Positions 1 through 55,327 of a stretch of DNA of 55,327 bases are shown in pieces. Within the stretch, counting starts at the first letter, position 1. Every line of letters begins with the position of its first letter. A program made the translations under genes and the position numbers. The notes below the pieces were generated by a model, which ran no database searches, had not been told where the DNA came from, and saw only the letters and a list, made by a program, of their open reading frames with translations. Source of the DNA: Lysobacteraceae bacterium. Its GTDB lineage: Bacteria > Pseudomonadota > Gammaproteobacteria > Xanthomonadales > Ahniellaceae. Where the stretch lies: assembly GCA_021299185.1 (NCBI GenBank), contig JAJTHZ010000021.1, positions 1-55,327 on the forward strand. The letters are read 5' to 3'.

Positions 1-140
<140 letters not shown>

Positions 141-204
141 GTGACGTAACGACGCGAGTGGCCGGTGGTGTGCGCGCCCCGGCCCCGCAACAGAGGAATT
201 CGAA

Positions 205-516
205 ATGGCTGACCAGAAGATCCGGATCCGCTTGAAGGCGTTCGATCATCGCCTGATCGATCGCTCCGCGAGCGAAATCGTCGAGACCGCGAAGCGGACC
301 GGCGCGCAGGTGCGCGGCCCCATCCCGCTGCCGACCAAGACGGAGCGATACACCATCCTGGTCTCGCCGCATGCCGACAAGGACGCGCGCGACCAGTACG
401 AGACCCGTACGCACAAGCGCGTGCTCGACATCGTCGACCCGAACGACAAGACCGTGGACGCGCTGATGAAGCTCGACCTCGCGGCCGGCGTCGACGTCCA
501 GATCAAGCTGTATTGA
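205..516 (+). CDS. rpsJ: 30S ribosomal protein S10
   Basis: A 103-residue protein of normal S10 length, with the conserved start [15 protein letters not shown] and the later [14 protein letters not shown] segment. S10 is a 30S head protein and, as NusE, takes part in transcription antitermination with NusB. The ATG follows an AGAGGAA Shine-Dalgarno sequence at 192-198. It is the first gene of the S10 group here. No new promoter is evident in the short gap from tuf, so read-through from tuf is likely. Confidence 0.98.
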
Positions 517-542
517 CGGGTTTTGGCCCAGGGCGCAGGACC

Positions 543-1181
543 ATGAGTATCGGATTGGTTGGCCGCAAGTGCGGCATGACGCGAGTCTTCACCGAAGACG
601 GCGTGTCGATCCCGGTGACGCTGATCGAAGCGACGCCGAACCGCGTGACGCAAGTCAAGACCGAGGGCACCGACGGCTACGCGGCCGTGCAGGTCACCGC
701 GGGCACGAAGCGCGCGTCGCTCCTCAACAAGCCGCAGGCCGGGCACTTCGCGAAGGCGAAGGTCGAGGCGGGTCGCGGCCTGTGGGAGTTCCGCGTCGAT
801 GCGATCGAGGCGTCGAAGTACGCCGTCGGCGCCGAGATCAAGGTGGACGCCTTCGCGGTCGGCCAGAAGGTCGACGTGGCGGGCATCACCAAGGGCAAGG
901 GCTTCGCGGGCACGATCAAGCGCCACAACTTCACCATGGGTGACGCGTCGCACGGCAACTCGCTGTCGCATCGCGCCCCGGGCTCGATCGGCCAGCGCCA
1001 GACGCCGGGCCGCGTGTTCAAGGGCAAGAAGATGGCCGGCCACATGGGCGCCGTGCGCCAGTCGATGACCAACCTCGTGGTGGTCAAGATCGACGCCGAG
1101 CGCCACCTGATCGCGATCAAGGGCTCCGTGCCCGGCGCGCCGGGCGGCGACGTGGTCATCAGTCCCGCCGCGAAGGCCTGA
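543..1181 (+). CDS. rplC: 50S ribosomal protein L3
   Basis: A 212-residue L3 starting at [16 protein letters not shown]; an upstream in-frame start at 513 would add ten unconserved residues and is rejected. The glycine/arginine-rich loop contains [11 protein letters not shown], whose glutamine is the one N5-methylated by PrmB in E. coli. L3 is an early assembly protein near the peptidyl transferase centre. It is second in the S10 operon, with 26 bp after rpsJ and 11 bp before rplD. Confidence 0.98.
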
Positions 1182-1192
1182 GGAGCATCGTC

Positions 1193-1795
1193 ATGGAACT
1201 CAGCATCGTCGGTTCGGGCAAGGCCGTGAGCGTGTCGGACGTGGTGTTCGGCCGTGAATTCAGCGAAGACCTCGTGCACCAGGCGGTCGTCGCCTACATG
1301 GCCGGCGGCCGTGCGGGCACGAAGAAGCAGAAGTCGCGCAGCGACCTCAGCGGCACGACCAAGAAGTTCAAGAAGCAGAAGGGTGGCGGTGCACGCCACG
1401 GCGACTATCGCGCCCCGATCTTCGTCGGTGGCGGCGTGACGTTCGCCGCGCGGCCCCGCGACCATTCGCAGAAGATCAACCGCAAGATGTATCGCGGCGC
1501 CATTTCGGCGATCCTCTCCGAACTGCTGCGGCAGCAGCGCCTCCAGGTGGTCGACTCGTTCGACGTCGAGGCGCCGAAGACCAAGGCCCTGGCCGCCAAG
1601 CTCAAGGCGATCGGCGAAGGGCGCACCCTGGTGGTGACCGAGAACGGCAGCGAAGGCCTGTTCCGCGCCGCCCGCAACATCCCCTCGGTGGCGGTCGTCG
1701 ACGTGGCCGCGATCGATCCGGTGTCGCTGATCGGCGCCGACCGCGTGGTCATGACCGTCGAATCGGTCAAGAAGGTCGAGGAGTGGCTGGCATGA
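1193..1795 (+). CDS. rplD: 50S ribosomal protein L4
   Basis: A 200-residue L4 (uL4). The long basic loop that reaches into the exit tunnel is visible around [19 protein letters not shown]. In E. coli L4 also represses its own S10 operon by acting on the mRNA leader; whether that applies here cannot be seen, since no clear leader structure lies between tuf and rpsJ. The stop overlaps the rplW start as ATGA, which points to coupled translation. Confidence 0.98.
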
Positions 1796-2088
1796 GCAAC
1801 GAACGCCTCATGGGCGTGATTCGCGCCCCGCACGTGTCGGAGAAGAGCGCGCGCCTGCAGGAGGTCGCCAACCAGTTCGTGTTCGAAGTCGCACCCGATG
1901 CGACCAAGCACGACGTGAAGGCGGCCGTGGAAACGATGTTCAAGGTCAAGGTCGAGGCGGTTTCCGTCGTCAACGCCAAGGGCAAGCGGAAGTCGTTCCG
2001 CGGCCGCAACGGCGCGCGCGGCGGTTGGCGCAAGGCCTACGTCCGCCTCGGTGAGGGGCAGACGATCGACCTGGTGGCGAAGGCCTGA
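1792..2088 (+). CDS. rplW: 50S ribosomal protein L23
   Basis: A 98-residue L23 starting at [19 protein letters not shown]. This ATG at 1792 overlaps the rplD stop (ATGA) and gives the normal family start; the in-frame ATG at 1783 would add three residues and lies inside rplD. L23 sits at the tunnel exit and is a docking site for trigger factor and SRP. The loop residues [12 protein letters not shown], which contact rRNA, are present. Confidence 0.97.
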
Positions 2089-2099
2089 GGTAGGGACCC

Positions 2100-2927
2100 A
2101 TGGCACTGATCAATTTCAAGCCGACCTCCGCTGGACGCCGCGCCATGGTGCGCGTCGCCACCGCGGGTCTGCACAAGGGCGCACCGTTCGCGGCGCTGAC
2201 CGAGTCGCAGAGCAAGACCGGCGGTCGCAACAACTACGGTCGTATCACGACTCGGCACATCGGCGGCGGGCACAAGCACCACTACCGCCTGATCGACTTC
2301 AAGCGTGACAAGGAAGGCATTGCCGCCCGCGTCGAGCGCATCGAGTACGATCCGAACCGCACCGCGCACATCGCGCTGCTGTGCTACGTCGACGGCGAGC
2401 GTCGCTACATCATCGCGCCGAAGGGCGTGCAGGTGGGCGACCAGTTGATGGCTGGCCGCGACGCGCCGATCAAGAACGGCAACTCGCTCCCGCTGCGCAA
2501 CGTGCCGATCGGCGCGACCGTGCACTGCATCGAGATGCGGCCGGGCAAGGGCGCGCAGCTGGCGCGCAGCGCCGGCGCCTCGGCGCAGCTGATCGCGCGC
2601 GAGCATGGTTACGCCACCCTGCGCCTCCGCTCCGGCGAGATGCGCAAGGTCCCGGCGGACTGCCGCGCGACCATCGGCGAAGTGGGCAACGACGAGCACA
2701 ACCTCCGCAAGATCGGCAAGGCGGGCGCCAAGCGCTGGAAGGGCGTTCGCCCGACCGTGCGCGGCGCGGCAATGAACCCGGTCGACCACCCGCACGGTGG
2801 TGGCGAGGGTCGCTCCGGACAGGGCAATCCGCACCCGGTTTCGCCGTGGGGCATGCCGACCAAGGGTTACAAGACCCGCAAGAACAAGCGCACGCAGAAG
2901 TTCATCGTGCGCGACCGTCGTGGCTGA
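2100..2927 (+). CDS. rplB: 50S ribosomal protein L2
   Basis: A 275-residue L2, the usual length. The universally conserved [16 protein letters not shown] motif near the C-terminus contains the histidine implicated in peptidyl transferase function. L2 binds 23S rRNA and supports subunit association. It begins 11 bp after rplW and is followed after 12 bp by rpsS, in standard S10-operon order. Confidence 0.98.
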
Positions 2928-2939
2928 TAGGTAGCGATC

Positions 2940-3224
2940 ATGGCTCGTTCACTGAAGAAAGGCCCGTTCATCGACCTGCACCTGCAGAAGAAGGTGAATG
3001 CGGCCGTTGCAAGCAACAGCAAGCGCCCGATCAAGACCTGGTCGCGTCGCTCCATGATCCTGCCTGAGATGGTGGGCCTCACGATTGCCGTCCACAACGG
3101 CCGCCAGCACGTGCCCGTGTTGGTCAACGAGAACATGGTCGGGCACAAGCTCGGCGAGTTCGCGGTGACCCGCACGTTCAAGGGTCACTCCGGCGACAAG
3201 AAGGCCGCCGAGGCCAAGAAGTAA
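2940..3224 (+). CDS. rpsS: 30S ribosomal protein S19
   Basis: A 94-residue S19 with the typical start [17 protein letters not shown] and the conserved [16 protein letters not shown] stretch. S19 sits in the head of the 30S subunit, partners S13 and contacts tRNA at the A site. The C-terminal lysine-rich tail (KKAAEAKK) is of the ordinary kind. The gene lies between rplB and rplV with gaps of about 11 bp each. Confidence 0.98.
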
Positions 3225-3235
3225 GGGGAATGCCG

Positions 3236-3571
3236 ATGGAAGCCAAAGCCATCCTGCGCACCTCGCGCATCTCGCCGCAGAAGGCCCGTCTGGTCGCCGA
3301 CCAGGTGCGCGGCCTGCCGGTCGGTCGCGCGCGCGACGTGCTTGCGTTCAGCACCAAGAAGGCGGCGCACATCGTCAAGAAGGTGCTGCTGTCGGCCGTC
3401 GCGAACGCCGAGAACAACCTCGGCGCCGACGTGGACGATCTCAAGGTCGCACGGATCTTCGTCGACGAGGGTCCGTCGCTGAAGCGCTTCCACTCGCGCG
3501 CCAAGGGCCGCGGCGTCCGCATCCTCAAGCGCACGAGCCACATCACCGTGGTCGTGGGCACCGGCAAGTAA
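3236..3571 (+). CDS. rplV: 50S ribosomal protein L22
   Basis: A 111-residue L22 starting [19 protein letters not shown]. Of two in-frame ATGs (3230 and 3236) the second was chosen: the GGGG Shine-Dalgarno at 3225-3228 lies seven bases from it but only one base from the first. The beta-hairpin that lines the exit tunnel, the region of macrolide resistance changes, is present near the C-terminus ([16 protein letters not shown]). It lies between rpsS and rpsC. Confidence 0.96.
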
Positions 3572-3587
3572 CCACAGGAACGAAACG

Positions 3588-4280
3588 ATGGGTCACAAGG
3601 TTCATCCCACCGGAATCCGCCTTGGAATAGCCAAGGACTGGACGTCGAAGTGGTTCGCCGGCAAGCGCGACTACGCGCAGTACCTGGCGGGCGACCTCAA
3701 GGTCCGCGACATGCTGCGCGCGAAGCTCGCGCAGGCCGGCGTGTCGAAGATCCTGATCGAGCGTCCGGCCAAGAGCGCCCGCGTGACGATCCACACCGCC
3801 CGTCCGGGCGTCGTGATCGGCAAGAAGGGCGAGGACATCGAGCGGCTGCGCAAGGAAGTCTCCGACCTGATGGGCGTCCCCGCGCACATCAACGTCTCCG
3901 AGGTGCGCAAGCCCGAGCTCGACGCCCAACTGGTCGCCGAATCGATCGCGCAGCAGCTGGAGCGTCGCATCATGTTCCGTCGCGCGATGAAGCGCGCGGT
4001 CGGCAACGCGATGCGCCTCGGCGCGCTCGGCATCAAGGTCAACGTCGCCGGCCGCCTCAATGGCGCCGAGATCGCGCGGACCGAGTGGTATCGCGAGGGT
4101 CGCGTGCCGCTGCACACGCTGCGCGCCGACGTCGACTACGGTTTTTCCGAGGCCCGCACCACCTATGGCGTCATCGGCGTCAAGGTGTGGATCTACAAGG
4201 GCGAGGTGTTCGACCTGCATGCTGCCGCCCAGGAAGCCGCCGCGCCGGCCGGCAAGCCCGAGCGCCAGGCCGCGAAGTGA
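3588..4280 (+). CDS. rpsC: 30S ribosomal protein S3
   Basis: A 230-residue S3. The KH RNA-binding domain carries the GxxG loop within [18 protein letters not shown] at about residues 67-84. S3 forms part of the mRNA entry channel and helps the ribosome's helicase activity. The C-terminal tail after [10 protein letters not shown] is alanine- and lysine-rich and variable in this family. It follows rplV by 16 bp, with an AGGAA Shine-Dalgarno just before the ATG. Confidence 0.98.
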
Positions 4281-4291
4281 GGGATTGAGCC

Positions 4292-4705
4292 ATGCTGCAA
4301 CCCAGCCGCCAGAAGTTCCGCAAGCAGCACAAGGGCCGTAACCGTGGCCTGAGCTACGTGGGCAACAAGGTTTCGTTCGGCGAGTACGGCCTGCGCGCGA
4401 CCACCCATGGCCACCTGACCGCCCGCCAGATCGAGGCTGCACGCCGCGCCATCTCCCGCTTCGTCAAGCGCGGCGGCAAGCTCTGGATCCGCGTGTTCCC
4501 GGACAAGCCGATCAGCCGCAAGCCGATCGAGGTCCGCATGGGCAACGGCAAGGGCAACGTCGAGTTCTACGTCGCCGTCATCCAGCCGGGCCGGATGCTC
4601 TATGAGATGGAGGGCGTGGATGAGGCGACGGCCCGCGAGGCCTTCCGCCTTGCCGCCGCCAAGTTGTCGGTGCGTACCGATTTCGTGACCCGCACGGTGC
4701 TGTGA
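4292..4705 (+). CDS. rplP: 50S ribosomal protein L16
   Basis: A 137-residue L16 with the conserved start [17 protein letters not shown] and the [12 protein letters not shown] motif. The first arginine upstream of that motif corresponds to the residue hydroxylated by RoxA/YcfD in E. coli. L16 organises the A-site region of the 50S subunit. The stop TGA shares its last base with the start of rpmC (TGATG), consistent with translational coupling. Confidence 0.98.
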
Positions 4706-4890
4706 TGGAAACCAAGGAACTCAACAAGAAGTCCGTCGCCGAACTGAACGGCGACCTCGTCGAGCTCCGCCGGGAGCAGTTCAACCTGCGCATGCAGCGC
4801 GGCACCGGCCAGCTCACCCAGACGCACCAGTTGCGCAACGTGCGCCGCGACATCGCGCGCGTGAAGACCGCGATCGCGGCCAAGAAGTAA
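4705..4890 (+). CDS. rpmC: 50S ribosomal protein L29
   Basis: A 61-residue helical L29 starting [19 protein letters not shown] at 4702 would add one residue but lies inside the rplP stop context, so the ATG at 4705 was chosen. L29 lies next to L23 at the tunnel exit. The heptad-like [12 protein letters not shown] and [11 protein letters not shown] helices form the family's two-helix hairpin. Confidence 0.96.
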
Positions 4891-4900
4891 GGCGACCCCG

Positions 4901-5161
4901 ATGAACGACAAGAACGAGCAGCAGGGGGCCCTCGAGGGCCGCGTGGTCAGCAGCAAGATGCAGAAGACCGTCACGGTCCTGCTCGAGCGCCAGATCCAGC
5001 ACCCGATGTACGGCAAGTACGCGCGTCGCTCCACCAAGGTCCATGCGCACGACGAGGCCGGCGAATGCCGTGAGGGCGATCTCGTGCGCATCGTCGAGTG
5101 CCGTCCGCTGTCCAAGACCAAGAACTTCAAGGTCGTGGCCATCGTGGAACGCGCACAGTAA
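4901..5161 (+). CDS. rpsQ: 30S ribosomal protein S17
   Basis: An 86-residue S17 with the conserved [18 protein letters not shown] segment and the [12 protein letters not shown] ending. It is an OB-fold primary binder of the 5' domain of 16S rRNA. It is the last gene of the canonical S10 group. The 30-bp gap to rplN shows no obvious promoter or terminator, so in this organism S10 and spc genes may be transcribed together. Confidence 0.98.
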
Positions 5162-5191
5162 CCGACGCGACCAGGACAGGAGGAAGCAACC

Positions 5192-5560
5192 ATGATCCAG
5201 ATGCAGACCCACCTGGCCGCCGCCGACAACAGCGGCGCGCGCGAACTGATGTGCATCAAGGTGCTCGGCGGCTCGAAGCGCCGCTATGCGGGCATCGGCG
5301 ACATCATCAAGGTGTCGATCAAGGACGCGATCCCGCGCGGCAAGGTCAAGAAGGGCGAGGTTTACGACGCCGTGGTCGTGCGCACCCGCAAGGGCGTGCG
5401 CCGTCCGGACGGCTCGCTGATCCGCTTCGACGGCAATGCCGCCGTGCTGTTGAACAACAAGCTCGAGCCGATCGGCACCCGAATCTTCGGGCCGGTGACG
5501 CGCGAGCTGCGCAGCGAGCGTTTCATGAAGATCGTCTCGCTCGCGCCCGAAGTGCTCTGA
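5192..5560 (+). CDS. rplN: 50S ribosomal protein L14
   Basis: A 122-residue L14 starting [18 protein letters not shown], exactly the family length. L14 contacts 16S rRNA in an intersubunit bridge and is the docking site of the silencing factor RsfS. The ATG is preceded by AGGAGG (5177-5182), one of the best ribosome binding sites in the cluster. This is the first gene of the spc group. Confidence 0.98.
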
Positions 5561-5569
5561 GGAACCACC

Positions 5570-5884
5570 ATGAAGCGCATCCGCAAGGGTGATCAGGTCA
5601 TCGTGATCACCGGCAAGAACAAGGGACAGAAGGGCGAGGTCCTGCGCGTGCTCGACGACAAGGTCGTCGTGCAGAACGTCAACCTCGTCAAGCGCCACAC
5701 GAAGCCGAACCCGCAGGCCAACCAGCCCGGCGGCATCGTGGAGCGTGAGTCCCCCATCCACGTTTCGAACGTGATGATCTTCAACCCCTCGACCAACAGC
5801 GGCGACCGCGTCGGCTTCAAGACGCTGGAAGACGGGCGCAAGGTGCGCGTCTTCCGTTCGTCCGGTGAAGTGGTCGACATCTGA
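5570..5884 (+). CDS. rplX: 50S ribosomal protein L24
   Basis: A 104-residue L24. The KOW motif lies near the N-terminus ([19 protein letters not shown]). L24 is one of two assembly initiators of the 50S subunit and binds the 5' end of 23S rRNA. It begins 9 bp after rplN and is followed after 11 bp by rplE. Confidence 0.98.
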
Positions 5885-5895
5885 GGTACGACGTC

Positions 5896-6438
5896 GTGAC
5901 GACTCGGCTCGAAAAGGTCTACAAGGAACAGGTTGTTCCGAAGCTGATGCAGCGCTTCGGCTACAAGAACGTCATGCAGGTGCCGCGCCTGGAGAAGATC
6001 ACGCTCAACATGGGCGTGGGCGAGGCGGTCGGCAACAAGAAGGTGCTCGAGAACGCGCTCGACGACATGGGCAAGATCGCCGGCCAGAAGCCGGTGGCGA
6101 CGCTGGCCCGGAAGTCGATCGCGACCTTCAAGATCCGCGACGGCTGGCCGATCGGCTGCAAGGTCACCCTGCGCCGCGCCCGCATGTTCGAGTTCCTCGA
6201 TCGCCTGGTGAACATCTCGCTGCCGCGCGTGCGCGACTTCCGCGGGGTGTCGGGTCGCGCCTTCGACGGCCGTGGCAACTTCAACTTCGGGATCAAGGAA
6301 CAAATCATCTTCCCGGAGATCAATTTCGACCAGGTGGATGCGCTGCGCGGCATGGACATCGCGATCACCACCACCGCGAAGACCGACGCCGAGGCCAAGG
6401 CCCTGCTCGAGGCCTTCAGCTTCCCCTTCCGCAACTGA
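5896..6438 (+). CDS. rplE: 50S ribosomal protein L5
   Basis: A 180-residue L5 with the motifs [15 protein letters not shown] and [19 protein letters not shown]5 binds 5S rRNA and contacts the P-site tRNA. It starts with GTG at 5896, which is the only start giving the family N-terminus [11 protein letters not shown]. In E. coli S8 represses the spc operon at the rplE start; a comparable RNA structure was not identified here. Confidence 0.97.
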
Positions 6439-6461
6439 CCCGCTGACCAGGAATCCAGCCA

Positions 6462-6767
6462 ATGGCCAAGACGTGCATGGTGAACCGCGAGGCGAAGCGG
6501 GCCAAGACGGTGAAGAAGTACGCCGCGAAGCGCGCCGAACTCAAGCGCGCGATCGCCAACCCGAAGCTGTCGTTCGAGGAGCGCATGGCGGCGCAGGCTG
6601 CGCTGCAGAAGCTGCCTCGCGACGCCAGCCCGGTGCGCCAGCGCAACCGCTGCGCGCTTTCCGGCCGCCCGCGCGGCGTGTATCGCAAGTTCGGCCTGGC
6701 GCGCAACAAGCTGCGCGAGGCCACCATGCGCGGCGACGTCCCTGGCCTGCGCAAGGCCAGTTGGTGA
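6462..6767 (+). CDS. rpsN: 30S ribosomal protein S14 (long form)
   Basis: A 101-residue S14 of the long, zinc-independent kind: it keeps [20 protein letters not shown] but lacks the paired CxxC zinc ligands of the short form. S14 is needed for assembly of the 30S head with S3 and S10. It starts [17 protein letters not shown] and lies between rplE and rpsH. Confidence 0.97.
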
Positions 6768-6810
6768 CGCCGCGGGATATCGGTGCTGAACAAGTTCCAG
6801 GAACCAAGCC

Positions 6811-7209
6811 ATGAGCATGACTGATCCCATCGCGGATATGTTCGTCCGCATCCGCAACGCGCAGGCCACGGGCAAGGCGTCCGTGCGCATGCCCGCCTCG
6901 AAGGCCAAGCTCGCCATCGCGCGCGTGCTGAAGGACGAGGGTTACATCACCGATGTCGTCGAGCGCGACATCGGCAACAAGCGCAAGGAAATCGAGATCG
7001 CGCTGAAGTACTACCTCGGCAAGCCCGCGATCGACCGCCTCGAGCGCGTCAGCCGCCCCGGCCTGCGCCAGTACCGCGGCAGCGATGCGCTGCCCAAGGT
7101 GCTCGGCGGGCTTGGCATCTCCATCGTTTCGACCTCCTCGGGTCTGATGACCGACTCGCAGGCCCGTGCGAAGGGCCTCGGCGGCGAAGTCGTCTGCCTC
7201 GTCGCCTAA
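6811..7209 (+). CDS. rpsH: 30S ribosomal protein S8
   Basis: A 132-residue S8 with [14 protein letters not shown] at the start and the conserved ending in which [14 protein letters not shown] replaces the common TDREARKxxxGGE form. It binds the central domain of 16S rRNA and in E. coli is the spc-operon repressor. An AGGAA site at 6799-6803 favours the ATG at 6811 over the one at 6817. The rplF start lies 10 bp downstream of its stop. Confidence 0.97.
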
Positions 7210-7219
7210 GGAGCCGCAC

Positions 7220-7744
7220 ATGTCCCGCGTTGCAAAGAAGCCGGTTTCTCTGCCCAAGGGCGTCGAGTGCAAGCTCGAGTCCGGTGCTGTCACGGTGAAG
7301 GGCCCGAAGGGCGCGCTGCGCCTCGAGGCGCTGCCGGGTGTCGAGGTGGCCATCCAGGGGTCCACGGTGTCGCTGAAGGCAACCGGGACGGATGCCCGTG
7401 CTGCCGGCACCGCGCGTGCGCTGATCAACAACATGGTGATCGGCGTCAGCGAGGGTTACTCGCGCAAGCTCGAGCTGGTGGGCGTCGGTTACCGTGCCGC
7501 GTTGCAGGGCAAGGACCTCAATCTGACGCTCGGGTTCTCCCATCCGGTGGTCTTCAAGGCGCCCGAGGGGATCACCATCGAGGTTCCCACGCAGACGGAG
7601 GTCCTGATCAAGGGCGCCGACAAGCAGCGCGTGGGCGAAGTGGCGGCCAAGATCCGCGGGTTCCGCCCGCCGGAGCCGTACAAGGGCAAGGGCGTCCGTT
7701 ACTCGGGCGAGAAAATCACCTTGAAGGAAGCCAAGAAGGCCTGA
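7220..7744 (+). CDS. rplF: 50S ribosomal protein L6
   Basis: A 174-residue L6 starting [16 protein letters not shown]; an in-frame start at 7166 would lie within rpsH and is rejected. The C-terminal signature [20 protein letters not shown] is intact. L6 sits near the sarcin-ricin loop and the factor-binding site. A GGAG site lies just before the ATG. Confidence 0.97.
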
Positions 7745-7771
7745 TGGCGTTCCGGCTTTGGAGCATCGATC

Positions 7772-8125
7772 GTGGAAAAGAAGATCAGCCGCCTGCGTCG
7801 CGCGAAGCGCTCCCGCATGCACATCCGTACCCTCGGCGTCGCGCGCCTGACCGTGCATCGCAGCGGCCAGCACATCTACGCCCAGGTCATCGCCCCGTCC
7901 GGCGACAAGGTCATGGCCGCTGCGTCGACCGTGCAGAAGGACGTGCGCGACGGCCTCAAGGGCACCAAGAACAAGGAGGCCGCGGCCGCCGTCGGTCGCG
8001 CGGTGGCGCAGCGCGCCATCGCCGCCGGGGTGTCCGAAGTCGCGTTCGACCGTTCCGGCTTCCTGTACCACGGGCGCATCGCCGCGTTGGCGGACGCTGC
8101 CCGCGAGGCCGGCCTGAAGTTCTGA
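7772..8125 (+). CDS. rplR: 50S ribosomal protein L18
   Basis: A 117-residue L18 starting with GTG at 7772 ([18 protein letters not shown]), with a GGAG Shine-Dalgarno at 7760-7763. L18 binds 5S rRNA together with L5 and L25. The ending [20 protein letters not shown] is the family's highly conserved C-terminus. The gap to rplF is 27 bp, one of the longer ones in the spc group. Confidence 0.97.
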
Positions 8126-8177
8126 GCCGGACCCCACACAACTCCAAGCGGCCCAGCCGCAAGCAACCGGTATCGAG

Positions 8178-8699
8178 ATGAACACCAACGATCGCGAGAA
8201 TTCAGACGGCCTGCTCGAGAAGCTGATCGCCGTCAACCGCGTGGCCAAGGTCGTCAAGGGCGGCCGCACCTTCAGCTTCACCGCGCTGACCGTGGTCGGC
8301 GACGGCGATGGCAAGGTCGGGCTCGGCTATGGCAAGGCACGCGAGGTTCCGGTCGCCATCTCCAAGGCGATGGACCAGGCCCGCAAGAACATGATCGGCG
8401 TGTCGCTGAAGAACGGCACGCTGCACTATGCCGTGAAGGCGAACCATGGCGCGGCGCGCGTGTTCATGCAGCCGGCCTCCGAGGGCACGGGCGTGATCGC
8501 GGGCGGCGCCATGCGCGCCGTGTTCGAGGTCGTGGGCGTCAAGAACGTGCTCGCCAAGGCGGTCGGTTCGCGCAATCCCATCAACCTCGTTCGCGCCACG
8601 ATCAAGGGCCTGCAGGCGATCGCCTCGCCGGACCGGATCGCGGCCAAGCGCGGCAAGAAGCTCGCCGATCTCGTCGGCGGGGAGTCGAACAATGGCTAA
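8178..8699 (+). CDS. rpsE: 30S ribosomal protein S5
   Basis: A 173-residue S5 with the conserved [20 protein letters not shown] and [19 protein letters not shown] motifs. It guards decoding accuracy and takes part in mRNA unwinding at the entry pore. Its last eight bases overlap rpmD. The gap from rplR (52 bp) shows nothing notable. Confidence 0.98.
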
Positions 8700-8883
8700 G
8701 GACAACGCCAAGACCGTCAAGGTCCGGCTCGTCAAGAGCCCGAACAGCTGCCAGTCGCGCCATCGGACCAGCGTCAAGGCGTTGGGCCTGCGCAAGCTCA
8801 ACGACGTACGCGAGCTGAAGGACAGCCCGAGCGTTCGCGGCCTGATCAACCAGGTCAGCTACCTCGTGCGGGTCGAAGACTGA
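8692..8883 (+). CDS. rpmD: 50S ribosomal protein L30
   Basis: A 63-residue L30 with the family core [20 protein letters not shown] and [14 protein letters not shown]. The ATG at 8692 lies inside the end of rpsE in another frame, an overlap of eight bases that suggests coupling. L30 is present in some bacterial groups only; its presence here fits Gammaproteobacteria. Confidence 0.96.
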
Positions 8884-8908
8884 GCAGCACCCGGATCAGG
8901 AGAGCATC

Positions 8909-9343
8909 ATGCGTCTGAACACCATCAAGCCTGCCGCCGGCTCGCGCCGCGAGCGCGTGCGCGTCGGCCGCGGCATCGGTTCCGGCCTCGGCAAGACAGC
9001 CGGCCGCGGCCACAAGGGTCAGTACGCCCGCACCGGCAAGGGCAAGGTCAAGCCGGGCTTCGAAGGCGGCCAGATGCCGCTGCAGCGGCGCCTGCCCAAG
9101 GTCGGCTTCCGGTCGAAGCTGAAGGAAGACGTGGCCGAGGTCCTGCTCTACGCCCTCGACCGCCTGCCGTCGACCGACGTCGACTTCGCGGCCCTGCGCG
9201 CCGCGGGCCTGGTGCCTGCCGGCGCGAAGCGCGCCAAGCTGGTGAAGAAGGGCGAGGTCTCGCGCAAGTACGTGGTCAAGGGCGTCGCGGCGACCGCCGG
9301 GGCGAAGGCGGCGATCGAGTCCGCCGGCGGCACGGTGGAGTAA
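8909..9343 (+). CDS. rplO: 50S ribosomal protein L15
   Basis: A 144-residue L15 with the glycine/arginine-rich N-terminal extension ([20 protein letters not shown]) that threads into 23S rRNA, and [17 protein letters not shown]. It is a late-assembly protein. It starts [13 protein letters not shown] after an AGGAGA site and ends 4 bp before secY, as in most bacteria. Confidence 0.98.
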
Positions 9344-9347
9344 TCGG

Positions 9348-10703
9348 GTGGCGAGCAATCCGGCCCAATCCGCGCTCGGCCGCTTCGGCCAGATGACCGA
9401 GCTGAAGCAGCGCCTGCTGTTCGTGCTCGGCGCGCTGATCGTGTTCCGTTTCGGCACCTTCATCCCGGTGCCGGGCGTGAACCCGGAAGCCATGGTCCAG
9501 CTGATGGAGCAGCAGCGCGGTACCATCATGGACATGTTCAACATGTTCTCCGGCGGTGCGCTGGAGCGCATGTCGGTGCTCGCGTTGAACGTAGTGCCCT
9601 ACATCTCGGCGTCGATCATCGTGCAGTTGATGGCGCAGGTCGTGCCGTCTCTGCAGGCGCTGCGCAAGGAAGGCGAGGCGGGTCGGCGCAAGCTCACGCA
9701 GTACACGCGCTATGGCACCCTCGGCCTCGCGTGCTTCCAGGCCGCGGGCATCGCCTTCGCGCTCCAGGCGCAGGGCGCGGCCGGCGGGGTGCAGGTGGTG
9801 ATCGATCCGGGTCCGGGCTTCATCTTCTCGGCCGTCGTCGGTCTCACTGCGGGAACCATGTTCCTGATGTGGCTCGGCGAGCAGGTTACGGAGCGCGGGA
9901 TCGGCAATGGCATCTCGCTGATCATCTTCGCCGGCATCGTCGCCGGGCTGCCGAGCGCGGTCGGTGCGACCCTGCAGCTCGCCGGGACGGGCGAACTGAG
10001 TTGGTTGATGGTCATCTTCATCATGGCCATCGTTCTCGCCGTGACCGCCTTCGTGGTGTTCGTCGAGCGCGGCCAGCGTCGGATCACGGTCAACTACGCG
10101 CGCCGCCAGGGTGGTGCGCGGGCCTACCAGAACCAGAGCTCGCACCTGCCGCTGAAGCTGAACATGTCCGGGGTCATCCCGGCCATCTTCGCCTCGTCGA
10201 TCATCATGTTCCCCGCCACGGCCCTGACCTGGGTCGGGCAGAGCAACGATGCGCGCTGGCTGCAGACCATCTCCAACGCCCTGGCCCCGGGTGAACTGCT
10301 GCATATCGCGCTGTACGCCGGCCTGATCGTTTTCTTCGCGTTCTTCTACACGGCGTTGGTCTTCAACTCCAACGAGACGGCGGAGAACCTGAAGAAATCC
10401 GGCGCGCTCATCCCGGGCATCCGGCCGGGCAAGTCCACCGCCGACTACATCGATGGCGTGATCACCCGCCTGACCGCGGTCGGCGCGGTCTACCTGGTCG
10501 CGGTCTGCCTGCTGCCGGAATTCATGCGGCTGGGGTGGAACGTGCCGTTCTACTTCGGCGGCACGTCGCTGCTGATCGTGGTGGTGGTGGTGATGGACTT
10601 CACGGCGCAGGTGCAGGCGCACCTGATGTCGCACCAGTACGAGAGTCTGCTGAAGAAGGCGAATCTCAAGACTTACGGCCGGGGCGGCCAGATCCGCGGC
10701 TGA
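9348..10703 (+). CDS. secY: Protein translocase subunit SecY
   Basis: A 451-residue channel subunit of the SecYEG translocon in the inner membrane, with the ten-helix pattern of the family. It starts with GTG at 9348, 4 bp after rplO, so coupled translation is likely. Recognisable pieces are [20 protein letters not shown] after the plug region, the RMTQYTRY-like loop ([14 protein letters not shown]) and the C-terminal [16 protein letters not shown] tail. The usual rpmJ gene does not follow it; a 126-bp gap leads to rpsM. Confidence 0.98.
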
Positions 10704-10734
10704 GGCCGCGGACGGCTCCCGGATTAGGGCGGCT

Positions 10735-10758
10735 GCCGGCGGGTGCGTTCCCGCTGGC
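10735..10758 (+). terminator. Hairpin between secY and rpsM
   Basis: GCCGGCGGG (10735-10743) and CCCGCTGGC (10750-10758) can form a nine-pair stem with one G-U pair and a six-base loop. No T-run follows. It may partly terminate the spc transcript or stabilise its 3' end. Position and pairing are read from the sequence; function is inferred. Confidence 0.4.
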
Positions 10759-10784
10759 AACCGGACATGACTTGACTGTATACT
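10755..10784 (+). promoter_or_regulatory. Possible alpha-operon promoter before rpsM
   Basis: TATACT at 10779-10784 matches a -10 box in five of six bases. A poor -35 (TGGCAA, 10755-10760) lies 18 bp upstream. The start would fall about 40 bases before rpsM, whose GGAG site is at 10816-10819. The weak -35 keeps confidence low. Confidence 0.35.
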
Positions 10785-10829
10785 TGCGCGTTCACCGCGC
10801 AGAACGTTCGATTTCGGAGAAACCTAGAC

Positions 10830-11186
10830 ATGGCGCGCATTGCGGGCGTAAACCTGCCGGTCCACAAACACGCGTGGATCGCCCTGCAGAGCATCTACGG
10901 CATCGGCCGTACCCGGTCGCAGAAGATCTGCGTCCTCGCGGGGGTCAGTCCGACCACCAAGATCAAGGACCTGACCGAGGCCGAGGTCGACAAGCTGCGC
11001 CAGGAAGTCGCGCGCTTCACGGTCGAAGGTGATCTTCGCCGCGAGGTGGGCATCAGCATCAAGCGATTGATGGACTTGGGCTGCTACCGCGGCCTGCGCC
11101 ACCGCCGCGGCCTGCCGCTGCGCGGCCAGCGCACCCGCACCAATGCGCGCACCCGCAAGGGCCCGCGTAAGCAGATCAAGAAGTAA
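10830..11186 (+). CDS. rpsM: 30S ribosomal protein S13
   Basis: A 118-residue S13 with the conserved start [20 protein letters not shown] and the basic tail [18 protein letters not shown]. It lies at the top of the 30S head and contacts the 50S subunit. It opens the alpha group (rpsM-rpsK-rpsD-rpoA-rplQ). In E. coli S4 binds the leader of this gene to repress the operon; a hairpin and a possible promoter lie in the gap before it here. Confidence 0.98.
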
Positions 11187-11211
11187 TCCTCACCGTCACT
11201 GGTAAGCACAG

Positions 11212-11613
11212 ATGAACAAGCCCGCCGCAGCCTCGGCTGCCAAGCCCAAAAAGAAGGCCAAGCGCGTCGTCACCGACGGCATCGCGCATGTCCAGGCCTC
11301 ATTCAACAACACGGTGGTCACCATCACCGATCGCCAGGGCAACGCGCTCTCGTGGGCGACCTCGGGTGGTGCGGGCTTCCGCGGCTCGCGAAAGAGCACG
11401 CCGTTCGCCGCACAGGTCGCGGCCGACAAGGCGGGCCGCGCTGCGCTCGACTACGGGCTCAAGACGCTGGAAGTGCGCATCAAGGGCCCCGGCCCGGGCC
11501 GCGAATCGGCGGTGCGCGCGCTGAATGCGATCGGCTACAAGGTCACCAACATCATCGACGTCACGCCGATCCCGCACAACGGCTGCCGTCCGCCGAAGAA
11601 GCGGCGCGTCTGA
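11212..11613 (+). CDS. rpsK: 30S ribosomal protein S11
   Basis: A 133-residue S11. After a lysine-rich N-terminal tail comes the conserved [20 protein letters not shown], and it ends with [15 protein letters not shown], the universal C-terminus. S11 forms part of the platform and contacts the mRNA near the E site. It lies 25 bp after rpsM. Confidence 0.98.
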
Positions 11614-11632
11614 TCCGGAGAGCACGACTGCC

Positions 11633-12259
11633 ATGGCACGTTACATCGGCCCCACCTGCAAGCTCGCGCGCCGCGAAGGCGCCGACCTCAGCCTCAAGAG
11701 CCCGGCGCGCGCGCTGGATTCGAAGTGCAACCTCGAGACCAAGCCGGGCCAGCACGGCGCGTCGAAGCGCGCCCGCCTGTCCGACTACGCCGTCCAGCTT
11801 CGCGAGAAGCAGAAGGTCAAGCGCATCTACGGCCTGCTGGAGCGCCAGTTCCGCGGCGTGTATGCCCGCGCGGCCAACCAGAAGGGCAATACCGGCGAGA
11901 ACCTGCTGCGCATCCTGGAATCGCGCCTGGACAACGTCGTGTATCGCATGGGCTTCGCCGTCACGCGCGCCCAGGCCCGCCAATTGGTGTCGCACAAGGC
12001 GGTGCAGGTGAACGGCAAGATCGTCAACCTCGCCTCCTACCAGGTGAAGCCGGGCGACCTGGTGTCGCTCACCGAGCGAGCGCGTGCCCAGCTGCGCGTC
12101 CAGGAAGCGGTCAAGCTGAGCGAAGAGATGGATCTCTCGCCGAACTGGCTCGAAGTCGACACCAAGAAGTTCAGCGGCACCTACAAGACGCTCCCGGAGC
12201 GCTCTGACTTGCCCTCCGACATCAACGAAGCGTTGATCGTCGAGTTGTATTCGAAGTAA
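11633..12259 (+). CDS. rpsD: 30S ribosomal protein S4
   Basis: A 208-residue S4 starting [16 protein letters not shown]; a longer reading frame from 11525 runs through rpsK and is rejected. The S4 RNA-binding domain is seen at [20 protein letters not shown] and [14 protein letters not shown]4 starts 30S assembly and in E. coli represses the alpha operon. A GGAG site precedes the ATG. Confidence 0.97.
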
Positions 12260-12277
12260 TCGGGAAGAACGTCGACC

Positions 12278-13276
12278 ATGGCAGTGTCGTCCACCAACGT
12301 CTTGCGCCCGCGCGGCATCAGCGCGGAAAAACTCGGGCCCAACCGCGCGAAGGTCGTGGTCGAACCGCTGGCCCGCGGATTCGGCCACACGCTGGGCAAC
12401 GCCCTCCGGCGCGTGCTGCTTTCGTCGATCCCCGGTGCGGCGATCACCGAAGTCGAGATCGACGGCGTGCTCCATGAGTACACCACCCTCGAGGGTCTGC
12501 AGGAGGACGTGATCGAAGTCCTGCTGAACCTCAAGGACGTCGCGATCCGCATGCACAATGTGGACGAAACCACCGTCACCCTCGCCAAGAAGGGTTCCGG
12601 CGTGGTGCGTGCTTCGGACATCATGGTCGACCACAACGTGGAAATCGTGAATCCCGATCACGTGATCTGCCACCTCACCAAGGACGCCAGCCTCAACATG
12701 CGGCTGCGCATCGCGCGCGGCATCGGCTACGAGCCGGCCACGGCGCGTCGTCGTCCCGACGAGGAAGCGCGTCCGATCGGCCGCCTGCACCTCGATGCAT
12801 CGTTCTGCCCCGTGCGCCGGGTGGCGTTCGAGGTCGACAATGCGCGCGTCGAGCAGCGCACGGACCTCGACAAGCTGGTGATGGACATCGAGACCAACGG
12901 CACGGTCGACGCCGAGGAAGCGGTCCGCAAGGCGGCCGACATCCTCGCCGACCAGCTGTCGGTCTTCGGCGACTTCACGCGCCGGGAGATCGGTGGCGCG
13001 AAGCCGGTGGGTGCCGGGATGGACCCGGTGCTGCTGCGCCCGATCGACGACCTCGAGCTGACCGTGCGGTCGGCGAACTGCCTGAAGGCCGAGAGCATCT
13101 ACTACATCGGCGACCTGGTGCAGAAGACCGAGGTCGAACTGCTGAAGACGCCCAACCTCGGCAAGAAGTCCCTCACCGAGATCAAGGAAGTACTCGCTCA
13201 GCGTGGCCTGTCGCTCGGCATGAAGCTCGAGAGCTGGCCGCCGGCGGGACTCGCCCACGGCATGCAGACGGGCTGA
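12278..13276 (+). CDS. rpoA: RNA polymerase alpha subunit
   Basis: A 332-residue alpha subunit. The N-terminal dimerisation domain contains [18 protein letters not shown] at about residues 33-50. The C-terminal domain, which binds UP elements and activators, contains [20 protein letters not shown] and [17 protein letters not shown]. It starts 18 bp after rpsD. It is full length, so FNR-type regulators discussed for this window would have a normal alpha-CTD partner. Confidence 0.98.
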
Positions 13277-13310
13277 AGCCCGCGCACTCCACCATCCAGG
13301 AATCCGCGTC

Positions 13311-13694
13311 ATGCGCCATCTGAAATCCGGCCGCAAGCTCAATCGGGACAGCAGCCACCGCAATGCCATGTTCCGCAACATGGCGACCTCGCTGTTCCAG
13401 CACGAGATCATCAAGACCACCCTGCCGAAGGCCAAGGAACTGCGTCGCGTCGCCGAGCCGCTGATCACGCTGGCCAAGGTCGATGGCGTCGCGAATCGCC
13501 GCCTGGCCTTCAACCGCCTTCGCGACAAGGCGGCGGTGGGCAAGCTCTTCACCGAAATCGGCCCGCGCTACCGCAGCCGTCCGGGCGGTTACCTGCGCAT
13601 CCTGAAGTGCGGGTTCCGCGCCGGAGATGCAGCGCCGATGGCCTACGTCGAACTCGTCGACCGCCCGCAGGCTGCAGCGCCCACGGACGCGTGA
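13311..13694 (+). CDS. rplQ: 50S ribosomal protein L17
   Basis: A 127-residue L17 starting [20 protein letters not shown], the universal start, with [22 protein letters not shown] near the end. It is the last gene of the ribosomal cluster. A strong hairpin terminator follows its TGA by 27 bp. Confidence 0.98.
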
Positions 13695-13721
13695 CACTGC
13701 GTTTCGACGCGAGATCGGTCT

Positions 13722-13753
13722 CAAGCCCCGGCCCTGCCGGGGCTTGTCGTTTC
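13722..13753 (+). terminator. Rho-independent terminator of the ribosomal cluster
   Basis: CAAGCCCCGGC (13722-13732) pairs perfectly with GCCGGGGCTTG (13736-13746) around a CCT loop, followed by TCGTTT. The eleven-pair GC-rich stem ends just before the stop codon of the convergent EAL gene, so it could act on both transcripts. Confidence 0.8.
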
Positions 13754-15005
13754 AGGGCATCGGTCGCGCGTCATCGACCGGGGTGCCGCCGTGCTGTGCG
13801 CGAAGCCTTGGGCTCAGGTCGGCCCGCTTCATCGGCCGTCCCAGATGGAACCCCTGGGCCTGGTCGCATCCCAGGTCCAGCAGGCAATGGACGGTCTGCT
13901 CGTCCTCGACGCCCTCGCATGTCGCCTCGATCCCGAGGCCGTGCGCGAGGCCGATCATCGAACTGACCAGGCGACGCGCTCGATCGTCCAGCGTGATCGC
14001 GGTGACGAACGATTGGTCGATCTTCAGGACCGTGGCAGGGAAATGCCGCAGGTACGAGAACGACGAATACCCCTTCCCGAAATCGTCGATCGCGATGCCA
14101 AGCCCGGCGTCGCGCAAGGCATGCAGCGCGCGCGCGCTCGTCTCCGGGTCTTCCATCACGGCCGTCTCGGTCACCTCGAGAACCACCCGCTGCGCCGGGA
14201 TGCCCCAGATCTGCAGCGCGGCAACGACCTGCTCGACCAGTCCGGCCTCGCCGAAGGCCCGCGGCGAGAGGTTGATCGCGCAGCGCAGGCCGGGGTCGAG
14301 CGCGTTCAGTTCGGAGAACTCGCGCAGGGTTGCATGCAGCGTCCAGCGCGTCAGTTCTGCAGCAAGCCCGGCCTGCTCGGCAATCGGCACGAAACGATGC
14401 GGTGCGACCGACCCGCGCCGCGGACACGTCCAGCGCGCCAGCGACTCGACCGCCACGACCCTGCGGTCGGCCAGGGTCACGATGGGCTGGAACTCGAGCG
14501 ACAGGTCGTTTCCGACGAGGGCGGTGCGCAGGTCGTCGAGCAGCAAGGGGTCCTCGCCCTTTCCAGAGGCGAGATGAAGGCGCGCGCCGCGCGCCGCCGC
14601 GGCATCCAGCGCGGCCGTAGCGCGCCGAGTGACCGCATCCGCGCTGACGCCGTGTTCCGGCGACCACGCGAGGCCGATCGCGATCACGGCGGTCAAGGGC
14701 CGACCCTGCACCGCCAGCGGTCGTTCGAACTCCCGCAGCAGGCGCTGCGCCGCTAGTTCCGCGTGCCCGGGGCTGAGGAGGTTCGGCAGGACGACCATGA
14801 AGTCGTGTTCGCCGATCCGGAACACGCGATCACTGGTCCGCATGGCGCTGCCGAGGCGCTCTTCGACAGCCGGCGGGACGGCGGCGGCGATTGCATGGCC
14901 GAGGGCCGCGGCCGTCTCCCGCATGCGGCGGACGTGGACATGCATGACGCCGACCAGCGACGCGCCCAGCGAATCGCGGATCGCGGTCTCCACCGCCTCG
15001 AACAT
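13752..15005 (-). CDS. c-di-GMP phosphodiesterase with degenerate GGDEF and EAL domains
   Basis: A 417-residue protein, start ATG at 15005, 14 bp after the HD-GYP gene stop; longer in-frame starts run into that gene. The N-terminal half resembles a GGDEF domain but the signature is GEHDF (65-69), so diguanylate cyclase activity is unlikely. The EAL domain (about 160-400) keeps the catalytic set: ESLAR (187-191, S in place of A), INLS, EVTE, IDDFG, LKID, CEGVED and QGF. It therefore probably hydrolyses c-di-GMP to pGpG. No membrane segment or sensory domain is visible, so the degenerate GGDEF domain may sense GTP or act as a partner domain. Co-transcription with the HD-GYP gene is likely. Confidence 0.88.
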   Translation of the reverse strand: MFEAVETAIRDSLGASLVGVMHVHVRRMRETAAALGHAIAAAVPPAVEERLGSAMRTSDRVFRIGEHDFMVVLPNLLSPGHAELAAQRLLREFERPLAVQGRPLTAVIAIGLAWSPEHGVSADAVTRRATAALDAAAARGARLHLASGKGEDPLLLDDLRTALVGNDLSLEFQPIVTLADRRVVAVESLARWTCPRRGSVAPHRFVPIAEQAGLAAELTRWTLHATLREFSELNALDPGLRCAINLSPRAFGEAGLVEQVVAALQIWGIPAQRVVLEVTETAVMEDPETSARALHALRDAGLGIAIDDFGKGYSSFSYLRHFPATVLKIDQSFVTAITLDDRARRLVSSMIGLAHGLGIEATCEGVEDEQTVHCLLDLGCDQAQGFHLGRPMKRADLSPRLRAQHGGTPVDDARPMP

Positions 15006-15019
15006 GGGCCCGTGCGCGC

Positions 15020-16243
15020 TCAGAGAAAGAAGTCCGCGAGGCTCAGCCCGTAGGCGCCGGCCGGCAGCGCGCGCACGATCGATCGCCGGCCCTCGCCACC
15101 GCCATCGGACCACAGGTCGACCTGCGGGAACGCCGGATCGACCGTCTTGTCGGGGCGCGTCAGCACGGTAACGCGCGGGAACAACCGACGGGCCGCGTTC
15201 TGCGCCATCACCACGGCGACCTCGCCGCTGGACAGTTCGACCAACGATCCCGTCGGGTAGACGCCGAGCGCTTGGCTGAACTGCTCGAGCAGTTCAGCCT
15301 GGAACAAGCGGTCGCGCTGCTTGTAGAGCGCCTGCAAGGCGTGGTGCCGCGAGATCGCGGGCTGGTGCGGCCGTTCGCTGCACATCGCGTCGAAGGAGTC
15401 GACGATGCCCAGCATGCGGGCCGCCAGGGGCACCGCGAGGCCGGCACGCCCACCAGGGTACCCCGAGCCATCGTGCCGTTCGTGGTGCGAGGCGATCATC
15501 TCGACCAGGGTCGGATTCGAGAGTCCCGCGGCGTGAAGACGCTGCAATCCCAGTTCGACGTGCCCGCGCACCGTCGTCCGCGCGGACTCGTCGAGCGGCC
15601 GCGGATGCGTGAAGACGGACTCGTCGAGGGCCGACATGCCGATGTCCATCAGCATGCCGCCTGCGGCGAGGTCGACGAGGAGTTCGCGTGGAAAGCCCAG
15701 CTGCCGGCCGAACGTGGCGGCGAGCGCGCAGGCGTTGATGGCGTGGCTGTAGGGGTAGCCGTCTCGCCGGCGAAGGGCGTCGAGCCAGAAAAAAGCGTCG
15801 GGATTGCGCACCACGCTGGAGACCACCGGTTCCAGCATGTCGGTCATGCCGTCGACCGACACCCTGCGCCCGGCGCGAATGTCCTCGATGCAGCGCGCGG
15901 CGAAGGTGCGCGCGGCATCCCAGGCCGGTGCGGCCTGCGGCAGTTCATCCTCGATCGGGATCGGCTGCGCGTAGGGCGCGGGCTCGGCCAGCAGGCCGCC
16001 GCCCGGTCGCTCGCGCCGGAATCCGAGCCGCAACAGCAACCCCCGTGGCGTCCGCTCGATGCCTTTCTCGACGTCGATCCAGACGTGCTTGCAGAGGGCG
16101 CGCAGGTGGGCGATGTCTTCCTGCGTCAGGACCTGGAAGCCTTGCAGCGGAAACGGCGTTTCCGACCACGGCCGGTCAAGGCGACAAACGAACATGCCGA
16201 GGGCGAGGGCGTCGACCTCGATCCTGCGTTCCTCGAGTGGCAT
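15020..16243 (-). CDS. HD-GYP domain protein with N-terminal DUF3391-like region
   Basis: A 407-residue cytoplasmic protein. Residues 1-60 resemble DUF3391, which commonly precedes HD-GYP domains. The HD-GYP part (about 150-330) keeps HHERHDGSGYP (253-263), the c-di-GMP phosphodiesterase signature. At the metal-binding HD pair it reads LMDIGM (198-203), with methionine where histidine is usual and methionine where the catalytic lysine follows. Activity is thus doubtful, and it may be a c-di-GMP receptor or regulator. The neighbouring EAL protein has intact catalytic residues, so the pair may work as regulator plus enzyme. Start ATG at 16243. Confidence 0.85.
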   Translation of the reverse strand: MPLEERRIEVDALALGMFVCRLDRPWSETPFPLQGFQVLTQEDIAHLRALCKHVWIDVEKGIERTPRGLLLRLGFRRERPGGGLLAEPAPYAQPIPIEDELPQAAPAWDAARTFAARCIEDIRAGRRVSVDGMTDMLEPVVSSVVRNPDAFFWLDALRRRDGYPYSHAINACALAATFGRQLGFPRELLVDLAAGGMLMDIGMSALDESVFTHPRPLDESARTTVRGHVELGLQRLHAAGLSNPTLVEMIASHHERHDGSGYPGGRAGLAVPLAARMLGIVDSFDAMCSERPHQPAISRHHALQALYKQRDRLFQAELLEQFSQALGVYPTGSLVELSSGEVAVVMAQNAARRLFPRVTVLTRPDKTVDPAFPQVDLWSDGGGEGRRSIVRALPAGAYGLSLADFFL

Positions 16244-16314
16244 CGCTGGACGTCCGGCGGCGGGCTGAAGGCGCGGGCGAAGACGCTACCCGTACCGACC
16301 GCCGCACTTTGCCA

Positions 16315-16341
16315 CAAGGCGCGGCACCTTGCCGCGCCTTG
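16315..16341. terminator. Perfect 12-bp hairpin between TonB receptor and HD-GYP genes
   Basis: CAAGGCGCGGCA (16315-16326) and TGCCGCGCCTTG (16330-16341) are perfect inverted repeats around CCT. It lies 54 bp past the receptor stop on the minus strand. There is no T-run, so it may be a weak terminator or an mRNA 3'-end stabiliser. The promoter for the HD-GYP gene must lie between it and 16243. Confidence 0.5.
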
Positions 16342-16394
16342 CCGATCCGCAGAGCCGGCGCAATGCAGCCGCCCAGCCCGATGTCACAAAGATT

Positions 16395-18410
16395 TCAGAA
16401 CCAGAGGCGGATCCCGGCCAGCACGTTGCGGCCCGGCAGGGGGGCGCGATCCTTGATCAGGGAAGTATGCACTCGCGCGCTCGCGTCGGTCAGGTTGCGC
16501 CCCTCGACGAACACTTCCCAGTCGCCGTCCGGGCCTGAGCGCCATGCGAGCCGGGCATCGACCAGGGTGTAACCGTCGGTCGGCGTCTCGAAGGCCGCGA
16601 TGCGATCCTGCTCGCCGGTCCGAACCACGTCGATGCCCGCGCGCCAGCCTTCGTAGGACCAGTCCAGCGCGGCCCCGAAGCGCCCTGGCGCGATGCGCGG
16701 CAGATCGCCGCCGTCATCCAGGCGGCCCCGCACCGCGTCCGCGAACAGTCGCCCATCCCAGCGGCCCCACGCCGTGTCCGCCAGCTGCGCCTTGATCTCC
16801 GCTTCGATGCCGGTGAACCGGGCGTCGGCCTGCGTCCAGACGCGCACCGGCAGGTCATCCTCCTCCTCGCCGGTTTCGGCGAGGAAGATGAAGTCGTCGA
16901 AGCGGTTGTGGTACGCGGAGACGCGCGCCTCCGTGGTGCCGGCGTGCCAGTGGAGGCCGATCTCGACCTGGTTGGCGGTCTCTTCGTCGAGGTCGGGATC
17001 GCCGATCTCGAAGCTCCCGGTGGCTTCATGCGGCCCGTCGGAGAACAGTTCCTCGGCTTGCGGAGCGCGCTGCGCGCGGTCGAGGTTCAACGAGGCATGC
17101 CATTGCTCGGCGAAATCCCAACGGCCGGCTGCCGAAAGACTGACCGGCCGGTGCTTGACGCTGCCGCCGGCGTCCAGTTCGACGGTCTGGCGATCGAGTC
17201 GCGCGCCGAGTTCGACCGAGAAAGGCTCGAACTGCGCGCGCTCGACGACGAACAGCCCGAAGTCGCGCGTCTCGGACGGCGGCACGAAGGCCTCGTCGCC
17301 GAGCGCTTCGAAGTCGCGCCGCGAGGCCTGGATGCCGACCGCGCCGCGCCAGGCACCGATCGGTGAATGCACCGCCTCGATCCGCCCTTCGATCGCATCG
17401 TTGAAGAACTGCGTACCGATCTCGCCGCCTTCGTCGAGCTTGATCTCGGCGTGCTCGTAGTCGTTGCGGCCGATTCGCAGGTCGACCTTTTCCCATCCGG
17501 ACAGCGGCTCGAGCAGGCGCGCATCGAGGTCGACGCGGCGCTGGTCCATGTCGAGTTCGATCTTGCCTTCGCCGCCTTTGCCGTGGCGCCGCGCCGCGCT
17601 GCCCTTCGAGATCGACGCGCCGGCGGCTTCGTCCTCGTCCTCGTCCTCTTCCGGCGGGATGCCGTACGCGGCGTCGTAGGCGGAAAGCGCGATGCCCACG
17701 TGGCCGCGATCACCGGTGATCGAGAAGCCCACCGCGCGACTGTCGGAGTCCGACTGCGTGTTCTCGATCTCGACGCCGTCCGGGCCCTCGTACGAGTCGC
17801 CCTCGCGGCGCGACCAGTCGGCATGCACGGCGAACAGGCCGTTGCCGGCATCGATCCGCCCCACGGCGGCGCGGCCGTCGTTCACCGAGTCGGCGCGCAG
17901 TTCGACGCGCCCCTGGATGCCGTCGATCGGACGGTCGGGAATCCGGCCTTCGCGCACGTTGACCACGCCGCCGATCGCGCCGCTGCCGTACAGCAGGGTG
18001 GCGGGGCCCTTGAGGACCTCGATCTGGTCGGCCAGGAAGGGGTCGATGGACAGGGCATGGTCGACGCTGGTGGTCGAGACGTCGAGCGTCGACACGCCGT
18101 CGCCCAGCACCTGGACCCGCGGGCCCTCGAGGCCACGCACGATCGGTCGACCGACACCGGGGCCGAAATAGGACGATTGCACGCCGACCAGTCCGGCCAC
18201 GGTTTCGCCCAGCGTGCCGGCGCGCTGGTCGTCGAGCGTGCTGCCCGCGAGCACCTCGGTGGGCTGCAGCAGTTCATCGCCCGGCTCGGCCAGCGGGTCG
18301 GCGGTGACGGTGATGGCTTCCAGCCGGGCCGCTTCGCGCCCGGACTGCTGGGCGTGGGCGGTGTGCAGGAGCAGGGCGGAGATCGCCAACGCAAGGGCAG
18401 TGCGGCGCAT
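16395..18410 (-). CDS. TonB-dependent outer-membrane receptor, probably for zinc
   Basis: A 671-residue receptor, start ATG at 18410 (MRRTALALAISALLLHTAHA, a signal peptide). A TTG at 18431 is possible but unsupported. The plug domain (about 35-160) contains LKGPATLLYGSGAIGGVVNV; the rest is a 22-strand barrel ending in RLWF with the C-terminal aromatic typical of outer-membrane proteins. Zinc receptors of the ZnuD type carry a metal-rich loop; here an acidic loop IPPEEDEDEDEAAG stands at the corresponding place. The Zur-like box over the promoter supports zinc, but the loop has no histidine cluster, so another metal or metallophore is possible. Confidence 0.82.
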   Translation of the reverse strand: MRRTALALAISALLLHTAHAQQSGREAARLEAITVTADPLAEPGDELLQPTEVLAGSTLDDQRAGTLGETVAGLVGVQSSYFGPGVGRPIVRGLEGPRVQVLGDGVSTLDVSTTSVDHALSIDPFLADQIEVLKGPATLLYGSGAIGGVVNVREGRIPDRPIDGIQGRVELRADSVNDGRAAVGRIDAGNGLFAVHADWSRREGDSYEGPDGVEIENTQSDSDSRAVGFSITGDRGHVGIALSAYDAAYGIPPEEDEDEDEAAGASISKGSAARRHGKGGEGKIELDMDQRRVDLDARLLEPLSGWEKVDLRIGRNDYEHAEIKLDEGGEIGTQFFNDAIEGRIEAVHSPIGAWRGAVGIQASRRDFEALGDEAFVPPSETRDFGLFVVERAQFEPFSVELGARLDRQTVELDAGGSVKHRPVSLSAAGRWDFAEQWHASLNLDRAQRAPQAEELFSDGPHEATGSFEIGDPDLDEETANQVEIGLHWHAGTTEARVSAYHNRFDDFIFLAETGEEEDDLPVRVWTQADARFTGIEAEIKAQLADTAWGRWDGRLFADAVRGRLDDGGDLPRIAPGRFGAALDWSYEGWRAGIDVVRTGEQDRIAAFETPTDGYTLVDARLAWRSGPDGDWEVFVEGRNLTDASARVHTSLIKDRAPLPGRNVLAGIRLWF

Positions 18411-18436
18411 AGGGTGTCCAGGGCAGGCCAAATGGA

Positions 18437-18449
18437 GTTATAAAGTAAC
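18437..18449. promoter_or_regulatory. Zur-like operator upstream of the TonB receptor
   Basis: GTTATAAAGTAAC is an inverted repeat (GTTA-N5-TAAC) that matches the enterobacterial Zur core GTTATANTATAAC in ten of twelve defined bases. On the minus strand it contains TATAAC, a five-of-six -10 box, 27 bp before the receptor ATG, so a bound repressor would block the polymerase. It stands out as AT-rich in very GC-rich DNA. The assignment to Zur is by consensus only. Confidence 0.55.
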
Positions 18450-18513
18450 TTACGCCTGCGTGGGCCCGTCAACACCTCGGCGCGTCGACGCGGCTGTATC
18501 CGCCGGGCGTCGT

Positions 18514-18542
18514 TCGACGCAGCCGCCTGGCTCGGTTACACT
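18514..18542 (+). promoter_or_regulatory. Leaderless promoter of the MerC-domain gene
   Basis: TCGACG (18514-18519), a 17-bp spacer and TACACT (18537-18542) form a sigma70-like promoter. Six bases separate the -10 box from the ATG at 18549, so the transcript would begin at or within a base of the start codon. No Shine-Dalgarno is present, which fits a leaderless mRNA. Confidence 0.45.
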
Positions 18543-18548
18543 GTTCCC

Positions 18549-18971
18549 ATGACCATGACCGCCTCCGGCAGCGCCCTGTCCCGCCTCGACGTGGTCGGTG
18601 CGTCGGCCTCGTTCCTGTGCGCCGCGCACTGCGCGGCCATGCCCTTGTTGCTGCCGCTGCTGCCGCTGGCCGGTCTCGAGTTCCTCGCCAGCCACGCGTT
18701 CGACCTGTTGTTCGTCGCGGGTGCCATCCTGCTCGGCGGATTCGCCGTGGTCCGCGGCATGCGCCACCACCGGGATCGGCGGGTGGCGACCGGGTTCGGG
18801 CTGGCCTCGCTGCTGCTGGTCGCCGGGCTGGTCGTCGGTCACGACGGGCACGCCCACCAGGTCATCCTGGTGGCGGGCGGCCTGGTGATGGGCTGGACCC
18901 ATCTCCTGAACCTGAGCCTGCTGCGGCGCCATCGGTGCATCGAAGCACCGGCGGCGCTCGGTGCGACTTGA
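18549..18971 (+). CDS. MerC-domain membrane protein
   Basis: A 140-residue inner-membrane protein with about four hydrophobic helices and the MerC-type motif CAAHCAAMP early in the first helix (about residues 25-33). MerC proteins were first known as mercury transporters, but most chromosomal MerC-domain proteins have no known substrate. There is no mer operon here. It is divergent from a TonB receptor with a Zur-like box 100 bp away, which hints at divalent metal handling. A short histidine-bearing loop, GHDGHAHQ, lies in the second half. Confidence 0.75.
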   Translation: MTMTASGSALSRLDVVGASASFLCAAHCAAMPLLLPLLPLAGLEFLASHAFDLLFVAGAILLGGFAVVRGMRHHRDRRVATGFGLASLLLVAGLVVGHDGHAHQVILVAGGLVMGWTHLLNLSLLRRHRCIEAPAALGAT

Positions 18972-18995
18972 TGTTTGTCGGGATGTTGCTACCCT
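18968..18995 (+). promoter_or_regulatory. Possible promoter of the bTHX gene
   Basis: TTGATG (18968-18973), a 16-bp spacer and TACCCT (18990-18995) lie 37 bases before the thx ATG. The -35 box overlaps the stop codon of the MerC-domain gene, so thx could also be read from upstream. The match is moderate. Confidence 0.4.
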
Positions 18996-19032
18996 GCGCG
19001 GTCCCACCGATCAACTGACTGGAGCCACGACC

Positions 19033-19197
19033 ATGGGCAAGGGCGACCGCCGCACCCGCAAGGGCAAGATCGCGATCCGCAGCTACGGCAACAAGCGCCC
19101 GCACACCGTGCGCAAGGCCGGTGCGGTGAAGGCGGCGACTGCCGCCAAGCCGGCTGCCAAGAAGCCGGCCGCGCCGGCGGCCAAGAAGAAGGCCTGA
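19033..19197 (+). CDS. 30S ribosomal protein bTHX (S31e-like)
   Basis: A 54-residue, strongly basic protein starting MGKGDRRTRKGKIAIRSYGN, the conserved bTHX core that lies in a cavity at the top of the 30S head. The C-terminal extension is a lysine/alanine/proline tail (AAKPAAKKPAAPAAKKK) of the type common in Xanthomonadales. A GGAG site precedes the ATG. It stands alone, with its own terminator. Confidence 0.88.
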   Translation: MGKGDRRTRKGKIAIRSYGNKRPHTVRKAGAVKAATAAKPAAKKPAAPAAKKKA

Positions 19198-19220
19198 TTC
19201 GCCTTCCGATGCCGACAGGG

Positions 19221-19250
19221 CGGCGGGCTCCGGCCCGCCGTTTTCGTTTT
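19221..19250 (+). terminator. Rho-independent terminator after bTHX
   Basis: CGGCGGGC (19221-19228) and GCCCGCCG (19233-19240) form an eight-pair stem with a four-base loop, followed by TTTTCGTTTT. The T-run reaches the stop codon of the convergent hutI gene. This is the clearest intrinsic terminator in the window. Confidence 0.85.
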
Positions 19251-20476
19251 CAGGGCAGGCTCGCGGGTAGCCGACCCGCGACGAGTCGCCCGCCCGCGAA
19301 CACACTGCGCCCCAGGCGACCGCCGAGCCAATAGGACAGGGCGTCGGGCCGCTCGCAATCCCAGACCACGAAGTCCGCATCGGCGCCCGGCACCAGGGCA
19401 CCCTTCGTTCCCTCCAGTCCGAGGGCGCGCGCGGCATGCGCGGTTGCGCCCGCGAGGGACTCGTCCGGCGTCAGGCCGAACAGCGTGCAGGCGAGGTGCA
19501 TCGCGAGGCGCATCGAGCGCAGCGGCGAAGTGCCCGGATTGAGGTCCGTCGCGACCGCCATCGGCACGCGGTGGCGGCGGAACGCGGCGATCGGGGGCAA
19601 ACGCGTCTCGCGCAGCACGAGGAAGGACCCAGGCAGCAGCACGGCCACCGTCCCGGCACGCGCCATCTCCGCCACCGCCGCTTCGTCGGTCCATTCGAGG
19701 TGGTCGGCCGAACGCGCGCCGTGCAGTGCCGCGAAGCGGGCGCCATGACCGTCGGACAACTGGTCGGCGTGCAGTTTCACCGGTAAGCCCAGTTCCTGCG
19801 CGACGGCGAACAGGCGCGATACCTCGTCGGTGCTGAACGCGATCCGCTCGGCGAACGCGTCGACCGCGTCGACCAGACCTTCGGCGGCGAGCGCACGCAG
19901 GTCGTCGCAACACGCCGCGACGTAGCCGTCCCGGTCGTCGCGATGCTCCGGTGGCAAGGCATGCAGGCCGAGGTAGGTCGTCCGCACGGTGATGCCGAGC
20001 ACGCGGCCGATGCGACGTGCCACCCGCAGCATGCGACGCTCGGCATCCCGTCGCAGACCGTAGCCGGACTTGATCTCCAGCGTGGTCGCGCCGTCCTCCA
20101 GCAGGTCGCGCGCGCGACCGATCGAGGCCTCGAACAGCATGTCCTCGTCCGCCTCGCGGGTCGCCCGCACCGTCGACAGGATGCCGCCGCCGGCCTTGGC
20201 GATGTCGGCGTAGCTCGCACCGGCCAGGCGCGCGGCGAACTCGGCGCTGCGGTCACCCGCGAAGACCAGGTGCGTGTGGCAATCGACCAGCCCCGGCGTG
20301 ACCAGCGCGCCGGCGCCGTCGAAGCGCAGTGCCGCCGCGGCGCGGTAGTCCGCCGCCGGCCCTGCATGGCGGATGCGACCATCCTTCCAGGCGAGCGCCG
20401 CCTGCCCGGTGATCGTGCCTGTCATCGGGTCGAACAGCCGGATGTCGTGCAGCAGCCCGTCGTCGGTGTCGTGCAT
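19250..20476 (-). CDS. hutI: Imidazolonepropionase
   Basis: A 408-residue amidohydrolase of the HutI family. It opens the ring of 4-imidazolone-5-propionate to give N-formimidoyl-L-glutamate, the third step of histidine degradation. The metal-binding HxH is at DCHTHLVFAGDR (His67, His69); EIKSGYGL and ATDLNPGTSP are further family motifs, and the aspartate of the last is the proton-shuttling metal ligand. Start ATG at 20476; a frame open to 20818 runs through hutF and is rejected. No Shine-Dalgarno is present, and a TACAAT -10 box ends six bases before the ATG, so the mRNA is probably leaderless. It is divergent from hutF. Confidence 0.95.
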   Translation of the reverse strand: MHDTDDGLLHDIRLFDPMTGTITGQAALAWKDGRIRHAGPAADYRAAAALRFDGAGALVTPGLVDCHTHLVFAGDRSAEFAARLAGASYADIAKAGGGILSTVRATREADEDMLFEASIGRARDLLEDGATTLEIKSGYGLRRDAERRMLRVARRIGRVLGITVRTTYLGLHALPPEHRDDRDGYVAACCDDLRALAAEGLVDAVDAFAERIAFSTDEVSRLFAVAQELGLPVKLHADQLSDGHGARFAALHGARSADHLEWTDEAAVAEMARAGTVAVLLPGSFLVLRETRLPPIAAFRRHRVPMAVATDLNPGTSPLRSMRLAMHLACTLFGLTPDESLAGATAHAARALGLEGTKGALVPGADADFVVWDCERPDALSYWLGGRLGRSVFAGGRLVAGRLPASLP

Positions 20477-20534
20477 CGCCTGATTGTAGGGCCGGTGGTC
20501 GACGCCGGGCGGCGGTCGCCGTACCGTAGGCGGC
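20477..20534. promoter_or_regulatory. Divergent hutI/hutF promoter region
   Basis: These 58 bp must hold both promoters. For hutF: TCGACG (20499-20504), a 17-bp spacer and TACCGT (20522-20527), then seven bases to the ATG at 20535. For hutI: TACAAT on the minus strand (20488-20483), then six bases to the ATG at 20476, with no good -35. Both geometries predict leaderless transcripts. GTCGAC at 20498-20503 is a short palindrome in the middle; no HutC operator was recognised. Confidence 0.5.
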
Positions 20535-21902
20535 ATGCGACTGCCCGACCGATTCCGTTGCGACCACGCCCTGCTGCCGGACGGCTGGGCCGATGACGTG
20601 GTGATCGCGGTCGACGCGGCGGGGACCATCACCGATGTGGCGCGGGGGGACTTGGGGACTGGTCTGCCGACGCTGGGGCGATGGCTGGTGGCCGGGATGC
20701 CGAACCTGCATTCGCACGCGTTCCAGCGGGCCATGGCCGGGCGTGCCGAGCGCGGTGACGGTGGTGGCGACGACTTCTGGTCGTGGCGCGAGGCGATGTA
20801 TGCGGTCGCCTCGCGCATCGACCCCGTCAGCCTGCAGGCGATCGCGGCCGAGTCGTACGCACGGATGCTGGAGGCCGGCTACAGCGCGGTATGCGAGTTC
20901 CACTACGTCCACCGCCAGCCGGACGGGTCGCGCTACGCCGACGACGACGCGATGTCGCTGGCGCTGCTGGCGGCGGCCCGGGAAGCCGGGATCGGCATCA
21001 CCCTGCTGCCCGTGCTCTACCAGGTCGGGGGGTTCGACGGTCGGCCACTCGCGCCGCGGCAGCGCCGGTTCGCGCTCGGCACCGACGACTTCATCGCGCA
21101 GGTCGCGCGCCTGCGCCGCGCCGAGGATGCGGACGCCCGGATCGGCGTGGCGCTGCATTCGTTGCGCGCGGTATCGCCCGAGGTGCTCGCCGAAGTGGTG
21201 TCGGCCGACCCGGCGCCGGGCGCCCCGATCCACATCCATGTCGCCGAGCAACTGGCCGAGGTCGACGATTGCCTGCAGGCGCGCGGTGCGCGGCCGGTGG
21301 CGTGGCTGCTCGACCACGCCGAGGTCGATGCCCGCTGGTGTCTCGTGCACGCGACGCACCTGTCCGCCGGCGAGCGCGGGCGCCTGGCGGCGACCGGCGC
21401 CGTGGCGGGCCTGTGCCCGACCACCGAGGCGAATCTCGGCGATGGCCTGTTCGCGTTCCCGGAGTGGCAGGCGCTGGGCGGCGTGTACGGGATCGGGTCG
21501 GACAGCCAGGTCTGCCTGTCGCCGTTCGAGGAACTGCGCTGGCTGGAATATGGGCAGCGCCTGCGGCTCCTGCGCCGCAATGTGGCGGCCCCGAAACTGG
21601 GCGGGTCGTGCGGCGAAGCCCTCTGGCGCGCGGCGTGCCTCGGTAGCGCGCAGGCCAGTGGCCGAGCGGTCGGTGCGATCGCCAGCGGCTGCCGGGCCGA
21701 CCTGCTGGTGCTGGATCCGGAGGCCCCGGCGTTCATGGGGCGCGGCCACGTCGAGGCGCTCGACACGCTGGTGTTCGTCGGCGGCGAAGGGACGTTGCGT
21801 GATGCTTACGTGGGCGGTCGGCGCGTGGTGGCGGGTGGGCGCCACGTCGACCGCGATCGCATCACGGCGCGCTGGCGCGCCGTAATGCGGGCCCTGGGCT
21901 GA
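20535..21902 (+). CDS. hutF: Formimidoylglutamate deiminase
   Basis: A 455-residue amidohydrolase that converts N-formimidoyl-L-glutamate to N-formyl-L-glutamate and ammonia, the branch used by Pseudomonas and Xanthomonadales instead of direct HutG hydrolysis. Metal ligands are seen at GMPNLHSHAFQRAMAG (His59, His61); IHIHVAEQ and GIGSDSQVCLSPFEEL are further family motifs. It needs a downstream HutG-type N-formylglutamate deformylase, which is not in the window. It is divergent from hutI, has no Shine-Dalgarno and appears leaderless. Confidence 0.95.
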   Translation: MRLPDRFRCDHALLPDGWADDVVIAVDAAGTITDVARGDLGTGLPTLGRWLVAGMPNLHSHAFQRAMAGRAERGDGGGDDFWSWREAMYAVASRIDPVSLQAIAAESYARMLEAGYSAVCEFHYVHRQPDGSRYADDDAMSLALLAAAREAGIGITLLPVLYQVGGFDGRPLAPRQRRFALGTDDFIAQVARLRRAEDADARIGVALHSLRAVSPEVLAEVVSADPAPGAPIHIHVAEQLAEVDDCLQARGARPVAWLLDHAEVDARWCLVHATHLSAGERGRLAATGAVAGLCPTTEANLGDGLFAFPEWQALGGVYGIGSDSQVCLSPFEELRWLEYGQRLRLLRRNVAAPKLGGSCGEALWRAACLGSAQASGRAVGAIASGCRADLLVLDPEAPAFMGRGHVEALDTLVFVGGEGTLRDAYVGGRRVVAGGRHVDRDRITARWRAVMRALG

Positions 21903-21909
21903 TCGACCT

Positions 21910-21930
21910 GCGCGGCTGCCGCCGCCGCGC
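21910..21930. terminator. Hairpin between convergent hutF and the outer-membrane barrel gene
   Basis: GCGCGGC (21910-21916) and GCCGCGC (21924-21930) can pair around a seven-base loop in the 33-bp gap between the two convergent stop codons. No T-run is present on either side, so termination would be weak. Confidence 0.4.
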
Positions 21931-21935
21931 CGGCC

Positions 21936-24248
21936 TCAGAAGCGGTACACGAACGACAGGCTGGCCACCCACACGTTGTAGTCGGGGCTGTCCTCGCCGA
22001 GCGTGATCACGTTCGCCAACTGGTTCGCCGGCACGCCGTCCACCGCCCAGTCGGTCGATGCATAGTCCTCGTAGGCGAAGCGCAGGCGCGCGGTGAGGTT
22101 CCTGCGGAACGCCCAGTCGCCGTAGATCGACGTCGACGTCAGGTCGGTGGTCGCGGTCGGCAGCGGCGCGGCCGTGAGCGCGGGGCCGACCGAAGTCGCG
22201 ACGTCGGCATCCGTGTTGGCCCGCACGTAGTCGATGCCGAGCTTGAGCTTGCCCTCGAGGAAGCGCGCGTTGGCGCCGAGTCCCCAGGTGTCGACGTCGT
22301 CGCGACTGCGCGTGGTCCAGTTGCGGTTCGGGTCGAAGGGTGTCGTGGCGCGCGTGGCGCCCGCCCACGAGCGACCATCCTGGTCGTTCTTGTAGCGTTC
22401 GACCGAGTAGAAGCCGTACACCGAGCCGTCCTCGCCCGGCGCCCAGGTCAGATCGACGTTGTAGCCGTTGACCCGGCTGAAGGTGAGCCCGAACTCGGAG
22501 TTGTCGTAGTCATCCTCGCTGTAGTTGACGTTGAGGCCCAGGGCGAGTGTTTCGCCGAGTGCGAGGCTGGCGAACACTTCGGCCTGCCGCCGCTGGCGGT
22601 CGGCCTGGTTGAACTTGCGCATGCCGGGCAGGTTCTCGAACGGGAAGCCGTCGACGAGCGGCAGCAGGGTGCTGGTGTAGCCCGGGGCGTAACCGTTGAT
22701 GAAGGTCTCGTAGCCGCGGTATTCGCTGCCGTCGCGGTCGGCGATCGAGAGGCGGACGCCTCCCGAGACGAGGCCCGCGCTGTTGTTGGTGAAGGACAGC
22801 GCGTAGCGGTCCTCGTCCAGTTCCTCGCGCTCCTGGTGCGGCCGTTCGATCCGCTTCCACTGCGCCTCGCCGGCGATGCGCAGCCAGTCGAGCGCCCGCC
22901 ACGTCCCGTCGAGGCGGAACGAGGTCTCCTCCTGCGACTTCGGCTCGTTGAAGCGGCGGAAACTGCTGTTGGCGGCCGTGTTCTGCGTGTTCGAGTCGCC
23001 GCCGATGTAGACGTACTCGTCGTGCGGCGTCTTGTTGTCGCGGTCGTCGTAGCGCAGGTTCGCGTTCCAGTAGAACGTCGACGACGGTCGGTGCGAGAAG
23101 CGCAGCGCCGCGTAGGTGCTGTCGACGCGCCCGTCGAGCGACAGACGCGGCAGCGGCTGGGTGATGCTCGCCGCCAGCACCGGGTTGATGGTGTAGGGCA
23201 GGAAGGCGTCGTCCTGCGTGGCCCGGCCGTACGACAGGTCGCCGGTCAGCCGCATGGTGTCGCTGATCGACCAGCCGCCGGAAGCGTAGAACTGGTGGAA
23301 GGCGTTGTCCGGCTCGAGATGCATCTGCCCCTGGCCGGCCGGGAATCCCGCCGAGGTCCAGCCGGTGATGTTGGTGTAGGGGTTCTGCCAGCGCAGGAAG
23401 CTGTTCTCGTCGTCGAACAGCGACATGTAGTAGCCGATCCGCAGCTGGTAAGTCGGCTGCGCGAAGGTGAGCGCGACGTCGGCGGTCTGGGTCAGGTAGT
23501 CGACCGGCTCCGGCGCGAGCACCGAGCGCGGGTTGCCGCCCGAGTTGCCGATCGTGAGGCCGATCGTCTTGAGGCCGTCCTTCTCCTCGCGGCTGTAGGC
23601 CGTCTCGAGGTGCCACTTCGGCGCCGGGATCCATTCGAAACCGACGTCGAACCTGCGCCGCTCGTGCTCGACGTCGAACGGCCGCAGCGATTCGGCCAGC
23701 CGCGTCAGACCCGCGGTGTTCTGCGCCCCGACCCAGTTGGACGGCAGCGTGAGGCTGGTCGATCCGGGATTGGTGAAGATCGTGGTCGCGGTGTCGAGGT
23801 GGTTGTGCGGCACCTGGTCGAACCCGAGCCGGAACGCCCAGCGGCCCTGGCGCCCGTACTCGAACGCGGCCTCGCGCGAATCCAGCCCGAGGTTCTCCGC
23901 CTCCGCGCGCCAGTAAGTGGGATCGTCGCCGTCCCAGGCCCCGCGCTTGAAGATGTCGAAGCCCAGCACCGCGAACACGCCCTCGTCGGTGAGGCCGGTG
24001 TAGCGCCCGTAGCGGAAGGCGTCGTCACTGAGGAAGCCGAGGCCGACCTCGACCGTGCTCGACACCTGGGTCTGCTCCTCGAGCAGTTCCGCCGTGTCCT
24101 TCGCGGGCTCTTCGCCTTCCAGCGAGAACTCGTCCTGCGCCAGCGCGGGCACCGAGGCCAGCGCCATCGCGAACACGGCGGCGCGGATCGCCTGCAGGGC
24201 GAAGTGCGCGCGGATGGCACGTGACAGGGGATTGCGTTCGATCTTCAT
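21936..24248 (-). CDS. MtrB/PioB-family outer-membrane barrel protein
   Basis: A 770-residue precursor, start ATG at 24248, with a signal peptide ending near VPALAQ (residue 38) and a C-terminal VYRF typical of outer-membrane barrels. Tandem beta-strand repeats with aromatic girdles fill the sequence from about 65 onward. The family forms the sheath in which an MtrA/DmsE-type decahaem cytochrome crosses the outer membrane. I see no cysteine anywhere, so the CxxC near the N-terminus of Shewanella MtrB is absent. It is last of the four-gene operon, 30 bp after the decahaem cytochrome gene, with GAGGCGAG before the ATG. No gene for a surface cytochrome follows; hutF converges. Confidence 0.9.
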   Translation of the reverse strand: MKIERNPLSRAIRAHFALQAIRAAVFAMALASVPALAQDEFSLEGEEPAKDTAELLEEQTQVSSTVEVGLGFLSDDAFRYGRYTGLTDEGVFAVLGFDIFKRGAWDGDDPTYWRAEAENLGLDSREAAFEYGRQGRWAFRLGFDQVPHNHLDTATTIFTNPGSTSLTLPSNWVGAQNTAGLTRLAESLRPFDVEHERRRFDVGFEWIPAPKWHLETAYSREEKDGLKTIGLTIGNSGGNPRSVLAPEPVDYLTQTADVALTFAQPTYQLRIGYYMSLFDDENSFLRWQNPYTNITGWTSAGFPAGQGQMHLEPDNAFHQFYASGGWSISDTMRLTGDLSYGRATQDDAFLPYTINPVLAASITQPLPRLSLDGRVDSTYAALRFSHRPSSTFYWNANLRYDDRDNKTPHDEYVYIGGDSNTQNTAANSSFRRFNEPKSQEETSFRLDGTWRALDWLRIAGEAQWKRIERPHQEREELDEDRYALSFTNNSAGLVSGGVRLSIADRDGSEYRGYETFINGYAPGYTSTLLPLVDGFPFENLPGMRKFNQADRQRRQAEVFASLALGETLALGLNVNYSEDDYDNSEFGLTFSRVNGYNVDLTWAPGEDGSVYGFYSVERYKNDQDGRSWAGATRATTPFDPNRNWTTRSRDDVDTWGLGANARFLEGKLKLGIDYVRANTDADVATSVGPALTAAPLPTATTDLTSTSIYGDWAFRRNLTARLRFAYEDYASTDWAVDGVPANQLANVITLGEDSPDYNVWVASLSFVYRF

Positions 24249-24278
24249 GGCTCGCCTCGCATCCGGTCGAATGGGGAA

Positions 24279-25205
24279 TCAGCGCGTCTGGCGGGCGCCC
24301 GACGGATGGTTCGACCCGTGCACTTCGGTGTGGCAGTTCATGCAGTTCTTGCCCAGCATCTGCTGCGCGCCCGATGGCCGCGTGGCGCCCGGCAGCCCGG
24401 TGCCGCTGTACGCGGTCGACGGGTGGTTGCCGGCGGAGTGGCACTGCTCGCACAGCCAGGGGCCACGCGTGTTGAGCATCGCGACGTGCACCGAGCCGTG
24501 CGGCTTGTGGCAGTGGCCGCAGTCGTCGTTGACCGGCTGGTGCTCCCACAGGAACGGGCCGCGCTTGTCGGCGTGGCACTGGTAGCAGGTCTCGACGGTG
24601 TTGTTCTTGACCAACTGCGACGGCGCGGTCGAACCGTGCGGGTTGTGGCAATCGGAACACGCGACCTTGCCTTCGCGGATCGGGTGGCGGAACGGCTTGA
24701 ACAGGTCCGCGCGCTGCTCCTGGTGGCAACCCAGGCAGACCTCGAACTGCTGGCCCTTGTCGAGGACCGCATCGTGCGCGACATGCGTGTCGTGACAACC
24801 CGAGCAACTGACGCTCTCGTTGTCATGCGCGCTGCCGGCCCAGTGCATCTGCGCGCCGCCCTGGTGGCAGGTCAGGCACACCTGGTTGCCGGTCTTGGCG
24901 TCGGCCTCCTTGAACGTCACGTCGGGCGCGGGCTTGTTATCGCCTTCGCCGTCGAGGTGCGCCTGGCTCGCGCCGTGGCAGGTGACGCAGGCCTGGTCGG
25001 CGAACGGCGTGCGCTCGTCCGCGACCACGCCGTGCTTGGTCTTGAGGATCGGCAGGACGGGCACCTCGGAGGTTTCGTCGTGGCACTTCACGCACGACTT
25101 GTAGCCGGGGTTGTCGGCGCCTTCGGCGGCGCGCGACGGCGGGGCTGAGACGCCGAGCGACAGGAGCGCCGCGGCAAGCCAGGCGTGGATGCTGCGCAGT
25201 TGCAT
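24279..25205 (-). CDS. DmsE/MtrA-family decahaem c-type cytochrome
   Basis: A 308-residue periplasmic precursor with a signal peptide (about 1-27). Ten CxxCH motifs begin at residues 38, 73, 110, 134, 157, 183, 207, 229, 252 and 288, the full set of the MtrA/DmsE/PioA family. Many additional histidines, such as KHGV and the HPI, HNPHG, HKPHG motifs, can serve as distal ligands for bis-His haems. The start at 25205 was chosen because GGAGG stands six bases upstream and the signal peptide begins there; the open frame to 25265 overlaps the preceding gene. It should form an electron wire through the barrel protein encoded next. Whether electrons flow out or in cannot be told from sequence. Confidence 0.93.
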   Translation of the reverse strand: MQLRSIHAWLAAALLSLGVSAPPSRAAEGADNPGYKSCVKCHDETSEVPVLPILKTKHGVVADERTPFADQACVTCHGASQAHLDGEGDNKPAPDVTFKEADAKTGNQVCLTCHQGGAQMHWAGSAHDNESVSCSGCHDTHVAHDAVLDKGQQFEVCLGCHQEQRADLFKPFRHPIREGKVACSDCHNPHGSTAPSQLVKNNTVETCYQCHADKRGPFLWEHQPVNDDCGHCHKPHGSVHVAMLNTRGPWLCEQCHSAGNHPSTAYSGTGLPGATRPSGAQQMLGKNCMNCHTEVHGSNHPSGARQTR

Positions 25206-25261
25206 GGTGGCCTCCAGGTGTTCGTTCCGGTGCCCCGCGCCGGGCGGCGCGGGACGGCGGG

Positions 25262-26218
25262 TCATTGCTTCTTCGCGACGAGGTCGGCCGCGCCGCCATC
25301 GATCGACAGCGAGTGCTCCATCGAGACGTAGTGCCAGCGTCCCTTGGTGAACCCGTCATGGATCGCGATCCCTACCGGGTAGACGTTGCCGGCGGTGAAG
25401 CTCTTCTGGCCCGGGCCTGCGCCGGCCAGCGGCCGGCTCAGCACCACCGTCCACTCGCCACCGGCGAAGGTCGCGTCCGCGGCCACCGCGGGGCTCGCAG
25501 CCTTGTGCGGCTTGTCGAGGATGTAGCCGTTGGCTGCAACCGGCGGCTTGCCCGGCGCGAGTGCCGCGGACCAGTACTCGAGGAAGGTTCCGGCGGCCAG
25601 CAGCTTGTCGATGTCGGCCTGCGGCTTGAGGTTGGCACCACCGCCCGTGCGGCCCAGCTTGGCGCGCGATGCGCCGAGGTACTTCTCCTGCGGTGCCGCG
25701 CCGGCGGAGGCCATGCCCTCGACGTCGTCGTGGCAGCCCGCCCAGCAGCCGGCGCGCACGGCTTCCTTCACCGAGGCGTCGCTGAGCATCACGCTGGCGT
25801 GCGCGGCGAACTCGGACTGCTTGGCGTTGCTGCCGGTCTCCTTCCACTGCAGGCGGAAGTACAGCTTCGTGCCGTCGTGCGCGACCTGCACCTTGATGGG
25901 CAGGTGGCCCGGCTTGCCGGCGATCGGCGATGGCTCGAGCTTGCCGGCCTCGGCGATCTTCGCACCGTCCTTGGCGATCGACTCGGCGTCATGGCACTGC
26001 CTGCAATCCTTGCCGCCGCGGAATTTCTCCGCGCCTTCGTGGTCGTTCTTGGTCAGCACCCACTCCCACGAGGCCTGGCCCGCGTAGGCCAGCGCGATGT
26101 CCTTGGCGGGCACGCCGGCCCAGTCCACGGCGAGCGCCTGCGTGGCCGGCAGGCCGGCGAGCAGGCAGGCGAGGGCGAGCGGGCGCAGCATGGCGCGAGC
26201 GTTGCTGATCGAGGTCAT
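25262..26218 (-). CDS. Ethylbenzene-dehydrogenase-type haem-binding cytochrome
   Basis: A 318-residue periplasmic precursor; signal peptide to about ALA30. One CxxCH (CRQCH, 72-76) predicts a c-type haem. The region from about 105 to 310 resembles the haem-binding domain of the ethylbenzene/DMS dehydrogenase gamma-subunit family (HLPIKVQVAHDGTKLYFRLQW). A second cysteine pair is CWAGCH (158-163), a CxxxCH spacing whose haem attachment is uncertain. Start ATG at 26218, 14 bp after the stop of the NapC-type gene; the frame open to 27721 crosses that gene and is rejected. No molybdenum catalytic subunit is nearby, so it is probably an electron carrier between the quinol dehydrogenase and the decahaem cytochrome. 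That role is inferred from order. Confidence 0.8.
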   Translation of the reverse strand: MTSISNARAMLRPLALACLLAGLPATQALAVDWAGVPAKDIALAYAGQASWEWVLTKNDHEGAEKFRGGKDCRQCHDAESIAKDGAKIAEAGKLEPSPIAGKPGHLPIKVQVAHDGTKLYFRLQWKETGSNAKQSEFAAHASVMLSDASVKEAVRAGCWAGCHDDVEGMASAGAAPQEKYLGASRAKLGRTGGGANLKPQADIDKLLAAGTFLEYWSAALAPGKPPVAANGYILDKPHKAASPAVAADATFAGGEWTVVLSRPLAGAGPGQKSFTAGNVYPVGIAIHDGFTKGRWHYVSMEHSLSIDGGAADLVAKKQ

Positions 26219-26232
26219 GGCAGTTTTCCGGC

Positions 26233-26841
26233 TCACAGTGAGAAGTCCTCGGACTCGCCTTCCTCGGCCGGCATGTCCGGCTTGCGATGGGCGATGCCCT
26301 TGTGGCAGTCGATGCAGGTCTCGCCGCTCTTGGCGGCATCCTCGTGCGATTCGCGCGCGCGGCTCGATTGCGCGGCGAAGTCCATGTAGGCGCGGTTGTG
26401 GCACGAGCGGCATTCGCGGGAGTCGTTGGCCTTCATCTCCGCCCACACGACTTCGGCCATCTCCAGCCGACGGGCCTCGAACTTCTCGGGCGTGTCGATC
26501 CAGCCGAAGATCTCGCCGGGGACATCGGTCCAGGCGGCGCGGATCTTGCGCTGCATCTTGGGGATGAAGTCCTTCGCGAGGTGGCAGTCGGCGCAGCCGG
26601 CGCGCACCCCGGAGCGATTGGTGTAGTGGGAACTCGCTTCCCACTCCGGCGCGACGTGCGTGCGCTGCGAGTGGCAGGCGTAGGCGCAGAACTGGTCGGT
26701 GCCGGTCAGGTGCAGGCTGGTGTTGAACACCGCCACGAACGCGATGCCTGCGACGAAGCCGCCACCGAGCAGGGTGCCCAGGGCCCAGCGCGTGCTGGGC
26801 GTCCACAACCCGCGCCACAACCGCTTCAGCCATCCGAACAC
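26233..26841 (-). CDS. NapC/NirT-family tetrahaem quinol dehydrogenase
   Basis: A 202-residue protein with an N-terminal membrane anchor (about 19-40) and a periplasmic head. Haem sites are CAYACH (52-57), CADCH (83-87), CRSCH (144-148) and CIDCH (176-180). The first has a CxxxCH spacing and is followed by SQ, where classical NapC/NrfH/CymA proteins have CxxCH followed by a methionine ligand. HYTNRSGVRAGCADCH matches the family's second haem region. It starts with GTG at 26841 after a strong GGGGAGG site. Members oxidise membrane quinol and pass electrons to periplasmic cytochromes. As the first gene of the operon it is the likely entry point, and an FNR-type box lies 102 bp upstream. Confidence 0.9.
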   Translation of the reverse strand: MFGWLKRLWRGLWTPSTRWALGTLLGGGFVAGIAFVAVFNTSLHLTGTDQFCAYACHSQRTHVAPEWEASSHYTNRSGVRAGCADCHLAKDFIPKMQRKIRAAWTDVPGEIFGWIDTPEKFEARRLEMAEVVWAEMKANDSRECRSCHNRAYMDFAAQSSRARESHEDAAKSGETCIDCHKGIAHRKPDMPAEEGESEDFSL

Positions 26842-26942
26842 GCTGACCTCCCCGACGATGTTGCCGACGCTTCGGGCTGCGCCCGCGAACCGGGCATCGC
26901 CCCCATTGGCGGCGACTGTGCGGGCGCGCGACGCCGGAGGTG

Positions 26943-26956
26943 TTGATCGAGGTCAA
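26943..26956. promoter_or_regulatory. FNR/Anr/FixK-type box, cytochrome operon/prenyltransferase
   Basis: TTGATCGAGGTCAA matches TTGAT-N4-ATCAA with one change (A to G) and fully fits TTGAY-N4-RTCAA. It lies in the 242-bp divergent region between the NapC-type gene (minus) and the prenyltransferase gene (plus). On the minus strand CACAGT (26920-26915), a three-of-six -10 box, stands exactly 22 bases away, the spacing of a class II activated promoter. This favours low-oxygen activation of the cytochrome operon. The rest of the region shows no other clear site. Confidence 0.6.
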
Positions 26957-27083
26957 GAAGAACGCAGGGCCGGTGCTCCACCTTCGGATGGCGCCCGGAA
27001 CGGGCGCGACTGGCGGGAATCGCGCGGCGCACCGCGACCCGGCATCATTCCGTTCGGTGCGCCACACAGCGGAGGTTCGCCAG

Positions 27084-28064
27084 GTGAAGCACATCGATGA
27101 CCCGCGCGCGGTCGCCGCGCTGCCGCAGGAGCCCACGCCCGACACCCTGCGCGCGCCGATCGCACGCCTGCTGGTGGCGACGAGGCCGCCGTTCCTCACG
27201 ATCACGCTGGTCGGCGCCTTGCTCGGCGTGGCCAGCGCGTGGGCGGACGGCGCGCACCTTTCGCCCTGGATCGCGCCCGTCACGGTGCTGCTCGCCTTGA
27301 CCATGCATGCTGCGGTTAACGTGCTCAACGACTGGTGCGACCACGTGAACGGCACCGACGAGATCAATGTCGGGCGGCTGTATCCGTTCACCGGCGGGTC
27401 GCGCTTCATCCAGAACGGCCTGATGTCGCCGGCGGCGATGCGCGCCTTCGCGCTGGCGCTGTTCGCGTTCACGATCGCCGGCGGCCTGCTGCTGGTGGCG
27501 AAGGTCGGCCCGGGGCTGCTGTGGTTCGGCATCGCCGGTGCTGCGATCGGCTGGGCGTACTCGGCGCCGCCGCTCGCGCTCAACAGCCGCGGCTTCGGCG
27601 AAGCGTGCGTGGCGGCTTCGTTCTGGCTGCTGGTCGCAGGCGCGGACTTCGTCCAGCGCGGCGCGTTCTCGGCGACGCCCTTCCTCGCCGGCGGGGCGTA
27701 TGCGTTGCTGACCACCAACATCCTCTACATCAACCAGTTCCCGGATCGCGCCGCGGACCTCGCGGTGGGCAAGCACCACTGGGTGGCGCGCCTCGCGCCG
27801 GAGACCGCGCGCTGGGGTTACGTGGCGATCCTGCTGGCCGCACTGCTTGCCCTGGTGGCGCCGGTGGCGCTCGGTGCGCTCACCCCGTGGGCCTTGCTCG
27901 GCCTGGTGGCCTTCGTGCCGGCGGCGTCGGCGGCGCGCGGCCTGCTCCGCCATGCCGCGGAACCGCAGCACCTCGCGCCCAGCATCAAGCAGACCATCGC
28001 CGCGGCGCACATCGCCGCCGTGCTGGTCGCGGTCGGTTTCCTGATCGCAGGTCGCGCCGGCTGA
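27084..28064 (+). CDS. UbiA-family prenyltransferase, MenA-like
   Basis: A 326-residue integral membrane protein with about eight or nine helices. The two aspartate-rich motifs that bind prenyl diphosphate and Mg are NVLNDWCDHVNGTD and NQFPDRAADLAVGK; the second is closest to 1,4-dihydroxy-2-naphthoate prenyltransferase (MenA). Start GTG at 27084 was chosen because GGAGG (27071-27075) precedes it; the open frame to 26940 would cross the FNR-type box. If it is MenA, the cell makes menaquinone, which NapC/CymA-type proteins often use. Other men genes are not in the window, so a different aromatic acceptor is possible. It is convergent with hupE. Confidence 0.75.
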   Translation: MKHIDDPRAVAALPQEPTPDTLRAPIARLLVATRPPFLTITLVGALLGVASAWADGAHLSPWIAPVTVLLALTMHAAVNVLNDWCDHVNGTDEINVGRLYPFTGGSRFIQNGLMSPAAMRAFALALFAFTIAGGLLLVAKVGPGLLWFGIAGAAIGWAYSAPPLALNSRGFGEACVAASFWLLVAGADFVQRGAFSATPFLAGGAYALLTTNILYINQFPDRAADLAVGKHHWVARLAPETARWGYVAILLAALLALVAPVALGALTPWALLGLVAFVPAASAARGLLRHAAEPQHLAPSIKQTIAAAHIAAVLVAVGFLIAGRAG

Positions 28065-28092
28065 AGGCGCGACGCAACCTGCGCGGCCGCGA

Positions 28093-28674
28093 TCAGCCGA
28101 AGACCAGCACCAGTCCCGCGAGCGCGATCGCACCTCCCGCGACGCGCGCGAGGGCCTTGCCTTCGCGCACGACGCGCAGCGCGACGGCGAGGCCCAGGCC
28201 GGCGCCGTGCAGCGCCGCCGTGCTGGCCATGAAGCCGGCGATGTAGGCCAGCGCAGCGGCCTGCGACGGCAGCTCCGCGCCGTGGGCCTGCCCATGGAAC
28301 ACCGCGCAGGTTGCGACCAGCACGACCGCCAGCATCGGTCGCAAGCGCAGCGCGAAGGCCGTCGCGAGCCCGATCGCGAGCACGCTGAGCGCGATCAGTT
28401 GTTCGGTCGGCGCACCGCTGCCGAGGCCGGCCATGCCGGAGAACGCACCCAGCGCCATCGCGCTGATGAAGGCGAGCGGCAACTGCCAGCGCGCAGCACC
28501 CCCGAGCATGCCCGCGAAGAGGCCGACGCCCAGCATCGCCAGCAGGTGGTCGAATCCGCCCAGCGGATGCGCGAGGCCCGCCGCGAAGCCATGCACGGTG
28601 TCGTGGCCACCGTGCGCCATTGCCGTGCCCGACGCCAGCAGCGCGGGCAGCACGAACCACAGCTTGCGAGTCAT
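28093..28674 (-). CDS. hupE: HupE/UreJ-family nickel permease
   Basis: A 193-residue protein with an N-terminal hydrophobic signal-like segment ending MAHGGHDTVHG, then LAHPLGGFDHLLAMLGVGL, the histidine-bearing HupE signature, and about six membrane helices. HupE proteins import nickel for hydrogenase or urease. Start ATG at 28674 follows GGAGGACAAGCG. It is divergent from hyaA across a 259-bp region that contains an FNR-type box, so nickel uptake and hydrogenase synthesis may be induced together. No urease gene is present. Confidence 0.9.
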   Translation of the reverse strand: MTRKLWFVLPALLASGTAMAHGGHDTVHGFAAGLAHPLGGFDHLLAMLGVGLFAGMLGGAARWQLPLAFISAMALGAFSGMAGLGSGAPTEQLIALSVLAIGLATAFALRLRPMLAVVLVATCAVFHGQAHGAELPSQAAALAYIAGFMASTAALHGAGLGLAVALRVVREGKALARVAGGAIALAGLVLVFG

Positions 28675-28761
28675 CGCTTGTCCTCCCCGTCCGGCGTCGC
28701 CCGCCGGTTGGCGGCGATCGCGGCGTGGGCAGCATGGTGGATGCGCTCGTCGTGCCCCGGA

Positions 28762-28775
28762 TTGACCAAGGTCAA
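28762..28775. promoter_or_regulatory. FNR/Anr/FixK-type box between hupE and hyaA
   Basis: TTGACCAAGGTCAA is a symmetric TTGAC-N4-GTCAA that fits TTGAY-N4-RTCAA. It stands 88 bp from hupE and 158 bp from hyaA. Toward hupE, CACCAT (28739-28734, minus) sits 22 bases away, a weak -10 in class II position. Toward hyaA no convincing -10 is seen at that spacing. The rest of the divergent region shows no other strong site. Confidence 0.55.
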
Positions 28776-28933
28776 GATCGGCGGAGCTTGTCGGCGCGAG
28801 TCTTCGGCGCGAAGGGGAGGGTGGAGTCCGGTCGCCGGGCAGCGCGCACGAGCCGCGTGGCCGCCGTCCCTCCCGTCGGGTCATCCCGCGTCCCGGGTGC
28901 GCGTGCCGGGCGTTCGACGAGGAGGGCAGCACC

Positions 28934-30043
28934 GTGGGCCGCCAGGAAACCTTCTACGAGACGATCCGCCGCCAGGGCATCTCGCGCCGCAGCTTCATGA
29001 AGTTCTGCGCCTTGACCGCGGCGTCGCTGGGCCTGGCGCCGGAGTTCGCGGGCCGCATCGCGCATGCGATGGAAAACAAGCCGCGCGTGCCGGTGCTGTG
29101 GCTCAACGGCCTCGAATGCACCTGCTGCTCCGAATCGTTCATCCGCAGCGCGCATCCGCTGGTGCGCGACGTCGTGCTGTCGATGGTCTCGCTCGACTAC
29201 AGCCACACCCTGATGGCCAGCGCGGGCCACCAGGCGGAGGAAATCCTCGAAGAGATCCGCCGCGACTACAAGGGGCGCTACATCGCCGCGATCGAAGGCA
29301 ATCCGCCGCTCAACGAGGACGGCATGTACTGCATCGTCGGCGGGCGCCCGTTCGTCGAACAGTTGAAGGAAGTCTGCGCCGACGCCAGCGCGGTGATCGC
29401 CTGGGGCTCGTGCGCGTCGTGGGGCTGCGTGCAGGCCGCGAAGCCGAACCCGACCGCCGCGACGCCGATCCACAAGGTGATCACCGACAAGCCGGTGATC
29501 AAGATCCCGGGTTGCCCGCCGATCGCGGAGGTGATGACCGGCGTGATCACCTACATGGTCGCCTTCGACCGCCTGCCCGAGCTCGACCTGATGGGCCGGC
29601 CGAAGATGTTCTACAGCCAGCGCATCCACGACAAGTGCTACCGCCGGCCGCATTTCGACGCCGGGCAGTTCGCCGAGAAGTTCGACGACGAAGGCTCGCG
29701 CATGGGCTACTGCCTGTACAAGGTTGGCTGCCGCGGCCCGACGACCTACAACGCGTGCTCGACGATCGGCTGGAACGAAGGTACCTCGTTCCCGATCCAG
29801 TCCGGGCACGGCTGCATCGGGTGCTCGGAAGAACACTTCTGGGACAACGGGCCCTTCTACCAGCGACTGCTGGGCACGCGGCTGCTGAACGCCGAGGTCA
29901 ACGCCGATACCGTCGGCGCCGTGACCGTCGGGCTGGTGGGCGCCGGCGTGGCCGCGCACGCGGGCCTGTCCGCCCTGCAGCGGGCGCGCGAGAAGGCGGG
30001 GCGCGCGAGCGCCGCGCCCGTCGACACCGGCGTGGAGGGTTGA
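28934..30043 (+). CDS. hyaA: [NiFe] uptake hydrogenase small subunit
   Basis: A 369-residue periplasm-facing subunit holding three Fe-S clusters. The Tat signal is [13 protein letters not shown] (12-24), and a C-terminal membrane helix (about 315-340) anchors it. LECTCCSES (60-68) and GSCASWGC (158-165) give, besides the usual ligands, extra cysteines at 64 and 165. These match the six-cysteine proximal cluster of O2-tolerant group 1d enzymes such as E. coli Hyd-1. [11 protein letters not shown] and HGCIGCSE supply the medial cluster. Start is GTG at 28934 with GGAGGG upstream. It heads a long operon. Confidence 0.96.
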
Positions 30044-30046
30044 GCG

Positions 30047-31837
30047 ATGAGCACGACCACACCCAACGGCTTCAATCTCGACGCCAGCGGCCAGCGCATC
30101 GTGGTCGACCCGGTGACCCGGATCGAAGGCCACATGCGCGTCGAGGTCAACGTCGATGCCGACAACGTGATCCGCAACGCGGTGTCCACCGGGACCATGT
30201 GGCGCGGTCTGGAGGTGATCCTCAAGGGTCGCGACCCGCGCGACGCCTGGGCCTTCACCCAGCGCATCTGCGGCGTCTGCACCGGCACCCATGCGCTGGC
30301 GAGCGTGCGCGCGGTGGAGCACGCGCTCGGGATCGCGATCCCGGAGAACGCGAACACCATCCGCAACATCATGCAGTTGACGCTCTACGTGCACGACCAC
30401 ATCGTGCACTTCTACCACCTGCACGCGCTCGACTGGGTGGACGTGGTGTCCGCGCTGTCGGCCGATCCTAAGGCGACCAGCGAACTCGCGCAGTCGATCT
30501 CGTCCTGGCCGCTGTCGTCGCCGGGCTATTTCCGCGACCTGCAGGGCAAGCTCAAGCGCTTCGTCGAATCCGGCCAGTTGGGCCCGTTCAAGAACGCGTA
30601 CTGGGGCCACCCGGGCTACAAGCTGCCCGCCGAGGCCAACCTGATGGCCGTCGCGCACTACCTCGAAGCGCTCGACTTCCAGAAGGAGATCGTCAAGATC
30701 CACGCGATCTTCGGCGGCCGCAACCCGCACCCGAACTGGCTGGTCGGCGGGGTGGCGAGTCCGATCAACGTCGACGACATCGGCGCGGTCGGCGCGGTCA
30801 ACATGGAGCGCCTGAACCTGGTGCGCAGCATCATCGACCGCTCGATCGAGTTCACCGAGCAGGTCTACATCCCCGACCTGGTCGCGATCGCCGGCTTCTA
30901 CAAGGGCTGGCTCTACGGCGGCGGCCTGTCGTCGAAGAACGTGATGTCGTACGGCGAGTTCCCGGCGCGCGCGAACGATTACTCGGCGGCCAGCCTGATG
31001 ATGCCGCGCGGCGCGATCATCAACGGCGACCTGTCGACGGTGCACGACATCGACCTCGAGGACCGGTCCGAGATCGTCGAGTACGTGGCCCATTCCTGGT
31101 ACCGCTACGCCGACGAAACCAAGGGCTTGCACCCATACGACGGGGTGACCGAGCCGAGCTTCGTGCTCGGGCCGAACGCCAAGGGCAGCAAGACGCGCAT
31201 CGAGCAGATCGACGAGGGTGCGAAGTACTCGTGGATCAAGGCGCCGCGCTGGAAGGGCAACGCGATGGAGGTGGGACCGCTCGCGCGCTACGTCATCGGC
31301 TACGCCAGGGGCATCCCGGAGTTCAAGGAACCGACCGACCGCCTGCTGTCGACGCTCGGCGCGCCGGTCGGCGCGCTGTTCTCGACCCTCGGGCGCACGG
31401 CGGCGCGTGGCCTCGAGTGCCAGTGGGCCGCGCACAAGCTGTCCTCGGAGTTCGACAAGCTGATGGCGGCGATCAAGGCCGGCGACCGGGCGACCGCCAA
31501 CACCGCCAAGTGGGAGCCGGCGACCTGGCCCAATCCCTGCCGCGGCGTCGGTTTCGCCGAGGCCCCGCGCGGCGCGCTCGGCCACTGGGTGCGCATCGAG
31601 GACGGCAAGATCGCCTCCTACCAGTGCATCGTGCCGACCACCTGGAACGGCGGTCCGCGTGACGTGGAGGGCAACATCGGCGCGTTCGAGGCCGCGCTGC
31701 TCGACACCCCGGTCGCCGACGTCAAGCAGCCGCTGGAGATCCTGCGCACGCTGCACAGCTTCGATCCCTGCCTCGCCTGCTCGACGCACGTGCTGAGCCC
31801 GGACGGCGAAGAGCTCACCCGCGTCGAAGTGCGCTGA
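30047..31837 (+). CDS. hyaB: [NiFe] uptake hydrogenase large subunit
   Basis: A 596-residue catalytic subunit. The Ni-Fe(CN)2CO site is bound by RICGVC (73-78) and DPCLACSTH (573-581). The 15 residues after His581 ([15 protein letters not shown]) are the C-terminal peptide expected to be removed by the HyaD protease once nickel is in place. It has no signal peptide and should travel with HyaA through the Tat system. It begins 3 bp after hyaA. The sequence is close to HyaB of E. coli throughout, in line with group 1d. Confidence 0.97.
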
Positions 31838-31846
31838 GGAGCCGCC

Positions 31847-32587
31847 ATGGCATCCGTCGTCCAACCCAAGCACGACCCCGGGCAGATCCAGCGCCCGCGC
31901 AACCCGCCGCCCGGGCGCACGCCGTGGGCGGTGTACGTCTACGAGGCCCCGGTACGGCTGTGGCACTGGGTCACCGTGGTCTGCATGCTGGTGCTGGTGG
32001 TCACCGGGTACCTGATCGGCGCGCCGCCGCCGGCGATCCTCGGCGAGGCGAGCAACAGCTACCTGTTCGGCTACATCCGGATGGCGCACTTCATGGCGGG
32101 GCAGGTGCTCGCCGTGTTCTTCGTGCTGCGCATCTACTGGGCCTTCGTCGGCAACCACCACGCGCGCGAGGTGTTCCTGCCGCCGCTCCACCGCCGGTCG
32201 TGGTGGAAGGGTCTGTTCGACCAGCAGCTCTACTACCTGTTCATCAAGCCCGAGGCGAAGAAGCACCTCGGGCACAACCCGCTGGCCGGGATCGCGATGT
32301 TCGCGATGTGCATACTGCCACTGGCCTTCATGATCGTCAGCGGTTTCGCGCTGTACGCCGAAGGGCTGGGGATGCAGCACTGGATGTACTCGGCCTTCGG
32401 CTGGGTCATCCCGCTGTTCGGTGGGTCGTTCTACGTGCACACGCTGCACCACATCGGCATGTGGATCCTGATCGTGTTCAGCTGCATCCACACCTATCTC
32501 GTGTTCCGCGAGGACATCATGGGCCGCACCAGCATCGTGTCGACCATGGTGTCGGGATGGCGCTTCATGAAGGACGACCGGCCATGA
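31847..32587 (+). CDS. hyaC: Hydrogenase cytochrome b subunit
   Basis: A 246-residue membrane protein with four hydrophobic helices and the usual histidines for two b haems: RLWHWVTVVCM, MRMAHFMAGQ-like (IRMAHFMAGQVLAV) and LHHIGMWILIVFSCIHTY. It anchors the hydrogenase in the inner membrane and passes H2 electrons to quinone. Its stop overlaps the hyaD start as ATGA. The reading frame is complete and of normal length. Confidence 0.95.
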   Translation: MASVVQPKHDPGQIQRPRNPPPGRTPWAVYVYEAPVRLWHWVTVVCMLVLVVTGYLIGAPPPAILGEASNSYLFGYIRMAHFMAGQVLAVFFVLRIYWAFVGNHHAREVFLPPLHRRSWWKGLFDQQLYYLFIKPEAKKHLGHNPLAGIAMFAMCILPLAFMIVSGFALYAEGLGMQHWMYSAFGWVIPLFGGSFYVHTLHHIGMWILIVFSCIHTYLVFREDIMGRTSIVSTMVSGWRFMKDDRP

Positions 32588-33207
32588 GCGCCGCGCCGCG
32601 CGTCCTGGTGCTCGGGGTCGGCAACCTGCTGTGGGCCGACGAGGGATTCGGCGTGCGCTGCGTGGAGGCCTTCGCGCGGCGCTGGTCGGTGCCGCCCGGC
32701 GTGGAACTGATGGATGGCGGCACCCAGGGCCTGTACCTGGTGCAGCACATCGCGGACGCCGAGCGCGTGCTGGTGTTCGACGCGGTCGATTTCGGCGCCC
32801 CGGACGGGACCCTGGTGGTGGTCCGCGACGCCGACGTGCCGTCATTCATCGCACGCGGCAAGATGAGCCTGCACCAGGCCGGCGTGGCCGACGTCCTGGC
32901 CTGCGCCGAACTGCTCGGCCGCAAGCCGGTCGCGCTGACCGTCATCGGCGCGCAGCCGGTCGAACTCGAGGATTACGGCGGCAGCCTCACGCCGACCGTG
33001 CGTGCGCTGGTACCGCGCGCGGTGGAACTGGCCGCAGAGGAACTGCGTGCCTGGGGCGTCGAACTGGTCGAACGCACCGATGCCCCGCCGGAGGTGATCG
33101 TGCCCGCGCTGTCGATCGAGGCCTACGAGAGCGGCCGCCCGTCGGCGGACGCGGCGTGCCGCCACGGCGACGAGCGCGTGCTGGCCGCAGTGGCGCCGGG
33201 GCGCTGA
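32584..33207 (+). CDS. hyaD: Hydrogenase maturation endopeptidase
   Basis: A 207-residue protease of the HyaD/HupD family that trims the large subunit. The nickel-sensing metal ligands are visible at GNLLWADEGFG (Glu/Asp), FDAVDFG (Asp) and SLHQAG (His). The C-terminal extension after about residue 165 is longer than in the smallest family members but typical of HupD-type proteins. The ATG at 32584 overlaps the hyaC stop. Confidence 0.94.
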   Translation: MSAAPRVLVLGVGNLLWADEGFGVRCVEAFARRWSVPPGVELMDGGTQGLYLVQHIADAERVLVFDAVDFGAPDGTLVVVRDADVPSFIARGKMSLHQAGVADVLACAELLGRKPVALTVIGAQPVELEDYGGSLTPTVRALVPRAVELAAEELRAWGVELVERTDAPPEVIVPALSIEAYESGRPSADAACRHGDERVLAAVAPGR

Positions 33208-33212
33208 ACGCC

Positions 33213-33515
33213 ATGTGCCTCGGCGTGCCCATGCAGGTGGTGGAGGCGGGCGAGGGCTGGGCGCAGTGCCGCAACGGCGATGCCCTGCGCCGCGTCGACA
33301 CCCTGCTGCTGGACCCCGTGTCACCCGGCGACTGGGTGCTGGTGCACGTGGCGAGCGCGGTGCGCGCGATCGATGCCGCCGAGGCGACGTCGATCCGCGG
33401 CGCCCTGCTCGCGGTCGAGCGCGCGGCCAGCGGGCAGCCGTTCGAGCACCTGCTCGCCGACCTGATCGAGCGCGAGCCGCAACTGCCACCGCACCTGCGT
33501 CCGGGAGGCGCCTGA
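33213..33515 (+). CDS. HypC/HupF-family hydrogenase chaperone (first copy)
   Basis: A 100-residue HypC-family protein starting MCLGVPMQVVEAGEGWAQC; the N-terminal cysteine (after Met removal) coordinates the Fe(CN)2CO precursor during transfer to the large subunit. It is longer than the second copy at 40137 because of a C-terminal extension, as in HupF of Rhizobium, which also protects the large subunit under oxygen. It lies 5 bp after hyaD. Confidence 0.9.
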   Translation: MCLGVPMQVVEAGEGWAQCRNGDALRRVDTLLLDPVSPGDWVLVHVASAVRAIDAAEATSIRGALLAVERAASGQPFEHLLADLIEREPQLPPHLRPGGA

Positions 33516-33518
33516 GCG

Positions 33519-33914
33519 ATGAATGTCTTCGAAGCCCTGCACGAAACGCCCGGGGCGCTGGCCGTATCGGCCGGCGACCTCGAGGCGCTGTTCACCCGCG
33601 ACGATGCGGTCACGGCGCTGTTCTTCGCCGGCGAACGCGATCGCACGGGCGAGTCGGCCGACGTGGCCGTGGTGCTGCGCGAACTGGTTCGCGCCCACCC
33701 CGGGCGCCTGCGCGCCGGACTGATGGAGGCCGCCGACGAGCGCAAGTTGAAGGCGCTGTTCGGCGTCTCGACCACGCCCACCCTGGTGTTCGTGCGCGGG
33801 CGGGCCACGCTCGGCGCGATCGAGCGCATGAAGGGCTGGGACCACTATGCCGCGCGCGTCGAGGAACTGCTCGCCGAGCCGGCGACCCTGCACGCGGAGG
33901 CGACGCTGCAATGA
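33519..33914 (+). CDS. hyaE: HyaE/HupG hydrogenase chaperone
   Basis: A 131-residue thioredoxin-fold protein. TTPTLVFVRG is the cis-proline region, but the CxxC of true thioredoxins is missing, as in HyaE/HupG. Family members act as chaperones for the Tat-exported small subunit. Start ATG at 33519, 3 bp after the previous stop; its own stop overlaps the next gene as ATGA. Confidence 0.88.
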   Translation: MNVFEALHETPGALAVSAGDLEALFTRDDAVTALFFAGERDRTGESADVAVVLRELVRAHPGRLRAGLMEAADERKLKALFGVSTTPTLVFVRGRATLGAIERMKGWDHYAARVEELLAEPATLHAEATLQ

Positions 33915-34780
33915 GCACCAGGCAACCCGGGCATTGGCAGGGCGAGGCGCAGCCGGTCGGCGTGTTCCTCGGCAGTGCAGCCGGCGACGACGACGGCCTG
34001 CGCCTGCTGGACATCCATTCGTCGGAGTCGCCCCGGCAGGCGCTCGATCCCGACCTGATCGCACGCGCGGGTGAGGGCGTGTGCGCGTTCCTCGATCGCG
34101 TGCGGTCGGCGCTGGCCGGCCATCGCGACGGCGACGCGCCCCCGCGCTTCGGCTTCGAGGCGCTGGACGACGCCGACCGACGGGTGCTGGCCGAAATCCT
34201 CGGCGAGGGCGAAGTGACCATCGGCCTCGGCCTCGACCCGCGCTTCGAGGCGCGGGAGTCGGTGTTGCCCGGGCTGTGGCGCGTGCGCATCGTGGAGCCC
34301 GATGGCTCGGTGGCGCAGGAGTGGCTCGAGATCGGCGACGTGCCGCGGGTCGTTCGCGCCGGCGCGCAGGCCATGACGCGGCCCGAACTGGTGGTGCCCG
34401 AGCACGCGCCCGAAGGGGCGATGAACGCCATGCCGGTGCTCGGCGAGGTGGCCGAGCGCATGCGCCAGTGGCGACCGGGGCGGCCGAACCACGTGATCAA
34501 CTTCACCCTGATGCCGATGACGCCGGTCGACACCACGCTGATCGCGCGCGTGCTCGGCCGCGCCGCGTTCGACAGCCAGTCGCGCGGCTTCGGCTCGTGC
34601 AAGGTGCACCTGACCGCGCACCGCGGCGTGTGGGGCGTGCAGTACTTCAACGGCATGGGCAAGGTGATCCTCGACACGCTGGAGATCGGCGAGGTGCCGG
34701 TGGCCTTGCTGGCCGCGCAGGACGACTACGCCGAATCCGCGGTCCGCCTGGGCGACATCCTCGAGGCGTATCGCCGATGA
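33911..34780 (+). CDS. hyaF: HyaF/HupH hydrogenase maturation protein
   Basis: A 289-residue protein of the HyaF/HupH family, thought to help assemble Fe-S clusters of the small subunit in O2-tolerant hydrogenases. Conserved pieces are LGEGEVTI, LPGLWRVRI, NAMPVLGEV and FGSCKVHLTAHRGVWGVQYF. The ATG overlaps the hyaE stop, and its own TGA overlaps the next start, so the run of genes is translationally coupled. Confidence 0.9.
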   Translation: MSTRQPGHWQGEAQPVGVFLGSAAGDDDGLRLLDIHSSESPRQALDPDLIARAGEGVCAFLDRVRSALAGHRDGDAPPRFGFEALDDADRRVLAEILGEGEVTIGLGLDPRFEARESVLPGLWRVRIVEPDGSVAQEWLEIGDVPRVVRAGAQAMTRPELVVPEHAPEGAMNAMPVLGEVAERMRQWRPGRPNHVINFTLMPMTPVDTTLIARVLGRAAFDSQSRGFGSCKVHLTAHRGVWGVQYFNGMGKVILDTLEIGEVPVALLAAQDDYAESAVRLGDILEAYRR

Positions 34781-35520
34781 ACGACCGATTCGAAGGCACC
34801 TGGCTCGGTGGCCAGGATGGACTGGACGCGGCTGCGCGGATGGAATGCGGCATCTGCTGGACCGTGTACGACCCGGCCCTCGGCGACCCCGGCGCGAAGA
34901 TCGCCGCCGGCACGCCGTTCAGCGCGCTGCCGGAGCACTGGCACTGCCCGTCGTGCGATGCGCCGCGCGAGAAATTCATGGTGCTGGATGCGGCCGGGCC
35001 GCGGTCGGCCGAGCGCGCGGTGGTGGACGTCGAGGCGCAGGTCCGCGCCCGCGTGCTGGCGCTGGAGAACGCCTTCCGGCAGCGCGATCCGCGGATGCGC
35101 GAACTGCCGGTCTACAACGGCTTGCTGCGGGTCGAGGCGGTGGGCGCGCGGCGCGACGGCGATCGCGTCGCCTGCGTGCTGGTGAGTCCGTGGTTCATGA
35201 ACATCGTGGTGCTGCCGCTCGATCCCGCCCGCGCGCCGGTCCTGGCGGAGGGCAGCAAGCGCACGCTGCGTTTCCCCTCCGGCGACTACGAGGCCATCGC
35301 GGGCCGGATCGACGGGGTCGGGCTGTTCGAGAGCGTTTCGCTGTTCTCGCCGGTGTTCGAGTTCGGCGACCAGGCGGCGGCGCGCGCCACCGCGCAGTCC
35401 GCCGCCGATGGCTTGTTCGAAGCGCCGGCCAGCCGGCAGGCGCCGGCCGTGGTCGCTGCGGCCGCCGAGGCGCCGCGCGCCATCGGCCGGCGCGAACTGC
35501 TGTTCGGCCGCGGGGCCTGA
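34777..35520 (+). CDS. Rubredoxin-HybE/HupJ fusion protein
   Basis: A 247-residue protein with two parts. Residues 20-72 form a rubredoxin domain, with iron ligands CGIC (24-27) and CPSC (57-60). Residues about 82-215 match the HybE/HupJ/HoxT hydrogenase assembly family (LPVYNGLLRVEAVG, VLVSPWFMNIVVLPLD, LRFPSGDYEAIAG). In Rhizobium and others the two are separate genes (hupI and hupJ). The rubredoxin domain protects or reduces the small subunit's clusters in air. The ATG overlaps the hyaF stop. The C-terminus ends RRELLFGRGA. Confidence 0.88.
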   Translation: MNDRFEGTWLGGQDGLDAAARMECGICWTVYDPALGDPGAKIAAGTPFSALPEHWHCPSCDAPREKFMVLDAAGPRSAERAVVDVEAQVRARVLALENAFRQRDPRMRELPVYNGLLRVEAVGARRDGDRVACVLVSPWFMNIVVLPLDPARAPVLAEGSKRTLRFPSGDYEAIAGRIDGVGLFESVSLFSPVFEFGDQAAARATAQSAADGLFEAPASRQAPAVVAAAAEAPRAIGRRELLFGRGA

Positions 35521-35522
35521 CG

Positions 35523-36482
35523 ATGTCCGAGGTCGCGCGCGGCAGCGAGATCGTGGTCCGCCTGCGCGGCCAGGCGGGCGCCGCGCTGTCGCCGAGCCTC
35601 GAGCTGTATCGGCCGCGCGAGGTGGTGCGGGTCGCGCTCGGCCGTCCACCGCGCGAGTTCCTGCGCATCCTGCCGCTGCTGTTTCCGCTGTGCGGCACCG
35701 CGCACGCAGTGGCGGCGCTGCGGGCGATCGAGGACGCCGGCGCGGTGCAGGTCTCGCCGATGCAGCAACTCGCGCGCCGCGTCGTCTGCCTCGCCGATGC
35801 GCTCGCGGCGCACGCCTGGCGCGCCGAGTTTGACTGGCCCGCGCTGTCGGGCGACGCCGGGCATCCGTTGCGCGTCGCCGCGGCCCGGCGCGCGACCGAC
35901 GGCCTGGTGCGGGCCCTCTACCCGGATGCCGACCTGCTCACGCCCGGCGGTGGCCGGCTGGCCCCCGCGCCCGGCTTCGCCGCGCACTGGTCGGCGGCGC
36001 TGCGCGACGTGAGCGCGGCGCTCGAACTCGATCGCCACCTGGCGAGCCTGCAGCGCGCGATGCCGGCCGCGATGGCCGGCGCCGACCCGGGCTGGCTCTC
36101 GCGCCTGCAGACCCGCTTCCGCGTGGTCGCGGCGCAGGCGCGCGCCGATGCCCACGCCTTGCTCGGCAGCCTGCCGGCGCTCGACGGCGCGCAGGCACCG
36201 GCGTCGCCCACGGTGGCGCTGGACGACGGCATCGGCGAGGGCCGGGTCGACACCGCGCGCGGCGAACTGGCCTATCGCGTGGTGCTGCGCCAGGGACGGG
36301 TGGTGGATTGCGCGCTGGAGGCCCCGATCGACCGCGTCTTCGGCACCGCCGGCGAAGCGGCGGGGTGGCTGGCCGCGCTCGACCGCGCGGCGCGTCCGCA
36401 GGCGGCCGCGCGCTGGGTGGTGGCTGCGCTCGATCCCTGCGCGCCGGTGCGTGTCGAGCAGGAGGCCCTGGCCGATGCATGA
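35523..36482 (+). CDS. hupK: HupK-like hydrogenase maturation protein
   Basis: A 319-residue protein weakly similar to hydrogenase large subunits. FPLCGTAHAVAALRAIE (from 54) resembles the first nickel-binding motif with one cysteine lost, and LDPCAPVRVE near the end resembles the second with its partner cysteine missing. HupK/HoxV proteins are proposed scaffolds on which the Fe(CN)2CO group is held before insertion. It lies 2 bp after the rubredoxin fusion gene, and its last eight bases overlap hypA. Confidence 0.78.
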   Translation: MSEVARGSEIVVRLRGQAGAALSPSLELYRPREVVRVALGRPPREFLRILPLLFPLCGTAHAVAALRAIEDAGAVQVSPMQQLARRVVCLADALAAHAWRAEFDWPALSGDAGHPLRVAAARRATDGLVRALYPDADLLTPGGGRLAPAPGFAAHWSAALRDVSAALELDRHLASLQRAMPAAMAGADPGWLSRLQTRFRVVAAQARADAHALLGSLPALDGAQAPASPTVALDDGIGEGRVDTARGELAYRVVLRQGRVVDCALEAPIDRVFGTAGEAAGWLAALDRAARPQAAARWVVAALDPCAPVRVEQEALADA

Positions 36483-36816
36483 GATGTCGCTGTGCCAGGA
36501 GCTCGCCCGCCTGATCGCCGAACGCGCGGCGGCGGACGGGTTCTCGCGCGTCCGACGCGTGGTGCTCGACATCGGCGCGCTGTCGCACGTGATGCCCGAG
36601 GCGATGGTCTTCGGCTTCGACGTGGCGACGCGCGGCGGGCCGGCCGAAGGCGCGCTGTTGGAGATCCGGCGCCCGCCCGGCACCGCCTGGTGCACCGACT
36701 GCGCCGCGAGCCGCGCGATCGCCGCGCGTGGCGATGCCTGCCCGGTGTGCGGCGGGCACAAGCTGCTGGTCACCGGCGGCGACGACCTGCGACTGAAGGA
36801 ATTGGAGGTGGTCTGA
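36475..36816 (+). CDS. hypA: Hydrogenase nickel-insertion protein HypA
   Basis: A 113-residue HypA. The N-terminal [10 protein letters not shown] gives the nickel-binding His2, and a zinc site is formed by CTDC and CPVC. It works with HypB to put nickel into the large subunit. Start ATG at 36475 lies inside the end of hupK. Its stop overlaps the hypB start as TGATG. Confidence 0.95.
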
Positions 36817-37757
36817 TGTGCACCGTCTGCGGCTGCGCGAGTGGTGAGGTCCGCATCGACCCCGACCGGGTGTTCGCGGACGCGCGCTTCGAACCGGCAC
36901 CACCGGCACCCCGCATCGCGCGGGCCGGCCTGGTCGCGCCGGCCCACGAAGCGGGCCGGTCCGACACGCATGATCATCCGCCTGCGAGCGCGCACCGGCA
37001 CGCGGTCGCGGCACCGGTCGCGGACGCCGGCGAAGACCTGCACTGCCTGCCGGCGCCGCGATCCGGATTGTCGGCGGCCGGCATCCCGGAGTCGCGCCTG
37101 GTGCGCATCGAGGCCGACCTGCTGGCGAAGAACGACGCCATCGCGCGCGGCAATCGCGCGCACTTCGCCGGCCACCGCGTGCTGGCCCTCAACCTCGTGT
37201 CGAGCCCCGGCAGCGGCAAGACCACCTTGCTGGTCCGCACGCTGGAGGCCCTGCGCGGGCGCCTGCCGCTGGCGGTCATCGAGGGCGACCAGCAGACCAG
37301 CAACGACGCCGCGCGCATCCGCGCGACCGGGGTGCCGGCGGTGCAGGTCAACACCGGCAAGGGCTGCCACCTCGACGCGTCGATGGTCTCGCGCGCTTTC
37401 GATCGCCTGCACGGAATGCAGGACGGCGTGCTGTTCATCGAGAACGTCGGCAACCTGGTCTGCCCGGCGGGTTTCGACCTCGGCGAGGCGCACAAGGTGG
37501 TGCTCGCGTCGGTCACCGAGGGCGAGGACAAACCGCTCAAGTATCCCGACATCTTCGCGGCCTCGAGCCTGATGCTGGTGTCCAAGGTCGACCTGCTGCC
37601 GCACCTCGATTTCGACGTCGATGCGCTGGTGGCCAACGCGCGCCGCGTGCGGCCGGGGATCGCGGTGATCCGCGTTTCGGCGCGCACCGGCGAGGGCATG
37701 GAGGCCTGGCTGAAGTGGATCGACGCCGCGCGCACGGTGCAGGGCCTGTCGCCCTGA
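36816..37757 (+). CDS. hypB: Hydrogenase nickel-insertion GTPase HypB
   Basis: A 313-residue HypB. The N-terminal CTVCGC (2-7) is the high-affinity nickel site, followed by a short His-rich stretch ([13 protein letters not shown]). The GTPase part shows the P-loop [33 protein letters not shown] and SKVDLL. It drives nickel transfer by GTP hydrolysis with HypA. The start overlaps the hypA stop by one base. Confidence 0.96.
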
Positions 37758-37768
37758 GCACGGCCTGC

Positions 37769-40024
37769 GTGCTGGCGGTGGACGGACAGGCGACAACACA
37801 ACCCGCCGAGGGCCTGCGCATCCGTGTCCGCGGCCGCGTGCAGGGCGTGGGCTTCCGGCCGTTCGTGCATGCCCTGGCCCGGCGACTCGGGCTGGCGGGC
37901 ACGGTGCGCAACGACGCCGAAGGCGTGCTGGTCGAGGCCTGGGGCACGCGCGTGGGCGAGTTGCCGGCGCTGCTGCGCGCGCAGGCGCCGCCACTGGCGC
38001 GGATCGACGCGGTAGAGGTGCAGGCCGCGACGGGAGGCGCACCGCCTTCGGGATTCACGATCGTCGACAGCGTGCGCGAGGGCCCGGTGCGCACCGACAT
38101 CGGCCCCGATGCCGCGACCTGCGAGGACTGCCTCGACGAGCTGTTCGATCCCGCGGACCGGCGCTACCTGCATCCGTTCATCACCTGCACCCACTGCGGG
38201 CCGCGCTTCACCATCACGTCGCGGCTGCCCTACGACCGGCCGCAGACGACGATGGCGGGCTTCGCGCTGTGCGCGCGTTGCGAGCGGGAGTACACCGACC
38301 CGGCCGACCGGCGATTCCATGCCGAGACCACCTGCTGCCCGGACTGTGGTCCCCGCCTGTCGCTGCCGCCCGCCGCGATCTGGGAACTGCTGGCCGGCGG
38401 GGCGATCGTCGCGATCCAGGGCATCGGTGGCTACCACCTGGCCTGCGATGCGCGGGACGAGGCGGCCGTGGCGCGCCTGCGCATTCGCAAGCAGCGCGAG
38501 GCGAAGCCGCTGGCGGTGATGGTGGCCAACCTTGCCTCGGCGCGACGCCTCGCGCGGATCGATGAGGCGGCGGCAGCGTGCCTCGGATCCCGCGAGCGCC
38601 CGATCGTGGTGCTCGATGCCGAGCCCGGCAACGGCATCGCGCGCTCGGTGTCCATGGGGCTGCCGACGCTGGGGCTGATGCTGCCCTACACGCCGATCCA
38701 CCACCTGCTGTTCCACGCTGCGGCCGGCGCGCCAGCCGACGCGGCGTGGCGACACCGCGAATGGCCCGCTGCGTTGGTGATGACCAGCGCCAATCCGCAC
38801 GGCGAACCGCTGGTGCACACGGCGGCCGAGGCGCGCGCGCGGCTGGTCGGGATCGCGGATGCGATCGTCGACCACGACCGCGCGATCGCGGTGCGCTGCG
38901 ACGATTCGGTGCTGCGGATGGTCGACGGCGCGCCGGCGTTCATCCGGCGCGCGCGTGGCTACGTGCCGGAGCCGATCGACCTCGGGCGCGAGTTCCCGCC
39001 GTTGCTGGCCACCGGCGCCTACCTGAAGAACGCGGTCTGCGTCACGCGCGGTCGCGAGGCCTTCGTGTCGCAGCATGTCGGCGACCTCGATGGGCCCGAG
39101 GCGAGGCGGTTCCAGCACGAGGCGGCCGCGCACCTGCTGCGCATCCTCGACGTGCGGCCGACGCAGGTCGTGGGCGACCTGCATCCGGACTTCCCCGGAC
39201 GCGCGCTCGCCGATGCGGCCGACCTGCCGTGGGTCGCGGTGCAGCACCACCACGCGCACGTGGCCTCGGTGCTCGCCGAACACCACGTCGTGGGGCCCGC
39301 TCTGGGCCTCGCGCTCGACGGTTACGGCTATGGCTCCGACGGCGGCGCCTGGGGTGGCGAGCTGCTGCGGGTGGATGGCGCGGCCTGCGCGCGTCTGGGC
39401 CATCTCGCGCCGATCGCGCTGCCCGGCGGCGACCGCTGCGCGCGCGAGCCATGGCGCTGCGCCAGCGCCGCGCTGCATGCGATGGGCCGCGCGGCGGAAA
39501 TCCGCGCGCGCTTCGGCGACGAGCCGCTGACCGCGGGTGTCGCGATGATGCTGGCGAGCACCGCGATCGCCACCACGAGCAGCGCGGGCCGCTGGTTCGA
39601 CGCCGCCTGCGGCCTGCTCGGCCTGCACCTGCGCGCCGACCATGAGGGCCAGGCGCCGATGGCGCTGGAATCGCTGGTGCGCTCGCCGCGCGTGCTCGCG
39701 GGCACATGGCGGATCGTCGACGGCGTGCTGGATCCGCTGCCGCTGCTGGCGGCGATCGCCGACCGCGAGCCGCGTGACGGCGCGGAATGCTTCCACGGCA
39801 CGCTGGCGGCCGCGTTGTCCGATTGGGCCACGCAGGCGGCCCGCGCCAGCGGCCTGTCGACCATCGCCCTGTCCGGCGGCTGCTTCCTCAACCGCGTGCT
39901 GGCCGAGGAAACCGCCGCCGCGCTGCGCCGGGCCGGCCTGCGGCCCCTGTTGCCGCGCGCGCTGCCGCCCAACGACGGCGGCATCGCGCTGGGGCAGGCG
40001 GCGGTGGCGGCCGCGATGGCCTGA
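37769..40024 (+). CDS. hypF: Carbamoyltransferase HypF
   Basis: A protein of about 751 residues that makes the CN ligands' precursor from carbamoyl phosphate. Domains in order: acylphosphatase (RGRVQGVGFRPFVHALAR), two zinc fingers (CEDC...CTHC and CARC...CCPDC), a YrdC-like domain (KQREAKPLAVM, MTSANPHGEPL) and a Kae1-like domain with HHHAHVASV. No ATG fits; GTG at 37769 was chosen, 11 bp past hypB, but GTG at 37778 is also possible and a GTG at 37715 overlaps hypB. Confidence 0.94.
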   Translation: MLAVDGQATTQPAEGLRIRVRGRVQGVGFRPFVHALARRLGLAGTVRNDAEGVLVEAWGTRVGELPALLRAQAPPLARIDAVEVQAATGGAPPSGFTIVDSVREGPVRTDIGPDAATCEDCLDELFDPADRRYLHPFITCTHCGPRFTITSRLPYDRPQTTMAGFALCARCEREYTDPADRRFHAETTCCPDCGPRLSLPPAAIWELLAGGAIVAIQGIGGYHLACDARDEAAVARLRIRKQREAKPLAVMVANLASARRLARIDEAAAACLGSRERPIVVLDAEPGNGIARSVSMGLPTLGLMLPYTPIHHLLFHAAAGAPADAAWRHREWPAALVMTSANPHGEPLVHTAAEARARLVGIADAIVDHDRAIAVRCDDSVLRMVDGAPAFIRRARGYVPEPIDLGREFPPLLATGAYLKNAVCVTRGREAFVSQHVGDLDGPEARRFQHEAAAHLLRILDVRPTQVVGDLHPDFPGRALADAADLPWVAVQHHHAHVASVLAEHHVVGPALGLALDGYGYGSDGGAWGGELLRVDGAACARLGHLAPIALPGGDRCAREPWRCASAALHAMGRAAEIRARFGDEPLTAGVAMMLASTAIATTSSAGRWFDAACGLLGLHLRADHEGQAPMALESLVRSPRVLAGTWRIVDGVLDPLPLLAAIADREPRDGAECFHGTLAAALSDWATQAARASGLSTIALSGGCFLNRVLAEETAAALRRAGLRPLLPRALPPNDGGIALGQAAVAAAMA

Positions 40025-40136
40025 ATGCTGCGGCGCCGCAGGGGGAATCGCCGGCCAAATTGACGTGGCGCAAGGCCGGGGCGCCGGCCAGCCGCCATAA
40101 AGGCCTCCAGCATCGCGGCATCATCGGGAGGGTGCC

Positions 40137-40370
40137 ATGTGCCTCGCCGTACCGGCCGAAGTCATCGAGGTCGTCGACGCCACGCGTGCGCGCGTCAGCC
40201 TCGGCGGCGTGGTCAAGGAAATCGCCCTGCACCTGGTCGACGGCGTGGTCGTCGGCGACTACGTGCTGGTGCACGTGGGGTTCGCGCTGGGCAAGATCGA
40301 TCCCGAGGAGGCCCGGCGCACGCTGGACGCGCTGCGCGCCCTCGGCGAGTCGCTGGAGGACGCGGCATGA
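40137..40370 (+). CDS. hypC: Hydrogenase chaperone HypC (second copy)
   Basis: A 77-residue HypC starting MCLAVPAEVIEVVDATRARV, the typical short form that complexes with HypD. It follows a 112-bp gap after hypF, the largest in the operon, which contains the palindrome CTGCGGCGCCGCAG (40028-40041) and a GGGAGG ribosome site just before the ATG. The gap could hold an internal promoter for hypCDE, though no clear boxes are seen. Its stop overlaps hypD (ATGA). Confidence 0.94.
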   Translation: MCLAVPAEVIEVVDATRARVSLGGVVKEIALHLVDGVVVGDYVLVHVGFALGKIDPEEARRTLDALRALGESLEDAA

Positions 40371-41500
40371 AGTACATCGACGAGTTCCGCGACGGCGCTG
40401 CAGCGCGCGCGCTCGCCGCGCGCATCACCGCCGAGGCCGAGACCGGCCGCGAGTACCGACTGATGGAGTTCTGCGGCGGACACACGCACGCGATCTTCCG
40501 CTACGGCATCCCGGACCTGTTGCCGCCGAACGTGCGGCTGATCCACGGCCCGGGCTGCCCGGTGTGCGTGCTGCCGATCGGCCGCCTCGACCTCGCGATC
40601 GACCTCGCCATGCGGCCCGACGTGACCCTGTGCACCTACGGCGACATGATGCGCGTGCCCGGCTCGCGCAAGCGCAGCCTGCTGCGCGCCAAGGCCGAGG
40701 GCGCCGACGTGCGGATGGTGTATTCGGCGACCGACGCGCTGCGCATCGCGCGCGAACAGCCACGGCGCGAGGTGGTGTTCTTCGCGATCGGCTTCGAGAC
40801 CACCACGCCGCCGACCGCGGTCGCGGTGCACACCGCCGGCGCGCAAGGCCTCGCCAACTTCTCGGTCTACTGCAACCACGTGCTCACGCCGCCGGCGCTG
40901 GTGCACCTCCTCGAGACCGCGAACCCGGACGACCCGGAACCGGTCCGCATCGACGGCTTCATCGGCCCGGCCCATGTCTCGGTGGTGATCGGTACCGACG
41001 CCTACCAGCGCTTCGCCGAGCACTATCGCAAGCCGGTGGTGATCGCGGGCTTCGAGCCGCTGGACGTGCTGCAGTCGATCCTGCTGCTGGTGCGGCAGTT
41101 GAACGAGGGCAGGGCGACGATCGAGAACCAGTACAGCCGCGCGGTGGTGCCGGCCGGCAACCTGCGCGCGCAGGCGATCGTGGGCGACGTGCTCGAGGTC
41201 CGCGAGTCGTTCGAATGGCGCGGTCTCGGCGAGGTGCCGTTCTCGGCCCTGCGCCTGCGCGAGCACCACGCCGCGCACGACGCGGAGAAACGCTTCGCGG
41301 TCGCACCGTCGCGCGCGCGCGAGAACAAGGCCTGCGAGTGCCCGGCGATCCTGCGCGGCGTCAAGCGGCCCACCGACTGCGGCATCTTCGGCACGGTGTG
41401 CACGCCGGAGAACCCGATGGGCTCGTGCATGGTGTCCGCGGAAGGCGCATGCGCGGCCTACTACACCTACGGCCGGCACACGGTGCCGGCCGTGGCCTGA
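40367..41500 (+). CDS. hypD: Hydrogenase maturation scaffold HypD
   Basis: A 377-residue HypD, which with HypC builds the Fe(CN)2CO unit. Key motifs are FCGGHTHAIFRYG, HGPGCPVCV, and near the C-terminus the [4Fe-4S] cysteines in CECPAILRG, DCGIFGTVCTPENPMGSC and EGACAAYY. The ATG overlaps the hypC stop. Length and motifs are complete. Confidence 0.96.
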   Translation: MKYIDEFRDGAAARALAARITAEAETGREYRLMEFCGGHTHAIFRYGIPDLLPPNVRLIHGPGCPVCVLPIGRLDLAIDLAMRPDVTLCTYGDMMRVPGSRKRSLLRAKAEGADVRMVYSATDALRIAREQPRREVVFFAIGFETTTPPTAVAVHTAGAQGLANFSVYCNHVLTPPALVHLLETANPDDPEPVRIDGFIGPAHVSVVIGTDAYQRFAEHYRKPVVIAGFEPLDVLQSILLLVRQLNEGRATIENQYSRAVVPAGNLRAQAIVGDVLEVRESFEWRGLGEVPFSALRLREHHAAHDAEKRFAVAPSRARENKACECPAILRGVKRPTDCGIFGTVCTPENPMGSCMVSAEGACAAYYTYGRHTVPAVA

Positions 41501-41525
41501 CGCGCAAACGCCGCGAGGAGCCCGC

Positions 41526-42587
41526 ATGGACCTGCCCGAACCGACATCCCGCCCGCTGAAGTCGCGCACCCTCGACCTCGTGCGCGGCCGGATCGACATG
41601 AGCCATGGCGGCGGCGGTCGCGCGATGGCGCAGTTGATCGACGAGGTGTTCCGCGCGGCCTTCGACAACCCGGTGCTGGACCGCGGCGACGACCAGGCGC
41701 AGCTCGACATCGGCGCCGGCCGCCTCGCCTTCACCACCGACTCCTACGTGATCTCGCCGCTGTTCTTCCCGGGCGGCGACATCGGCAGCCTCGCCGTGCA
41801 CGGCACGGTCAACGACCTCGCGATGGCGGGCGCGGTGCCGAAGTGGCTGTCGTCGGCGTTCATCGTCGAGGAAGGCTTCCCGCTGGCCGACCTCAAGCGC
41901 ATCGCGGACTCGATGGGCGCGGCGGCGCGCGCGGTCGGCATGCAGGTAGTGACCGGCGACACCAAGGTGGTCGAGCGCGGCAAGGGCGACGGCGTGTTCA
42001 TCAACACCACCGGCATCGGCGTGGTGCCCGCGGGGGTCGACATCCACGCGCGCCGCGCGCGGCCCGGCGATCGCATCCTCGTCTCCGGCACGATCGGCGA
42101 CCACGGGGTCGCGATCCTCTCGCACCGCCAGGGCCTGGCGTTCGAGACCGACCTGGTGTCGGATTCCGCGCCACTGCATGGCGTGGTGGCGGCGATGCTG
42201 GCCGTCGCGCCGGACCTGCACGTGCTGCGCGACCCGACCCGCGGCGGCGTGGCCGCGACCCTCAACGAGATCGCGCAGGCCGCGGGCGTGGGCATCCGGC
42301 TCGACGAGCGCGCGCTGCCGATCCGCGCGCAGGTGCGGGGCGCCTGCGAACTGCTCGGCCTCGATCCGCTCAACGTCGCCAACGAGGGCAAGTTGCTGGC
42401 GATCTGCAGCGAAGCCGACGCCGAACGGGTACTGGCGGCGATGCGTGCCCACCCATTCGGCCGCGAGGCGGCGATCATCGGCAGCGTGGTCGAGGACGCG
42501 CAGCGATTCGTGTCGATGGACACCGTGTTCGGCGGCCGGCGCATGGTGGACTGGCTGGTCGGCGAGCAGTTGCCGCGCATCTGCTGA
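41526..42587 (+). CDS. hypE: Carbamoyl-dehydrating enzyme HypE
   Basis: A 353-residue HypE of the PurM/ThiL fold. It ends in LPRIC, whose terminal cysteine receives the carbamoyl group from HypF and is dehydrated to thiocyanate. Also visible are MSHGGGGRAMAQLI at the start and TVNDLAMAGAVP in the ATP-binding region. A GAGGAG site lies before the ATG. It closes the hydrogenase operon and is convergent with ratA, with only 9 bp between the stop codons. Confidence 0.96.
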   Translation: MDLPEPTSRPLKSRTLDLVRGRIDMSHGGGGRAMAQLIDEVFRAAFDNPVLDRGDDQAQLDIGAGRLAFTTDSYVISPLFFPGGDIGSLAVHGTVNDLAMAGAVPKWLSSAFIVEEGFPLADLKRIADSMGAAARAVGMQVVTGDTKVVERGKGDGVFINTTGIGVVPAGVDIHARRARPGDRILVSGTIGDHGVAILSHRQGLAFETDLVSDSAPLHGVVAAMLAVAPDLHVLRDPTRGGVAATLNEIAQAAGVGIRLDERALPIRAQVRGACELLGLDPLNVANEGKLLAICSEADAERVLAAMRAHPFGREAAIIGSVVEDAQRFVSMDTVFGGRRMVDWLVGEQLPRIC

Positions 42588-42596
42588 GGCGGCCGG

Positions 42597-43070
42597 TCAC
42601 TCCCGCGGCACCGGCGCGGCGCTCGAAGCGGGTGCCGGCCGCTCCGGCGCCAGCGTGCGGGCCCGCGCGACGAACGCGGCCACCAGTCGATCGGCGATCA
42701 ATCCCGCGGCGAACTGCAGGATCCCGCCCCACCACGCGTCACGGAAGCCGGTGCAGGCGCTGAACGTGACCCGGCAGCCGCAATCGCCCAGCGGCTCGAA
42801 GCGCCAGCGTCCGCGGAAGCCCTCGAACGGCCAGCCCTTGCAGCGCACGTCCATCGTGTGGAACGGCTGCTTGTCGACCTCGGCCAGCAGGTGGGAGTCG
42901 AGGCCGCGGAACCCGAAGCCGACCCGCGCGCGCACGAAATCGTCGCGTCGCTCCAGCACCACCGCCTCGGTGCACCAGGGCAGGAACGAGGGATAGTCCT
43001 CGGCGTGCTCGACCAGCGCGTAGAGCCGCTCCGGGGCCTGGGCGACGAGGGCGCTGCGCGTGAGGTCCAT
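42597..43070 (-). CDS. RatA/Coq10-family START-domain protein
   Basis: A 157-residue protein of the polyketide-cyclase/START fold. The start [20 protein letters not shown] and [16 protein letters not shown] match the RatA/YfjG group. E. coli RatA was reported as an inhibitor of ribosome subunit joining, while homologues such as yeast Coq10 bind ubiquinone; which role applies is open. The usual neighbours ratB and smpB are absent. It is the last gene of a three-gene minus-strand group, 9 bp after the membrane protein gene. Confidence 0.82.
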
Positions 43071-43079
43071 GGCCGCGCC

Positions 43080-43961
43080 TCAACGACGCTTGCCCGCGTC
43101 GATCTTGCGCACGATCTCGCGCAGCACCGGGTCGTCCTCGATCCGGGGCACCGGCTGCGCGTCGGCCGCGGCGGACGCGGGCGCGATGCCCTCGAACTGC
43201 AGCAGGCAGCGAGCGGCGAACAGCGCCACGCCGCCGGCCAGCGGATAGTGCGCGCCCAGCACCGCGCCCAGCGTGCCCTGCGACCATGCCGATGCCGCTT
43301 CGATGGCCGGCGTGACGCCGATGCGCTGCACGTCGATGAAGGGCAGAAGGAACACCAGCAGCAGTCCCGCGGCGGCGGTCGCGGCCGCCATCACCTGGCC
43401 GTGCCCGGCCTCCACCCGCCACTGCCGGACCCGGCCCTGCAGCCGCGTGCCCGAACCCGAGACGTCCACCGCGTAGCGGCGCTGTGGCGTGCCGTCGCCG
43501 CTTTCGCCCTGGGCGTAGGTGATCCAGGCGCCGCGCACCGGGGCTTCGAGATCCATCCGGCCGCTGGCGATGCGCCACAGCGTCATCGCGGTCAGCAGCA
43601 GCACGCCGAACAGTGCCTCGATCCCGAGCAGCGCGGGCGCGAGCAGGGCCATCGCCAGCCCCGGTGCCAGCACGAAGCCGGCCTTGGTGGCGCGGGGCAT
43701 CTGCGCGTCGCTGAGGCGCGCCACGCCGGTGAACATGCCCAGGATCGACAGCGGCAGCTGGATCAGGAACAGCGGGGCCGCCCAGGCCACGAGGTCGAAT
43801 CCCGGGATGGCCTGCGGATTCGCCCAGGCCAGGGCGCAGGCGCCGCAGGCGATGGCATCGGGCACGGCATCGGCGCAGGCGACGCCCAAGGTCCGCGGCG
43901 GCGGCGCCGTCGCATCGGCGGTGACGGCGGCAGCGGTTTCGCGGCGGCGCTTGCGGGCCAT
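43080..43961 (-). CDS. Membrane protein of unknown function
   Basis: A 293-residue protein that I do not recognise. The N-terminal 22 residues are basic and then alanine-rich. Three or four hydrophobic segments lie between about 30 and 130 (including [16 protein letters not shown] and [16 protein letters not shown]). A soluble loop of about 55 residues follows, then two more hydrophobic segments ([17 protein letters not shown] near 190-210 and one near 240-260). The C-terminus is charged and likely cytoplasmic. No catalytic motif is seen. The pattern is compatible with a Yip1-like or RDD-like small membrane protein. It sits between the NPP phosphodiesterase and ratA genes with 9-bp gaps, so they are probably co-transcribed. 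Confidence 0.7.
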
Positions 43962-43970
43962 GTGCCGAGC

Positions 43971-45203
43971 CTATCGTGGTGGCGCGGCGGGCGCGAGGAT
44001 CGCCTCGATGCGCGCAGGCTGCGCGACCGGCGCCGCTGCCGGCAGGCCGAGTGCGCCCAGCAGCACACCGTGTACACCGCGGGCCTCGATCGGATCGACC
44101 ACCTGGCCGCGCCGGAACGCCGGGCCGTGGGCCACGAACAGCGCGCGCATCGACGGATCGTGGTTGTCATAGCCGTGCGCGCCGCCGCCACGCCAGTCGC
44201 GGTTGTTCGCGACCCACTCGGCGTCGGCGATGGTCCAGCCGACGTCCGCGAGGCAGATGATCGGCGCGACGCGCGGGTGTGCGCCGTGGCGGAAGCGCGC
44301 CGGCAGTTGCTCCTTGCGCCAGCAGCGCATGCCGCGGTGTTGTCCCACGAGGGCCTGCGCCACCGCAGCTTCGCGTCCCGCCACCGGCTCCACCGGCACG
44401 ATGGTGCCGAAGTAGCGCACCACCACGTGGTCGCGGTCGACGATGCGGTCCAGGCGGACGATGCGGCGCGCCGACGTGGCGGCCATGCCGTGGTCGGAGA
44501 CGATCACGAGGTTCACCGCGTCCAGCATCGCGCGCGCCTCCAGCCCGCGCACCAGCCGCGCCAGCGCGCGGTCGGTGGCCGCGACGGCGGCGTCGAGCCG
44601 CTTCGAGCGCGGCCCTTCCGCGTGACCGACGGTGTCGACCAGTTCGAAGTACAGCGTCATGAAGGTCGGTCGCTGCTCCGCCGGGCGGTCGAGCCAGGCC
44701 AGCACCTGGTCCACGCGTGCGCCGGGCAGCATGCGCCCGTCGTAGGGCCGCCAGTCGTGCGGGCGCATGCCGGCGATCTCCGCCTCCGATCCGGGCCAGA
44801 ACAGCGTCGCCGTGCGCAGCCCGGCGCGCGCGGCCGCCACCCACACCGGCACGCCGCCCCACCATCGCCCGTCGCCCACTGCGGCGCGGTTGGCGAGGCG
44901 GAATTCGCCCAGCGCCGGATCGAACATGGTGTTGTGCACGATGCCGTGCTCGTCCGGGTCGAGCCCGGTGACCACGGTGTAGTGGTTGGGGAAGGTCAGG
45001 GTCGGGAACGCCGGCACCATCCACTGGGCGCGGGTGCCGGCATCGGCCAGCCGGCGCAAGGTCGGCGCATGCCCCCGATCGAGGTAGTCGGGATGGAAAC
45101 CGTCCAGCGAGACCAGGATCAGCGGCGCCGGCGCCGCCACGGCCTGGAGGGCGGCGAGCGCGAGCAGGAAGGCCGCGATCAGCGGCGCGGGGCGTCGGGG
45201 CAT
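43971..45203 (-). CDS. Ectonucleotide pyrophosphatase/phosphodiesterase (NPP family)
   Basis: A 410-residue precursor with a signal peptide (about 1-24) and an alkaline-phosphatase-superfamily fold. The nucleophile is Thr70 in [11 protein letters not shown]; metal ligands are Asp34 (SLDGFHPDY), the Asp and His of [10 protein letters not shown], the DH of VSDHGM, and the His of GAHGYDN. This is the set of the Xanthomonas NPP enzyme, which hydrolyses nucleotide phosphodiesters in the periplasm. Start ATG at 45203 was preferred over 45251 because the signal peptide begins there. TATCCT (45235-45230, minus) is a possible -10. It is divergent from hutU. Confidence 0.88.
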
Positions 45204-45302
45204 GGGGCAGGGCACCGGGGAGACGCCACAGGATACGGCGCGCGCGTGCACGCCGCATGGCGGCCCGCGCCTATACTCGGCGCTCCGTCACGCGCCCGAT
45301 CC

Positions 45303-46979
45303 ATGCCGATGAACGCACCCGCCCGCCGCGACGACACCCGTACGATCCGCGCCCCGCGCGGCACCACGCTGCATTGCCGCTCGTGGCTGACCGAAGCGGC
45401 CTACCGCATGATCCAGAACAACCTCGACCCCGAGGTGGCGGAGAACCCGGCCGAACTGGTGGTCTACGGCGGCATCGGGCGCGCGGCGCGCGACTGGGAG
45501 AGTTTCGACGCCATCCTGCGCGCGCTGCGCGAACTCGGCGACGACGAGACCCTGCTGGTGCAGTCGGGCAAGCCAGTGGGCGTGTTCCGCACCCATGAAA
45601 ACGCCCCTCGGGTGCTGATTGCCAACTCCAACCTGGTGCCGCACTGGGCCACCTGGGAGCACTTCCACGAACTCGACCGCAAGGGCCTGATGATGTACGG
45701 CCAGATGACGGCGGGCTCGTGGATCTACATCGGCTCGCAGGGCATCGTGCAGGGCACCTACGAGACCTTCGTCGAGATGGGCCGCCAGCACTACGGCGGC
45801 GACCTCGGCGGGCGCTGGATCCTCACCGCCGGCCTCGGCGGCATGGGCGGCGCGCAGCCGCTGGCGGCGAGCCTCGCCGGCGCGTGCTCGCTGAACATCG
45901 AATGCCAGCAGAGCCGCATCGACATGCGCCTGCGCACGCGCTACGTCGACGAGCAGGCGACTGACCTCGACGACGCGCTGGCCCGCATCGCGCGCCACAC
46001 CGCCAAACGCCGCGCGGTGAGCGTGGCCCTGCTCGGCAACGCCGCCGAGATCCTGCCGGAACTCGTGCGCCGCGGCGTGCGTCCGGACGCGGTCACCGAC
46101 CAGACCAGCGCGCACGACCCGGTCAACGGCTACCTGCCCGCGGGCTGGACGGTCGCGCAGTGGTTCGAGCGCCGCAAGGCCGATCCCGAGGGCACGGCGC
46201 GCGCCGCCAAGCGCTCGATGCGCACCCACGTCGAGGCCATGCTGGCCTTCCAGGCGACGGGCGTGCCGACCTTCGACTACGGCAACAACATCCGCCAGGT
46301 CGCCAAGGACGAAGGCTGCGCCAACGCCTTCGACTTCCCCGGCTTCGTGCCCGCCTACGTGCGCCCGCTGTTCTGCCGCGGCATCGGGCCGTTCCGCTGG
46401 GTCGCGCTCAGCGGCGATCCGGAAGACATCGCGCGCACCGACGCCAAGGTCAAGGAACTGATCCCTGATGATCCGCACCTGCACCGCTGGCTCGACATGG
46501 CGGGCCAGCGCATTGCCTTCCAGGGCCTGCCGGCGCGCATCTGCTGGGTGGGGCTCGGCCAACGCCACCGGCTCGGGCTTGCGTTCAACGAGATGGTGCG
46601 CAAGGGCGAACTCAAGGCCCCGATCGTGATCGGCCGCGACCACCTCGATTCCGGTTCGGTCGCCTCGCCCAACCGCGAGACGGAAGCGATGCGCGACGGC
46701 AGCGACGCGGTGTCCGACTGGCCGCTGCTGAATGCGATGCTCAATGTCGCCGGTGGCGCGACCTGGGTCAGCCTGCACCACGGCGGCGGCGTCGGCATGG
46801 GCTACTCGCAGCACAGTGGCGTGGTCATCGTCTGCGACGGCAGCGAGGCCGCAGACCGCCGCCTCGCGCGCGTGCTGTGGAACGACCCCGGCACCGGCGT
46901 GATGCGCCACGCCGACGCGGGCTACGAGATCGCGCGCGACTGCGCGAAGGCGCAGGGGCTGAAGCTGCCGATGGGCTGA
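45303..46979 (+). CDS. hutU: Urocanate hydratase
   Basis: A 558-residue urocanase that turns urocanate into imidazolonepropionate, the substrate of HutI encoded 25 kb away. The NAD-binding and active-site pieces include [25 protein letters not shown], the [19 protein letters not shown] region with its catalytic cysteine-bearing neighbour RPLFCRG, and [15 protein letters not shown]. The frame is open to 42858, but that part is antisense to other genes, so ATG at 45303 is the start. TATACT (45272-45277) is a possible -10 box, without a clear -35. No hutH or hutG lies beside it. Confidence 0.96.
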
Positions 46980-46987
46980 GCGGCTGC

Positions 46988-47983
46988 TCAGGTCCGCGGC
47001 GCGAGTCGCGGCACCCGCGGCGGCACGATCGCCGTCGTCGCCGTCACCGAGCCCCGCGCCACATCGCGCGGCGTGCGGCCGAGCAGTTCCACGATCCGGT
47101 TCGGGCACGGCACGTTGTCGCGGCGCAGCAGTTCCAGGTGGCCGAAGGAGAACGGCGTCGCGTGCAGGACGTCGCAGGCGTGGCTGGCCAGGCGTGCGGC
47201 CCAGGCCGGGATGCGCAGGCGCGGCGCACGCGCGGCCAGCGCGGGATCGCGCATCGCGGCCAGGTGCTCGTCCATCCGGCGCAGGTCGGCGCCGCCGAGT
47301 TCGAAGATGCGCGCGCGCGGATCGGCGCCGGTGGCCGGCGGGTCGAGGCACAGCCGCGCCAGCGCCGTGCCGAGGTCGCGCACGTCCAGCGGCGCCAGCA
47401 GGCCACGGGCATCGGCGGGGACCGGATGCAGCGGCCAGTCGGCGACGCGGCGGATCCAGTCGGCGCCGAAGCCGGTGTCGCCGTCGAGCAGGGCAGGGCG
47501 CGCGAGCCACCAGTCGGCGCCGCTGGCCATCAGCGCCTGTTCGCCGTCGCGCTTGGAGCGCAGGAAGCGGCTGCGCACCGGCGCATCCAGTCCGAGTGCC
47601 GAGACGTGGACGACGCGGATGCCGCGCAGGGCACAGGCGCCCGCCAGCGCGGCGACCGCCCGGTGGTGCACGCGATCGTAGGTGGCGCGTCCGCGCGGGC
47701 GCAGGATGCCGACGCAGTTCAGCACCGCATCGACGCCCTCCAGCAGCGGCAGCCAGCGCTCCGGTCGCATCAGGTCCTCGAAGCGCAGCACGCGGCGCGC
47801 GCAGTCGGCGGTGAGCGGCCCGGCCTGCGTGCGTTCACCGGCTTCGAAGCGGCTGCCGACGATCGGCGCCGCGCCGGCGTCGCGCAGGGCGGCGACCGCG
47901 TGCCGACCGATGAACCCGGTGCCGCCGGCGACCAGGACCCGCGGCGCGGCGGGGCGGGAGTTGCGGACCGGATAGCTGCGCAT
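46988..47983 (-). CDS. SDR-family NAD(P)-binding protein
   Basis: A 331-residue protein with an N-terminal Rossmann motif, VLVAGGTGFIGRHAV (GGTGFIG), and the atypical SDR features NCVGIL and VHVSALG. The pattern resembles complex-I NDUFA9-like or nucleoside-diphosphate-sugar-epimerase-like proteins that lack a full YxxxK pair. The substrate is unknown. It has a GGGAG site before the ATG. It is divergent from the GbsR-type regulator and their start codons flank a perfect palindrome, so it is the likely target of that regulator. Confidence 0.78.
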   Translation of the reverse strand: MRSYPVRNSRPAAPRVLVAGGTGFIGRHAVAALRDAGAAPIVGSRFEAGERTQAGPLTADCARRVLRFEDLMRPERWLPLLEGVDAVLNCVGILRPRGRATYDRVHHRAVAALAGACALRGIRVVHVSALGLDAPVRSRFLRSKRDGEQALMASGADWWLARPALLDGDTGFGADWIRRVADWPLHPVPADARGLLAPLDVRDLGTALARLCLDPPATGADPRARIFELGGADLRRMDEHLAAMRDPALAARAPRLRIPAWAARLASHACDVLHATPFSFGHLELLRRDNVPCPNRIVELLGRTPRDVARGSVTATTAIVPPRVPRLAPRT

Positions 47984-48000
47984 GCTCGCTCCCGACAGTT

Positions 48001-48020
48001 ATTTCTGTCTTGACAGAAAT
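48001..48020. promoter_or_regulatory. Perfect palindromic operator of the GbsR-type regulator
   Basis: ATTTCTGTCTTGACAGAAAT is two nine-base half sites, ATTTCTGTC and GACAGAAAT, around TT. It contains TTGACA (48010-48015), which 17 bp before TAGCTT (48033-48038) could be the promoter of the regulator. A repressor bound here would block both divergent genes. Symmetry is exact; binding is inferred. Confidence 0.7.
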
Positions 48021-48055
48021 GTATGGCAGGACTAGCTTTTGCGCAAGAGCTCGCC

Positions 48056-48646
48056 ATGCCCGCCAGTGCCCCCACCGCCAGCCCCGACGCCGGTGCCGAC
48101 CTGCTCACCCCGGTCGGCCGCCGTTTCGTGCTGCATTGGGGCGAGATGGGCGTGCGCTGGGGCGTCAACCGCACGGTGGCGCAGATCCACGCCCTGTTGT
48201 TCCTCGCCGGCCGCCCGATGCACGCCGAGGAGATCGCCGACACGCTGGGCGTCGCGCGTTCGAACGCGAGCACCAGCCTGCGCGAGCTGATCAACCTCAA
48301 GCTGGCCACGGTGGTGCACCTGCTGGGCGACCGCCGCGACCACTTCGAGACCTTCACCGATCCCTGGCTACTGTGCCGGACCATCGTGCGGGAGCGGAAA
48401 GCCCGCGAGTTCGATCCCACCGTGCGCCTGCTCGAAGCCTGCATCGACGACCCCGCGTTTCCGGCCGAAGACCCCGCCCGCCAGCAGCGCATCCGCGCCA
48501 CGCTGGCGCTGATGGCGCAGGTTTCCGGCTGGGTCGACGAGTTGATCGACGTCGATCCGCAGACGCTCACCCGGTTGATGAAGCTCGGCAGCCGGATCGG
48601 GCCGATGCTCGGCCTGCCGGCGCCGAAGAAGGGGCCGAAGCGATGA
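48056..48646 (+). CDS. GbsR/MarR-type transcriptional regulator
   Basis: A 196-residue protein with a winged-helix domain: TVAQIHALLFLAGRPMHAEEIADTL is longer than allowed to quote whole, but its core MHAEEIADTLGVARSNASTS is the recognition region, typical of GbsR-like regulators. It begins FVLHWGEMGVRWGVNR after a short tail. The ATG at 48056 was chosen; one at 48023 abuts the palindrome and would lie within the promoter. It is probably autoregulated through the 48001-48020 site. Its stop overlaps the DCC gene as ATGA. The signal it senses is unknown. Confidence 0.82.
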   Translation: MPASAPTASPDAGADLLTPVGRRFVLHWGEMGVRWGVNRTVAQIHALLFLAGRPMHAEEIADTLGVARSNASTSLRELINLKLATVVHLLGDRRDHFETFTDPWLLCRTIVRERKAREFDPTVRLLEACIDDPAFPAEDPARQQRIRATLALMAQVSGWVDELIDVDPQTLTRLMKLGSRIGPMLGLPAPKKGPKR

Positions 48647-49116
48647 GCGCGCCGACGATGGTGGTCTACTACGACGCCTCTTGCCCGCTGTGCCGGGCCG
48701 AGATCGGCGCGCTGTCGCAGACCGACGCCGGCGGCGTGCTGCGGCTGGTCGACTGTTCCGCGCCGGATTTCGAGGACGCGGCCGCGCGCGCCGCCGGCAT
48801 CGATCGCACGGCGATGATGGCGGCGCTGCACGCGCGCGACGCCGCCGGCCGCTGGCATGTCGGCGTGGACGCCTTCGAGGCGATGTACCGCGCGGTCGGG
48901 ATCGAATCAGTGGCGCGGCTGTGGGGCCACCCGTGGTTGAAGCCGCTGTGGGTGTGGGTGTACCCTTGGATCGCCCGCCACCGCCAGCGGCTCTCGCGGC
49001 TGGGGCTGACCGGGCTGTTCGAACGCTGGGTCCGCCGCGAGGCGCGCCGGGCGGCGGCAGCGCGGTGCCGCACGCAGGCATGCGATCTGGCGAAGCCCGG
49101 GGCCGACGACGCCTGA
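48643..49116 (+). CDS. DCC-family (DUF393) thiol protein
   Basis: A 157-residue thioredoxin-like protein named for its motif: VYYDASCPLCRAEIGAL carries D-x-x-C-P-L-C at about residues 11-17. The C-terminal part (LKPLWVWVYPWIARHRQRL) is aromatic and amphipathic and may touch the membrane. Family members are predicted thiol-disulfide oxidoreductases of unknown target. Start ATG overlaps the regulator stop, so the two form one operon that is divergent from the SDR gene. Confidence 0.85.
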   Translation: MSAPTMVVYYDASCPLCRAEIGALSQTDAGGVLRLVDCSAPDFEDAAARAAGIDRTAMMAALHARDAAGRWHVGVDAFEAMYRAVGIESVARLWGHPWLKPLWVWVYPWIARHRQRLSRLGLTGLFERWVRREARRAAAARCRTQACDLAKPGADDA

Positions 49117-49234
49117 CACGATCGTTCACGTTGGTGAAGGGTGCGCATTGGGTTTGTGCGGTGCCACTTGGCTAGGATCGGGGCCGCTGGCGGGGGCCAG
49201 CGCGATCGCTATCCATCCACTCGGGGAGAACACC

Positions 49235-52200
49235 ATGCCGTCGATGCCGCACCGTGGCGCAATGCCGCGCCGCTCCCGCCTTGCCACCCCTGCCCGTCGA
49301 TTGCTGCCCGCGCTGGTCGCGGCGTTGCTCGCCGGCGCGGCCGGCGCCAGCGACGAGATCCACTTCAATGCCGGTCCGCTGGATACCGCGTCGTCCGCTG
49401 CCGATGCGCTCAGCAGGCAGGCCGTCCGTTCCCAAGGCCGGCACCTGCATCTGGTCAAGTTCCCCGCCGCGATCACGTCGCAGGACTGGGACGCCTTGAA
49501 GTCCAGTGGCGTGACCGTCGTCGATTACATCCCGGACTATGCCTACCTCGTGCATGGCGATGCTGCCGCGATCGCGGCATTGCAGGCATTGCGCAGCAAT
49601 GGCGCGCTGGCCTGGGAGGGCATCTATCCCGCCCACCTCAAGATCGCCCGCAGCGCGTGGAACCTCGAAGCCAAGGGCGTGCGTCCCGACTTCTATGCGA
49701 TCCAGTTGGTGCTCGATCCGTCCGCCAATGCCGACACGCTTGCCCTGATCGCGGCGCGCACGCCGGGCGCGCAGGTCTCGCACAGCACCTTCCGCCACTA
49801 CGTGAACATCAACGCCCGGGTCGAGACGCTGGCGTTGAGCGAAATCGCCGCCCGTCCCGACGTGATCTCGATCCAGCCGGATTTCACGCCGAGCCTGCTC
49901 GACGAGCGCGCCACGCAGATCATGGCGAACCAGTTGAGCGGCGGAACCCCGAACGTTCCGAACCCGGGCGACTACATCGCCTGGCTGCAGGCGCGCGGCT
50001 TCACCCAGGCGCAGTTCGACGCCTCGCAGTTCACCATCGACGTCTCGGACCAGGGCCTGGACAACGGCACCCTCCTGCCCAACCACTTCGGCCTGTTCGT
50101 CGGCGGCGCGCCGAGCGATCTGGTGAATCCGACCAACAGCCGTGTGGTCTACAACAAGCAGGAGGGTACGGCGGCGGCGGCCGACCTCACCGGCTGCGGC
50201 GGCGTCGGTCATGGCACCTGGGTGGCGCATGTGGCGGCGGGCAACACGGCCAGCGTGCCGCGCAGCTATCCGCATGGCGACGGCTCGTTTTACTACGGCG
50301 TCGGCGCGTCGCCGTTTTCGCGGCTGGGCAACTCGGTCTACTTCACCACCGGCGGCACGTTCACCAATCCCAACCTGCCCAACGCGCTGTCACGCTCGTA
50401 CAGCAACCTCGGCACCAACACCTGGGGTGCGCGGGTCAGCAACCATTCCTGGGGCGCGGCGGTCAGTGGCGCCTACACTGCCACCTCGCAGACCTTCGAC
50501 TCGCTGGTTCGCGATGCGCAGCCGGCCGGGTCCACCTTCCCCGCCGACGGCAATCAGCCGATGGTGGTGGTGATCGCGGCGGGCAACAGCGGTCCCGGCG
50601 CCGGGACCATGGGCGCACCCGGCACTGCGAAGAACGTCTTTACCGCCGGCGGCTCGCAGAACGTGCGTCCGGGCATCTCCGACGCAGTCAGCGCCGACAA
50701 CATGTACAGCGCATCCAGCCGCGGGCCCAACGCCGACGGACGGGTCAAGCCCGACATCCTCGCGCCGGCCACCAACGTCGCCGGCGGCGTAGTCATGAAC
50801 GACCGCCAGACCACGGCGCCGGGCAACTGGAACACCTGTTACACCGGCTCCTTCCTGCCGACCTCCCCGGAGCAGCAGCGCTACTACCGCACCGGCAACG
50901 GCACCTCGTTCGCCAGCCCGAACGTGGCGGGCGCAGCGGCCCTGTTGCGGCAGTGGTTCATCAACAACGGCGGAGCCTTCGGCAACACGCCGCCGAGCCC
51001 GGCGATGAGCAAGGCCTACCTGATGAACGCGGCCACCTACATGGCCACGCTCACCGACAACCTGCCCAGCAACAACCAGGGCATGGGCCGCGTCAACCTC
51101 GAGCGCGCGTTCGACAACACGCCGCGTGCCCTGCGCGACCAGCTCGCCGCGGACCGCTTCACGGGCAGCGGCCAGGTCCGCGTGTTCCGCGGCTCGGTGC
51201 AGGATACCGGCCGGCCGTTTCGCGTGACTTTGGCCTGGAGCGATGCGCCCGGCACCACGGCCGGCAATGCCTACGTCAACAACCTCGACCTGTCGGTCAC
51301 GGTGGGCGGCCAGACCTACACCGGCAACGTCTTCAACCAGGCGAACTCGGTCACCGGCGGCACGGCCGACGTGCGCAACAACGTCGAGAGCGTGTTCCTG
51401 CCGGCCGGCGCCAGCGGCAACTTCGCGATCCGCGTCGCCGGCACCAACGTCGCCCAGCCGGCCGACACGACCGTCAGCGGCCCCAACCAGGACTTCGCGC
51501 TGGTGGCCTACAACTCGGGGCCCCTCGAAATCTGCCCGCAGGTGGCGATCAGCCCGGGCACCGTGCCCACCGGCGTGGTCGGCGGCACGGCCTATCCGTC
51601 GACCGCCTTCTCGGCGCCGGGCCCCGGCACGTACACGTTCGATGTCGGCGGCAACCTGCCGCCGGGCCTGAGCTTGTCGTCGGCCGGCGTGCTCTCGGGC
51701 ACGCCGACCCAGCGCGGGGTGTTCAACTTCAGCGTGAACGCGGCTGCCGCCGACGGCTGCGTCAGCGCACAGTCGTATTCGATCGAGGTGATCGCGCCTG
51801 AGTTGACCCGCGGTGCGACCACCGTCGCCACCGGCAACGGCATCGTCGAGCCGAACGAGTGCAACGACCTCAACGTGGTGCTCAACAACGTCGGCACCAA
51901 CGGCGCGACGGCGGTGTCCGCCACGCTGTCGTCGACCACGCCGGGCGTCACGGTGGATGTTCCGACCGTCGCCTATCCGAACCTCGGCGCCACCAGCGGC
52001 ACCGGCGCCAACACCACGCCGTTCCGCTTCAGCACGGCGCCGTCGGTGACCTGCGGTTCCAACGTGCAGTTCACGCAGACCGTGACCTATGCGGGTGGGC
52101 TCTCGCCGACGACGCTGAACTTCACCCTGCCGGTCGGTCAGCTCGGCACCAACTATGTGTTCAGTTCGGCGCCGAGCGGAGGCGTCATTCCGGCCGGAGG

Positions 52201-52846
52201 TTCGCCGGTGGCCGGCAGCGCGGCCGACGACGCCGTGGTCAACGTCCCGGTTCCCGCCGGCTTCTCGTTCTCGATCTACGGTGTGCCCGTGGCCGGCGGC
52301 AGCAAGCTGCGCGTGAGCACCAACGGCAACGTGCAGTTCGTCGGAACGGGTGGCTCCTCGGCGTTAGGCAACACCGCGTTGCCCGCGAGCGCTTTCGGGG
52401 CGGACGTTCCCACGACGGCTGTGCTGTGGGACGACCTCGATCTGCGCACGACCGGCGGCGGCATCTACACGAACACCGTGGGCACGGCGCCGAACCGGCA
52501 GTTCATCATCGAGTGGCGCGGCAAGCACTTCGCTGACCCAGGGTCTGCGCAGACGGTGAATGCCGCGCTCGTGCTCAACGAAGGATCGGCCAACTACGAG
52601 ATGCGTTACGCGCAGGTCGCCATCACCGGCGCCAACGCCGGCGGTGCCAGTGCGACGATCGGCGTGCAGCGCACCAACACCGGTACCGCGTTCACGCAGT
52701 TCTCGTTCAACACCGCGTCGGTCGCGACCGGCCAGGTCATCACCGCCACGCTGCCGAGCGGCGTTTGCTCGCCGGGTCCCGGCATCTGCTCGGTCAACCC
52801 GGACGGGATCTTCGCGCACGGGTTCGAGTCGGCACCGGCACCCTGA
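49235..52846 (+). CDS. Secreted S8 (subtilisin-like) serine peptidase with C-terminal Ig-like region
   Basis: A 1,203-residue precursor. Start ATG at 49235 follows GGGGAG; a basic region and hydrophobic stretch (about 19-38) form the signal peptide. An inhibitor-like prodomain reaches about 225. The S8 domain runs to about 650: Asp272 (DVSDQGLDNG), His326 (GVGHGTWVAH), oxyanion Asn451 (AAGNSGPG) and Ser558 (GNGTSFASPNVAG). A beta-rich convertase-like region follows, then an Ig-like domain near 770-850 (LPPGLSLSSAGVLSGTPTQ). The rest is a long Thr/Gly-rich beta region. The chain ends GIFAHGFESAPAP, an IF-x-x-GFE tail. It stands alone, closed by a strong hairpin. Confidence 0.9.
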   Translation: MPSMPHRGAMPRRSRLATPARRLLPALVAALLAGAAGASDEIHFNAGPLDTASSAADALSRQAVRSQGRHLHLVKFPAAITSQDWDALKSSGVTVVDYIPDYAYLVHGDAAAIAALQALRSNGALAWEGIYPAHLKIARSAWNLEAKGVRPDFYAIQLVLDPSANADTLALIAARTPGAQVSHSTFRHYVNINARVETLALSEIAARPDVISIQPDFTPSLLDERATQIMANQLSGGTPNVPNPGDYIAWLQARGFTQAQFDASQFTIDVSDQGLDNGTLLPNHFGLFVGGAPSDLVNPTNSRVVYNKQEGTAAAADLTGCGGVGHGTWVAHVAAGNTASVPRSYPHGDGSFYYGVGASPFSRLGNSVYFTTGGTFTNPNLPNALSRSYSNLGTNTWGARVSNHSWGAAVSGAYTATSQTFDSLVRDAQPAGSTFPADGNQPMVVVIAAGNSGPGAGTMGAPGTAKNVFTAGGSQNVRPGISDAVSADNMYSASSRGPNADGRVKPDILAPATNVAGGVVMNDRQTTAPGNWNTCYTGSFLPTSPEQQRYYRTGNGTSFASPNVAGAAALLRQWFINNGGAFGNTPPSPAMSKAYLMNAATYMATLTDNLPSNNQGMGRVNLERAFDNTPRALRDQLAADRFTGSGQVRVFRGSVQDTGRPFRVTLAWSDAPGTTAGNAYVNNLDLSVTVGGQTYTGNVFNQANSVTGGTADVRNNVESVFLPAGASGNFAIRVAGTNVAQPADTTVSGPNQDFALVAYNSGPLEICPQVAISPGTVPTGVVGGTAYPSTAFSAPGPGTYTFDVGGNLPPGLSLSSAGVLSGTPTQRGVFNFSVNAAAADGCVSAQSYSIEVIAPELTRGATTVATGNGIVEPNECNDLNVVLNNVGTNGATAVSATLSSTTPGVTVDVPTVAYPNLGATSGTGANTTPFRFSTAPSVTCGSNVQFTQTVTYAGGLSPTTLNFTLPVGQLGTNYVFSSAPSGGVIPAGGSPVAGSAADDAVVNVPVPAGFSFSIYGVPVAGGSKLRVSTNGNVQFVGTGGSSALGNTALPASAFGADVPTTAVLWDDLDLRTTGGGIYTNTVGTAPNRQFIIEWRGKHFADPGSAQTVNAALVLNEGSANYEMRYAQVAITGANAGGASATIGVQRTNTGTAFTQFSFNTASVATGQVITATLPSGVCSPGPGICSVNPDGIFAHGFESAPAP

Positions 52847-52852
52847 GTGGCG

Positions 52853-52881
52853 GGGCGCGGCGCGCTGGTCGCGCCGCGCCC
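52853..52881 (+). terminator. Terminator hairpin after the S8 peptidase gene
   Basis: GGGCGCGGCGCG (52853-52864) and CGCGCCGCGCCC (52870-52881) form a perfect twelve-pair stem with a CTGGT loop, followed by TTGCT. The remaining gap to 53102 holds a possible -10 box (TAGACT, 53065-53070) for the next gene and nothing else clear. Confidence 0.65.
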
Positions 52882-53102
52882 TTGCTCCGGAGCCGCCCAG
52901 CCGATGGCCGGGCGGATCGGCGCGCCGTCACCGGCCAGCAGGACGCAGTCGATGGGCCCGGCTGCGGTGTTCCGTTTGCTCTCCGACCCGGGGGATCGGG
53001 CCGTCGCCCGCGCGCGCCGGATTCGCTGCCATACGGCGGCGGCTTCCCCGGTCTCCGCCGGGGCGTAGACTCCGTCCCACCCGCCTCGCAGGAGCGCCGC
53101 CC

Positions 53103-54881
53103 ATGGCCGTCACACCCGAAACCGCCGCCACTGCCGCGGCCAGCATGCCGCTGCAGCGCGACCACAGCGTCGCCAAGCATCTGTTCTTCGGCGACATCCT
53201 GGAACAGAACCTGTTCCCCTATCCGCAGATCCGCGCGAAGGACCGCGAGACCCTGGGCGCGATCGTCGACGCGATCGACGAGTTTCTGCGCTCCAAGGAA
53301 AAGGACCTGCGCACCTTCGACCGCGAGGGCGAACAGAGCGCCGACTACGTGCAGGCATTGCGCGACATGGGCCTGTTCGGCCTGATCATCGGCGAGGAGT
53401 ACGGCGGCCTCGGGCTGTCCAACGGCGCCTATGCGCGCGTTCTGGCACAGACCTCGGCGCACGACAGCGCGACCTCGGTGACGGTTGGCGCGCACAGTTC
53501 GATCGGCCTGAAGGGTCTGCTGCTGTTCGGCAACGAGGCGCAGAAGGCGAAGTACCTGCCGAAACTCGCCAGCGGCGAGATGATCGCCGCGTTCTGCCTC
53601 ACCGAGTCGGGCGCCGGCTCCGATGCCGCTTCCGTCAAGACCCATGCGAAGAAGCAGGCCGACGGCTCCTGGTTGCTCAATGGCGAGAAGATCTGGATCA
53701 GCAACGGCGGCATCGCCGGCTTCTACACCGTGTTCGCGCGCACCGAGGGCGAGGGCGGCAAGATGAGCGCCTTCATCGTCGAGGCCGGCTGGCCGGGCGT
53801 GAGCCACGGCCACCACGAGGACAAACTCGGCATCCGCGGCAGCAACACCACCACGGTGGCGTTCAGCGACGTGCGCGTGCCGGCGGAGTGCCTGCTCGGC
53901 GAAGAGGGCAAGGGCTTCAAGGTGGCAATGGCCATCCTCAACAACGGCCGCACCGGGCTCGGCGGCGGCGCGGTGGGCGGGATGAAGGCGCTGATCCGGC
54001 TCGCCACCCAGCAGGCCAAGGATCGCAAGCAGTTCGGCAAGCCGATCATCGAGTTCGGGCTGGTGCGCGAGAAGATCGCGCAGATGACGGTGGACTGCTT
54101 CGCCGCCGAGAGCGCGGTCTGGATGCTCGCCCACTACATCGACCACGACGTCGAGGACTACTCGATCGAAGCGGCGATGAGCAAGGTGTTCGCCAGCGAA
54201 GCCGTGCAGCGCGCCTGCTACGAGAGCCTGCAGATCGCGGCCGGCAACGGCTTCATGAAGGAGTATCCCTACGAGCGGCCGACGCGCGACACGCGCATCC
54301 TGAGCATCTTCGAGGGCACCAACGAGATCCTGCGCCTGTACGTGGCACTGTCCGGGCTGAAGGACGTGGGCGCCAGCCTGGGCAACCTCAAGGAAGCGCT
54401 GTCGCACATCTTCGACGACCCGATCAAGGGCTTCGGCGTGCTGTCCGGCTACGCCAACCGCCGCGCGCGCCAGCGCACCGGGTTCGGCACCGACCGGATC
54501 CTCACCCAGTTGTCGCCCGACCTGCGCAAGGTGGCGTCGATCTACGAGAAGTCGGTGGTCGAGCTGGCCAACGCCAGCGACACCCTGCTCAAGAAGTACG
54601 GCAAGCGGATCGCCGACCAGCAGTACCAGTTGAAGCGGCTGGCCGACATCGCGATCGACCTCTACGTCGGCCTGTGCACGCTGTCGCGCGCGGCGAGCCT
54701 CGAGAAGTCGGACCCCAGGCACGGCCCGATGGCGGCGAGCATCGCCTACGTGTTCGCCAAGCAGGCGCGGCGGCGCATCGCGCGCAACGTGCGCGCGATC
54801 GACGTCAACGAGGACGCGCGGCTGGAGAAGATCACCGAGATGGTGGCGAACGAGGGCCGCTATCCGTGGGACGTGTTCTGA
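53103..54881 (+). CDS. Acyl-CoA dehydrogenase, VLCAD/ACAD9-like
   Basis: A 592-residue flavoprotein of beta-oxidation, longer than the usual 380-residue acyl-CoA dehydrogenases because of a C-terminal helical domain (about 450-592), as in very-long-chain enzymes. FCLTESGAGSDAASVKT and WISNGGIAGFYTVFART are the FAD-binding signatures; Glu404 in IFEGTNEI is the catalytic base. It removes two hydrogens from acyl-CoA and passes electrons to ETF. ATG at 53103 follows AGGAG. The frame open to 52560 runs through the peptidase gene and is rejected. No other beta-oxidation gene is adjacent. Confidence 0.94.
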   Translation: MAVTPETAATAAASMPLQRDHSVAKHLFFGDILEQNLFPYPQIRAKDRETLGAIVDAIDEFLRSKEKDLRTFDREGEQSADYVQALRDMGLFGLIIGEEYGGLGLSNGAYARVLAQTSAHDSATSVTVGAHSSIGLKGLLLFGNEAQKAKYLPKLASGEMIAAFCLTESGAGSDAASVKTHAKKQADGSWLLNGEKIWISNGGIAGFYTVFARTEGEGGKMSAFIVEAGWPGVSHGHHEDKLGIRGSNTTTVAFSDVRVPAECLLGEEGKGFKVAMAILNNGRTGLGGGAVGGMKALIRLATQQAKDRKQFGKPIIEFGLVREKIAQMTVDCFAAESAVWMLAHYIDHDVEDYSIEAAMSKVFASEAVQRACYESLQIAAGNGFMKEYPYERPTRDTRILSIFEGTNEILRLYVALSGLKDVGASLGNLKEALSHIFDDPIKGFGVLSGYANRRARQRTGFGTDRILTQLSPDLRKVASIYEKSVVELANASDTLLKKYGKRIADQQYQLKRLADIAIDLYVGLCTLSRAASLEKSDPRHGPMAASIAYVFAKQARRRIARNVRAIDVNEDARLEKITEMVANEGRYPWDVF

Positions 54882-55327
54882 CCGGCGCCTCCTGCGGGCG
54901 ACGCGGTTTCGATACTCAGTAACGCGCTGGACGAAGGATCGCCCGCAAACCTCCGGGAAAGCCGCAGCGGCGCGAATGCAACGCCATCACCCGATGCGCG
55001 GAACGCCCGCCGTTGCCGGCCAAATCGGCCGCCGGCAGGTGTATGTTCGGCGGGTCGCGGCTTCCGGTGCGGGGGCTCCGGGCCGGCGACTTCAGCAGTC
55101 CACATCAACCGAACCGTGGGGAGAAGCACGATGAGGATTCATCGTTCGGCGGTTGCTTTGTGTGTTTCGATGGGGGTGGTGCCGGGCAATACTGTCCGGT
55201 TAATCCCCGAATAAATTCAACTGGTTAGCGGGCACCGGTTCGCCATGTGTGCGTTCGCCGGCGAAAACGGCGTTTCCAGCGGGGTTTCCTCGAAGACGGC
55301 GGCGCTGAGCGCCTGCAGCATTGTGCG
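54882..55327. other. Intergenic region at the right edge
   Basis: These 446 bases carry no recognised complete gene. The inverted repeat TGCGGGCGA (54893-54901) and TCGCCCGCA (54939-54947) encloses 37 bases and may be a large 3' hairpin of the dehydrogenase mRNA. A second GC-rich hairpin (TGCCGGC and GCCGGCA) lies at about 55014-55038. From 55119 there is a ribosome site and a short open frame described separately. The stretch after 55195 is visibly richer in A and T than the rest of the window. Confidence 0.6.
55131..55214 (+). CDS. Short open frame, possible truncated start of a secreted protein
   Basis: A strong GGGGAG site (55118-55123) precedes ATG at 55131, which begins MRIHRSAVALCVSMGVVPG, much like a signal peptide. 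The frame then stops at TAA after 27 codons. Neither of the other frames continues the protein for long. It may be the remains of a gene broken by a rearrangement or frameshift, or a short peptide, or a coincidence. Nothing more can be said because the window ends 113 bases later. Confidence 0.25.
   Translation: MRIHRSAVALCVSMGVVPGNTVRLIPE

Follow-up and report, generated by a model that had tools for sequence, protein, structure and literature searches.

Of the described systems that most resemble the locus analysed below, the Shewanella MtrCAB conduit and its partner CymA (PDB 6r2q; PMC8805035) combine, in the available description, a NapC-family quinol dehydrogenase with a decahaem cytochrome in an MtrB barrel. 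The Telmatospirillum c-552-MtrA-MtrB operon (PMC6933298; WASQ01000140.1, our locus L098) places an EB_dh cytochrome of the same family as the one described here (48% identity) upstream of a DmsE-type decahaem and MtrB; the available text reports no MtrC, and its authors place the dihaem protein outside the cell. Sideroxydans mtoABD-cymA (PMC10654088) also joins an MtrAB-type conduit, a NapC-family protein and a small periplasmic carrier without MtrC, but the carrier is MtoD rather than EB_dh, the system is thought to run inward, and no hydrogenase is mentioned in the available text. As far as described in PMC8805035, the mtrA-DOMON genes of Group 6 mtrCAB clusters probably correspond to the nonahaem-EB_dh fusions found beside MtrAB in L146 and L148. 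The FLEET locus (PMC9888254), found in a Gram-positive organism with flavin-based export and externally supplied DHNA, serves electron export and includes a demethylmenaquinone prenyltransferase, DmkA; according to the available text, deleting dmkA had no effect on current and caused only a slight drop in iron reduction. In the available parts of two further papers, Wenzhouxiangellaceae MAG19, from an oxic-anoxic interface, encodes both MtrABC and a Group 1 [NiFe] hydrogenase (PMC13055281), and a bioanode Methylobacter has MtrA and MtrB together with a periplasmic cytochrome described as "monohaem" (PMC13322032). Among the matches listed from the open-licence literature, there was no report of a hydrogenase and mtrAB in one operon or island.

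The locus analysed here is a 20.7-kb island at positions 21936-42587 of a 55,327-nt stretch (the window) of contig JAJTHZ010000021.1, from a draft assembly that is 98.9% complete (GCA_021299185.1). It encodes a NapC protein, an EB_dh dihaem cytochrome, a DmsE/MtrA decahaem and an MtrB/PioB barrel. These are followed by genes for a MenA-like prenyltransferase and HupE and by a complete hya/hyp set, whose last gene, hypE, ends at 42587. Compared with the Shewanella system, the EB_dh protein replaces FccA/CctA, and a hydrogenase and a prenyltransferase are added. No OmcA/MtrC-family surface decahaem (TIGR03507) scored over cut-off in the whole genome (best 18.8 bits), so the locus does not qualify as MtrCAB. 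It differs from the mtrA-DOMON clusters in that EB_dh is a separate dihaem protein and MtrC is lacking, from the L098 stretch, which had no NapC, HyaA or HyaB match, and from MAG19, for which gene linkage is unreported in the available text. From its gene content and relatives, we consider it probable that the island is a single low-oxygen-induced respiratory unit that oxidizes H2 and sends the electrons outside the cell.

Conduit and hydrogenase genes

The genes and their supporting matches are as follows.

21936..24248, minus strand: MtrB/PioB outer-membrane barrel, 770 aa (PF11854 E 6.9e-150; TIGR03509 465 bits, cut-off 240; PDB 6r2q_B E 6e-52)
24279..25265, minus strand: DmsE/MtrA-family decahaem cytochrome (10 CXXCH; TIGR03508 281.8 bits, cut-off 192.2; PDB 6r2q_A E 4e-78)
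25262..26218, minus strand: EB_dh-fold dihaem cytochrome (PF09459 E 3e-31; Sec-type leader by eye)
26233..26841, minus strand: NapC/NirT tetrahaem quinol dehydrogenase, CX3CH at haem 1 (PF03264 E 1e-65; motif, alignment)
27084..28064, plus strand: UbiA-superfamily, MenA-like prenyltransferase (PF01040 E 3e-24; profile scan from an upstream start at 26940)
28093..28674, minus strand: HupE/UreJ family, presumably a nickel permease (PF04955 E 1e-46)
28934..30043, plus strand: HyaA, hydrogenase small subunit, Tat leader (TIGR00391 537.7 bits; TIGR01409; extra cysteines ECTCC, GSCASWGC)
30047..31837, plus strand: HyaB, [NiFe] hydrogenase large subunit (PF00374 E 3e-228)
31847..32587, plus strand: HyaC, cytochrome b subunit (TIGR02125 221 bits, cut-off 121.5)
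32584..33207, plus strand: HyaD/HupD maturation protease (TIGR00140 189 bits, cut-off 151.8)
33213-33515, plus strand: HupF/HypC-like (PF01455)
33519-33914, plus strand: HyaE (PF07449)
33911-34780, plus strand: HyaF/HupH (PF04809)
34840-35520, plus strand: rubredoxin-HybE/HupJ fusion (PF00301, PF11939)
35523-36482, plus strand: HupK-like, weak (PF00374 17.4 bits, below cut-off 25.8)
36475-36816, plus strand: hypA (PF01155)
36816-37757, plus strand: hypB (PF02492; start taken from MCTVCGC)
37715-40024, plus strand: hypF, start unsure (PF22521/PF17788/PF07503/PF00708)
40137-40370, plus strand: hypC (PF01455)
40367-41500, plus strand: hypD (PF01924)
41526-42587, plus strand: hypE (PF00586/PF02769)

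Every gene that the first-pass annotation had named in its four-gene cytochrome and barrel operon was recovered by Pfam and NCBIfam matches. The prenyltransferase, hupE and full hydrogenase operon that it described were likewise present by profile matches, the prenyltransferase lying below the MenA equivalog cut-offs listed. By profile match and haem count, MtrB and the adjoining decahaem are predicted to form an MtrAB/PioAB-type porin-cytochrome conduit. The listed decahaem start is the first in-frame ATG; the methionine at residue 21 is the likelier start. Among 72,556 plasmid records, one carried a relative of the decahaem (Photobacterium, 39%). The NapC protein has four haem sites, three CXXCH and a first site CX3CH (CAYACH), a form that also occurs as the first motif in 13 other frames. 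With its domain and a membrane anchor recognized by eye, it is a predicted NapC/NirT/CymA quinol dehydrogenase; it scores under the NCBIfam napC_nirT and NapC cut-offs. Since the decahaem belongs to the DmsE family, the conduit might serve a specific soluble extracellular acceptor, such as DMSO or iodate, in the manner of DmsEF. However, that family name also takes in MtrA-like proteins (PDB 6r2q_A) and no DmsAB-like molybdoenzyme was found among the island genes scanned, and we regard such a role as very improbable.

The EB_dh protein carries CXXCH at residues 72-76 and a second motif, CX3CH, at 158-163. Both were invariant in nine of nine aligned proteins from loci found without the motif. 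CXXCH was also invariant in all 41 proteins of a larger alignment, where CX3CH, as in the 80 named loci of the scan, is present by construction because the scan pattern ([ASY]GC[WY]xxCH[DN]D) includes it. A predicted model (pLDDT 83, pTM 0.84) matched 2ivf_C best (Z 15.4, 187 aligned, rmsd 3.5), followed by 7b04_C (Z 13.9), and together with the EB_dh domain this points to the fold of a DMSO-reductase type II gamma subunit; the protein scores under the TIGR03477 cut-off. No partner molybdoenzyme alpha or beta subunits were present among the island genes scanned, and a role as subunit of a local molybdoenzyme was therefore set aside.

By haem count, NapC-EB_dh fusions occurred in 9 of the 80 named loci and multihaem-EB_dh fusions in 2, and one fusion of each type from outside these loci (L026, L029) was checked with Pfam. 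Because both fusion types occur, EB_dh may be placed between NapC and the multihaem cytochrome, and we propose that it relays electrons through the periplasm from NapC to the decahaem. It could instead be a cytochrome that sits on the cell surface in the place of MtrC, a role put forward for the Telmatospirillum relative, which is predicted to be extracellular in a c-552, mtrA, mtrB gene order (available text of PMC6933298). We think this distinctly unlikely: fusion to a NapC-like part, or to a multihaem cytochrome beside MtrAB, suggests a periplasmic position, and the leader is of the plain Sec type, with no lipobox by eye.

HyaB matched best the solved chains 4c3o (985.8 bits), 3uqy (874) and 3rgw (865). 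Six cysteines at the small-subunit proximal cluster are the signature of O2-tolerant group 1d [NiFe] hydrogenases. HyaA has all six, HyaB is nearest to Hyd-1/MBH and a cytochrome b subunit is encoded, which together predict a group 1d enzyme. The extra cysteines would suit aerobic H2 oxidation as well, and this counts against the respiratory unit proposed above. They would fit two independent neighbouring modules, with Hya an O2-tolerant uptake hydrogenase for aerobic respiration and the conduit serving other donors. So would the neighbourhoods of EB_dh elsewhere, as HyaA or HyaB was near it in none of the 80 named loci (28 of which have the complete quartet, and only 35 of which span at least 18 kb), and we rejected the idea that the hydrogenase generally travels with the EB_dh quartet. 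A HyaB relative was present in 9 of 46 EB_dh genomes searched, which were hand-chosen and covered 47 of the 80 loci; in the six for which the stretch was read, its surroundings lacked any frame with at least three CXXCH.

Linkage of hydrogenase and conduit in the order

HyaB was found in 30 of 398 genomes of the order and MtrB over cut-off in 62, with both in 19. MtrB over cut-off was present in 19/30 HyaB genomes versus 43/368 others (Fisher p 5e-10, kinship ignored). In 8 of the 30 hydrogenase-bearing genomes the nearest ten-haem frame lay 0.08-11.1 kb from HyaB. Both observations favour a joint function. The eight linked genomes span three families (f1, f9 and f11) and, by nearest solved relative, three hydrogenase types. 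In six of them (G000, G048, G061, G098, G157 and G208) linkage was tight and the stretch also encoded a barrel; it was loose in G035, and in G128 only a ten-haem frame adjoins HyaB. The first-pass annotation had offered its proposal for refutation should the two operons never be linked in relatives; linkage recurs, and we also rejected the idea that the adjacency is unique to the present genome. Its description of the combination as unusual for Xanthomonadales holds in part, in that each component is confined to a minority of genomes, but the combination itself recurs in the order.

The linked state needs four changes on a HyaB tree, all four being forced by starred branches, and four on a decahaem tree, with at least three forced; rows with short contigs were scored as not linked in both. 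The former, of 31 rows, covers 25 of the 30 order genomes (without G052, G146, G185, G191 and G196), and the latter 24 of 25 planned rows, G007 being omitted as its open frame exceeded the length limit. In L234, one of the linked islands, hyaD, hyaF, the small subunit, isp1, isp2, the large subunit, mtrC, mtrA, mtrB and ubiA form one same-strand run, neighbouring genes being spaced by -4 to 193 bp; we assign the names isp1 and isp2 from domain content. This run also supports the single-unit reading.

Linkage was not visible in 22 of the 30 hydrogenase genomes, although in 12 of these every copy lies at most 3 kb from a contig end. Eight unlinked genomes show at least 7 kb on both sides of the hydrogenase (G012, G034, G039, G046, G058, G172, G207 and G262). 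In G073, the closest kin of both halves, the two systems lie on different contigs (11.2 and 4.5 kb), and one flank of HyaB has 6.8 kb without a multihaem frame. The separation in G073 and in the 22 genomes, as far as seen, would be expected of independent modules. Recurrence in three families with differing hydrogenases and conduits, the shared gene run in L234 and the FNR/ANR-type boxes at both operons described below are not, and we consider independence unlikely.

L234 also bears on direction. Its MtrC (409 bits) and MtrB (393 bits) each score over their cut-offs, the MtrC favouring outward flow there, and the other linked f9 islands have MtrC-sized ten-haem frames. The present conduit could nevertheless run inward, as proposed for Mto/Pio, with Fe(II) or some other extracellular donor supplying electrons to quinone, since MtrAB without MtrC in the genome, plus a NapC protein, resembles mtoAB-cymA (available text of PMC10654088). 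Against this stand the f9 frames and L234, the low-oxygen-type boxes, and the hydrogenase of the same island, which would be a second donor rather than an acceptor. An EB_dh-MtrA-MtrB operon without MtrC also comes from the genome of a goethite-reducing culture (L098; available text of PMC6933298). Inward flow thus appears quite improbable.

Promoter boxes and quinone supply

FNR-type boxes had been reported in both divergent promoter regions, and both were located.

26943..26956, no strand: FNR/ANR-type box between napC and the prenyltransferase gene (TTGATCGAGGTCAA, 1 mismatch to TTGATNNNNATCAA)
28762..28775, no strand: FNR/ANR-type box between hupE and hyaA (TTGACCAAGGTCAA, 2 mismatches to TTGATNNNNATCAA)

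The window holds 18 sites with at most two mismatches to TTGATNNNNATCAA, versus a shuffled mean of 3.84, and 10 of the 16 remaining sites fall within positions 1-13,700, where ribosomal proteins are encoded. The stricter pattern TTGAYNNNNRTCAA, which we take to be the FNR/ANR consensus, matched only the napC and hyaA promoter sites in the whole window. Counterparts were present upstream of napC in L010, L025, L238, L235 and L242, before the napC-containing operon in L256, and before the HyaA match in L195 (TTGATCGCGATCAA) and L246 (TTGATCGTGATCAA). In 34 hand-chosen stretches (608,740 bases), covering both operon kinds, 27 sites were counted, compared with 1 and 0 matches to a pair of control patterns, which speaks for the single-unit reading. 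Boxes were missing in 11 of the 34, including Hyd-1-like loci of f4, f8 and f12, and occurred at unlinked hydrogenases of f7; both observations count against it. Overall, the recurrence of candidate FNR/ANR promoter sites at both operon kinds suggests a regulon.

The prenyltransferase scored under every MenA equivalog cut-off listed (TIGR00751, 71.4 vs 102.15; NF004751, 123.7 vs 264 bits). A low-potential quinone is usual for such electron export. A MenA would call for a naphthoquinone precursor, with MenB or MqnC as its mark, and in the draft genome the best MenB match reached 130 bits vs a cut-off of 342.7 and MqnC had no match at E <= 1e-30. This weighs against a low-potential quinone as part of the preferred reading. 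On the other side, a MenA-like gene lies on the same stretch in 7 of the 8 linked genomes, the present one included, vs 0 of the 22 others, many of which have incomplete stretches. Relatives of the prenyltransferase were found in 37 of 321 class genomes (present one included); it does not appear to be a general conduit partner, as MtrAB or hydrogenase matches occurred in 0 of 20 stretches (6-20 kb) around relatives from outside the order, one of which had a nonahaem frame. We propose that the enzyme makes or adjusts the quinone used by the island.

Proposed route and its implications

For the single respiratory unit, we infer the transfer order, outward direction, quinone, acceptor and anaerobic regulator. 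H2 would be oxidized by HyaAB at the periplasmic side and HyaC would hand the electrons to the membrane quinone, made or adjusted by the MenA-like prenyltransferase. NapC would re-oxidize the quinol, and the EB_dh cytochrome would ferry electrons over the periplasm to the decahaem inside the MtrB barrel. The decahaem, lacking a dedicated MtrC partner, would conduct them across the outer membrane to an acceptor on the cell surface. The overall route would run from H2 through quinone, NapC, EB_dh and MtrAB to the outside.

H2-fed mineral reduction is a known physiology, in which the donor enzyme and the outer-membrane wire are usually encoded apart, and the order is regarded mainly as one of aerobic heterotrophs. 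Because relatives also pair a hydrogenase with a conduit, with differing enzyme types, some members of the order may respire H2 onto an extracellular acceptor. More tentatively, and we hold this to be possible but doubtful, Lysobacterales may have built self-contained H2-to-outside islands several times, each joining whatever group 1 hydrogenase was available to an MtrAB conduit, in which MtrC is optional, to low-oxygen control and to a MenA-like prenyltransferase of its own that supplies a reserved quinone. Given that the searches gave no MqnC and no above-cut-off MenB, that enzyme would perhaps prenylate a scavenged aromatic ring. If true, the repeated physical coupling, once in a single gene run, would mark H2 as a specific fuel of electron export in the order. 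It would also provide a genetic marker by which such organisms could be found, a model for conduits that dispense with MtrC and rely on an EB_dh dihaem as carrier, and a means of asking directly whether electron export has its own quinone.

Gene content and predicted regulation of the island

A single contig (C236, 55,327 bases) makes up the window; it comes from a 98.9% complete genome of 4.84 Mb in 270 contigs. All of the genes that the first-pass annotation had placed between 21,936 and 42,587 were recovered by profile searches. Ribosomal-protein genes were read from translations.

1-13,700: genes for ribosomal proteins, plus secY and rpoA
18549-18971: MerC family gene, flanked by a TonB-dependent receptor gene and the amidohydrolase genes
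19250-20476 and 20598-21902: two amidohydrolase genes
21936-42587: the island, comprising, in order:
minus strand: mtrB, DmsE-family decahaem gene, EB_dh (ethylbenzene-dehydrogenase-gamma-type dihaem protein) and napC (26233-26841)
plus strand: MenA-like prenyltransferase gene
minus strand: hupE
plus strand: hyaABCD to hypE
45303-46979: urocanase gene

In the napC-to-mtrB direction, the intergenic gaps are 14, -4 and 30 bases. Beyond 13,700, the G+C content is even (0.71) as far as the window's right end. The amidohydrolase and urocanase genes that flank the island are presumably of the histidine-utilisation type, and the 20.7-kb block looks as though it had been inserted within one catabolic locus.

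FNR-type boxes had also been noted, and the window indeed has two copies of TTGAYNNNNRTCAA, one per divergent promoter region. The same box recurs before hydrogenase genes (L195, L246, L234, L236, L237) and upstream of napC or the napC operon (L010, L025, L256, L238, L235, L242). Across 34 chosen stretches (608,740 bases), 27 box sites were counted, versus control patterns (two) that gave 1 and 0, and a few sites fell elsewhere (L234:34, L025:2313, L064:3015). No box was detected in 11 of the 34 stretches, which include the Hyd-1-like hydrogenase loci L198, L203, L251 and L269 and the EB_dh loci L061-L063, L072, L087 and L095. The natural reading of the motif is a predicted regulator of the FNR/ANR family. 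As the box also precedes family f7 hydrogenases unlinked to cytochromes, it is by itself no proof of coupling.

Linkage of hydrogenase and conduit among relatives

Among 398 genomes of the order, HyaB was found in 30 and MtrB over its cut-off in 62, with both present in 19 (Fisher p 5e-10, uncorrected for kinship). The stretch around HyaB was read in all 30 HyaB genomes, and the linkage that the first-pass annotation had proposed to look for in relatives was found in 8 of them, with a ten-haem frame 0.08-11.1 kb from HyaB. These are the window's genome (G000, family f1), G061 (f11) and G035, G048, G098, G128, G157 and G208 (all f9). A barrel gene lies close by on the same stretch in six of the eight; linkage is looser in G035, where MtrB is 14.9 kb distant, and G128 shows just the ten-haem frame, of unassigned family, before its contig ends. 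G128 (L241, L242) apparently has two MtrC-sized ten-haem frames, one adjoining HyaB and the other belonging to an MtrAB-UbiA set on a different contig. Of the 22 other HyaB genomes, 8 showed no ten-haem frame despite at least 7 kb on both sides of at least one copy, while in 12 no copy is more than 3 kb from a contig end. The hydrogenase and conduit systems lie on separate contigs in G073, the closest relative, which, like the carriers G108 and G162, has cut contigs.

Linkage is plainest in L234 (G048), where hyaD, hyaF, the small subunit gene, isp1, isp2, the large subunit gene, mtrC, mtrA, mtrB and a MenA-like ubiA form a single-strand run with gaps of 51, 26, 11, -4, 6, 193, 129, 9 and 31 bases. 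Its MtrC scored 409 bits (cut-off 209) and its MtrB 393 bits (cut-off 240), and L235 has the same gene order on the opposite strand. In L246/L256 (G061), napC, a decahaem gene, an MtrB_PioB barrel gene (PF11854, 66.6 bits) and ubiA share one direction, and hupE (minus) and the hydrogenase genes (plus) come next. The ubiA-hupE-hydrogenase order is common to this locus and the window, and the G061 UbiA and HupE are 61% and 52% identical to the window's proteins.

The linked hydrogenases are of different types. The window's HyaB is nearest to Hyd-1 chains (4c3o, 986 bits; 3uqy, 874), that of G048 to 3myr (887 versus 742 for the next) and that of G061 to Hyd-2 (6en9, 746 versus 568 for 3myr). The G061 small subunit scored highest with the Hyd-2 model, yet below that model's cut-off. 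By domain content, the G048 hydrogenase is accompanied by two genes that we take to be isp1- and isp2-like, and we presume the group letters 1d, 1e and 1c for these enzymes. In short-search trees with short-contig rows scored as not linked, the linked state must change four times in the HyaB tree, all four changes being forced by starred branches, and four times in the decahaem tree, at least three being forced. The G061 decahaem groups with that of G001, far from the window's. Since linked rows fall in three distinct regions of the HyaB tree, there was more than one origin of the pairing, or more than one episode of retention and loss.

Near EB_dh genes, neither HyaA nor HyaB was found in any of 80 named loci within the available stretches (35 of them at least 18 kb long). 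A HyaB relative was present in 9 of the 46 genomes that carry 47 of these loci, and no frame with at least three CXXCH motifs lay near HyaB in the six of these whose surroundings were read. The hydrogenase is therefore not part of the quartet of napC, EB_dh, decahaem and barrel genes as such. In the isolate Rehaibacterium terrae, the quartet is present (L077) and the search for a HyaB relative found none.

EB_dh, NapC and prenyltransferase proteins

Few genomes of the order carry EB_dh (8 of 398, some with NapC-EB_dh fusions); in a class sample, under a stricter limit, it was found in 31 of 369 genomes. The whole quartet, on one strand within 5 kb, occurs in 28 of the 80 named loci, from records named as gamma- and alphaproteobacteria. 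Nine of the 80 carry NapC-EB_dh fusions and two multihaem-EB_dh fusions, as judged from haem counts; one of each type outside the 80 was confirmed by Pfam (L026, L029). The NapC-EB_dh fusion frames (L026:10187-12025, L027, L028, L124, L125, L127, L129-L133, L135) have about 590-650 residues, except for L132, with 920 residues and, from its motif count, two haem pairs of the EB_dh type. The L026 fusion gene adjoins a frame resembling, by eye, a cytochrome cd1 relative. In L146:9206-18500 and L148:9158-18600, a nonahaem-EB_dh fusion adjoins decahaem and MtrB genes, with two more frames downstream of about 800 residues and 10-11 CXXCH each.

These gene fusions connect EB_dh with both NapC and a multihaem cytochrome, one on each side, which counts against the surface role proposed for the Telmatospirillum relative (PMC6933298), whose record is L098. 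In L098 and L091, EB_dh-MtrAB is preceded by a heptahaem frame as well as by a stretch with weak similarity to HyaC (23-24%), and no NapC match was found in either.

EB_dh has two haem motifs, CXXCH and CX3CH. Nine of nine proteins from a whole-protein search retain both unchanged, and CXXCH is invariant in all 41 of a larger set, where the invariance of CX3CH (41/41) carries no weight because it belonged to the scan pattern. Met169, His287 and His296 are invariant in both sets and could, as a guess, bind one more haem. The predicted structure (pLDDT 83, pTM 0.84) best matched the ethylbenzene dehydrogenase gamma subunit (2ivf_C, Z 15.4), followed by a Kuenenia nitrite oxidoreductase subunit (7b04_C, Z 13.9), with a carbohydrate-binding module trailing (Z 10.2). 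At the first haem site of the window's NapC, CX3CH replaces CXXCH, as in 13 other frames (L085, L089, L090, L094, L096, L097, L102, L104, L106, L114, L116, L137, L238), eight of them from records named Alphaproteobacteria or groups of these.

A MenA-like gene lies on the HyaB stretch in seven of the eight linked genomes versus none of the 22 others, whose stretches are in many cases short; in G128, the eighth, it adjoins an MtrCAB-like set on another contig. In the UbiA tree, the window and G061 copies are sisters (99), and the f9 copies fall elsewhere. None of the prenyltransferase copies scanned reached the MenA equivalog cut-offs. Among 11 genomes tested, MenB exceeded its cut-off in G073 and G208 and not in the window's genome, G098 had a shorter match (337 bits versus a cut-off of 342.7), and MqnC was found in none; control genomes passed in 7 of 14 cases for MenB and 2 of 14 for MqnC. 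In Lactiplantibacillus plantarum, supplied DHNA is used and DmkA sits in the export locus, and deletion of dmkA hardly affected export (PMC9888254). By analogy, this locus may serve as a precedent for locus make-up only.

A predicted route from H2 to an external acceptor

The hydrogenase within the island, the low-oxygen-type boxes and the MtrC of the linked island L234 argue for an outward direction of electron flow. Counting against an H2-to-outside account are the HyaA cysteines associated with O2 tolerance, the occurrence of the two systems apart in G073 and the many genomes that carry one part alone. No MtrC/OmcA scored over the cut-off in the window's genome. Other multihaem frames there could act as surface cytochromes, such as that of L014 (G000:C59:17853-20570), a possible further multihaem protein of 906 residues with eight CXXCH and a weak HEAT match, which reaches the contig edge.

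The components of the island are individually known, and the recurring union of a group 1 hydrogenase, a MenA-like prenyltransferase and an MtrAB conduit was unreported among the open-access literature matches listed. A Wenzhouxiangellaceae genome is reported to have both a group 1 hydrogenase and MtrABC, and the available part of that 2026 report does not state their linkage (PMC13055281). The best account of the island remains that electrons from H2 would pass through HyaAB and HyaC to quinone, and from quinone through NapC, EB_dh and decahaem/MtrB to an external acceptor.
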